From Chromera velia (taxonomy: Eukaryota > Sar > Chromeraceae), in contig JAHBMJ010000148.1 of NCBI GenBank assembly GCA_018398765.1, positions 1-54,705 of the forward strand: a stretch of 54,705 bases of DNA. Direction: 5' to 3'. A program made the translations under genes and the position numbers. Positions 1 to 54,705 of this stretch are shown here, piece after piece (the stretch's first letter is position 1; every line of letters starts with the position of its first letter). The notes beneath the pieces were generated by a model. It was not told where the DNA came from and searched no databases. It saw only the letters and a program-made list of their open reading frames with translations.

Positions 1-509
1 TAGCTGATCAATAATTTAATTCATCTATATTTACTAAACTAATTTAATAATTTCTTTACTTTTAAACTAAGACCATTAGCGATTTCCTCTGTATATTTCT
101 AAGAGTCTAAAGTGCAACGGAACAACACCTACACCAACATACATACATGTACACACACTAAGATACACACCTGCAGAGATGCAGAAAGACTCAAAACGGA
201 AAGGAATGGAAAAGGCTGAAAAGAAACAGAGCTTTGAGAGCCTGGCAAACCAAGAACAAGCCGCTGACGCAAATGCCGCACGATGGACCCACCTTCTACA
301 TGGGTACTCAGAGATGGTGCTTCCCTCAGGTGGATTTACTTGAACACACATTCAAAAGACATACATATAGAAAAGAGTCAAAGACAACAGCAAGAACAGG
401 GAGAGAAAAAAAAAAAGAAAATTCAAAACGTTTCAAAACGATCTAGAAACTAGCCTCTGAGGATTTGTCTCTTCACATATACACACACACACATACACAC
501 ACACACACA

Positions 510-552
<43 letters not shown>

Positions 553-618
553 AGACATACACACATACGTGCATGCATACACCCTCACATACACATACAA
601 GGAACCTGGATGGGATGC
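1..618. other. Gene-free, repeat-bearing left flank
   Basis: No coding region can be supported. The stretch is AT-rich at first and then runs into an AC dinucleotide tract (476-590). The short open frames here lack coding character, and several of them read through the dinucleotide repeat. Confidence 0.6.
476..590. repeat. (AC)n microsatellite
   Basis: Long AC dinucleotide run with occasional AT and AG interruptions. It lies outside any recognisable gene. Confidence 0.95.
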
Positions 619-664
619 GGATGGGGGAGAACGGTGAGGAGTTGGGACATGAAAAGTGGATTGG

Positions 665-1075
665 CTGGCGTCCTGAAGGGTGCCGGTGGTGGCTACACTG
701 CTCCTTTGGCCTCATTCCACTCTCTGTCCTACCCCAATTTTCCGGTAGTGCCGTGACCCCCCCTCCTAGTTGTTACCGGAAAAAACAGGTCTGATTCTTT
801 CGGTAAAGGGGGGGGTTCACCGATTTTTTTTGTCAGAAAAAAATTAAAAGTGGTTGTTTTGACATTAGTGATCGATTGGGACCACTTCTTTTTTTTTTTT
901 GACAAAAAAAGTTTTTGACCCCCCCCCCTTACTGGAAGAATCAGACCTGTTTTTTCCGGTAACTCTCAGGAGGGGGGAGTCACGGCACTACCGGAAATTT
1001 AGGGCAGGAAAGAGAGTGGAATGAGGCCAAAAGAGCAGTGCAGCCGCCACTGGCACCCTTCGGAACACAAGCTAG
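665..1075. repeat. Fold-back inverted repeat, ~145-bp arms
   Basis: The left arm (about 668-815) and right arm (about 925-1070) are near-perfect reverse complements. Both contain TTCCGGTAGTGCCGTGA, ACCGGAAAAAACAGGTCTGA and GGCCTCATTCCACTCTCT in matching order. A loop of about 100 bases rich in poly-T and poly-A separates them. The transcript or single strand would form a very long hairpin. It looks like a fold-back or MITE-like element. Confidence 0.8.
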
Positions 1076-2140
1076 GGTATGATACCTAAAAAAAAAATAT
1101 ATATAATTTAATTACAAACTCTAGGGGTATGTGTCACTCTGATTAGCTATAACTCTAAAAAGTGGTTTTTTAAGGTTTTAAGGATGAACTGACCTTATTT
1201 CTACGATAACACAACTTTTTAAATTAAATCTCATAACCTTTTATATATAGGAAAATCAAGTCGCCCTCTGAGGTTCGCAAACGCTCATGACGTCGGTTTG
1301 CAAACCTAATCCCCCAATCTGACCAAACCTGTCTAAACCTGGTTCTAAATGGCTTTTGCATGAATACAGAGAAGATATAAAGCAAACACAACCTGGCATT
1401 TTACCAGGAAACATCAGATAAACCGATCATTCAACGAATGTAGAATAAAGTCAAGAACATAAAAGCTGTCTTCATTCTTTCATACTTCAACAGACTTATC
1501 CAGAGGTGCAATTTCCTTTTTAAACGCCCGGTCAACTTGCTCTAATTCTCTATCTTCAATTCGTAAGCCGCCATCAATGTTTAGTAGAGTAGGTTTCCAA
1601 ATTTCTCAATCATGTGTGTGGTTTCTACGGAGAAGCAATCAAGCAAACAAAGATCGTGCCGGGAAAGAAGAGAGGGGAAAAGGGGCGGGGGCAGGACAAG
1701 GAGAATGCACCGGCTACTGTGAATGCTGATGCGAGTGAGGCTGTATCCCCTTATTGAAACGCTCATACACAAAGTGTCACAGACGTGGTCCTACCAGCAA
1801 AAACGTACAAAATGTGCTTTTAACAGATCATTCACATACAGATTTCAGAAGTTTGACCAGGTTTGGACGGGTTTGAAGAGGTTTGGAAGGTTTAAGTCTG
1901 GTGCGACCATGGTTTCCAAACCAATTCTAAACCTGACGTAGTGAATGGGTTTTATACTCATCTAAACCTACCCTAACCTACCCTAACCTTAGCCATTCGA
2001 CCTATTTTAGCGTTTTTTAAGCTTTTCTAGCAAATTGAGCTCCAAAAATCTCTTTTAAAACATCAAAAATTTAAGTTTTTATTGAAAAACCTAACTTCAA
2101 ACCTAGGGTACCCTCACAAAGTGTCAGACCCTAGGACATA
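1076..2140. other. AT-rich intergenic sequence
   Basis: No gene is supported. The stretch contains scattered AAACCTG / CAGGTTT words in both orientations (about 1310-1350 and 1855-1935) and the telomere-like run at 1962-1990. Confidence 0.5.
1962..1990. repeat. Interstitial telomere-like repeats
   Basis: CTAAACCTACCCTAACC-type units recur about four times in a row. They resemble degenerate (CCCTAAA)n. The block is short and lies within the outer inverted-repeat pair. Confidence 0.5.
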
Positions 2141-2190
2141 AGCCAATCCACTTTTCTTGTCCCAACTCCTCACCGTTCTCCCCTACCAGC

Positions 2191-4189
2191 CTCCCAGCAG
2201 ATTCTCTGCTCCTTTGCCGCCCACCCTGGCCCACTTGTGATGCCGCTGGCCCCGGCCCATTTATGACGCCGCCGGCCCCGGCTTCGGGCCCCGCCCTGCC
2301 CCTTTATGGCGCCGCCGGCCTCGGCCCCGACCCCAGCAGTCGTGGCCTTTACTCAGTACAAAGTCTCTGCTCGCTCTAGTTCGCTTTAGGCTCTCCATGG
2401 TCGCTTGGACCTCTCTCTATGATACCGCCAGGCCCGGCCCCGGGCTGGGCCCCCTGCCTCGGCCTAGCTACCATGGGTTGCCGCCCTTGCCTCCGTCCTT
2501 GCACCGGCCTCCATGGATGAACGTTGCTCCGGCCCAGCGCTCCGGCCTGCTCACTACCTTGATCGGATTTCACCCGCTCTTCTTTGTTCTTTCACCTTTT
2601 TGTTCTATGGAGACTCACGCGTTGGGGCTAGACAGAGCCGGGGATGGTGCTGGGACAGGGGCCAGAGTGCCTCAAACACAAAAAAAAGACCCGAATAAAG
2701 ACAGGCAAGCAGTGAAAGGGAGATAAACGGCAAGCGGAGGCAGGCGACCCCCCCCCTCCTTCCTTTTGCTCTCTCCAGGTTGGCATACTCTCTCTCTTCT
2801 CTTTTCAAACCATACTTACTAGATGCATATCACTGACTTTGATAGACAGGCATGAATGCAAAATGGAACGACTGACACAGACCCTATAAAAACAAACCAT
2901 TCACTCAGAAAGATAGTCGTCACGTGGAGCCTCAAATGCTGTTCTGCAGCACGATCAAAGGCACCGACACCTGTATCCATTCACATCCGCAAGAGGCAAC
3001 AAAGCCAAAAAAGACGGTTCAAAGCAAACATCTGCTCAACAGTGCATCATGGACTAACTCATACAGAGAAACGGAAATGAACACTCACCAGAAAAAAGGT
3101 GAAAGCAACCCCAGTTCTTCAGTAGAGGCAAGAAGGCGTCCCAGATCTTGCATACAGTCACAGAGCAAGAAAAGAATGAAGTTCCAGGCGAAAGTCTGAG
3201 GTGCATCATGTTTCAACGTGTTGGAACGGCTTGCAAGCTTTGAGGAAGATAAATGGATGAACCCACTGAAGAGCACGTGAAAGCCGATTTGGCTCCCTCA
3301 AACAGCCTAGTGGGAGTCCTAAATCCTGCCTACAGATACATACCAAGAAGATAAGGAAGTATCAAAGTCTGGGTAAAGGTGGGCCAATGCCTGATATAAT
3401 GCAACGAGGGTCATGGATAGCTCACGTCTGAGAGGAGACGGAACCTCAAACTCACTAGAAGGAAGACAAAGAGGACGAAGAGAGCCCCAGTTTCCCCAGT
3501 GAGGCAAGCAAGAGCTTGAAAGCTTGCATCGGGGCATGAAGCAGAATAAGACAGCGACCAAAGATTAGGAGTAAAACGACCCTCTCCAATTTTACCTACA
3601 AAACCTACTTGACAGAACGAGACGTGGAAATAAACCCATGCCCAATAGAAAAGAAACGGCTGAGGTTCCACCCAAAATCTGCTCCCAAGGCGAAGCCTGG
3701 AGCAGCCTTGACTTCGACAAAAGCGATCTGATCTGAAAATATGAGGAAACATGAGCGGTGAACAGTAAACAGTTTATGGGCAGTGTGAAGAGAAATATGC
3801 AGTGTGACTAGCTTACCTTTGTCAAATTAGAGCTCATGCTGCATAGCCCTTCAATTCTACCATACGCGTGTATCAAAATCGGATTCCGATCCAATTTTAA
3901 ATTCTTTTGAAAGCTTTGCAAGGCCTAGGCGGCGTGCGCGGCCGCCGCAGACTATCTAGTGTTTTGGGGGGGCACGCGCAGACGCGACCACGCGGTCATA
4001 CGCCGCTTAGGCGCAATAAATTTTTTTCTAGCACTCACTAACTATAATTCATAAACGCAAAAATGCACTCGCAGAATGCTGAAAACTCTTTGTTTTTCTT
4101 TTTTAACAACTGTTTGGTGCCCTAAAATGCTTGCGGGATACGGTTGTTTTGGAGACCGTTTTGGTGTTGGAGACCGTTTTGAAAAATTT
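2191..4189. other. Intergenic sequence without recognisable gene
   Basis: 2,200-2,540 is GC-rich with imperfect [19 protein letters not shown] words. The rest is mixed sequence with short, mutually overlapping open frames and no domain or splice-consistent gene model. 3,910-4,010 holds a CG-rich patch with GCGGCCGC. Confidence 0.45.
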
Positions 4190-5125
4190 TTCCTTCTTCT
4201 CTCTGGGAGGCGGAATGAATCTGAAAATGGATACAGAGAGGGATCTCTGTCTTATCTTATCTGCAAGACGGAATGAATGCAGAGAGAGGGATCTGTGAGC
4301 TTCTTTCTGGGAGGCGGAATGAATCTGCAAATAGATATAGAGAGGGGTCTCTGTCCTATCCTATCTGCAAGATGGAATGAATGCAGAGAGAAAGATCTGT
4401 GAGCTTCCCTTTCTGCGAGGCAGAATAAACCTTGAATGACTGCAGAGAGGGATCTCTGTCCTCGGCCATCTGCAAGAAGGAATGAATGTAAAGAGAGGGA
4501 ATTGTGCGCTTCATTGTCTGCAACAGTTAAGGAATGTGTGTAGAGAGAGAGAGATCTGCACCCTTACCTGTTTGTAAGCTAGAATGCATGCAGAGGATGG
4601 TTCGTAGCCTTCAGAATTATCCCTGTCCGCAAAAAGGAGTAGATGTAGAGGGATTGATTCTTACCCTTCACTGTCTGCAAGAAAGAGTGAATGCAGAGAG
4701 ACGTATCTATGCCCTTCGCTTTCTGCAAGAAAGGAATGAATACTGAGAGAGAGATCTGGGTTCCCCTTGTCTGAAAGAAAGAATAAATGCAGATAGCGAC
4801 CTTTGCCCTTGTCTGGCTACAAGCAAGCAGGAATGCAGAGAGGGATCTTGCCCTTCACTGTGTGCAGGAAAAAAGGAATACAGATGGATCTGTGTCTGCA
4901 AGGAAGAATGCATGCAGAGAGAGGGATCTTCATCCTTCGTTGCCTCCACGAAAGGAACGAATGGTCAGAGGGGGATCGGTGTGCTCCTTATCTGTAAGAA
5001 GGAATGATTGCAGAGAGGGATCTTTGCCCTCATCTGGGTACAAGCGAGAAGGGATGCAGATAAGGATTTTTACCCGTCATCGTGTGCAAGAAGAAACTTA
5101 AGGAATGCAGAGGGATGAAGCGCGA
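4190..5125. repeat. Degenerate ~55-65-bp minisatellite
   Basis: About 15 diverged copies of a unit built on TCTGCAAGAAGGAATGAATG followed by CAGAGAGAGGGATCT and a C/T-rich GCCCTTC segment. Each copy carries the GGAATGAATGCAGAGAG core. Reading frames shift from copy to copy, so the open frames over it are not genes. Confidence 0.85.
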
Positions 5126-5590
5126 GGGTTTTTGCCATGGGTACGTTGGCCTGAGTTCTTTACTTTAATCCTAAAAATTCTTCAACGATTCATGTAGCCA
5201 AAGACTACAAAATGCGTTTACAAGGACGGCTTGGATGTTGATGGACAAAACAAGGTGCACGCGATAGAAGGAAAAATGTGTGTGGAGGAACCCGAGAACA
5301 GAATGCGTTCAGGTGAAGCAGCATTAATGTGAACATGTAAAAAGAGACACGAAGACCGAAGATGCTCTGGGGCACAAGGGTTCTCACTCAGACTGTTTGG
5401 CTCGGTAATAATCATATGCGCAATGGCATGTAAACAGAGTATGCTCATTCACGGGGGTAAGAAGAGTGTGGTGCGCGGTGACAGGAGAGGAGAATATGCT
5501 TAGGGGCAAGCAAAATGCGTATAGTCAGGGGAGCACAAGGATTGAATGCTCAGGAACAAGAAAAACGCGATGTGCAGGGGACTGAGGAAT
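5126..5590. other. Spacer between minisatellites
   Basis: No gene is recognised. Weak copies of the neighbouring units (GGGGCAAGCAAAATGCG, GGGAGCACAAGGATTGAATG) suggest older, more decayed repeats. Confidence 0.4.
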
Positions 5591-5591
5591 G

Positions 5592-6110
5592 AGTGTGTGA
5601 CTCGGTGATGATCTGGTGTGATCGTATTTGCATGGGCAGGAAGCAGAGAGAATGTGCGCAGGAGCACAAGTCAGAGAGAACGTGCGCACAGGCACAAGTC
5701 AGAGAGAATGTATGCAGAGGCACAAGTCAAACAGAATATGTGCATGGGCACTAGTTAGAGAGAATGTGCACATGGGCACGAGTCAGAGAGAATGTACGCA
5801 GAGGTACGAGTCAGAGAGAATGTGTGCATGGGTACCAGTCAGAGAGGATGTGCGCAGGGATACGAGTCAGAGAGAATGTACGCAGGGGTACGAGGAATGG
5901 GTACGAATATGTACAAATGTGTGTGACCGGGCGATGATCTGGTGTTATGGTATGTACGGAGCATGAGTCAGATAGAATGTGCGTAGGGGCATAAGTTAGA
6001 GAGGGGTACGAGTCAGAGATGCGAATGTGTGTGACCGGGCGATGATCTGGTGTCATCGTATGTGTGGGGTACGAGTTAGACAGAATGCGGCAGGGGCATG
6101 AAGAATACGT
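5592..6110. repeat. 28-bp minisatellite with a longer higher-order unit
   Basis: Ten or so 28-bp copies of GTACGAGTCAGAGAGAATGT plus ACGCAGGG run from about 5,637 to 5,910. They are flanked by three copies of a second unit (GTGTGTGACCGGGCGATGAT, CTGGTGTCATCGTATG) near 5,592, 5,918 and 6,027. The alternation points to a compound higher-order repeat. Confidence 0.85.
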
Positions 6111-7054
6111 GTTCACGGAACACCGATTGAAACAGAGCTCCCAGTTGACTTAAGGTACGAAGAATGGGCAGGGGTAAAAAGGAGAGTTCACACTTAACTT
6201 AAGGCTGTCACGAAAAATCTTTGTGCGCAGGGGTACACGACGGAGTTTACGCTCGACTCAATGTACGAACAAGAAGAGAGTTCACCACTCAGCTCACAGT
6301 CAAGGGCACAAAACGTGTGGTGTGATAAAAGACGTGAGCATGAACCACAGTCGAACCAATCTCCCCTGAAATGAAGGAGGCTGGTTGCTGGGTGCTCACA
6401 GAGCCAGGTTAAACGAAGCGGACTCTTCCACACGAGGGGGTGTCCGTTCACTTTCACCGACTGTTTCACAGACGGTCTTTCAGATTCTCTTCTCTCACTG
6501 CTCTTGCTGTTGCTTCTGTTGGAATGTATCTTTCTTGCTGAAATAAGATGGTGAGTGGCGGCGACATGCGGCGACGACGCTCAAACGCTCGGCTAAAGGC
6601 TCTGCAGGCGCCGCCACGCCTTCCATGCATGCATCACTTGCGCGCGCGCACGCAAGATCAGTTCGCGCGCATTGCGCGCGGAAGTCACTGCATGAGTTAG
6701 ATATACCCATGCAGCCCGCTCAATCTCGGCCGGCCGCGGGGTGTTGCTGGATCGAAATTGCAAATTGGCAAAAACCAACCGTGTCAAAGCAAAGCACGCT
6801 TTTGACAAGCTTCTGCTTCAATGATATCTGACTTGCATGTGCTTCGCTTCGTTCAAGTTCGTTGAATCCCGTCTGCTTGTGCTTTCATCAGGAGACAAGT
6901 AGGCTGTTGAAAAAATCTTCTTCAAGCGTCAACAACACCTGTTGCTTGATCCTTTTCGCACTTCGGACTCTGCTCGTTTGTTTTCGATTGGGCTCTCTTC
7001 TCCTTTCTAAATCTGTTCGTGAGAAGGCAAGCAATTCGCAGACAAGAAGGAGTC
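6111..7054 (+). promoter_or_regulatory. Probable upstream/promoter region of the 7,055 gene
   Basis: No gene is recognised here. A compact block at about 6,624-6,690 contains TGCATGCA followed by the palindromic runs GCGCGCGCGC and GCGCGCATTGCGCGC. A similar TGCATGCA plus CGCGATATCGCG arrangement lies in the divergent region at 19.7 kb. TGCATGCA is a known ApiAP2-type target word in apicomplexans. Its use here is inference. Confidence 0.35.
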
Positions 7055-8896
7055 ATGAGGCGTCAGGAAATTCGAATGCACTCCTCGAACTCCAACCCTG
7101 TCCCTTCGGACTTTTCTATCCTGAAGGACAGCCTCAAAGATACCTTCCAGAGCATTCGCGATCGAGTGAAGGGAAACCTCCCCACCACAATCGATGCACC
7201 ATTGGCCAGTGCTAACGATGCGGTGAAGCCATTGACGGGCCTCGGGCCCGGCCTCAGAGACAACTCTGCCATTGTTCATAGAGCAACGTTGACAGGGGAC
7301 AACACTAGTGCGAAGGTCCTTTCAGAACTCCAGATGCAGCCCCCTCTTCTGACAGACTCCCTCAGTGCCTCCGAAGAGGATTCTGATGATGGTGCATCCG
7401 ATGAGGTCTCCCCTGTGATCCTCACAGGGGACTCCCTCCGTGCACCCCACATGAGGGTCTCCTCCCTCTTCCCGACAGAGGCCGAGCTAAGGGAGTTGGG
7501 GGGGGGCACTGTGCGCAACCCAACCTCCACCGAGGGGGCCGGGTCCATGGTTGGATCCACCGTTTCGACTTCTGCCTCTCGTGCTGGCCGTATGGGCAGG
7601 TCAGCCTGGGAGAACATTGCCGAAATCCAAACAGGGGTCCATACAGAGAGGGAAGCACAGCAGGAGCAGCAGCAGGACGATGGAGGCGTTCCCCCCCCTC
7701 CAGAGAACATCCAGGTTCCGGGTGGGGGAGACGGGGGAGATGAATTTGACAGACGTACCGCGGCCCTTTTCGGTACCACCGACATAAGCCGTCTTTTCCC
7801 CGATCTCCCCCGTCAGGGTGCCGTTGCCTCCCAGCTTCAGTCCTCTGTACCGACCTTCAACACCATCCTGCTCTCCCACAACATAGACCCAGATGATCCC
7901 ATACACGGCCCCATGGTGACACCCGACAATCCATCCCTTCGAAATTCCATTTCCGCCCTTAAGGAGCGTCTAGACCAGGATGCCGACTTCGCCTCCACCC
8001 ACGACAATCTTCACATCCAGTCAAGGATGAGAAAGAACAAGGCGGCCCGAAAGGCAAACCGTAACAACCGTCCCCAGGCTTCACTCAACCAGATGCTGAA
8101 GGGAGGCAAGGGGGGTGAGCACATTTCGTCTGTGTCCGCTCTTGTGGGCCTAGACTTTGCACTCGACTTCGAAGAGGACGACTCGAACAGCAACAACACA
8201 AACAACAAAGCACAACCCAGAGGATCCCGCTCCCCCCCTCCCCCCGCTGATGATCCCCCCCATGTCATGCCATCTCTCGATGAGACGGCAGTTGGGTGGA
8301 AGGAAGAGGAGGAAGAGGGAGAGGGGGAGGAGAATGAGGAGGCAGAGAGCGAAGGGCACCCGACCGTGACTCACAAGAACGTGAGTCAGAGGGGAAGGAT
8401 GAATTTGTCTGGGAAGGAAGAGGAGGAGGAGGGAGAGGAGGAGATGCCGTCCCTCTTCCGTGCCTCCCTCCTGAGGGCTGCAGAGGAGACCGAAGATCCC
8501 CGTCTCCAGGCCCTCAGAGATGAGCAGGAGCAGGAGGAGAGGCTGCGTCCTGCCTCTGATGCTCCTCTGACTGTCTTTGGTTTCTACAAAGGCAAGAAGG
8601 TGAAGGTGGCGGTAGGGGGTCCTCTCTGGCAGGACATGGAGAGAGAGAAGGCAAGGGGGGGGCGGGAGCCAAGTGGAGGTGAGACGAGGAGGAAGAGAGA
8701 CCTGCTGACTGAGGTTCAGTCGAGCATCTCCTCATCGAATGAGGGCGAGGATTCCTCGGAGGACGATGAGATGACTCAGGACTGGGGGAGAATGCGCAGA
8801 GATGCCAAGAAGACAAATGAGGAATTGATCAGAGGAGGAGCAGGAAAGGGAAGAGCAGGAGGTGCAGTCAGCTCAGCAAGCTCGAAGAAAAATTGA
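7055..8896 (+). CDS. Unrecognised 613-residue acidic, disordered protein
   Basis: Single uninterrupted frame. I start it at the first ATG (7,055, G at -3); a second ATG lies at 7,076. The frame is also open upstream without an ATG. I recognise no domain. The protein is rich in S, D, E, G and P, with acidic runs (EEEEEGEGEEN, EEEEEGEEE), a Gln run and Pro-rich patches. Three segments look less random: about 215-330 (with FGTTDISRLFPDLP), about 325-375 (basic RKNKAARKANRNNRP, then VGLDFALDFEEDD) and about 505-530 (LTVFGFYKGKKVKVAVGGPLW). The mix of basic and acidic blocks would suit a nuclear or chromatin-associated protein, but that is only inference. It is the one intronless gene here. A GA repeat follows the stop by about 40 bases. 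Confidence 0.7.
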   Translation: MRRQEIRMHSSNSNPVPSDFSILKDSLKDTFQSIRDRVKGNLPTTIDAPLASANDAVKPLTGLGPGLRDNSAIVHRATLTGDNTSAKVLSELQMQPPLLTDSLSASEEDSDDGASDEVSPVILTGDSLRAPHMRVSSLFPTEAELRELGGGTVRNPTSTEGAGSMVGSTVSTSASRAGRMGRSAWENIAEIQTGVHTEREAQQEQQQDDGGVPPPPENIQVPGGGDGGDEFDRRTAALFGTTDISRLFPDLPRQGAVASQLQSSVPTFNTILLSHNIDPDDPIHGPMVTPDNPSLRNSISALKERLDQDADFASTHDNLHIQSRMRKNKAARKANRNNRPQASLNQMLKGGKGGEHISSVSALVGLDFALDFEEDDSNSNNTNNKAQPRGSRSPPPPADDPPHVMPSLDETAVGWKEEEEEGEGEENEEAESEGHPTVTHKNVSQRGRMNLSGKEEEEEGEEEMPSLFRASLLRAAEETEDPRLQALRDEQEQEERLRPASDAPLTVFGFYKGKKVKVAVGGPLWQDMEREKARGGREPSGGETRRKRDLLTEVQSSISSSNEGEDSSEDDEMTQDWGRMRRDAKKTNEELIRGGAGKGRAGGAVSSASSKKN

Positions 8897-8936
8897 AAAC
8901 AGAGAAGAAGAATATTGGAGTGAGGGTGCTTGACAG

Positions 8937-8951
8937 CGAGAGAGAGAAAGG

Positions 8952-8990
<39 letters not shown>

Positions 8991-8995
8991 AGAGG
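8937..8995. repeat. (GA)n microsatellite
   Basis: GA dinucleotide run just after the stop of the 7,055-8,896 gene, likely in its 3' UTR. Confidence 0.9.
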
Positions 8996-11173
8996 GATTG
9001 GGGAGGCACCAGCTATACACCAAATGAAAACAAGAGACCCTCAGGTTCGCAAGCAAAACATGCCTCCCTGAACGGGCACGTTGAGAGATGCGTGGAGGGT
9101 TTGCGCTCTTCATCTCTCTCATCCACCGTCTCTTTCTCCCTCTCACGTTATTGTTCGCTCTCTCCCTCCTTAGATCTCTTCATTTGCTGTCTGTGCTCTT
9201 GCTGTGATCTGCCTCGTTTTCTCTTCCTCCCTCACTGCTTGCCCGTCTGCGTACACAGGTTTTCTTTTTTCTTTCATGCCTGTGCTCCATTCGTCGGAGT
9301 CTGTTCGCCCGAACGGAAGGGGGAAGTTGAAAGCGCCGGATGCGGCTGTGGACGAAAGAGGGGGCATGCCCTCAGCGAGAAAGGCAATTAATCTCTCTCC
9401 TTCTATGCTTCTGTCTCTCCACTTCGCTTTTGTTCAAGTTCCCTAAGATGAGTTCACTCACATGCCGAAGAAGAGAATCAGAAGAGTCAGTGGCGGGGAG
9501 CGAGCAGAAGAGATACATGGAGTCACGGAGGGGCACAGAAAGTGCATGGAGGCACTAATCCCCCAAATTCGTTGCCTCAATCCTTCTTTTGGACGGGTTT
9601 TTCCCTTCCGCAAGCGGCGCCACCGTTTTTCCTGGTAGTCCATCTTTGTGTATGCTCTGAGTCACAAACTAGATCACAAACTGAGGGTGTGACTCTCTGA
9701 TACAGAGCAACGAAGAGCAGCTATATTCAAAGGTTGCTAAAAAGTTTGCTTTTCGGAGCCTTTTCCCCCCTCAAATTCTAGGTCCTACACTGTAAAGCTC
9801 TAAACGACAAAAACTCAGGCCAACTTTCTTTCTTTCTTTCTTTTTTTAGACTTTCCCCCTAAAATCCCATAAAATATTCGCTAATGTAACGAGTTACTAT
9901 TCATCTAGAGGGTTGGGTTGGTGGTGGCGCAGAGGAAGAGAATGGGTCTCTAGCTGGGAGACGGACTCCGAGTTCGTTTCCCAAATCAACATGAATCGAT
10001 CTACTATTAAAGAAGTCTATAAACGCAGTTTGTCAATGCACGAGCCTATTTCTTGGTCTCAAATCAATTTATCAACATTACGACTCTGATCAACGTTCGA
10101 ACTTCTCTATTATAACTGCCATCCACTATCTAGAATAATTAAACGATCATCTGTGTCCTAACGTTGCTACAATTAAGTCGCTCTGCAACGCTTTACATAA
10201 ATTCAAATACCGAATCGGCTGACGCATGCAAACCGTGGGTCAGGGCTTAGACCCCGGCAGATCTTGACACCGCAAAGCCCGCGCCCGTTCCGATGCCTGT
10301 GGAATGCCTAGGTCCGCACTGGCGTCGCCGCCCGACCTGAGCCGTCCTGGCACCGCCAGGCAGTCCAGGACATTTTTATATATGCTCTATCCTAGGGCAC
10401 CAATAAATCACTTATCACTTATCTGTTCTAATCTGTTCCATCAATCAATCAATCAAACATATAATTTGAAAATAACACCTCGAACTAACTTCTAAAAAAA
10501 CCTTTAATTAAATTAAATTAGCGTTTCAGAAGCTATACTAATTTTAAGGGCTAGCAGCGTATTTTTTCTGTCTGTGTAAATATCGCTGTAACATCTTACC
10601 GTAAAAGTGCACATTTTATTGAAATCATACCATCAATGAATGTCTGCCACTGTCAGTAAGTTAAACACTCTTTCCAGCACTCTTTGTTTCTCCGCCGATT
10701 TGCATGCATTAATTAGCATTCATCGATCTGCATACGTATGCTAAATTTTGTTCTCTCCAGTATTAAATGTGACAACCGAAAAGACGGATTAATTAATTTT
10801 GTGATTTGTCTCGACGGAGAGAGGGGCGATGTGACACGCCACGGCAAAACACATCAAATCCACATGGAAAGAAGGAAAAAACCAACCAAACCCCCCCTCT
10901 CCTACAGCGTTGGACCATCTGCACAAGTTTCGAATCCACCTTTGATGGATCGACACTTTCCCTCCCGCCCCCTCATGAATTGGAAGACAAAAAACCGATC
11001 GTCCTTCCCTCATGCAGGTCGACCACGTGTTCGCATCCTCTTTAGAAAATACAGCGGCCGTACTCGTTCACCATCATGGTTTTCCTCTTTCCTTTCTCTT
11101 GCACCCATTCCGAATTCCTCTGCACATCATGCCCCCTCCCCTTCATGCAAACCCGATCAATCAACCACCCCCG
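8996..11173. other. Intergenic region between the first two genes
   Basis: No gene is supported. It holds a tRNA-like block (9,918-9,985), a GC-rich patch with a small dyad (GTCCTGGCACCGCCAGG near 10,345) and AT-rich sequence with (CAAT)n near 10,440. The long plus-strand frame that starts at 10,738 runs antisense through the last exon of the minus-strand gene and is a shadow. Confidence 0.5.
9918..9985 (+). repeat. tRNA-like sequence, candidate SINE head
   Basis: GGTGGTGGCGCAGAGGAAGAG resembles a pol III A box, and GAGTTCGTTTCCC about 45 bases later resembles a B box. Between them GTCTC/GAGAC can form an anticodon-like stem with a 7-base loop. The T-stem does not pair well and position 33 of the loop is not T, so this is not a working tRNA. 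A tRNA-derived SINE remnant is the likeliest reading. Confidence 0.35.
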
Positions 11174-13558
11174 TCATCCTCCTGAGCCCAACAGACCTAC
11201 AGTCGAAGGCGCAGCAGCGGCAGAGGCCCGGTGATGGGCCGGGATGTGCAGCATGCCACGGGGGGCTCCCGGTCGTGTGGAGTCGGGGGGGTTCGTTCCT
11301 CCTCCCCCTCCTCCCTGCATTCCCCCCATCCCCCCGACTGCCTGCTGTGTCTGTTGCTGCTGTACCCGTGGGGGCTGGGAGATGGAGGGGGCGAAGGACT
11401 GAGAGAACGGAATTCCCAGCTGCCCCCTCGCAGCAGTGGCGGCGGACGGCTGCAAGACCGACATTGAGGTCTGTGCTTGCTGCTGCTGCCGTTGTGGCTG
11501 GTGCGTGTGTTGCATGGGCACCCTGTCCTGCAGCGGATGCGGGTAGTGGTGCGGGTAGTGGTGGAGGGCGGGCACAAAAGCATCGGGTTGCTGCTGCTGG
11601 TGGGGATACTGCATCTGCTGCTGCTGTTGTTGTTGGGCGAATTGGGATTGTTGGTGCGGCTGGTGCTGCTGAGGGTGCTGTGGGGGCATTTGTGCATAAG
11701 CAGTGGGAGGATGTTGTCTCGGGTCGGCAGCTGTCGTGGGGGCACGGGAGGAGAGACCCCATGCTCCTCCTCCTCCTGTGGCTGTGGCGGCAGCATTGGG
11801 TGGGTGGAAGGCGGAACCTGGGAGTTGCTGTTGCTCCTGTAAGGTTTGAGAGCGGCCGTTGGGGGCGTGAGGGGGGAAGCCGGCAGAGGGTTGAGGTGGC
11901 TGCATGCGGGTCTGGGCGTACTGCGCTTGCTGCTGGTTTTGGTACATGTGGGGATGCGGGTATACGTTCCCGTATTGGTCTTGGTAGTATTGGTGGTATG
12001 GGTAAGCTGCACCACTATAATTTGCACTATTGTAGGCTGGAAAGACTGGCTGCCCGTGTCTGTAGACGGCACCGCCCACCTGGATGTACTGCCCCCCAGA
12101 GTAGTGCACAATGTGCTGCTGCTGCTGCTGTGTTTTTGGCTCTGGAGAAAGACAGGTTTTCGTTCCGTAGGGACACACTACAGACATGTTCGTGCTGCAA
12201 GCAGCAAGAAAGAAGGGGAAGCGGGGGGGGAAAGGAAGGTATTGCGTACACCCAAAAAGACGCAATATAAATGGGCACGCTGTGCAGACGCGGAGGAAGA
12301 ATAAGCAGGAACAACAGGAGACGTACAGCAGTACAGAAGAAGAGAGCGAACTCAACAAAACAAGAGAAGGAAATCATTTCACGAAAATCAACAAAGACAA
12401 AGAAGACCAGAGGTGGAATAAACTGAACAGTAGAAAACAATCGGGAGGGAAAAGAGAGATCACGGGCTATCCCTTTTCTCGTTGCACCTGCACATCCGTG
12501 CGCTTCTCTGATTGTGTCTCTTCGCCTTGTTTTGTTTGTGTGCTTGTTTCTGACTCAGCTTTCTTTCTTTCTTTCTTTCTTCCTTCGATAGGCATGCAAC
12601 CGACCGATTCAGGAGGATCTTTGCTGTAATCGCCAGACCAACGCTCTGTGGAAAGTCCACAATCCTCCTGCCCTCCATGGCGGCCTCTAGAGAGGCTCGG
12701 TCATGGTACTGCATCAGAGTGTCCGTTTCTGGAACTCCCTCTGTCGTCGCCAGAAGCTGTCTTCTCCTCATCTCCCGCTTCATCGGCGAGGCTTCGTTGA
12801 ACGACCAATCGATGGACGTGGGAATCAGATCCCTGTTGACGGGCAGCTGCTTCAACCAGGAGGGAAGGAGATCCAGCTCCACGAATCTCTCACCTTCTTT
12901 TCGCTCCTTCCGTTTCGGTGGAAGCTGGGCTGCTGAAGGCAGGCAGGAAGACACGCAGTGCAAAAACTTTCAAAAACGTATAATTCTATCAATTGTTGAA
13001 CGCAGGCGATGTGAAACACACCACATATACCACGAACAGCGTTTCTATCGAGCGATGGTTGCATGGAGACTCGAGTGCAGAGACAAACTTTGTGCAGAAG
13101 AGTGCCAAATTTGCATGGACGGGACATAATTAGATGAGGCACTGTCGAAACAGGCAGGCATAGAAAACGAGGGAGACTGTAAATTACACGCACACACACA
13201 GAAAAAAGGCGGCTACTCTCTTCCTGCGGCATTGGTTGGTTTTGTCTTTCTTCCGCAGACTGACCCGACTGCTCAGGGACGGTCTGTATGTGGAACCCTA
13301 TGGATCCCACGGGGTCGATCTGCTCCCTCTCCCCTTGCTGCTGCTGCTGCTTCTGGGCAGAAGACGACGAAGCAGCAGTTGCAGAAGCCCCAGCAGAGGA
13401 GGAGGAAGAGCGATTTTCAGTGGGCAAACAGACGGAGGAGAAGATGTGACTCTTCCAACCTCCAGGGGGAGTGGGGGGGGGAGGGCGTTCGATCAGGTCC
13501 ATTTGCTTCAGAAGGGACAGAACCAGGGGACCTCGCTCTGCACGCAAAAATGCACACA

Positions 13559-13616
<58 letters not shown>

Positions 13617-16600
13617 TGCAGCCACACACGCGATAATGCACGCACGCACACACACATACATGCTGCGGACACACTCACATACCAACCTACACAGATTGTA
13701 AGCCTTCAAATTCCCTTCATTCACAGACAAGCAGAACAAAGAAAAGAAAGAGAGATCCAGTACAGATGCATGGACAGGCAAATAGAAAACTGTCCCGTGA
13801 AGATTGTAAAAAGGGCTGTCACAAGCCCTCGCCACAGACCCCCCCCCTTCCAAGTCACTGACCCTTAGCGATTCTTTTCACCTCCTCCAACGGACGGAAG
13901 ATGAACGCAGCGTGCAGATCATCAGGCGTCCCCCCGTGCAAGAATTCTTCCAACAAGGGCACCCCGGTGTCGTACTTGTACTGCAGAGGCACCCTCTCAT
14001 TCGGGAACAGACGTGCCGTCTGTGCCCGTACAGTGGGAGCTGCCGCTGGAGTTGCTGCTGTACCTTTCTTTGGGGTGCTCGCAGATTCTGCCCTCCTCTT
14101 GTCCTTGTCTTCCTTTTCCCCTGCAGCGAGGGAGTGCAGTTGCACATAGAAAAAACATAAGATGAGAGATGGGAACGGCCAGAAGATATGCATAATAAAT
14201 GCTTGCTCGAGGGCAGACAGAAAACGCAAACGAAGGGCTTCCGACAGAGACCCACAAAGATACCGGATGAGAAGTGCAGAGGTAGCAAAAAGGCTGGACG
14301 CAAGAAAACCACGACTACAATAGCTGAATGAGTCGATGCAAAGAGTTGCAAAGGGAGAAACAGACGAACATAAAAGGAAAAACGGTTGACACGTCAGTAT
14401 AGTGTGACGCTCGCACACACCTCCTGTCTGTGCCTGTGCCTTCGAAGGAGTCCCACTCGGTGTCCCTCCCGATCGCCCCGTCTGTAGATCCGCCCCTTTT
14501 CCCGCGGTCGTCCTCATAGGAGGGGCGAAGGAGTGCATGCTCGCGGAGGGCTGCACATGCAACCACATTCATGAAAAAGTACACACACCTAAACACACAC
14601 ACGCACACACACACACACAGAGCAACCGACAGTGAAAAGACACAAGGGCACTTTTGAGTCTCAGATTACACTGAGAGAAGCACACACTGACAAGCGTACA
14701 CACGTTCTCCACACACACTGACTCAAAATGCACCGAAAGAAGAGCAGAGACAATTTGAGTTGAGGAGAATGGCAGAAGGAAGAGGTTCTTCTCGCTGCTC
14801 TCATGGCTGTCGACGGGCTTTGTTTCTTTCTTCTTTCCAGTTTGCGCGTGTTCAGCCACCTCCCTTCTCTCTATCCTTCAATTTTCCGCTCTCTGTGCCC
14901 CCCCTTTTTTCTGAGGCTCTTACCCACCCTCTTTTTGTCCTCTTGAGGATCTCTGCGCCTCTCCGTTGCTGCCACCAGCTGATGCGCTGCGGGGGGGCTC
15001 GCCTTCTTGCGGTTCGGGTCCATCAACGACGGCGAGGCAGGCTGCAAAGAGAGAGGGAAAGAGAGAAGCAAACCAACAAATACATACGCCGTCTTTACGT
15101 TCTTGCATGCATGTTCTTGGTCTTGATTCGCACAGATAGACAGAATTTAGAGACGGATATGAAATGAGAAAAGGCAGGCCATCTTCGGAAGGAAGCCAAG
15201 GGAAGGGAGCAAATGAATGAAAAGGACGGACGACTCGATCATCATCCAGGGAGGGAGGGGCGCTTGAGTCAAATCATGCATGCAATCTTCCCCCCCCCCT
15301 TCGATTACTCTTTACTTTCCTCTCACAGGCACACCATTCACATCCCTTCCACAACTCTTCACTGACCGACACACAAAGAGCAACAACAGACGAAAAGGCA
15401 AACCAAGAAAGTCTGCAGCAACCATGCAACCCAGCAAAGAAAAAGGTGGCAGAAAGGAAGGAATGAGGGACACAGACAGACCCTCTGTTGCTGTTGCTGC
15501 TGTGCCTGCTGGAAGTGCTGCACGGGGACTGGCACCGGAAGGGCCCCGCTGTGGAGAAGAGGAAACGGAATGGGGGCCCCTTTCCCCGAGAGTTCTAAAG
15601 GGAGAGGCAGGGGGGTCCTCAAGACTGACGACGACGCGTGGTCGCTCCCCCTCGGCCTCTCCGAGATGGCAGGAGCGATCCGTGGAGGCGAGGTCGTGTG
15701 TCTCTCCTTCGGATGCAGGTACGAGGGAGTACCTCTCTCTGTGGGTGATTTGGACATTCCAGCCTGCAAGAGGGATGAAAAAAGACAAAGAACAGGAAGG
15801 AAAAGGAAGGCTGGTAAGCTTTTTGTGTGTTGATTGGGGCTCGAGCAAGCAAAGCATCTTCAGGGCTTTCTTGGAAGAGCCTTTTCTCTCTTTGTATCCT
15901 CCAGCCTCGATACATCCATCTTCACAATTTGAGGAATGTGTCCGAGTGGCAACATCCAGGGAGAGAGATGGATACAGGCGGAAAAAGGCTTTCTGGTTGT
16001 CTTTTTCTTTCACAAACAATTGCACAAACAGACACACGCAGGCAGACTTTTGTTTTTTTTTTTGCAGGCTCATCAACCGACCGCATGGGAAGAAGCAGAG
16101 TGTCTCTGTTTGCTCTGCGGGTCAACTGGGGGGCTGGAGGTGCCCATCGCAGTCTTCTTCTTCTCCTTCTGCCTCTCTGATGCCTCCTCCTCTGCTGTAC
16201 CTGCACCTGCTGCTGCTGCACGGGCAGACGACGAGGCTGGCGTCGGAGCGGGGGCACCCTGAGGGGGGGAGGCACGGACAGGGTGGGGGAAGGGAGAGCC
16301 AGGGCGCGTGGGGTGGAGTACGTGCGCGTAGGGAGGGGGCTGCGTTTGCGCTTGCTTTGCTTGTTGGGCAGGGCCAGTCCTGGAGGGAAGCACGGGAGCA
16401 GAGGGGTTCTTTGAGGCGGTCCTGTGGACGTCAGCAGAAAAGGCGGTCACGGGGTTGGGGGTGGAATCCACAACAGCCTTTGAGGGATTGGAATGGGGGG
16501 GGCTCTGGCTTGACTGAATTTTGAATGAGGAAGGAGGGGAGGAACGATTGATGACCTCTCTTTCTCTTTCCTCCTTTTCCTTCAGCCTGTGCTTTTCCTT

Positions 16601-19206
16601 TTCCCTTTCTTTTTCCTTCTTGGGCTTTGTGAAACCGTCCGCTTGAGGCTGAGCGTCATGAGAGGGAGAGGATTCTTTGTGGAGACTGAGCGATATCTCT
16701 TTTTTGGATCCCTTTTGCTTCATGGCCGAGGAGCCTTTTTCTCTTTGGTCGGATTCCTTCTCTTTCTCTCTCCCCCCCTTTTCAACGTTGGTGATCGAAA
16801 TGGAAGCGCCCGGCTCCTCGCCTCCCGAGGAGGGGGTGGGGAGGACTTTGGGTGTCGTGTCGGCAGCAGTGGCTGTGGCAGTCACGGTTTCATCAGAGGA
16901 GGAGCCTGGGTCTTCCTTCTCTTTCTGTCTGTCTCTCTCCTTTTCTTTCTCAGCAGGGAGGCCAGGCTGAGTCTGGTTCTTGGACACAGCGTTGGAACTT
17001 CCATTGGAAGGGGGAGGCTCTGCAGAGAGATGATCGATGTGATCAGGAAAGAAAGAATGTTCGAAGGGGAGTTGGTGATGTGGGAGACGTGGAAGGAAAG
17101 TATTTTGCCTGGGACGAAGGAAGGGGAAGGGGCCAATTTGCACATTCCAGACGGGAAACAGGACAATGGAAGACAGGAGAAGCCTTTCAGGTACGGGCAC
17201 TTGTCGGCATGCGTGGAGTGTTCATAGAAAGCGAAAGTGGCATGCATGGCGTTTCACCGACTGCGCAAAGCCATGCAAAGGTCGTCAAACATATAAGAGA
17301 GGCAGAGAGAGCGAGAGAGAGGCAGAGAGAGCGAGAGAGAGGCAGAGAGCCGTGATGCCAGAAGTACCAACCTTGTGGGCGGCCTTTTTGTTTTTCGGCT
17401 TGACTCTCCCCCTTGTCCTTTTCCTTTTCCTGGCTGCTGCTGAGGAGATTCAACGAAACGTTGGCGCCGGCCGGCAGCTTTCTGGTGCTGGACGCTCCTC
17501 CCGCCATGATCAAATTTCTCCGCGAGACCCCGTCTCTGCCAAGTGGCCCCCCTCTCCTATCCCTCTCTCTCTGGTCGCTCAGAACGGGAGTGAGGGGCTT
17601 TGCAGAGGGACCCATGGTTGGTGCACCGCTAACAGAAGAAACAGCAGCAGCCACAGAAGACCTCTCTCTGTCCTTTGTTCCAGACTGGTGTTTCTGTCCC
17701 GCCCCCCCGCTTCTCGGAAGATGGTCGTCTCGTACCGATGCCGTTCCTTGAGTCGAAGCCTGCAGAAAGAAAGAAAAAAAGAAAAGAAAGAAAGAAAGAA
17801 AGAAAGAAAGGAAGGCACGTGGGCAGAAAGTGTGTGCGGGAAAGAGGAGGGTAGACGGGTGGAGACGAAGTGTGAGGCCAATCGCGGTTGCATGCTACCA
17901 ACATGTGTTACGATGTGTGTCGTGCTTCGTCATTCGCAAAAGATGCGGGCTCGTAATCGAAACCAGAAAGGGCGACGAGCAATCACAGGAAAGAGTGAAC
18001 GGGCAAGGATAACAGAAAGGAAGGAACGCAAGGCGCAGCAAGAAAAGAGGGAACGATGCAAAAGGAGGGAAGGAGAGAAGGAATAAAGGAGGCGAGGACA
18101 CGGAAAGAAAGCACAAAAAAAAAGAGAAAAGCCGTCTGATCACTCACCCGGAGAGGCTTGCCGCTCCGTCCCCCTCGCTCTCCTTCTTCGACTTCTGCCT
18201 TTTCCCTCTCCTGGACCCCCCTTCTCCCCGCTCCCCCCGCCTCAGAACCGGAGGACCTCGGCAGTCTGTCTCTTTCCTTCTGACTGTTATGAGACGTCCT
18301 CCCTCCCCCCTCTCTGTGTCCTTGGGAGCCCGACCGCAGAGGAGCACTGGGAGAAGCAGACTCTGCTATCAAAGAGGACCTCTCTCCTCGAAGGCCCGAA
18401 ACCCCTGTCTGCCCCACCACCTTCCTCTCCCTTTCCTTCCCGACGCCTGTTGCTGCCGGCTTCAGAGTGATGTGGGACGCCGCCCCTCTTGCCCCAGGTC
18501 CCCTTGAGGTCATTAAGGAATGTCCACCACCCGAGAGACCTCCAGAAAGACCATGCATGCCCCCAGAACCTCTGCTAGACACCAACCCCCCCGTCTCCTT
18601 CCCATGTCTGAGGGGCACTGGCATCACGGGCCCCCCAGCAGACGATTCCTTGATAGGAGGACTGCGCGCTCGAAGGGCCGCAGACCCCAGAGCGAGCTTA
18701 CGTGTTCCGGTCGCCGGCCCCTGCAGAGAGAGAGAGGGTGAGGAGAAAATGACGCACAAATGAATCCTGTGGATTCAAACAACTTCCTTCAGACCGTGCA
18801 CGACTGAATCCCCAAGTCCGCATTCACTCTCAGTCAGGTAGACGTATACACCAAAGGCACCATACAGGTAGAGGTAGTGCACTTTTCGGCACACGGACCT
18901 TTCCTTCTTTCCCTTCCTTCTCTCCTTTTGCTCCCGACAAGTGATACGCCGACGCTGCGCCTGAGGGTGCCGAGGCCCTGGCAGTCCCCGAAGATTTCAG
19001 GAGAGGCCGCGGCCCGGCATTGGCCCCCCGCTGCAACAAGGCATAAGCACACCACCAGACAAAGCACACGAGTTGGATGAACTCCTCAAAAAAAGGAAAA
19101 AGGCACGAGCAAACAACAGTCTCTATTTGTTGTCTCCAAAGCTGTTGTTGCGCACAGATTTAGGAGAGCAACTTACAGCTTCCGGTTTCTTGGCAAAGGA
19201 TGCCAT
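11174..19206 (-). CDS. Unrecognised 1,488-residue Q/P/S-rich protein, 12 exons
   Basis: Exons on the complement, 5' to 3': 19206-19177, 19030-18899, 18720-18148, 17759-17372, 17019-16082, 15763-15482, 15041-14928, 14550-14421, 14120-13863, 13537-13265, 12932-12605, 12194-11174. All phases agree, giving 4,467 nt including the stop. The start is MASFAKKPEA, with A at -3 and G at +4. The N-terminal two thirds are low-complexity (G/S/R, then a long K/E charged stretch KPKKEKEREKEKHRLKEKEE, then P/Q). Two ordered patches stand out: one around YKYDTGVPLLEEFLHGGTPD, and one with FVELDLLPSWLKQLPVNRDL and the following ~75 residues. The C-terminal 340 residues are Q/H/Y/P-rich and prion-like. I find no RRM, MIF4G, Lsm, KH or PAM2 match. 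The composition suggests an RNP-granule or translation scaffold, which is inference. It is transcribed divergently from the RNB-helicase gene. Confidence 0.75.
13557..13617. repeat. (AC)n(AG)n compound microsatellite in intron
   Basis: ACACAC followed by AGAGAG on the plus strand, so the sense strand of the minus gene reads CT then GT. It lies in the intron between exons 13537-13265 and 14120-13863. Confidence 0.95.
14585..14622. repeat. (AC)n microsatellite in intron
   Basis: AC-rich run with CG interruptions in the intron upstream of exon 14550-14421 (minus gene). It reads GT on the sense strand. Confidence 0.85.
17290..17350. repeat. (GA)n tandem repeat in intron
   Basis: Three near-identical GCAGAGAGAGCGAGAGAG units in the intron between exons 17759-17372 and 17019-16082. 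They read CT-rich on the sense strand. Confidence 0.85.
17766..17815. repeat. (GAAA)n microsatellite in intron
   Basis: GAAAGAAAG run directly upstream (minus sense) of exon 17759-17372. On the sense strand it forms a CTTT tract next to the TGCAG acceptor, so it may serve as the polypyrimidine tract. Confidence 0.9.
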
Positions 19207-20402
19207 TCTATCCACAACCAAGAAAGCAGCTCCTCCACTTGTGCTTGCTTATGCAATCTTTGAGCGATGTTGATGGTCCAAAAAAGAGGAAAGCACACAG
19301 GAGCTGACACAAAATCACACCTTCAGAACCGTGCTGCTCAGTCTGATACGAACATCTCAAACAGCAAAAATTGACAGGGTTGTGGTCGCATGAATGGAAA
19401 GACGGCACACCACGCATTTAAACATATAGGAGCTGCAGGACGTCACAAGAGATGCAACCCGTTACATCCCGTAACTGCCACCACTTGCCATGCACCTCGA
19501 TCGAGCTGAACATCGATGATCATCGATGCATGACAGAACATCGATCTCAGTGTGGCAACTGGCGGGGTTCATGCAGTGCAATCATTGCATGTGGCGGCGC
19601 GCAAGATTTTGTCCCCATATGCACGTAAACGTATAGGCGTCGCCATGCGTCGCCCCATCGCGCCACATGCATGCATCGATCGATCGCGCGATATCGCGCG
19701 CCCCTCGCATGCATATATCGCGATATAGCTCGGGGAGGTCGGAGACGCCGTCTCCTCTGACGCGTGACTTCCAAATCGAATTGTGTGGCAGTCTGATCAT
19801 GTCACAGGCCCAAAGAGGGCACCAAAATTCAACCTCCAGACTCGCAGCACGAGCGAAGCTGTATGTACAGTGTCGATCCTTGCACTGACTTTCTTTTTCA
19901 CTCACCTTTGAGAATCGCGTCAGGTGGTCGAATGCAAGCCTCACTTTGATCAGGCCTTTTTTGTGCGTGCCGACAGATCATCATATCGTCTTCGGTTTGG
20001 ACCTTCGTGGTCTTTCGTAGCGCTCACACAGTGCGCTATTAATACTCTTTGTCTGGCCTGCATCACCCGTCGAGTCACGTTTTTCCTAGCTAGTGTCAGT
20101 CAAACGATCCGGGCGAAATGGTTTGCTTCCCCTTTCTCGTGGGTGCGTTTGGGGCTGTCAAACAGAGATAGGGAGGGGAGGGGGGTGCTTCATTCATGCT
20201 CAAGTGCCAGCTCTTCTGTCTGCTATGCCACATAGTTCTTCTGTCTCCTGGTCGTCCACAGCTGGTCTTCTTGTGTCCCTGCTTGACTGCAGAGATTAGG
20301 AGTAAAAGCCAATGAGAACCGCGAGCCTTGACCAGTGTCAAGCAGACTGAGTGAGTGCTCTGAGTAGTGAAGAAGGAAAGATCGAAAGAAGACAGCAGCA
20401 CC
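19207..20402. promoter_or_regulatory. 1.2-kb divergent intergenic region
   Basis: Start codons at 19,206 (-) and 20,403 (+) face away from each other, so both promoters should lie here. Notable palindromes are ATCGATGATCATCGAT near 19,512 and a cluster at 19,668-19,730 with TGCATGCATCGATCGATCGC, GCGATATCGCGC and TATCGCGATA. No gene is recognised inside. A shared or bidirectional promoter is inference. TGCATGCA also occurs upstream of the 7,055 gene. Confidence 0.45.
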
Positions 20403-20925
20403 ATGGATCTGCGGGCGGAGCCTGGACAGGTTTTGGGGGATTTGGGGGACGAGGAGGAGATGCAGGAAGCCTTCGATCAGCAGTCTGACGGTCAGAGCGT
20501 GGACTCACAAGACGAGGAAGGGGACGATAGGGGAGAGAGAGAAAGAAGGTTGCAGAATGGCAGAGAACGGGTTCGGGTTGTGGCAGGCCAGGATGGGGAG
20601 CCTGGTGGTCCTGTGCGTCATCCATATCAGCCGTATATGAAGGAAGAGGAGTGTGAAAAACTGGTCGCACACTCACGAAAACTGAGTTTTCCCATGCCGT
20701 TTCCCCCCCCTGGTGCTGGGGGCTCTTCGTCTTCTGCCTCTGCTGCCTTCATAACTCCCACAAAGGAGCTGGAGGGTTTGATCGAGGGAATGAACAAACT
20801 CCTGGTGGGCGCCGTTTGCCGGGGCCCCCTGAAGGTGGTCTCTTCCTCGGACAGCGAATTTCGAGTAGCAAAGGTCAGTCAGACTTGGAGAGACAGACAG
20901 ACGGACAGATAGATACAGGTAGACC

Positions 20926-20980
<55 letters not shown>

Positions 20981-21021
20981 CGACCGACCGACCGACCGAC
21001 CGACCGACCGACCGACCGACC

Positions 21022-21052
<31 letters not shown>

Positions 21053-21973
21053 CGACAGACAGACACAGACAGACAGACCGACAGACAGACGCACCGACCG
21101 GCTGCGCGACCCACGAACCCACTGACGGACTTGTTCATACACCCCTCCACACACACTCACACACAGGGGGAGAGAGAGAACAAGAGAGGGAAACTTCTAT
21201 GCCTTGCAAGGGTCTCGCTTGGATTCCGATTCCCATCCATCATGCCCGCTCCCACTCAGTCTTCTTTCCTCTATGACGTTCACTCAACGAGAAACGTTTC
21301 TCGCCCGTCCAACTTCACTGGATGAAGAGACAGATGATCTATGGATGACCCTTGGTGGCACTGGACCCGACTTTCTTTGCATTTTATGGGATAACGAAGG
21401 TGAGTGCCTGCCTGCCTGCAGTCGTTTGTGACTGTGACTGAAGGACCGGAGTTTCTCCTGAATCGCCACATTTCAGTTTTGGGGCTCCCTGACAGGAATA
21501 GAGCGTGGCCGGGAGATATCGTGGTGGTCTCGGTGAGTCAATTTTCCTCCTCCTACTCTTGTTCTTCGCTTACTTGTCCTTGTGCTTCTGCCTCCTGTCT
21601 CTCCTCTGCTGTGATTCCACTTGAAAAAGCTTTAGGTTTATATTTCTCCTATGGCTTGCCAAGAGAGCCGAGAAAGGACAGCAATGAAAGAAGGAAGCGA
21701 ACAAGAAATGACAGTCGGACAGAAAGGGTGAACGCTAGAGCTTGAGAAACAGGGTGATCTCTATTCTTTCCTGTCCTTTTTTCGAATGTGCTTCCACTCA
21801 GATTTTGGCTGTGGAGGTGTCCCGCTCTTTCCTTGACAAGCGGAGGGCGGCGTCCGATGGACAAAGGGGTCAGTCTGTCTGTCTGTCTGTCTGCATGCGC
21901 CTCCCTCTTCGACTTTAATTTCCTCCCTCTTTCCCTTCCTCCTCTTCCTCTCTCCCCCCGGTCCCCCCCTTTG

Positions 21974-22005
<32 letters not shown>

Positions 22006-25000
22006 TTCTTTCTTTCTTTTCTTTCTTTCTTTCTTTTCTTTCTTTCTTTCTTTCTTTCTTTCTTACTCTATCTCTCTTCGGGCGTCTTTGTGTGTCGGTG
22101 ACGGTCTCATTCTCTCTTCGTCTCTCTGTTCGCTATGGCTTAGTGAGCCCATTTGACATACTGTCACTTACACCTCTTGTTCTCCTCTCCGTCTTCCTGC
22201 CGTCTTCTCTTTTCTTCGCCTTCCGTTGTTTCGTCTCCCTCACCGTGAGTGAGAGCGTTTCCTGATTTCCTTTTGCATCTGTTTGTTTGTTTGTTTATTC
22301 AGGTGCAAGTTCCTCGTGCTCTCCCGAATTCTCTTTTGACCTCCTCAACTGCTGCACCATATACGGATCGGTCCTGAGATCCGACCCGCTGGAGGAAGAT
22401 CTTCGGCCTCTGCAGTTCGTGTGCAGGTTCGTTTGTTCGTTCGTTCAATCGGTTGTTCGTTGTTCGGTTGTGTAGTTGTGTAGAGGGACAGTCGGGGTCC
22501 TTCGCTTTGTTTCTGGCAGTCGAGTTCTTTCGCATTTACGGACTCTGTCCCCTTTCGTTGTGCCTCACAAGATCCTCACTCGTATGGCTCTCCATGTCTG
22601 TGTCTCGGCTCCACTTCTGTACATTCTTCTCGGCCCCCATTTTCCTAGTGATTCAGACGGCACTCTCCCCGTCGTTTGTCTGCCCGTAAGATACAGAGAG
22701 AAACTTCTGTCTGCGAGTCAGCCATTCTTCGCACTTCGGCAGCTGGGGATCTGTTGGCGCGCAAAAGGGACATCTTCTGCAGTCGCAACGGAAGTCAAGA
22801 CTGTAAATGCAGACAAGGGAGCAACAATTTGTTTCGGCTGTGCTACAACGGACCTTGCTCCAGCATATGCTTAAGGTTTTTCTCATTTCCTCTTTGCTCT
22901 CTCTCCTGTGTGATGGCATGGGTTTCATTCTTTTTGTCTCTGCTGCAGAGTGAACAGAATGCAGGGCCAGGACTCCGATTGGCTCTTCATCCCGCTGCAA
23001 GTCGGTGGCTGTATTTATCTCGTTTTTTGCCTCCCCAAAGAAGGAAGAAGAAAGAAGCAATCTGGAGTCTCTCTCTGTCTTTGCTTTTCCCTCTTGCGGG
23101 TCCATGCTGCCCGTCCTCTTTCTGTCGTGTCTCTCCGAGCTGTAGGGAGACAGTTCTCTTCTCTTCACTTTTCTCCACGGACTTTTCCTCCTGCCTCTTT
23201 CTGCATTCAAGCTTGAGTGCCACAAAGGCCGAATGCTCTCGCTCCACCCCCTCACGCTCCTCACTCGGTTTGCCGCCTTCCAGACGGAGTTTCCTTCCAT
23301 TCGGGCGAAGGTCTCTGGGACCCCCCTTGCGAGACGGCCAGACAGGGGAGAGAGACATCAGAAGAGGACAGTCGAAAAGTGGAGAAGCCTGCTGGCTGCC
23401 TTCCCCACACACCATCTGTATGTGATCAGGTGAGTTAGTCTCCTCCCTCTCTTCTTTGTACTGGGTCTTCTTGTCCCCTCTTACCCATCTGATTTTTATC
23501 TCTCTGTCTGGCAAGGTAAAAGCTCCGGTCGGCCCATGTGTTCATCAATCAAACCTGCTTCGGTTCCCACCCAGAAGATCGCGTAAATATCTTCTGCAGT
23601 TACTGCTGTTGGTGCAATGTTCGGTCCGTTTGTGTTGGTATGGTTCATTCGTCTGTGCCTGCTTGCGTACCTGTCTGCTTGTGCGTTTCCTCCCAGGATC
23701 ATCAAATGGTCTCGGAGGCACGTCCGTCCGCTTGGTCGGATCATCGGTCGTTTTCGTCAGCCCCTGGCGTCGTTTTCTCTCGACAGGATCCTCTCGATCA
23801 AACACACGGTAGAGCTCGATGCCGTCACAGACGCACCAGCGCTTGTTGTGCAGAAACAGAAAGAGAGGGAGAAAGAGGGAGCGGGGAGAGGAAATGGAAC
23901 TAGAAGGGGAAGAGGTGGGGCTCTTTCAGGAGGGTGGGTGAGGGGACGGAGACGTCTTTCGGGAGACTCCGGAGATGCGGAGGAGGAGCACGACGCATTC
24001 GCTATGATCTCTGATGGCGACGAGAGTGCCCGGTCGGAATCGTCAGAAAGCGCTGAGGAGTCCTCTGAAGAAGAAATGGATTCAGATTCAGAAAATGGGG
24101 GAGGCAGATCGAGATCGATTTCGGTTTCTTCCTCTTTCTCCGTTGAGTCGTGCGATGGCGACGCGAATGCAAATGGGAAGGTGGAAGGAGACAAGAGAGG
24201 CAGCGGGGCTTGGGCCGCACACGCGAAAACTCTCCTTATCGAGGGGCTGAGAGAAGACACCGACTGCCGAAAGGACTTCCGTGAGCTCCGGACTTTCTCT
24301 ATCGATCCCCCAGGGTGCAAGATTCCTGAGGACGCGCTGTCTGTGGGTGGTTTGGACCCGAAAACTGGAATTCGGTCAGGGGGGAATGGACTGGGAGGGC
24401 AGGCGGGAGGACAGACTGACGGCTGCCGAGACGAAGAAGAAAAGAACAAAGTGTCGGGAAAATACTTTCTGTGTTTGTTTTGAGACATTCAGTCTGAAAA
24501 TGATATGAACGAAAAAGACTTTCCTGCACATGGTCATTGGAGAATCTTTCTTCGTCTGCTTATGCACAGCTTTTTTCATGCGTTGCTTTTGGTTTTGTTG
24601 GATCAACAGGGTCTCTCTCTCTCTGTGTGTGGGGGGGGGGGGGGGGGNGGGGGGGGTCTGAATCACTGGTCTGTCTGACATGGGTATGTACTCACTGCAT
24701 GCAGGTCCGTGTACGTGCACATTTCGGACGCCGTTCACATGGTGCCCCCTGGATCCTCTTCGGAGACGGCAGCAAGGAGACGGGGGAGCGATGTGTTCCT
24801 ACACGACCACCACGGGAGGGAGAAGAAACACGTGCAAATGCTGCCAGGGGCTCTGGTGCATCAGGCTGTTTTTGTGAAGGGTCAAGATCGGCTGGGAATA
24901 ACTTTCAGGTTCTTCGAATGTTCTTTTTTTCCTGCCCCTCCCTCCCTTTCTTCCTGCCTTCCCTTCTTTCTTTCTTTCTTTCTTTCTTTCGTTCGTTCGT

Positions 25001-28000
25001 TCGTTCGTTCGTTCGCTCGTTCGTTCGTTCGTTCGTTCTTTCTTTCTTTCTTTCTTTCTTTTCTTTCTTTCTTTCTTCCTTCCTTTCTTTCTTTCTTTCT
25101 TTCTTCCTTCCTTCCTTCCTTCCTTCGGGGAACGAAGGACGTTTGGAGGTCTGTTATGTATTTGGTGCAGTCAGGGGTCATCGTTGTGTCGATGTTTCTT
25201 TCTCCCCTCTCGCTACTGCAGTTGCGCTTTGTTTTGACGAACAGAACAGAGAGGCACCTAAATGTTCCCCTCTCACACTCTCACAGAGGTACCAAATAAG
25301 GCAGGCCCTTCTATTTCTGCGGCCATTCTGCACAGGATTGGCACTGGTCCTCTTGCTTCAAAAGGACGTCTCCCCCATCCTGTTTGTCTTTGGTCTTCTT
25401 TCCCCTGCCTGTGCTAGCACGGCTGTCTGCAAAGCTCTACGAGATGTCCATACAATTTCGTGCGCTCCGTTTCTTCCGCCCTTGCAGGTTCGATGTGCAG
25501 GTGGGGGACTCGAGTGGGAGACAGTTGGAGGTCCTTTCATGTCGCGTGTTCCGTTCGAAGCTGAGATCCCAGGCCACGCTCTCGTACAGTCAGGCTGCAG
25601 AGCTCCTGCAGACGGGGCGAGTCGGGGTGAAACAGAGAGGAGCAGAGAATGTGAATGTAGGGGCAGGGAGGACGGAGGTGGAAGAGGAACTGATGGAGAC
25701 CGTACAGCTGCAGAGAGAGGTCGGTTTGTTCGCCTATCGTTTGTCTCTTTGCTTTCGTGCAGAGGGGGGGGAGTGTGAAGAGAAAAGGAGGGGAGGGCAT
25801 CCAGTGATGTGAAGAGACGTTTGAGTGAAAGAAAGAAAAAAGGATTGATGGGTCTTGCTTCACATTCGTGCGTTCCAAGAAAGTGAATTAAACGAGCCAC
25901 ATAAGTCTGTCTGTCTCTCCATCTTTCTGTGTGTCTCCGCGTGTGTGTGTGCAGATTTGCGAAAGTCTCCGTTTCCTCTCTCTGCTCGCTGAGGGCCTCC
26001 GTGAGAGGCGAATGGAGAGAGAGGGGACGCTTGGGATCGTGTATCAGGAAGATGACTTCCCTCCAGAGGTAGGGTCGCCTTGTTTGCCTTTGCTTCTATT
26101 CTGGTGGTTGTCCACTTGCCCCTTCTTCTCGACAGTTTACTTTTTGTGCGCATGGAGTAAGGAGGGTACCTGATGCCGCCCTTGTCTTTTCATGACGGAA
26201 GCGCAATGTAGGCTGACATGGTGTGTGTGTGTGTGTGTGTGTGCGTGTGTGTGTGTGGATCTGCAGGAGAAGATTTCCAGGCAGTTGGTGTCCGAGCTAA
26301 TGATCTGTGTGAACTCGTGGGCAGGTGCACGTCTGATGGAGAAGTTGGGGGGGGACGGTCCGAGGTGGGTGGGTCCTTGTTGACTTTTCTTTTCTTTGCC
26401 TTTCTTCCTTTTTTCTTTGCTCTTTTTTTCCGGCTTTCAGTTTTTCTATCCTGGGAGACCGACTTGAGGATTTCTTCCCATACTTCTTCTGTGTCTTTTT
26501 CTTGTAACTAGGCTCTCACAGGTCCTCTCGTTGCTGGCAGACAAGAACTGCCTCTGAGATGAATGAAGTAACTGAGCAGACAGAGATCATACACAGTCTG
26601 TCACCAGGGCTGTGGTTGGATGCTCGATCATCTTCCGTCCCTTCACGAAGAAGACGCAGATGCTCGTTCTGACACACGTTCACCGTGTTCAAAAAGGAGA
26701 TAAGGAAAAACGCTCCACATCCAATAAATGGATGTACACTCACTTTGACTTCTCCGCTGATCCCTATGAATGAGCATGCATGCATGCAGACGGGTCCATC
26801 CCTGCCCCGACCTCCAGTGGACAGAGGCGGCGGCTTCTCTCTCTCTGGCTGCCGTCCCAATGTCTAACGTCAGTTGTTTGTTTGCTCCCTTGTTTTGCAA
26901 CGTTCCCTGTGAACTGAAAATACAGAAAGCAACAGTGAAAGTCAGACAGACGGAGAGAAATGAGGCATCCATCCAGCGACCCTTTTGCTTCCACTATCGA
27001 TCCCTGATTAATCCGGCCTGCAGGAGGAGCGTGCCCGCCTCGCCCCAAAGCTCGACTTCTCCTCCTCCGTCACTGCATGTCACGACACAATGATCAGAAT
27101 CGCAGAGCAGATCAAGGTGGCAGTCAAGGACGCTCAAGAAAACGCAGAAGACGATGAGGACGAAGAGGATCGACCCCACAAAGTAGATGAAATGGTCCGC
27201 TCGTTCGCTTTGCTTGCTTGTTTGCTTGCTCGGTTGTTTGTGGGAAGGAACAGCGGGCAGCAGGGAAGGGAGCGTTTGCTCCTCAAATCCTGCCTGCCTG
27301 TCCTCCTTTCTGTCGAGGTGAAAAAAGCGGCTCTGTTTATTTTTGTTTTGTTGAGGTCGTTTTGCTATTTGCCTCTGCATGTTTTCTTGGTGCGCTGCTT
27401 TTAGAAGGAACCAGACAAACAGCCAGCAGGAATGCAAACGTCGTGAAGTGCGTGCACCTGTCTCTCAATCCTCTCCTTGAGCTTTTTTTGTGTTCACTTC
27501 TTCCTTGCTCTTGTTGGGCCTGCAGATTCGAAGTTTTCTGTTTGCAATTCGAGGCCGCCTGTCTTCCCCTGAATACTTCTACATCCCCGTGGATGCCCCA
27601 AAGGAAAAAGAGACCGTGAAAGGACACTCCAAGCCTGACGACCTGTTCAAGGCCCTTAGCCAGAACGCAATCGCACACAGCAACATCCAGCAGCAGAAAC
27701 AGAAGGCGATGATGCAAACGAGAGAGTTAGTCGGTCAGGCAGGCAGGCAGCTCTCTGATGAATCCACGACAGAAGCGAAAAAGAGAGACGTCTGAGGAGG
27801 ACGTTTTTTTTGCTTTCATTGGTGTCGTTTTTCTTTTGGTTGATGTGGGAATGGCTGTGCGCAATCCACAAGTATGTCGACTCGCAAACTGAACGCTCGT
27901 TGTTATTTCGGCATCAAGACGAACACTGTGCACGTGTTTGCATGCAGGAACATCGAAAATCTGGAGAGGGACGCAGAGGAGTATCTGGCACTTGAGGAAA

Positions 28001-31000
28001 AGGAGGCCCGCTCTGTCTATCTGAAGAGTGTGCCTTTGGGAGAGGTCAGTCTGCTCAATCCTCTTTTTGAGCTGTCTGTCTTTCTGTCTGTTTGTCAGAA
28101 CTTTGCCTGCAACGACAAAGATGGCCCACATATTTTCTTGCCATCGGACATTCGTTTGGAGGGTGTGAAAGTGATCTGAGGTCACGGTGGCGTGCTGCAC
28201 TCAGGGTCGCAAGGCGGTTCTCTGAACGAGACCAGAGAGCCCGATTTGCATTGATCTTTCTTCTCCTTTTTTGCCCTCTATCTCTTTTGTTTTCTTCACT
28301 CGATCCAACAGAAGTTGCATTTTTTCCTGTCTATTTGACTCTCTACCTATCTGCATGCATGCACTCAATCAATGATGCAGGGCGAGGAAGACTCTCTGAG
28401 GGACATTTTGGGTTCTGTGGGGGACCTAGAGTCCTTCTGTCTCTTTCCTCCTGGAGAGTGAGTGAGTGAGTGAGTCAGGGAGGCAGGCAGCTACGGAGGG
28501 GTTCGGTCATGAGGGACTCAGCGGGAGGGAGGAAGGGAGGTTGTGTGTGTGTGTGTGTGTGGGTGGCTTGGGNNNNNNNNNNNGGGGGGGGGGGGGTGAG
28601 TAGGCGAGTGGCTGGGTGGTTAAGCATGCAGCCCGACCAGCCGGGAGACATGCAGTTTTCGGACTTCTCTTTTTCTCTCAAAACTTCTTACTGACTGACC
28701 CACTTACTCACTCTCCGTTTCCTTCTGTCTCTCTGTGTCTGTCCTCCGCTTCGGTCTCGTGATTCATCCAGCCTCTTCTCTCTAGCTAGGGATGATCACT
28801 CCATGGACAAATCCCTGATTCCTCTCTCTCTGAATCCTTCATCATTTCTTCCGTCCTGCCTCCTGCCTGTCTGCAGAGGTTGGAATGCCCGGTGCGGTAT
28901 TGCAACATTCAGAGAGCCTTCAGCAGCTGCACGTTGCCTTAGCGAAAGGAGAATGAACGGTCTGTCACTGTGCTTTCGTGTGTCGTCATGTTCTGCTTTT
29001 TTTCGGATTCCTCCGTCCATTTTCCTCCTTCCGTCATTCCTTTCTGATTCCTTTCCTCCTCTCTTCATTCTGTCTTAATTTATGAATCCATTCATTCATT
29101 CATTCTTTTCTCCATTCCATTCCTCTTTCGCTTCTGTTCTAAGCCTTCTCCCGCGAAGGTTCTTTTGGATTCTTTTTTTCGTTCTTTCTCCTCCTGTGAT
29201 TCTCCGGTACAGGTCCCTTCAGCGCCTGTCTCGGGAACATTCAAATTCTTGAGTGGAGGGATAAGACAAGGGAAAGCCTCGAGCAGAGGCGCGAGGTCAG
29301 TAGCTCCTCTTGGCTCGGTCTTGATGTTTGGTTTCCTTCCTCCGGCTCGGTCTTGCTTCTCTTTTCAGAGTGGAGGAAAGCTTTGGTGATTGGCTCGAGG
29401 TGAATCAAAAATGCTCGCTGTCCTTTCTCGGCTCATGTTTCTGCTGTGCTCTCCTGCGGTTGATGGCTGTAAGACATTTTCCTTCGACCTACAGCTCGGA
29501 GAGGCATTGAGAGGAACGAGAGAGAGGGATCATCCGTTCAATTACTTTTTTCTTTCGGTATTGTTGATAATTCTCTTCTTGCCTGTGCTTTCATGAATGA
29601 TTCCCTTTGCTCCTTTCCCCTCCTACCATGCCTTCCTTCACTCCAAGTATGCTATGCTGCCTGCCTGCAGGTACGGGACATGGCGGCGCGCATTAAGTGC
29701 AGACGGCAGGGCATCCCCGAACCCCCTCCCCTTCCACCTCCCCCTCCACCACAGGCACAGCAGAGGGCTTTCCCGACTGACTACAGACTCGCGCCCCCTC
29801 CTCCAGAGCCCTCAGCAAATACAAGAAGCCCTGCAACTCTGTTTCCCCAAATTCCGGGGGTGATGCCGGGGCCCGTTGCCGTCTCCGGTCCCGTCTCGTC
29901 CTTCCCGCTCTTTGCAACAGACCCCTACTTCCAGGTCACATCTCCCATCAGGAGGTCAGTCGGTTCGTTTCTATGTTGCATGCTCACCACTCTCACTGAT
30001 TCGCTTAGCACGCTCGCATTCACAGACTGACTCATCCTCTCAAGAAGCAACGCATTCATTGGAGTCTCAAGTGCGAATGTGCGTTGATTTGCTTTCCGTC
30101 CCTGCGCCAAAAGACTGCCAAATGACTCTTGAAGCTTTGTGACACTTTGCGTCTCCTCTCCTCTTCTCTTCTCTTCTCTCCGTGCAGATACGTGGACCTA
30201 ATTGGCTTGAGACTGCTGCTTTTACCGTCCGCTTTCCTCCACTCACTGAGGGACTCCGCAGAGAAAGAGAATGAAGTCGAAACAGCGCAGGGAAACAAAA
30301 AGAAGAAAAAGAAGAAGAGGGGCGACGGCGAAGGCGGGGCTGGAGGATCCGAACCACCGCCGAGCGACGAGGGTCACATGTTGCTTCCCCTGGAGTTTCC
30401 CTCTTCCTCCAAGGGACACGCGCTCCGGAATGCGTACAGAGACTGGGTGAGGGAGCTGCCCTCAACGGTTCTCAGGTTCAATCTCTTGAACAAAAGGGTC
30501 GGTCGGTCAGTTCAGTCCTCTCTTGCTCCAATGATCTTGTGAGAAGAGAGGAGAATAGTCGAACGAACAGGCATGAAAGAAAGAAGGGCGGTTGAATGAC
30601 GGGGACAACGTTGGGGGCATCCGGAAGGTGGACTGACTGACGTGTTGATGTGTGTGTGTACTTCTGTGCAGTAGTTTTGCTTTTTGTTCTGCCTGCCGTG
30701 TTTTTCACACCGCTCTAAAGGAAGAAAGACGCCTTAGAAAAAGAAGAAGAATGACGCCGCAATTCCTCAAGAGAACCGGTGATCGCATCTTTGCTCGAGC
30801 CCTCCTGTACTGCAGCAAGGGGGAGGTAGTGGAAACCCCAGACTCTCACCATCTTTCTCAGAATGTGTTTGTATCGAGTAGTGAGTGCCTTGCCTGCTTT
30901 TTCTCATTGAGTGCATTCAGGTGCGGGAGGTCCAGAAGGAGTTTGCCCTTCTCTCCCTGTGCCGTTGGATTGCACACGCAACAATCCGGGTGAGGGCCCT

Positions 31001-32003
31001 GGTGGGACCCCTGAGACCCTCCTCTATACAGCTGATCTTCCCAGGGGACTTCTCCCACAAACTTCCTATCAGGACAATGAGACTCCCTCTCGGATCTCTC
31101 AGGTCTGTCGGTCGGGTCAAAGGCCTTCTTCCTCTCTTTTCTGCTTCCAGCCTTCCTTCCTTTCTCTCATCGATACATGGTGGTAAATTTCACTCAGCCT
31201 CCAAGAGCCTTCGCCGCTTCTTCTTTTCTGTCTGTCTGTCTGTCTGTCAGGTCGGAACGCATTGTCGCGGCCCTGGAGGAAGCGGTGGTTCGGAGGCTGA
31301 AGTCAGACAGAGTGGTGATCAAGCCAGACTTCGACGTGGCCAACCCGGGAGGGGGAGGGGGGACCCCCCCTCCTTTTGTGGAAGTCAGCTAGTTGAATCT
31401 GCATGGATTTGATTCGACTGTTTTGTACTCAGGGTCGGATATGTGAAAAAGTGATGAAGCACTGAATCGGTCAAATTCAATATAACTCTCTGTCAAGGAG
31501 TCTCGGGCTGACTCCCTTTGTGCCCCGACCAGATTCATCGGTCTTCAATTGGAAAAGAAAGAAGAACGGCAAAAAGCGGCCAGGAAACATGGTAAGAAAG
31601 TATGCTTCTGCATGAGGAGTGCAAATCAAGACTCAACCAGAGAGGGGGGGAGGCAGGAAAAGAAATACCGTTCTTCAACATCTGTGTGGGGCTGTCTCAA
31701 CAGACCAAGAGCCAGTATGAAGCCTGCATGTGTTTTTTCATCGGGTGTTTCATAAATGTGTCGATCCTCGTCGTCGACATACATGCAGGTCGCTCTAAGT
31801 GCGTTCAAGACTTCCGTTGACGTGGAACTTGGGCTGAACAAGACGCTGCCAGTTCCTTGGGGAGCGTTGTCGGTGATGGCGCTGCACCTGTGCGAGCTCT
31901 CTGACCCACCCCTTCCCCCTGTGCTCCTGCCGGACCCTGAGGGACCCCCCCCTCCTTTCGTCATTTTTGCCAAGAAGAGTCCCGATTGCTTCCGGTCAGT
32001 GTC

Positions 32004-32055
<52 letters not shown>

Positions 32056-32057
32056 GT

Positions 32058-32095
<38 letters not shown>

Positions 32096-35000
32096 ATGCG
32101 TGCGCCAGCGAGAGAGGGAGGGAAAGACAGGACAGCTTTCTGTCAGAAGGTCTCAGGCATGCAGTGGGCTGCGGAATGGGAGCTAGAAGAAAGCAAAGAG
32201 GAAAGGAAGCAGAGAAGGAAGGAAGGAAGGAAGGAAGGACGAAGACTCCATCTTTATTCATTGGATGAGGATGCATTCTCTCTCCCCCGGCATTCCTCCC
32301 TCCCTGCCCCCCTCTCTCTCTCTCTCTGCAGAGCATATCCCGATCTGAGGGGTTCGGGTCACTCAGCTGACTCTCTTCGGAACTACGCGTCGTTCTGGCA
32401 GGGAATTCGGGAGGTGCAGGTCCGTCCGTTTCTTTCTTTCTTGGTTGCGCTCGGTTGGGGGTTTCTTCGCTTGCTGGTGCGTTCTTTCGTTCTGCGTTCC
32501 CACAGACTAGAAAAGGCGATGCCAAAGAGCAACAGCTCGTTCGCGAACAGAAATTTGCAAACAAAGGACAAACCGGCGTCCTGGGTCTCCGCCTGCATGT
32601 TTTATGCTGATTTTCACCCGTGCCAGGGGCATAACGTTTTTTGACAGCCTTCGACTGAATTTGTTTTTCTCTTCCAACTAATGTCCTCTCTTTTTTCAAA
32701 CTGAAATTTTATGTTTGTGTGTATGGTCATGTCTGCTTGCAGGCCCACGCGTCTGCAGTGCAGATGGATTTGAACAGCGCCTGGCTGGTTCCTCGAGTGG
32801 CCGAATTCGTGAAGAGGGAGAGGGTTACCACCATGGGCGTCGCCATAGGAGGGGGACCGGAGGAAAGGGGACGAGGAAGGAAGAACAGAAAGGGCAAAGG
32901 AAGAGATAGGGCAAGGGCGTTCAGGTCAGTCAGTCACGTAGTCTGTCGGTCAATGAGTCAGTCAGCCAGCCAGTCAAGGATATGAAGAGAGAGAGAAACA
33001 TTGGCTTTGAACGACCTGCCAGACACGCGCAAGTTTTCAGCGTCGAAATTGACTACTGTTGGAGCGCTAAGGAAAATAAAGGAGTGTCTCGACTCATGAT
33101 CAGCTGAGGGAAAAGACCGGACATACCTGTGAAGCCATTTTTCCTGCGTCTCACTCAGTATCCTGAAGTGCACCAGCCCGTTTGATCAAGCCGGCGTCTC
33201 CTGCTATCAGGCCTTGGCACACGAGGCTGTGGCTATGATGTGCCCTTGATGTGTCTGGCTGGATGAAGAAAATAGAAGATCAGCCTAACGAAGCAGTATG
33301 TATGGGTTTGGCCTTTCTGTCTGTGCGTTCAGATGGGAGGTCCACTGTTCTCTGGAGGACTCCTTTGGAGGGAATTCTCTGAGAAAGCTTCGGATCTCTG
33401 ACCTCGTCACTCTGAGGAAGGAGATCGCACCAGGACGGTCGGTCGGTCGGTCAGATGCGTGGATTCATTGATATTAATATATGCGTCGACCGTTGTACAT
33501 TGATTCCCTTCACCCAAGTGCTCGTTCCCCGTCTCCGGCGATCGGGAGGTTGCCGCGGCGACTTCGGACCTGTGCGCGCTTCTGAAGTAGTTTGCTGCCT
33601 GCCTGCTTGCCTTCATGCCTGATGTGTTCGTTGGGGGATCAGCTAGGGAGGCGCTCGAACGTGTCTGTATGTGAAGAGGGTGTGGGGGGAAGGGCTGATG
33701 TTGTCCTGTACGGCATTCAATTGTTTCGATCGCTGTCTTGAATCTCTATGTCTGCGAGTCGTTGTATATTTTTTCTCTAAACCGGCGGATTCAATTCTTT
33801 CTTCTGCTTGGTGACGCTCTCTCATGCATGCAGTGTGTGGATGGCGTTCGGCACTGTCACGAGCAAGTCGGCCCCTCGGGATGTCCCCGCAGAGAACAAA
33901 AGGAACACGCAAATGTGCAAGTAAGCTGAGGAGAGAGAGAGCGCGCGCGAGCGAGAGAATCAGTGTGTGTGGGAGAAACTGTGCTTTTTCTTTTCTTTCT
34001 TTCTTTTTTTCTTTGTTTTCACCTTGTCTTCATTCTCTCTCTTTTTTCAGTCTGTTCGGCTGCACCCCTTTTTCTGACCGTCAAAAAAAGAAAGAAAATT
34101 CACCCAAGAGGTTCGCGACCTCGAAAACAGGATACCCTGTGGGAAGTCTTCAAGTTCGCCGAAGAGCGTAGAACGAACAAGGACTCTCTACAATTCTTTT
34201 TTTCTTCTGTCGCTCCGCGCGTACAAATGCAAATGCAGGTATTACCTTGAGGGCCTGGAGTGCGAACACAACAAGAAGTACGGCAACTGCGTCTTCGCTC
34301 ATGGAGAGGCCGAGCTAACGAGACTGGAAACAGACATCGTCGTCGAGATCTCTCCTTGTTCGTCGGGACTCTCTCTGGAGGCTGGGGTAAGTGCGTCCCT
34401 TCTTCTTTCTGTTTGTCTGTTGGTCTATTTGTTCGTCTCTCTCTCTCTCTCTCTCTCTCTCCAGATGATGCGCCAGTGGACCATGTTCTCTTTCTCTCCG
34501 CAGTTCCTTGATTTTTCTCGGCTTGTTTTGTGCAGTCCTCTTCTGATGTTCTTCTTCCTGCATGTTCAATTTCGTTTGCGTTTGGTTGCTTTCTTTACCC
34601 TGTCTGCGTCCCGCCTGCCTGCCTGCCTGAACGTGTGCCTGCAGGACAGCGGAATTCCCCTAGAGGTCACGGAGCAGAAGCAGAAGTCAAGGCTTGAAAT
34701 TCAGGTCTGTCTCTCCCTGTGTCTGGGTCGCATTAAGTCAGACTCTCTGTGTCTGTGTCTCTTTCTCTCATTGTCTGGCTTACTGCCGTCCTGTGTCTGA
34801 CAGTTGTAGTCCTCTTTGATCGTTGCAGCAGGGCGGATGAATTCATCGTCCATCCTGAATGTTTTCTTTTCTCTCCCTTTGCCCGCGAATCTTGCATTTT
34901 CTTTCTCTGCCCGTTTATCTGGGTGCGTCAGGCGAGGCTGTGGGAAGAGAAGAGCAGGAAACAGTAGACAGTCTGTCTCTCTGTCGTCTGTAAACGTCAG

Positions 35001-35610
35001 ATTGTTTCCACTTTTTCGATTAAGGCACAAGCATAATAAATCATGCAGCCACATCTCTCTGCTCGAAATTCTTGTCGATGCGCGCACGAATCCATCCATG
35101 TACGAGAGAAGCTGAACTACTGAATGTATTAACATGACCGAGACAACCATTTCTGGATGAACAAGAGAACGAACGATGATGGAATGAAATGCAGATCACG
35201 GCCCTCCAGTCCCACGACAGAGAGGTCTTGAAGGCGTTGCGGGCCCTCGGACGAAGAGGACAGGGGATGCAGAGCATGACGACTCTTCTTGCTGAGAAAA
35301 TGGTGCGTCGGTCGGTCGGTCGGTGGATGCAGACCGAAAGGGTCGTCGGGTTTGTTCTGTAAAGTCACTCGGTTGGTGCGCTTCTGTGTGGTGGGAGGGA
35401 AGGGCTTTGGTTGGCGTGATGAGTGGAGGGAAAGGGCATGCATGGGGGATCAAGCTGCTGCCCTCTCTGCATGCGTTGTCGAAGAATATGTATTTGTAGC
35501 AATTAATCTGCATCTTTCCTTCGTCATTCTGCCTCATTTCTTCAATTCGAAAGAGGACCAGCTTCTCTGCGCCGGCTCCTGCGGGGGAACGGAAATCGTC
35601 CAATGAACAG

Positions 35611-35641
<31 letters not shown>

Positions 35642-37129
35642 CTCCTGCCGGCCAACGCACGCACGTATGCGCAGGTTGTTCGAAGCCCCGAGACGACAGC
35701 GTGGCTCCGAACCCACCTGAAGAAGAAGGAGGGAGGGGGCTGGTGGAGGGATCTGCCCCCCACAGTGCTGTCTGCCGTCGGCATGCCCGAGGCCAACGAG
35801 TTCCAAACAAAGGCGGTCAAAATGGCTCTCGGACATTCAATCAGCTGTGTGCAGGGCCCGCCAGGCACAGGTAGGGGTGTACGACTGTTCGTTCCTTTTC
35901 TTCTTTCTGTCTGTCTCTGGGTCGACTTTTTTCTTTCAGGCGCACACACACACACAGCAACATGCACAGGTTGGCCCGGGACTACCTGATTGACGTCCCA
36001 TGCCTGCCTAATGCGATCTCGAGAGGACGCACTCTTGGACTTTTTTGACGTCAGGGGCAATCAATTCAACTCTGACTCTGATCGTTTCACATTCTTGGGC
36101 AATTCGGCACTCTCTCTTCAGGGAAGAGCGTGACGATCGTGCACATCGCCAACGCCCTCCTGGTGCACATGGATATTCTGAATAGAGAGTACAAGCTGCC
36201 CCGTCAGAGGGTGCTTCTCTGTGCTCCTTCAAACAAGGCTGCAGGTGGGCCGGGGGGGGAGGGCTGATAGTGGGCATGGCGTGGGCGTACCTAAAGAAAG
36301 TCTTTCTTGCGACATGCAATTTGCACACAGCAATTGTGTACTTAGATCTGCTCAACTGTAGACTCGCTTCGGCCGCTCTAAAGCCCCACGCGGCATCGTT
36401 CTTGAAAGAGGTGCAATTTTGCTATTGCGTAAGCGTCCTTTGACTCTTCTCGTTCCGTCCCCCCCCCCCCCCNCCCCCCCCTTTTGTCTGTCCGGGTGAC
36501 TGCAGATGCCCTCCTCCAATTGCTAGTCCAATTTCTCGAAATGCGAAAGAAGGAGGAGGAAAAAAACAGAGGAGGAGCATCAGCTGCATCCCAAAACAGC
36601 GCCATCGGAGAACTGGACCCGCAAAAACTCGTCACTCGAGTCTACGCGCGGTCGATTGAACAGAAATTCTGTCCCTCATGGAGAGTCGATGCAGCCATGC
36701 CGGTGGGTGGGGGGGTCCATCAAGTGGTCTCTCTGTTCATTTAACTGTGCATCAAGAATTCGCATAACCCAACTTGGTGAAAAATACTTTCTTTCTCTCT
36801 GGACCTTTTTCTTCTCCTCTTTTTGATGCATACAAAAAAACTTGGTGAATCCAAACGTCTTCCTCCGCTCCCACCATGTCTCTGCACCTTTCTCTTGCAG
36901 GTCCGAGAGGACTTCGACATCGCCCCTTCGCTTCGCCGATTTGCTCTCCACGAGAAGGTGCGCCTGTGTACTCTGCATCTCAGTGCGCCGCCTTCCTTCA
37001 GGGAAAAGAATTCTGTTTGCCGTTCCTTCCTCAAAGGAGAGCACCCAACTTCGGTCCCCCCCCCTCCTTCCTCCTCTCTCTCTCCCTCCCTTTCTCTCCT
37101 CTCTCTTTCTTCCTCTCTGTCTCTCTCTC

Positions 37130-37210
<81 letters not shown>

Positions 37211-40200
37211 GTGTGTGTGTGTGGAAGGAAATGTACGTGTGTGGAGTCTGCAGGTCCGAAAGCGGCACCCTGACATCGCGCAGTGGGAGGCGATGATGCG
37301 TCCGGAGTCACCTCAGGACAGGAAGAATTTTTTCTTTCTCAACCAGGTCTGTCCTGCATGTTGGTCGGGCCTGTCAGCTAAGGGAGACGACACAGAGAGA
37401 CAAAAGAACAGAAAAGAAAAGAAAAGAGGAGAAAAGAGAAGAAGTGTGATGGGGACTGCGGGTCAAAACGACATTTTGGTGCTTGGCAGCGAAATAAGTC
37501 CTTTTTGTGCGTCCGTTCAATCTGTTTGGGGGGCATGCGTGAGGAGGGCCGCCGGTATCGGAGAGTCGGGCCGAAGGCACGGGCTTAGACGTTGACCAAA
37601 ACTCTCTCGTTTCCTCATTTCTCCCTGCAGAACGAGATCAGAGCGCACGAAGACAGGATTACGGAGGTCGAGCAGGAGCTCATTGGCGAGACCAAGTTCG
37701 TCGTCGCCACCTGCGACTCTGCACATCTCCGCTCGTCTATGGCGGTACGTCTGCTTGTTGAGAGCAGGGAGTGACGTATGTTTAGTGCAAACATGAGGAG
37801 GCACATCGATTCTAGACCCGATTGAAACAACGTACAAAGTCCGAGATTCACTCAAAAGCACATAGACACACAGACAGATACAAAAAGAGAGAAAACAAGA
37901 GAGAAAGGGCGGGCGAGGGGCAGTGAAAACCTATTGGTGAAAAACTAACTGTGTAGAGTCTCTTCCCCCGTCCCGGTGGAAAACGCTCACATGCAAACCT
38001 GCCAGTCTCCTGAAGAGGCCTGCGGCTCGAGAAGTAGAAGAGTTTGAAAAGGAGAAGCAATTGATTTAGATTGGCTGACTGACAGATCCCTTTCCCCTTT
38101 TCCCTTCTCTAAGATTGAACGCGAACATTCCCTTACCTAACGCTAGAAGTATCCGCAACTGGATACGAATGGCGATCATGGCGCGTCATGGTCATAGTCA
38201 CCCCCCCTGAATCTCTCAGACCGAGTCCTTTGAAACTGTCATCGTCGACGAGGCCGCACAGGCAGCGGAGGTCGATGTGGTCCTGTGCTGTCTCAAGGCA
38301 ACAGAGCGCATTGTCTTGGTCAGTCTTATCTTTCTTTCTCTTGATCGTTGGCCTTCTTCCTCTTTCCAGTTTGTCTTTATTTCTCATCAATGTGTATCAA
38401 CGGAAGGGCTGGCGAGAACATGGAAGATTGGAGGGCAAAAATGGTGCTGTGTTTCGCTTCAACTTCACCCTCTCAAATCAGAAACGAGGAGAGGCTATGT
38501 TGACCCAATGTCCTTTGTGCCCTCTTCTTCGTTTTCCCCTCAGTCAACCGCTTTCGTTTCGTCACACTTCATCACTCTATGTCGGTAAGCAAGACCTGAC
38601 TGCAGGCACTTTCTTTCATCATGCATGTGGAAAGAATCTGACTGACTCCGTCCTTGCCTGCAGGTGGGAGATCACCAGCAGCTGGGTCCTGTGGTGACGG
38701 AGAGGAATCTTCTCCCAGGAGTCTACAGGGCGCTCTCCCAGTCTCTGTTCGAGAGGATTTTCGAGGACGGAGGGCAGGGGCAGCCGCCGAAGAAAGGGGA
38801 CAACAAACGGCACCTGCTTCATGCACCGGAAGAGGAGAGGGAAAAGAGAGTAGATGTCCACAAGAGCCTGGTTCCGCACATCACTCTGAGGAAGCAGTAC
38901 AGAATGCACCCTGCAATTCGGGAATTTCCTTCCAGAGAATTCTACGCAAAGCAACTGAAGGACTCGGAGGAAATTGAGACCATGAAGGTCGGTCAGGCTT
39001 GTAGAGAACTTCTTTCGAGACGACTGACTTATTGTGTTCCCTCTCTTCGCTTTTTGCACTTCTTTTTCTCTTCATGCCTCCGATCTATTCGCTTTCTTAC
39101 CGTTAATACATGTTTTCTTCGTGTCCTTTCTTCCGGCTCGCATTCCACCCACCTTTCTCTTTTTCCGATAAGCTGATTTTCGCTCTGCAATGTCTTTGCG
39201 GCAGCCCCCGGAAAGCTTCATCCTCCTCTAGGAATGATCGACATTTTGTTGTACCCTCCCTGTCCGCCTGCTTGCCTGCCTGCTCGTGTGCGTGTGCGTG
39301 TCTGTCTGTCTGCTCGCTGAACATTCGAATGATCTGTGTGTGTGCAGCTCCTGGGGGACGACTCGGAAGTCTTCCCCTGGCCTGCCGGTCCCGACTGCCC
39401 AATTTTGTTCTGTGACGTGCGCTGTGCCCACAAAACCTACCAGGTCGGTCTGTCTGACGGGTACTGTCCGCAGAACACTTTTTCTAACGGCGTTGTGTTT
39501 TGGGAAAGAGGGATCGAGTTTTTTGGCCCACAAAACAATTACACAAAGACAAATAGGAGCACACAGTGTGTTGCAATTTCCAGGAACAGCAGTATGCAAC
39601 ACTCCCAAACAGCAGAGATTGGGAATTAGTTTTCTTTGTGCAGAAGGAACGAAGAACAAATTTCTTTGTTGCCGCGATTTGCACTTTGGACCATTTGTTT
39701 GTTCTCAATCCCAACAGCCGCAGAGGTTGGATGTTCGCGATCAGGACTGTTTGTCTTCTCTCTCTCTCTCTCTCTCTCTCTCTGGTTCAGTCTTGCGTTT
39801 ACACCTCGTTTGGATGTTGATGGGTTGATTGGATCGCAGTGGGTGACTCTGTTTCTTTGGCCTCAGTTTATTCTGAATTCCCTTCGTTGGTTTTTGTGTT
39901 GACTTAATTCCCTCCCTTAATTCTGTTCCGTTCCATTCGATCTCGCATGCAGAGTGCGCGGGAGGGGGACACGGAGGGACAGGCGGGGGCGTCAACTGGT
40001 CTCTCCACGAAATGCGTTGCCTTCTCTCTGGTCAATCAAGGTTGGTCAGTTGATTGACTGTCAGGGCGGGGAGCGAGCAGAGCGGCAGGACGAACTCTGA
40101 GCAGGTACCCTCATGTAAAGGAATTTCATCGAGTGGAGCGCTCTGTGCCTTTATTTTCGTTTTGTCTGTGCTTGACGAGTGGTTAGGGGCTTCGCATAGG

Positions 40201-43200
40201 TTGGGGTATGACGCTTTTTGTCCAAAGATATGTCTGTCTGTCTATCTCGCTGTTTCGAAGGAGGTAGGATGCAATGCAACGAGACAGCACTCTTACTTTT
40301 GACATTTTCTCTCAGAATCTCCTTTGCATGTGAGGCTTCCCCTCGATGCTGACACTCTGCTTCAGTCGATGAGCCCTGATTCACTTTGATTTCTTTCATG
40401 TGGCTGTCTGGTTTTTTTTTTTTTACCCAATAACTCCCGTTGAACAATATGCTTGGGACCCTCCACTCGACTGCGTGCAGGGGAAATCCACATGGTTCTC
40501 AAGTCAGTAGTCTCTTTCTTGATCACGTTTTCTTTCTGCTTCTCTTCCTTCCTTCCCTGAGTCGATCGATCGATCGATCCGTTCTCTCTGTCCTGCCTTG
40601 ACCCTGTGCCTGCATGCCGTCTTTCTTGTGGTGTATGTGCCCTTCCCCCTCTCTATGCTCGTCCCTTGGAACGTCAACAAACCCTCCCCGTTTGATCTTC
40701 GACTCTGCCTCTCACATTCCTGCGACTCCTTTAGCTCGAGTTCCTTCCCCTCTCTTTCTTCTCTCCCTGCAGGTGCTACAAGTACCTCCTCGCCAAGGGG
40801 ATACTTCCCAGGCAAATGGCAATTTTGACGCCCTACAAGGCACAAGCGGTTCGGATCCGTTTTCTTCTGGAGCAACACGCAGAGCAGGCACGTCACGTCA
40901 GAATGGGGCAGGCAGGGGATCGTGCACGCAGCAGCCAATCCTGTCAGATTGATGCGGCCGATTTTGTTCAGCTGACACTTCGAGCTACGAACCAGAGGGG
41001 TGTGGTGCTGATTGGATAAAACCTCAAAACGCCCCGCCCCTGCATCCGCATGCCTTTGCCTCTTCTCCTTCAGATGTTCCATTCTTCCTGTATATTTTCT
41101 ATTTGTGTATGCTTGCAGAACGGCCTCGCTTTGAGTCTGTATTGTATTGTATTATTGTATTTTATTATTGTGTATGTTTGTTTACTCTTCCTGTGTTTTT
41201 GTGTGGGCATGCTTGCAGAACGGTCTCGGTTTGAGTCTGGGAGAGTCCGGAGAGGAGATTCTTCCCGTCGTGGGGACTGTTCACGCTTTGCAGGTACCTC
41301 GGTGTGAACGGGAGGGGACGGGGGAGAGGTTTTAGCGTTTTTTTGTGTTGGTGTCCTTCTGCTTGTCTCGCTTCTTGGTCTGTGAGTACGACTGCTCGAC
41401 TGAGTCACTTTGCTGTTTCTTCACCACAGGTGCTCGGTCGGAAAGCAAGATAGATCGTTTGGTACTTTCATGTCGGTGCATGTTTGGTTTGATGAGTTTG
41501 TTGCAGGGCATGGAAAGGGAGTACGTGTTGCTGTCGTTTGTACGGTCATTCTCGGAAGGAGAGCTTGCGTCGGGGTGCTACCATGAACTCGGGCTGCCGG
41601 CAGAGCTGCTGGCGTCGGGGGGGTCCGGGAGGGACGGGGTGGGGCTGCCTCGGCAGAAGGGGGGTGAGAGGGTGTTCAGGGAAGTTGTTCGGAGAATGAT
41701 GAAGACGTCTCTCGGGTTCCTGTCCAACCATAGGTCGGGGGGAGGGGGGTGCTTGTCTGTTGTTTTCTGTGTAAGCAGGAGCATGTATCTACCTTCTCAC
41801 GCACGCACGGGAGGCTCGGTATGTCTTCATCCGAGGGATTCGGAAGGAGGCATACTGATGGCTTGATCGAGCACATGTATGTTTGCGTCTGTGTGTGTGT
41901 CTGTATTTGGATGTGTGTGCAGGATTTTAAATGTGTGTCTGACGAGAGCCCGACGAGGCCTGATGTTGTTCGGGAACGCGACCGTTCTCTCTGCAGACTC
42001 TTCTCTGGAACGCTTGGTCTGTCGGTCTGTCGGTCGAAAGGACAAGAGTGCTTCCTGCAGGGTTGGAAAGGTCTTGTGTTTGGGAGGACTATTCTTCTGT
42101 CGAATATTCGGACGTGGGTGTCGCTGGGTCTGTGAGAAAAAAATCCCATTTGGGTGAATTTTGGGGAGTTTGAAATTTCCGATCCATCTGTACTCTTTCT
42201 GTCTCCAACTCCCTTTTTTTGTTTATCGGCGAGCCGGCGACAGACCGTCAGCACACGCTCACATGCCAAAATACGAGATGAGAGAGCCTTTTTTCTGCCT
42301 GATTCATTCACAAAATGAGTGCGAGGTGCTTGAACGACTGAATGAATGGGTGTGGGTGAGTGCAGGTTCAACACTTCAGGAAGAAAAAGGCGTTGATGCT
42401 GTCAAGTGCCCTGGAGAGAGAGTTGATCAGACAGGACAACGCGAGCGGACTCGGAAAGGCTACAGTAAAGCTGCAAAGGGAGAGGGAGAGACTCGAAGCA
42501 GAGAGGGCGGGCAGGGCAGTGGCAGGCAGCGGGGGGGGGTTCCCGATGGACCGGGACAGAGACCAGCTTGCGAGTTTGTTCTCTGCAGGGGCGTCTCTAT
42601 CTGTGTTTGCGTCTCCGGACGAAGTGAATGGGAATGTGAACGGGCAGGGGGGGAAGGAAGCCGGGGGCATAGAGGACATGTCGGATTTGGAGCGTGCGTG
42701 GGGGGATATTTGGGATGAGGCCGGGGGAGAGGGAGGGAACGACCCCGCATTCAGAGGAAGTCAAGTAAGTCGATGCACCCGGCCGCCGATACGCTGAAGA
42801 CGCGATTGAAAGACTTCTTCTGTCCTTTTTCCTTGCATTGAAACAGCTTTGCGAAGGGCATGGATGGGGGATGGTCTGCGGTACTCGCATCATCTTCTCC
42901 TCTGGTCTGACTCCCTTTTTCGTCGTCGCCGCTCTACACAAACCAAAGCGTCCCTTGCCATACACCGTCAGCGTCAATCACCAACATCATGTGCGTCTGT
43001 TTGCTCCCTCTCTCTCTCTGTGTGTGTGTGGGTGCACAGGGGGACCAGAGGACGGGAAGAGACGGGACCGGACTGGGGCCTCCATCCATCGCAGATGTGT
43101 CACAATCGCAATCGCAACTCATGTCGGGGCGTCAGAGCGAGGTCTGTCCGCCCTGTGTCTCTGTCTCTGATTTTCTCTTTTTGGTTCGTCCTGCTTTACC

Positions 43201-43724
43201 GACGAGAAAAATCAGAATCAGTAGTCTCTATTTGCATTTCTGCAAAATGGCAACACGATGGCATTTCTGTTGATTGCAGCGAGGGAGCTCGTTCCGCTCG
43301 CAAAAATCTCATTTTGAAATCTGCGCGTGTTCCTCTTTTTGTGTTTCGGTTCTTGCTGTTTTCTTTCTTTTAGGTGGACTCAGGCAGTGAGTTTGACTTT
43401 GAGTCTTCTGATGAGGAGGAGGACCCGCACGGAGCTGGGGGCAAGGGGAGAGGAAACGGGGGGTTCTCTGGGGGAGTCGTTGGGGGGTTGTCCTCGAATT
43501 TCGATAATTTCAGGTGGATGGGTGGGTGGGTGGGTGGGGATCGCACGTTTTCCTTCCTTTTCTCTTTGGTGGGGATGCACGAGACAGCGTCGGAGGGAAA
43601 CGAAGGGAGAGGGAGGCAAAAACTGTTTATGTCTATCACTATCACTTTCAAGTGCTCGGACTGCATTGGCTCACATTTGGTACTGTTCACTTCTGCTGAT
43701 GGAGGGATCCGTCTTTTCAAGTCA

Positions 43725-43763
<39 letters not shown>

Positions 43764-43800
43764 TCCCTCTCCCCCCCCCTCTCTCTCTGTCTGTCTGCCC

Positions 43801-43840
<40 letters not shown>

Positions 43841-45188
43841 ATCCGTCAATGTATCTTCCTCAAGCTGTATCTATTTGTCCGTATCTCTGCTTGTGCGTTT
43901 GTCCCACCGCCTTTCTCCCTGATTCACTCTCTCCTACCCTCTTCTGCTCCTCCCTCCCTCCCTCCCTCCCTCCCTCCCTCCCTCCCTCAGGGACCCGTTG
44001 GCAAACACCGCACAGGGGGAGGGGGAGTTCACATTCCAGAGAAAGAAGGGGAGGGGAAGAGGGAGGGGAGGAGGGGGGGGAAGAACAGGGGTTGTGGCTT
44101 CAGGGCTGCCTCCCCAGTCTCCGCCCTTCGCCCCGGTATCCCGCACGTCGGCGTCTGGAGAGGGAAGACGGAAGGCCCCTCAAGCCCCCACGCCCTCCCC
44201 ACCTGCACCAAGCAGAGTCAATCCAGGAGTTCCAAATCGCATACAAGAGGAGCGAGCAGGACTGCGTCGAAACGAGGAGGACTACGATGACTGGGCTCCT
44301 CCCGTACCTCCTTCTCGGAAGGATATGAGAAGCGAATTCAGTCCTTCTCCCCCTCCCCCCCAAAATCAACAGAACCACGGTGCTTACAGAGAAAGAAACG
44401 GAGGGGGGGGGAGGGGGCGAGGTGGGTTGCCTTCCCCTCCGGGATTTGAGCAAGCCCCCGGCATGGACTTTGTATCCTCCTCCCCTCTGGAGACGCCCAC
44501 TAGGGGCCCCTCCGGACCCCCTCGAGGCCCCACCGCCTCCACCTTCCCCTCCTCGAGTTCTCGCACAGACAGAGAAAGGGGGGGTATGTATCCACATGGA
44601 GGGAGAGACATACATGAGTACGGGCAGTACTCTGGCAGTCACAGTCCGTATGATCATGGTGGTAGAAGGGGGAGGGGAGACGGGGGGGAGTTCAGGGGGG
44701 GCATGCAGGGACCGGGTTCTCCCTTCTCAGGAGGAGGCGACGAGGAGCATCTCTGGAGAGGGACCGCACCGTCCCCACAGCCGCCGCCGCCTCCTCCCCC
44801 CCCTCCCCCACCGCCTGGACCCCCTCCCCGGCTACAGCAGCCGCCGCAGCAACAACAAGCGAATGGAGAGCCTCCACAGTCCTGCCACCTGTGCCCTCAG
44901 CCTCTGGGGCTCTCACGAGAGTCCCAGAAAGCCCAACTTTGCCTCAGTTGTCTGACGGAAATGAGAGACGAGTGGGAGTCAGTCAAGAGACAGGCAGGCA
45001 GGAAGGAAGGTGACTCAGAGAGAAGAGGTGTGCACCAATCAATTTACATGCGTACACATGCCTTCCGGTTTTCTTGAATGTTCTTTTTCTTTCGTCACAG
45101 TTCCCTCCAGGAGTACCAGATTCTTGCCTACTGTGTGAGACGCAGGCCGGCTCTTGAACCCACCGGCATGTGCTGCCGGGGGAATTGA
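20403..45188 (+). CDS. RNB exoribonuclease-CCCH-UPF1-like helicase fusion protein, HELZ2-like
   Basis: About 56 exons, roughly 3,060 residues. The ATG sits in CACCATGG and the stop is at 45,186-45,188. Nearly all splice phases agree; the exon coordinates are split over the domain entries that follow. Order: acidic N-terminus (1-105), OB/cold-shock-like segments (~105-420), RNB domain (~600-1,390) with a large internal insertion, a linker (~1,390-1,740), CCCH finger (~1,741-1,765), complete SF1 helicase (~1,870-2,490), and an RG/Pro-rich tail with a C4 knuckle. RNB proteins degrade RNA 3' to 5'; UPF1-like helicases translocate 5' to 3'. Vertebrate HELZ2 also combines RNB with UPF1-like helicases (helicase-RNB-helicase). 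Here only the downstream helicase is present and a zinc finger lies between. Two RNB metal ligands look changed. The role in RNA turnover is inferred from the domains. Confidence 0.85.
20880..21095. repeat. (AGAC)n / (CGAC)n tetranucleotide array in first intron
   Basis: AGAC tetramers switch to a central block of about 11 CGAC tetramers and back to AGAC. The array sits in the first intron of the fusion gene and blurs the start of the second exon. Confidence 0.95.
21970..22070. repeat. (CTTT)n microsatellite in intron
   Basis: CTTT/TTTC tetramers with single-base slips, in the intron between exons 21802-21868 and 22303-22426. Confidence 0.95.
24622..24657. repeat. Poly-G tract with one undetermined base
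   Basis: G run with an N at 24,648, just upstream of the exon starting at 24,705. Its true length is uncertain. Confidence 0.9.
24958..25127. repeat. (CTTT)n-(GTTC)n-(CTTT)n-(CTTC)n array
   Basis: Pyrimidine-rich tetranucleotide array with a central GTTC block, in the intron after the exon ending at 24,908. Confidence 0.95.
26219..26258. repeat. (GT)n microsatellite at intron end
   Basis: GT run ending 9 bases before the acceptor of the exon at 26,267. Confidence 0.95.
28573..28597. other. Sequence gap (11 N) flanked by poly-G
   Basis: Undetermined bases at 28,573-28,583 followed by a G run, inside an intron. It does not break the gene model. Confidence 0.95.
30921..33437 (+). other. Linker region after the RNB domain (possible S1-like fold)
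   Basis: Exons: 30921-31102, 31251-31383, 31789-31994, 32332-32419, 32743-32924, 33159-33239, 33333-33437. In canonical RNB enzymes an S1 domain follows the SPIRR/helix region. [13 protein letters not shown] followed by [10 protein letters not shown] lies where it would be expected, but the match is weak. The block with [18 protein letters not shown] and then [13 protein letters not shown] resembles the linker that precedes the helicase in HELZ2-like proteins (inference). It ends with [20 protein letters not shown]. Confidence 0.5.
32006..32104. repeat. (CT)n(GT)n compound microsatellite
   Basis: CT run passing into a GT run with TA interruptions, directly after the donor at 31,995. A GGAA array follows at about 32,205-32,240. 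Confidence 0.95.
33834..34386 (+). other. CCCH-type zinc finger exons
   Basis: Exons 33834-33920 and 34239-34386 join within a Lys codon (AA|G) to give [19 protein letters not shown] plus VFAH. The spacing is C-x8-C-x8-C-x3-H, close to the C-x8-C-x5-C-x3-H of RNA-binding CCCH fingers but with three extra residues in the middle. It precedes the helicase, as a CCCH finger does in HELZ-family proteins. Single-stranded RNA binding is the expected role. Confidence 0.75.
36460..36480. repeat. Poly-C tract with one undetermined base
   Basis: C run with N at 36,473, about 25 bases before the exon at 36,506. It likely acts as part of the pyrimidine tract. Confidence 0.9.
37065..37228. repeat. (CT)n(GT)n compound microsatellite
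   Basis: C/T-rich stretch passing into about 45 GT units, in the intron before the exon at 37,254. Confidence 0.95.
39755..39784. repeat. (CT)n microsatellite
   Basis: CT run inside the intron between exons 39348-39443 and 39953-40040. Confidence 0.9.
41104..41240 (+). repeat. Tandemly duplicated splice-acceptor junction
   Basis: About 35 bases spanning the intron end and exon start (ATGCTTGCAGAACGGCCTCG at about 41,109 and ATGCTTGCAGAACGGTCTCG at about 41,209) occur twice, about 100 bases apart. Only the downstream copy continues in frame into motif V, so the upstream copy is a decoy acceptor. If used, it would add a TATTGTATT-rich pseudo-exon. Confidence 0.8.
43727..43840. repeat. (CT)n and (GT)n compound microsatellite
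   Basis: CT run, C-rich break and GT run in the last large intron (43,514-43,990). Confidence 0.95.
43948..43990. repeat. (CTCC)n microsatellite abutting an acceptor
   Basis: About ten CTCC units end in CTCAG, the acceptor of the large exon at 43,991. The repeat itself is the polypyrimidine tract. Confidence 0.95.
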
Positions 45189-45961
45189 GCGACAGACAGG
45201 GGAAACCTTAGGGAAGGGAAAAGGGACAGAAGAAGACCTGTGTGTCTTTTGGTCTGCACATGTGCTGTGACTGTAGCTGCACTTTGTCTCCCGTGTCAGT
45301 CCTCGCTTTCAAACGCAATGATATGAATGTCTACCGGCTTTCTGGCTGTTCTTTGCCGAACAGCGACAGAGTGACACTTGCTTCCTTTGTCTTCTGAATG
45401 CTTCCTGTTGCTTGCATGGCGCTTTTCACAGCTGGATGATAGAGCAACTGGCATCGGACGAGTGCTTGCCCTTCCTCGGAAATCCTCTTCTTCTCTTTTG
45501 CTCTAAGCTCTATCAGGGGGTCAGTCAGTCAGTCAGGGCTAGGGGGGGCTGTGTACTTGGGTGATTTCCCTCCCTCGTGAAACGATCGGCTGCACGATTC
45601 AGCCCTTTTGGCTGGCAGGAATGCCAACGTGGAAGTCTCCAGAGGACTTGAGGGACTTCTCAAGGACAGATGAAACATCATGTTTTTTTCTGTGAGATAC
45701 CTGAATTTTGCGTGGTGCTCCTTTCCTCTCTCCTCTCCTCTCCTCTCCTCTCCTCTCCTTTTACTCGTAGGCTTTTTCTCTACGTTTTATCAGACAAATA
45801 AATGAATGAAGCAATGCGTAAATGGACAAGAATGCATGATGCTGGCATGTATGGACAAGTGAAAACACTTGAACGTCAAATAACAACCGCAGCGGCTCTC
45901 CTTCTACTCCGACGCTCACGCGGGCGGAGACCCCAAAGGGAGGACGCGTTGGGCTGTGGCG
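45189..45961. other. 3' flank of the fusion gene
   Basis: Likely 3' UTR and intergenic DNA. It contains (CAGT)n near 45,522, (CTCTC)n at 45,725-45,757 and AATAAATGAATGAAG near 45,797. An alternative ATG-led frame from 45,802 (MNEAMRKWTRMHDAGMYG...) is open for about 60 codons, but I could not join it sensibly to later exons. Confidence 0.45.
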
Positions 45962-47507
45962 ATGGCTCGGTATCTCATCTTTGCGCAGGTCGGTTGGTGT
46001 CAGTCGAAATTCTTTTGTCTTTTCCTTTTCTCGCAAGCTGCGGTTGCTCGCAGATTGGCTGACCCCTCTGGCGCTCGCCTTTCTCCCTGCATGGAGGCTT
46101 GTTATCCCTCAGAGTGCTGCGGAAACAAACCCAGAGGGTCGCTGCCCAATTTCTTTTTTCGGAAGTTTTCTGAATGGCCCATTTCCCGTGGGCGCTTGTG
46201 GTCCTTCCACGACGGGGGCGCTTCTTCAATGTTTCCCTTTGTGTGCAATTGAGTACATCTGTCCGTCTGTCTGTCCTGTCTGCGTTGATACAGGAAGTGG
46301 ATTTGTTCGCAGAAGATGCAGAAGGAAATACCTGTGGTCAGTCTGCAGGCCTCTCTGCACGAAGCCATGAGTCGTCTGTGAGTCTGAATGACAGATCTTT
46401 CTTCTTCTGTATTCATGTTCCTTGTCTCGGCTCTTGTGTAAATGAAAAGAAGAACAAAATAGGAGAAAGGCGCACTGAGTGGCCCTGTCGTCGCTCTTGG
46501 AGAAATTCTTCGAATCCATCGCCTAGATAAAGAGAGGATAAAGAACTAAGATAGTCTGTGTCCTGCCATGCCTGCCGGCCTTGTTGGAAAGGGGCCTCGC
46601 GTCTCCGTCAGAGGTTCATCTCGTTTCGTTCTCTCCTTCTCGCTTTGTACAAGTGTCCGGGACAGCCCTACAGAGAAGACCGTCTACAGAGAGATGTTTG
46701 CCGGGTCCAAATGTCTGTCCCTTTTCGCCCAGGTTTCTGGTTCTTGTAAAAAAGTTCCGACTCTTCTTTTGACTCTTCGTTGTCATTCTAAGCTGCTTCT
46801 TTTTGCTTTTCTGCCCCTTACTCCTTTCCTGCTTGCATTTCTCGCTTGCTCGCTTACTTGCTTTGTTGTTTTATTGGTCGCTCTCTTGATGGATGCAGTG
46901 ACGCTCTGCGTGAGGGATCATTCACTCCTCGCAGCCCTTGCGCTGATCAAATGCGGTCAGTGGGCGTGACCTGTGTTCAATTCGTCGCAGCCAAGTTTTG
47001 TCTGGCTATCCCGAAATACCGAAACAGATGAGAATGAGCCGATACAGTTTTCTTTCTGAATGATGGAATGAATGCGGTGAGAGAGCCTCCTTGGAAGTGG
47101 GGGAGAAGGGAGTCAGCGGGCAGTCTGTGAATTGATGGGTGAGTCGGGGATACAGAGAGTGCTTTGATGGATGCAAAGAACAGTGAAGTAGCAGCCCGCC
47201 TTTGCATGGATGATTGCCTTTCCCCGTTTGCTCGCACACACGTCAGTCTTTTTTTATTTGGTGTCCGTTGACTTTGAGTGAGCCTGTTGTCAGAGCCTTG
47301 TCTGGCTCTGGCTGCTTGCTGGCCTGGCTGTTTCACGCCTTCTTCCTGCTTGATTCGCCCTCAAACGATATATTGTCCTTCCTTCTGTCCTCTCTTCCTG
47401 TCGGTTGTCCTTCCTTCCTTCCTATCTCCTGCATGGCTCGATCAATCCTCTCTGCAGACGTCCCATTCGACCACGAGAACATGAAAGCCCTTGGAGTTGC
47501 CAGCTGA
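45962..47507 (+). CDS. Tentative small five-exon gene, 98 residues, unrecognised
   Basis: Phase-consistent exons: 45962-45988, 46294-46377, 46654-46732, 46899-46955, 47458-47507. The best-supported part is the C-terminal pair. LCVRDHSLLAALALIKC ends at a GTCAGT donor and joins in phase to DVPFDHENMKALGVAS and a stop, next to a TGCAG acceptor. Earlier parts (MARYLIFAQ, EVDLFAEDAEGN) are weaker, and the acceptor at 46,653 is AAG. I recognise no family. Only 774 bases separate it from the stop of the fusion gene on the same strand. Another model, or no gene at all, is possible. Confidence 0.3.
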
Positions 47508-47510
47508 TCT

Positions 47511-47587
47511 CTCTCTCTCTCTCTCTCTCTCTGTTTGTCTCTCTGTCTCTGTCTCTCTCTCTGTTTGTCTCTCTGTCTCTCTCTCTG

Positions 47588-47626
<39 letters not shown>
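47511..47626. repeat. (CT)n microsatellite with TG interruptions
   Basis: CTCTCT runs broken by GTTTGTCTCT units, immediately after the putative stop at 47,507. Confidence 0.95.
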
Positions 47627-47627
<1 letters not shown>

Positions 47628-48619
47628 CCACTACGCGTCTGACTGCCTTCATTGCTCGTCTGTACGTCTGCATGAAAGTTTTTTTGGTGTGTAAGCTCCA
47701 CTTTTGGTTGTAGTGCCCGGGTGGTTCCTTCTTCTCTCAACTCTTCTCTTCTCTTTTGTCAGCGAACCTCAAGCTGGAAGTCCTTTCAAGCCTGTCTGCT
47801 GCAGGCCGTTGAACGCAAAAAGACAACATGGTTGTGTTCATATTCTGCCCATCTCTCTGTCTGGCTCCATCCCTCTCGTGCAACGTCCACTCGTTCTTGA
47901 AATTCACACCCATCGCTACCCGTCTGTTTCGTTTTGCTGCAAGATCACAAAAACTTTGGTGGCGACACAAAGCAATGCAAAGCGTAAGTTTTCGGGGAAG
48001 TGGGGGGATCTTAATGCAGAGTAGAGTGCTTTCATACTGTGTCTGGCGGCCGGCCCTCTGTCCATCTTAATCGAAGCGAGATGAATTAATGGATGGATTG
48101 TTGAGTGACTTGACCAATTTTGTGTATCATATCATTTGTAGTTGGAAAGGCCAAAATCCCTTTGCAAAGAGTGTCAGTGGTCTTGGCGGGAGATAGTCTG
48201 CCGAATGGCGGGGTGTTCACTTCACTACTGAGCAGGTTTCGGCTTCTAGTAGCCTGAACTTCTTGGTGGGTTTGAACCTAGACTTGAACGTATAGGTTGA
48301 CCAGCCGTATTAAATTTTTCAGCAACTATGCTACAACTGTTCAAGTTGTTGGGTCTTTTTTGAACGGTATAAACGACTACAAGCTTTAAACAGGTGATGG
48401 CCTAGTATAAAATAATCATCATCATATATCATATACGCCACAATCTCTCTTGGCATATTTCCAGGATAATTTCCTAGCCTATTTCCAGGCTTTTAACGTT
48501 TAATTAGCAGCAATGCATAAGACAGTTTTATTTTTCTAGCTAGTTCTATAACAGCGTTTAATAATAACTTTAATTTAATAACGAGATATCATAGCATAGC
48601 TTACCATGCAGTGCTTATA
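47627..48619. other. Intergenic sequence
   Basis: No gene is recognised. The composition shifts to AT-rich after about 48,060, where the retroelement side begins. Confidence 0.5.
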
Positions 48620-50556
48620 TTTTTTTTTTCCGGGGGCATTGACTTAAAGTTTGTTCCTAGCGTCTGGCCTATACGTCTTTCATCTCTTCCTTCTGTCCTG
48701 GTTACTGCTCTCGCTGCTATCTCTCTCTCTCATACGACCTCATACTTGATGCTCCTCTATCCGAATGCCTTCTTCGGCTTTTGCTAAATACTTCCTACCC
48801 CTCAGTCATGACTAACACACTGCCTATTCCTCCTTCCTCCCAGCCCTCCCCCTGCACTCCTCTGGTCCCCCGAATGCACGCGCTTGCCGCTTTTAGGTGG
48901 GCAATCTGCAGTTGGGCTCGGATCTGACCGCACGTCTTACTCACGTGTTGCTCCCATTTCTCACTCAATCGTTCTGCCACCCTCTTCCAGAACATCTTTG
49001 CCTCCCCCTCAATCGTCCCGTCGACCGCACTCACGAGTGGGGTGAAGTCGCACCCTCTGTCCGCGCTTGCCTGCCCATGTTTCCTTTTCTTTTCTTCTGC
49101 TGCTGCTTTGAGGGCTTGAGTCCAGGTCACCTTCTCCCTCGAGGCGGCGTGTAGGTTTATCACCCTGGTATTGAAAATTGCTAGCCTTTGTGGAGCATAG
49201 GCCTCCCGGACTTGGAAGTCCCTCCTTAGCGCCGGATATCCCTACACCCCCCCTTCCTCTCTAATGATCGGCTCTTTTGCGTGGACCGCTCCTGCGGGGT
49301 ATACTTCCACTGCTAGACTCGCCCACGTACGGTTGACTTCGTCATGTTGCAGCGTAGGCAGTCCCCTGACTGGGTAGTTAAGGGCGTGTTGCAGACTCCA
49401 CCTTCCCCCACATCCCTCACATCTGCTCTTCTCCCCCCCTACCTTCCCCTGATATCGGATTGTCATCGCATCCCGGAATTCGTCTGGGCTGAGATTCATT
49501 CTGTGTTCCTTCAAGGGGGTGGCCGTCAGCCATCCTGACTGCCTCTTGTCTTTTGACTGCCTAACTTCCTCACACTGGTCCTCACTGGCTGCCTGCCCTG
49601 ACTGGCTGCCTAACCTCTCCCACTCCTTCTCTACTGCTTCTTTTACTGCTTTTTTGTGGGCTACCCTTACCTTCTGCCCCCTCTTCACGTGCTCGTCTGC
49701 GTCTATGTCCTCTCCTCGAAAGATGGTCTCTGTGATCGCTTCACTGGCTGCGGCTGACGTCCTGTAGTCCCTGTCCGCTGTTTCGGTGGGTTTAGGGATG
49801 CCTAGGCCTAGCAGTTGGACCGAGAGGGCGGCAACGTCTCTCAGCCATACGTCATATTAGGTGGGGGGCCCTCCGTTCCGTCGTCCTTTCATCAGGGCGG
49901 GGATGAGGCAGTCTCTGATCATGCCTTCCAGCTGCCCCATCTGTCTTCCTACCCCTGGCACTACCCGCGCCACAAACTTCTATTCATACTGCAGGGATTT
50001 TGAACAGGCTGCGTATGCTTCGTGTGGGGCAAATTCTACTGCTGTTGCGACTCTCTCCATGCTTCCGGCCCACTCCTTCACCTTCTCCTACACCCATTCC
50101 TCTCTGTGTGCATCCATGCCTACATGCCCCCCTAGGAGACGCGTCCCCTCTACTATCTGCAGGTCGGAGAACTCTGCAAAAATCTCCTTGGCTTTCTGCA
50201 GAAATTGCGGGAGCACTGCAAGGATCAACTTGTCCACCTCCACTACATATCCTGCCGTGGGCCTCCTCTTGACTAACTTGCGCAGCCATGCTCGCAGCTG
50301 GCGTAACCAGCCGGTATTGGATGCGTCATCCGCATACCAGAGCTGGTGCCAGTATCTCTGGGGGGGATCCGGCTCCTGCTGTTGTTGCTTTTTCTTCTCT
50401 GTTCCAGCTACCACCCCTGCACTCCATCTGTCTGCTGTAAAAAGCCAGTTGCTTCCGTTTCGGGTCGACGCGGAGGCGGCTGAAGAGGACGATGTTGTGC
50501 GGTGCGAATCGCCAAGGGGTGGGGCGGGTGGGCGAGCTAAGGGGTAGTACAAGTGG

Positions 50557-50668
50557 AGGGAGGAGGGGGAGGAGGAGGAGGATGAGGAGGAGGACGAGGA
50601 GGAAGAGGTATGGAGGGAGGAGGAGGAGGAGGAGGAGGAGGAGGAGGAGGAGGAGGAGGAGGAGGAGG
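50557..50668. repeat. (GGA)n trinucleotide tract inside the RT pseudogene
   Basis: GGA/GAG run of about 110 bases, between RT motifs C and B of the minus-strand element. Confidence 0.95.
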
Positions 50669-50734
50669 ATGATGAAAGGGCGGCTGCCTGTCTACCTGTC
50701 TTGTGTATCGGGTTATCTTCTCTTCCTGTCTGGT

Positions 50735-51150
50735 TTGGTATATGAGTGGTTGTGGCGGTGGGTATATGCTCTTCGGCTTCCTATCTTCTGTCTCTCGTCC
50801 CTGTCTGATTCTCTCTGTCCGGCTGGCTGCTCTCACTCGTTCCTGGCTGTGTCTTTCTATCCGCCTGTCTGCTCTCCCTCGCCCCTAACTGATTCTCTCT
50901 GTCCGGCTGGCTGCTCTCACTCGTTCCTGGCTGTGTCTTGCTGTCTGCCTGTCTGCTCTCCCTCGCCCCTGTCTGACTCTTTCTGTCCAGCTGGCTGCTC
51001 TCGCTCGATTCTGACTGTGTTTCTCTGTCTGCCTGTCTGCTCTCCCTTATCTTTGTCTGTTTCTCTCCGGCTGCCTGGCTGCTCCCGCTTGCTTCCGACT
51101 GTGTTTCGCTTTCTGTTTGCCTGCTCCCGCTGCTTCGGAGAGCTCAGACG
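50735..51150 (-). repeat. 84-bp minisatellite inside the RT pseudogene
   Basis: About five copies of an 84-bp unit; the GGCTGGCTGCTCTC start recurs at 50,821, 50,905, 50,989 and 51,073. 84 is a multiple of three, so each unit would add 28 residues (Ser/Gln/Arg/Asp-rich, e.g. SSQPDRENQ, ESRQADRKTQ). It lies between RT motifs B and C, where the family normally has only a few tens of residues. Confidence 0.85.
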
Positions 51151-52644
51151 AGGGGAAGGATGGCGATAGCGTACCCTGCTACCGATATCGGGTCCCCTTG
51201 TGTCCATCCCTCTCTACTGCTGATGGTGGTAGTCCCATGGGTTCCTCTTAAGAAGAGCTCTGTATCCCCTCTATAACAGTTGAAGAGGAATGTGGAGGCT
51301 CTGGGCCAGAGTATGCGGGTATTCCACAGCCCCGCTGTGCGATTTGCTGCGTTAAAGGCGTTTTCGGCATCTATTAGGAAGGTTCTGAATGCCTAAGTTC
51401 TCGGGGTTGTCGCCAGCTTCCTGTGTGAGGGTCTCCCAGAGCTCTCTCACTGTATGAATCCCCCCTTCCAGGCCTCCCATGAGGCCATTGCACAGCTGAT
51501 TGGCTCTGCATGCCTCCTGCAGTTCCTCTCTAGTCTCCTTCATCACTGCTTTTCTGAGGAGGCGCCTGATCGCCTCCCCGATTCCTACCGGGCGCACCCC
51601 GGGGCATTTGTCTAGCGCGATCAGTCGGCATGCCATGAGTGCCTTCACCTGGTCCCACTCGAACACCCTCCTCCCCATTTCTGTTGCTAAGTTGGCGAGT
51701 TCTTCCCTTAACTCTCTACTCTCCCTCCCTAGGCTCAGGACTGCGGTGCGGAGCTGTGTGCTATCGAATTTAGACGGCCCTGCGCTGCCTTGGAGGCAGC
51801 GTGCTACTGCGGCGATGTCCTCCTCGGTGATTAGGAGGGGTGTGAGGGTGGGGAGGCCCTCTCTGGGCATCGCTTCTAGTGCTGCTGCTTGGGGTGTTTT
51901 TCCGGGGGGATGTTTGGCTTTCAGGGTCTCTACTATCTGGTAGTTTTATCCTCTCTTGGTGAAGGTATCTTCCCCATCCAGGACCTAGTCTAGGATTCCC
52001 CCTTTCTCTCAGCCTGTCAGTATCCGTATTCCCCTCCTCATCTCCCCTGCCTGGATGAAGTTTCGAAATTTCCTCATCTCGGGGAGGCCCGCTATCTTCT
52101 CGAGTTCTTCTCTTTTTGATTGGCTCTCGCTTTCCCCCCTTCTGCTGCTGCTGTGGGCTCTTCTGCTAATTTTGGTTGCCTCCTGAAGGAGGGTTTCTCT
52201 TTCCTTCTCCCCCTGCTCCCATAAATCTAGCCTGCTCTCGATGGTCTCCCATACCTTCTTTGCCTTTTTGATACGGGGGTCTCTCCGGAGGGTAAGGTTT
52301 AGCATCAGCAGGAGCGCTTCGCTTAGGTTGTCCCCGCTCCTAATCCCTGCAATTAAGGATTGCGTCAGCCGTACTAGCCTCCTCCCTGTGCCCCTTTTTG
52401 GGAATGCGTACTGCCCGCTGGGGTGTAGATGCTGTGCATGCCTCCACTCTCTCTTCCACCTTCCCTGAGCGAGGGAGGCTTCCCTCTTGGCTCCCTAGGG
52501 GCCCCGTAGGCTGCTTCTATGAGGCGGTCGGCCTCCTCTCTTGTCAGGGGGCGCTTTTCTTCCTCGGCCGCTCGTATGCTTGCATTCGCCTCGCTTTCCT
52601 TCTCTCTCAGTGGTCGATCGTGCGGGGCCTCGCGTGGGGGGCCC

Positions 52645-52827
52645 CTTTGGTCTTCTCCTGCTGCTGTTTGGCTGTGCGAGGGGCCTCGGCTGTCTTCTTC
52701 TGCTGCTGTTTGGCTGCGTGGGAAGCCTCTGCAGTCTTTTTTTGCTGCTGTTTGGCTGCGCGGGGAGCCGTGGCCGTCTTTGTCTGCTGCTGTTTGGCTG
52801 TGTGGGGGGCCTCGGCTGTCTTCAACT
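52645..52827 (-). repeat. 42-bp coding repeat at the 5' end of the element ORF
   Basis: Four to five copies of a 42-nt unit encoding KTAEAPHTAKQQQK-like 14-residue repeats on the minus strand. They form a basic, Ala/Gln-rich N-terminus. Confidence 0.8.
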
Positions 52828-52840
52828 GACTGTACTGATA

Positions 52841-53364
52841 ATTGAAACTTTTGTACTGGAAAGTGACTTTGAAAAATTTAGTTTTTAAAACATTAAAATA
52901 GATAGTTTAACCTTTAAACTAATTGATTTTCATAATTTATTTAAGACTATTTAAGCTTAGTAAGATGTTTAAAAAATGAAATAAAAAAATGTATATATAG
53001 AGTATATATTTTTTCAAAACCATAAATTGTCTCAGACTGGTACCTATCATCGTAAATTAACGCTAAGACGAAAACACAATAAAAAATGTATCTGAATGGC
53101 TCTGAATCGATCCGATTGAAGCATTTCTTCTCATGATCATAACTGTTTTGTTTTCAATTCATATGAGGCACTGCTCAACGGCGGGCGTGTCAGAGGCAGG
53201 GNGGGGGGGGGGAGGCATCTCAGTATATATCAAACATGCACACCCATGAACACCACCTGCAGAAATACGTGCACACAAACAGAAAGTCAGTCGAATCGCC
53301 AGAATACACATAAAAGCATATATGCAAATACAACTTATATCTTTAATTTACATCAGAATGATAT
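52841..53364. other. AT-rich spacer
   Basis: AT-rich sequence with no recognisable gene. One undetermined base sits in a poly-G run at 53,202. A rise in A/T here marks the outer boundary of the retroelement. Confidence 0.6.
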
Positions 53365-54115
53365 AATATGAAAGCAGGAAGACCGAAATTGGGAAAGCAA
53401 TCGGACGGGCAGGAAGGCCGAAATCGGGAAGGCAATCAGGCGGCCAGGAAGGCCGAAATTGGAAGGCAGTCAGGCCGCCAAGAAGACTGAAATTGGAAGG
53501 TAGGAATGTAGGCAGAAAGAACGAACTCTGGGAGGCAGTCAGACACACAAGAAGGCCGAACTTGGGAAGACAGTCGGGCCAGCAGGAAGAACAAAATTGG
53601 GAAGGCTATCGGGCAAGCAGGATAACCGAAATTAGGAAGCGTTAGGAGGAAACTTGGGCAGGAAGGAAGGCCAAAATAGGGAAGGCAATTAGGCAGGCAG
53701 GAAAGCCGAAATTGGGAAGGCAACCAGATAGGCAGGAAGGCTGAAATTGCGAAGTCAGTCAGGCAGACAGAAAAGCCAAAATTTGGAAAGCATTGAGGCA
53801 GACAGAAAGACCCAAATTTGGAGGGCAGTCAGGCAGGCAAGAAGGCCGAAATGGGAAAGCAGTCAGCATGGCAGGAATACAAAACTCTGGAAGGCAGTCA
53901 GGCAGGCAAGAAGGCCGAAATTGGGAAGGCAATCGGGCAGGCAGGAAGACCAAAATTGGGAGCGCGGCGAAGGCCGAAATTAGGAAGGTAATAGGGCGGG
54001 CGGAAAAGCTAAAATTGGGAAGGCATTTAGCCAGACAGAAAGGCCGAAAGCTAGAGGGCAGTCAAGTAGGCAAGAAGGGCGAAATTTCGGAGGTAGTCAG
54101 GCAGGTAGAAAAAAA
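53365..54115. repeat. ~36-bp minisatellite
   Basis: About 20 tandem copies of a unit like GGCAGGAAGGCCGAAATTGG plus GAAGGCAATCAG. The copies are directly adjacent and degenerate with small length changes. Open frames across it reflect the repeat, not a gene. Confidence 0.9.
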
Positions 54116-54495
54116 CATAGGCTCGGCACGTAGGGGCGCTGCTCCTTTTTACAGTCTGAAGACTGCAGCCTTAACGAAAATGCAAAGACCTACCTCTGGA
54201 GGAGTTAAAGAAGGAGTGGGACACAAAACAAGCATCTCTTGGAGGAGACCCACGACCTGCAAAGAGCAGAGGAGGGGGGCAGGGGTGAACAATACATGCA
54301 AAGGGAGACGGCAGTTTTGTGCCTTGCCAAGGGCAGACCGGTCAGTCATTCAGAAACCATAATGGCCAGGTTGCAGCCATACAGGAACACTTACAGACAT
54401 CGTACAAAGCCTTCTGCATGCACCAAGAAGGCTCATCTCTGCAAACAAGATTTTTTCAATTCCCTCACTGGGAGAGGGGGGTGGACCCTCTTGTA
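54116..54495. other. Unassigned sequence between minisatellite and hairpin
   Basis: No supportable gene. Short frames on both strands lack recognisable features. Confidence 0.4.
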
Positions 54496-54705
54496 GGGGT
54501 ACGAAACAACGCAATTTGGTACTCTTGGTGGAGGGTGGGGGTCCGACCTCCTCTGCAGGTTTGCGTCCAAAATATGTTTAGGACGCAAACCTGCAGAGCA
54601 GGTCGGACCCCCCCCCTCTACCAGGGGTACCAAATTGCGTCGTTTCGAACACTCTTAGACACATTTTGGATGCAAACCTGCAGAGCAGGTCGGACCCCCC
54701 CCCTC
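54496..54705. repeat. Long inverted repeat (hairpin) plus third copy at window edge
   Basis: The left arm (54,496-54,573) and right arm (54,582-54,655) are reverse complements over about 70 bases, sharing GGGGTCCGACCT / AGGTCGGACCCC, TGCAGGTTTGCGTCC and CGCAATTTGGTAC. The loop is about 10 bases (AAATATGTTT). A further direct copy of the right-arm start (GCAAACCTGCAGAGCAGGTC) begins at about 54,672 and is cut by the window end. Confidence 0.85.

What the first reader, a model, noticed from the sequence alone, without database searches (positions are those of the whole stretch)
20403..45188. Single polypeptide joining an RNB exoribonuclease, a CCCH finger and a UPF1-like helicase
The sequence shows RNB signatures (IDPPG..., [21 protein letters not shown]) and, about 30 exons' worth of protein later in the same phase-consistent frame, a complete SF1 helicase ([32 protein letters not shown]). 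RNB nucleases and UPF1-like helicases are normally separate proteins; vertebrate HELZ2 is the known exception. Finding the combination in an apparent alveolate alga suggests either an old eukaryotic fusion lost in most lineages or an independent one. It would make a self-contained unwind-and-degrade machine, with a CCCH finger as an extra RNA grip.
Basis: partly seen in the sequence, partly recalled or inferred. Interest (0 to 1): 0.88.

Follow-up and report, generated by a model that had tools for sequence, protein, structure and literature searches.

The report
Helicase fused to crippled RNA exonuclease
One very large gene of an intron-rich, probably alveolate genome joins an RNA-eating enzyme module, whose active site looks damaged, to a complete RNA-unwinding motor, a pairing otherwise known from the animal antiviral protein HELZ2 and found here in dinoflagellates too.

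Summary
A hand-curated 51-exon plus-strand model (20403 to about 45138; 50 of 50 introns GT-AG) joins a DIS3-type RNase II (RNB) module, a CCCH-like finger and a complete UPF1-like helicase. At the point I judged most open to a two-gene reading (31383|31789), homologues strongly favour one gene: proteins of Prorocentrum, Symbiodinium and a metagenome (2062 aa on a 6338-base contig) have the same order, and two of them match both sides of it. The interpretation needs three corrections. (1) None of five family members keeps the four catalytic aspartates of RNase II (window D-I-E-D), against 16 of 17 other RNBs compared, including 7 of 7 HELZ2s; so 'unwind-and-degrade' is doubtful and an RNA-gripping pseudonuclease like yeast Ssd1 likelier. 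(2) The finger appears inserted in the helicase's 1B domain. (3) The helicase is next to HELZ2's second helicase in four of four trees (starred in three); the RNB tree is compatible but weak. This favours one old fusion without proving it: IGHMBP2, DNA2, MOV10 and HELZ were not sampled. I rate it a new variant of the HELZ2 kind. No transcript data; species not identified.

The parts
20403..45138 (+). whole gene, 51 exons, predicted protein 2933 aa; 3' end uncertain
   Evidence: curated splice model, 50 of 50 GT-AG; colinear tblastn of relatives
21422..23429 (+). exons 2-6: cold-shock/OB-like region of the RNase II module
   Evidence: tblastn P0030 95-133 at 21419-21535, E 7e-6; fold search with a weak model of the relative P0029 61-780
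24268..27152 (+). main RNB stretch (Pfam residues 539-859), exons 7-13
   Evidence: PF00773 E 1.8e-34
24298..24339 (+). RNB active-site motif [18 protein letters not shown] in place of D-D-D-D
   Evidence: alignment of 22 RNBs
29938..30200 (+). TSPIRRYVDL (region of RNase II Arg500), split by intron 29955-30187
31384..31788 (+). intron at the possible gene boundary; TAG at 31390 just inside it, in-frame ATG at 31783 just before its acceptor
   Evidence: donor ranks 32 and acceptor 25 of the 50 curated ones (leave-one-out), and within the top 3.1% of GTs and 1.6% of AGs of 20403-45100; homologues match on both sides
31789..31994 (+). exon 24, first exon after the junction, homologous to P0030 749-806 and P0029 751-808
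   Evidence: tblastn E 8e-4 and 6e-4 against the window
33916..34302 (+). CCCH-like finger C-x8-C-x8-C-x3-H across exons 28/29, apparently inserted in the helicase 1B domain
35675..42390 (+). UPF1-like SF1 helicase core
   Evidence: AAA_11/AAA_12; nearest solved sequence Upf1/NAM7 E 2.5e-35
35855..36129 (+). Walker A GPPGTGKS, split by intron 35871-36121
38247..38261 (+). motif II DEAAQ
38667..38693 (+). motif [12 protein letters not shown]
41930..41959 (+). motif [12 protein letters not shown]
43991..45027 (+). exon 50: low-complexity tail with CxxC...CxxC near its end, resembling a Cys/His-rich stretch in the tails of P0001, P0029 and P0030
   Evidence: by eye

Best explanation
One gene encodes one large RNA-remodelling protein. 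The C-terminal motor is a UPF1-like SF1 helicase with its motifs intact, so it should hydrolyse ATP and move on RNA (inferred from the family). The N-terminal part is a DIS3-type RNase II barrel (cold-shock-like domains, RNB) whose active site has lost two of four aspartates; I think it mainly holds single-stranded RNA or a 3' end, as a pseudonuclease clamp, rather than digesting it. A CCCH finger inserted in the helicase 1B domain gives a further RNA contact beside the translocation channel. Together it would be a tethered RNP-remodelling or surveillance helicase. Shown: domain order, homology across the junction, motif state. Inferred: RNA holding, lost or weak nuclease activity, cellular role.
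For: Same order in P0001 (Symbiodinium natans), P0030 (Prorocentrum cordatum) and the metagenomic P0029 (2062 aa on a 6338-base contig, under 150 bases to spare), plus a diverged relative P0003. tblastn is colinear across the junction for P0029 and P0030. Four catalytic aspartates: 0 of 5 family rows against 16 of 17 others; P0003 keeps none of the four, and its SPIRR reads APMNR. [quoted passage not shown] the second Asp bonds the terminal 3'OH. PMC3293843 passage: D209N abolishes activity; PMC10579198 passage: RNase R D272, D278 and D280 matter for activity. Ssd1, a pseudonuclease, is among the fold matches (weak model). Removing the CCCH changes the profile match to UPF1 1B from E 0.0023 over 42 columns to 0.00013 over 70 (hhalign probability still only 54%); an equal-length decoy cut gives 0.0025, reversed 0.62.
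Against: P0001, P0029 and P0030 keep the most critical Asp (D209 position), and the window's Glu there could still bind metal; a cyanobacterial RNB (P0153) also reads D-V-D-D, so loss of the second Asp alone may be tolerated. No transcript, no assay. The window's CCCH and that of P0030 match no Pfam finger. The 1B region was too weak in the structure model to show the insertion, and UPF1's 1B boundaries are recalled.
Confidence: 0.62

Rival explanations
1. Active unwind-and-degrade machine: the helicase feeds unwound RNA to a working 3'-5' exonuclease in the same chain, as proposed for HELZ2.
For: The RNB fold is kept, with first and fourth Asp and the TSPIRR arginines in the window. Human HELZ2 degrades a poly(A) RNA 3'-5' (passage of PMC9839780). 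P0153 is a natural D-V-D-D sequence.
Against: Second Asp replaced by a hydrophobic residue in all four members that keep a recognisable motif, third Asp changed to Glu in the window, none of the four kept in P0003. HELZ2 keeps D-D-D-D in 7 of 7 rows.
Confidence: 0.2
2. Two adjacent genes: an RNB gene ending ...PPPFVEVS* at 31392 and a CCCH-helicase gene starting at ATG 31783 (or 31756).
For: A stop begins 7 nt beyond exon 23 and an in-frame ATG 6 nt before exon 24; but a stop within 12 nt is seen at 4 of 50 junctions and an ATG within 60 nt at 12 of 50. The tblastn hits on the RNB side of the junction are weak (E 0.005 and 0.047).
Against: P0030 and P0029, each one protein, match exon 22 and exon 24 with 24 and 26 residues between; ordinary splice-site scores at the junction; P0029 fills its 6338-base contig.
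Confidence: 0.05
3. Independent fusion: an alveolate DIS3-like RNB joined to a UPF1-like helicase separately from HELZ2.
For: The RNB tree joins the family to HELZ2 only weakly (68/41), and a DIS3 grouping is not rejected (p-AU 0.152). Beyond the helicase's own stalk/1B the linker shows no clear homology to HELZ2. In one search, HELZ2 helicase 2 with UPF1 is not rejected either (p-AU 0.206). HELZ2 has an extra N-terminal helicase and an intact RNB.
Against: Helicase trees: family plus HELZ2 helicase 2 at 66/96, 98/98 starred, 96/95 starred, 99/97 starred; family with UPF1 rejected, p-AU 0.003 and 0.007.
Confidence: 0.35

Closest known systems
HELZ2 (helicase with zinc finger 2) of animals
   Same: RNB module followed in the same chain by a UPF1-like helicase; the helicase groups with HELZ2 helicase 2
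   Different: no N-terminal helicase found, no OB_HELZ2 match, no catalytic D-D-D-D; CCCH-like finger apparently inside 1B
Ssd1 and other fungal RNase II pseudonucleases
   Same: RNase II fold without the full active-site signature, expected to bind RNA rather than cut
   Different: Ssd1 is not described with a helicase in the passages seen; it descends from Dis3L2 in fungi (PMC8097288), while the origin of this RNB is unresolved
UPF1 (regulator of nonsense transcripts 1)
   Different: no UPF1 CH-domain match; grouping with UPF1 rejected
DIS3/Rrp44 and DIS3L1/DIS3L2
   Same: closest solved RNB sequences (DIS3L1 E 8e-13, RRP44 E 1.6e-11)
   Different: active-site signature not kept here; no PIN domain found at E<=1; fused to a helicase

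Membership tests
HELZ2 | RNB and UPF1-like helicase in one polypeptide, RNB first | tested here: met
HELZ2 | additional UPF1-like helicase N-terminal to the RNB | tested here: not met
   none in the model (starts at 20403); P0029 and P0030, scanned whole, have one helicase each, after the RNB; no Pfam match at E<=0.01 in six unspliced frames of 10405-20402, which could miss intron-split domains
HELZ2 | intact RNB catalytic aspartates (7 of 7 HELZ2 rows) | tested here: not met
   window D-I-E-D
HELZ2 | OB_HELZ2 domain (PF25049) | tested here: not met
   not listed at E<=1; present in P0004
HELZ2 | helicase groups with HELZ2 helicase 2 | tested here: met
   four of four trees, starred in three; short UPF1-like families not sampled
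HELZ2 | RNB groups with HELZ2 RNB | tested here: inconclusive
   not rejected, p-AU 0.393; 68/41
active RNase II/DIS3 exoribonuclease | RNB domain | tested here: met
   PF00773 E 1.8e-34
active RNase II/DIS3 exoribonuclease | D-x5-D-x-D-D signature | tested here: not met
active RNase II/DIS3 exoribonuclease | 3'-5' RNA hydrolysis | not testable with these tools
   needs a bench assay
UPF1 | SF1 helicase motifs | tested here: met
UPF1 | CH (zinc-binding) domain PF09416 | tested here: not met
   not listed at E<=1
CCCH zinc finger | C-x8-C-x5-C-x3-H profile match | tested here: inconclusive
   pattern C-x8-C-x8-C-x3-H; no Pfam finger in the window or P0030; below cut-off in P0001 (E 0.0019) and P0029 (E 0.0061), zf-CCCH_UNK; P0030 is named C3H1-type by its source
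Ssd1-type pseudonuclease | RNase II fold with broken active site | tested here: met
   sequence; fold only on a relative's weak model
Ssd1-type pseudonuclease | descent from Dis3L2 | tested here: inconclusive
   RNB tree unresolved; the DIS3L2 test set held a misplaced row

The most novel reading that the evidence does not exclude
The RNB-helicase core of HELZ2, known from vertebrates as an interferon-induced RNA-restriction factor, is an ancient eukaryotic fusion older than the split of animals and alveolates. In the alveolate branch (a window species that groups with dinoflagellates) the nuclease decayed while the helicase stayed intact and took a CCCH finger into its 1B domain. The ancestral and lasting function would then be the motor plus an RNA-holding barrel, not degradation.
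Probability: 0.48. Interest if true: 0.72.

Novelty: new variant of a known kind. Interest (0 to 1): 0.6.

Why it matters
HELZ2 is studied as an interferon-stimulated factor that restrains LINE-1, and its helicase mutants matter more than its RNase mutant there (PMC9839780 passages). A protist relative whose helicase is intact and whose nuclease site is broken is a natural experiment pointing the same way, and it makes the age of the fusion testable. It also suggests a pseudonuclease joined to its own motor, and an annotated 'UPF1' of Symbiodinium that does not group with UPF1.

Tried and rejected
Two-gene model at 31383|31789: rejected on homology and splice scores. Bacterial origin of the RNB (suggested by a TSPLRR variant shared with P0149): grouping with the five bacterial rows rejected, p-AU 0.014 (P0149 itself was left out there). 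A HELZ2-specific linker as proof of one fusion: hhalign gave three colinear but weak segments (E 0.013, 0.038, 0.083), two of which lie in the helicase stalk/1B that UPF1-like helicases share; that run also held a badly cut UPF1 row (P0002), left out, where HELZ2 against UPF1 gives 1.1e-9 as a positive control. A C-terminal TPR as in the dinoflagellates: no Pfam match at E<=0.01 in three unspliced frames of 42301-52299 plus strand, nor on the minus strand of 44710-54705; intron-split domains could be missed. Rfam: no match in the window at gathering scores. RNB structure model too weak for active-site geometry (pLDDT 52.7; TM-scores of its matches about 0.4); the helicase model (pLDDT 57.8) aligns with UPF1 only from about residue 245 on, so it does not test the 1B insertion. 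First automatic gene models were over-split and were replaced by a hand-curated one. The test of the family with DIS3L2_Schisto plus P0157 (p-AU 0.0005) is not used, as P0157 itself groups with bacterial rows.

Rows dropped: one search left out P0089, P0064 and P0075 (no helicase cut found); one search dropped eight rows of the set (P0003 among them) and the six HELZ2 helicase-1 rows, and added seven; one search dropped four rows and the six HELZ2 helicase-1 rows, and added one HELZ2 row and 14 of 23 candidates; one search used 24 of 80 fetched loci (two cut at a stop) with 27 of the rows, again without HELZ2 helicase 1; one search dropped P0003 and P0149. One search was run after one search had shown long branches, so its star is not an independent prediction. 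Several rows, P0029 among them, are flagged for odd letter make-up. Protein searches admitted only candidates of 0.55-1.75 times the query length and scored only the roughly 8000 sharing most words, so IGHMBP2, DNA2, MOV10 and HELZ are missing and other members may be too. Row labels UPF1, SEN1, DIS3, DIS3L2 and some HELZ2 are mine, from source names and Pfam domains.
Full report
What is there. One search finds five of the seven quoted motifs in single frames of the plus strand (24301, 24712, 38247, 38667, 41930); the other two are split by introns. A hand-curated model has 51 exons from ATG 20403; all 50 introns are GT-AG, 34 end in TGCAG, and the chain reads 2933 residues. Because I chose the exons by eye, open phase is not independent evidence. 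The automatic plus-strand score is 629 against 93 for the minus strand, with models trained on this region, and its gene runs on to 46062. Pfam finds RNB (E 1.8e-34) in the part from exons 1-23 and AAA_11 and AAA_12 (3.6e-40, 6e-38) in the rest. Solved structures nearest by sequence are DIS3L1 and RRP44 for the RNB and Upf1/NAM7 for the helicase.

One gene or two. Reading on from exon 23 meets a TAG 7 nt past its end, and exon 24 has an in-frame ATG 6 nt upstream, so a two-gene reading was possible. It is unlikely. The junction's donor and acceptor are ordinary for this gene (ranks 32 and 25 of 50, leave-one-out) and within the top 3.1% of GTs and 1.6% of AGs of the region. More important, single proteins cover both sides: P0030 of Prorocentrum cordatum matches with 667-724 at 30924-31106 (E 0.005) and with 749-806 at 31789-31953 (E 8e-4); P0029 with 672-724 at 30939-31106 (E 0.047) and 751-808 at 31795-31953 (E 6e-4). 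The hits of these two in the gene are colinear, although low-complexity stretches also give scattered false hits. P0029 (2062 aa) sits on a contig of 6338 bases, under 150 bases more than it needs. Symbiodinium natans P0001, named UPF1, has the same order. P0003 is a diverged relative from a eukaryote collection; its species was not given.

The nuclease. In an alignment of 22 RNBs the four catalytic positions read D-D-D-D in 16 of 17 rows outside this family (7 HELZ2, 2 DIS3, the DIS3L2 row and six others; the exception is cyanobacterial P0153, D-V-D-D) and in 0 of 5 rows of the family: window D-I-E-D, S. natans D-M-D-D, P0029 D-V-D-D, Prorocentrum D-I-D-D, P0003 E-P-N-M. Passages of PMC8097288 state that the first, third and fourth Asp are thought to hold magnesium, the second bonds the terminal 3'OH, and homologues lacking some or all may be assumed pseudonucleases; passages of PMC3293843 and PMC10579198 state that D209N abolishes RNase II activity and that D272, D278 and D280 matter in RNase R. 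By that rule all five are pseudonuclease candidates; the window and P0003 are the strongest. I do not claim that the others are dead. A fold search with a weak model of the P0029 module matched DIS3L2, Rrp44 and the pseudonuclease Ssd1 over most of its length, with TM-scores about 0.4.

The finger. The window's C-x8-C-x8-C-x3-H and its equivalents in the four relatives (shortened in P0003) align with each other, and aligned with UPF1 and HELZ2 the relatives' fingers fall between two stretches that match UPF1's 1B region (1B limits recalled). Cutting the finger out changes the profile match to that region from E 0.0023 (42 columns) to 0.00013 (70 columns, bridging the site; hhalign probability 54%); an equal cut elsewhere leaves 0.0025 and a reversed profile gives 0.62. 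Against HELZ2 the same cut moves E from 0.021 to 0.0027 (decoy 0.12). Domains 1B and 1C together shape grip and processivity of UPF1-like helicases (passages of PMC6138625), so a finger there is well placed to alter grip; that is inference.

Origin. Four helicase trees put the family next to HELZ2's second helicase: 66/96 with 40 rows, 98/98 starred with 33 rows, 96/95 starred with 45 rows and 99/97 starred with 51 rows including 24 prokaryotic helicases. Grouping the family with UPF1 is rejected (p-AU 0.003 and 0.007); HELZ2 helicase 2 with UPF1 is not (p-AU 0.206). The RNB tree makes the family one clade (99/97; 100/99 without P0003) but leaves its sister open: HELZ2 68/41, DIS3 not rejected (p-AU 0.152). 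Short helicases such as IGHMBP2, DNA2, MOV10 and HELZ could not enter the searches because of length limits, so sisterhood is among sampled rows only. On balance I favour one old fusion over two.

Mechanism and limits. Best reading: an RNA helicase with an intact motor that carries its own RNA-gripping, probably non-cutting RNase II barrel and an extra finger in 1B; it would strip or remodel RNP or act in surveillance. For HELZ2 itself, helicase mutants affected LINE-1 restriction more than the RNase mutant did (passages of PMC9839780). No expression data, no assay and no genome search were possible (genome search did not complete). The species is not identified: the gene style suggests a chromerid to me (recalled, no call), and the trees place the protein with dinoflagellates. 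Paper searches for 'RNB domain' with 'dinoflagellate', 'HELZ2' with 'dinoflagellate', and 'Chromera velia' with 'exoribonuclease' and 'helicase' listed one, two and two papers, none of which appears, from title and abstract opening, to describe this protein; wider searches showed only part of their hits. Only open-licence papers were searched.

Noticed in passing
window 53374-54105: Degenerate tandem array, 35-base unit, about 21 copies.
   Followed up: no
window 54499-54650: Inverted repeat: 74-nt arms, 89% complementary, 4 nt apart, and a 42-nt direct repeat at 54577 and 54664; possibly the end of a mobile element.
   Followed up: no
window 50780-51126 and 52650-52823: Tandem repeats with 42- and 84-base units, multiples of three; no Pfam match on the minus strand there, nor on the plus strand up to 52299.
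   Followed up: partly
window 41111-41240: The intron before exon 44 holds a near copy of that exon's acceptor and first bases about 100 nt upstream (seen): a possible tandem duplication or alternative acceptor.
   Followed up: no
protein P0003 (eukprot, 2856 aa): Relative with a wholly degenerate RNB active site (E-P-N-M, SPIRR to APMNR) and a shortened CCCH: a more advanced pseudonuclease of the same kind.
   Followed up: partly
protein P0001 (Symbiodinium natans), residues 1-about 700: Named UPF1 in public records but not grouping with UPF1; it has some 600 residues more before the cold-shock region than P0029 and P0030, perhaps a chimeric gene model.
   Followed up: no
protein P0153 (Phormidesmis, cyanobacterium): RNase II-family protein with D-V-D-D in place of D-D-D-D: loss of the second aspartate outside the family studied here.
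   Followed up: no
proteins P0029, P0030, P0001, C-terminal parts: They end in a Cys/His-rich stretch and TPR-like repeats (TPR_2 E 0.0004 in P0029, below the curated cut-off; weaker in P0001 and P0030); no TPR was found downstream in the window.
   Followed up: partly
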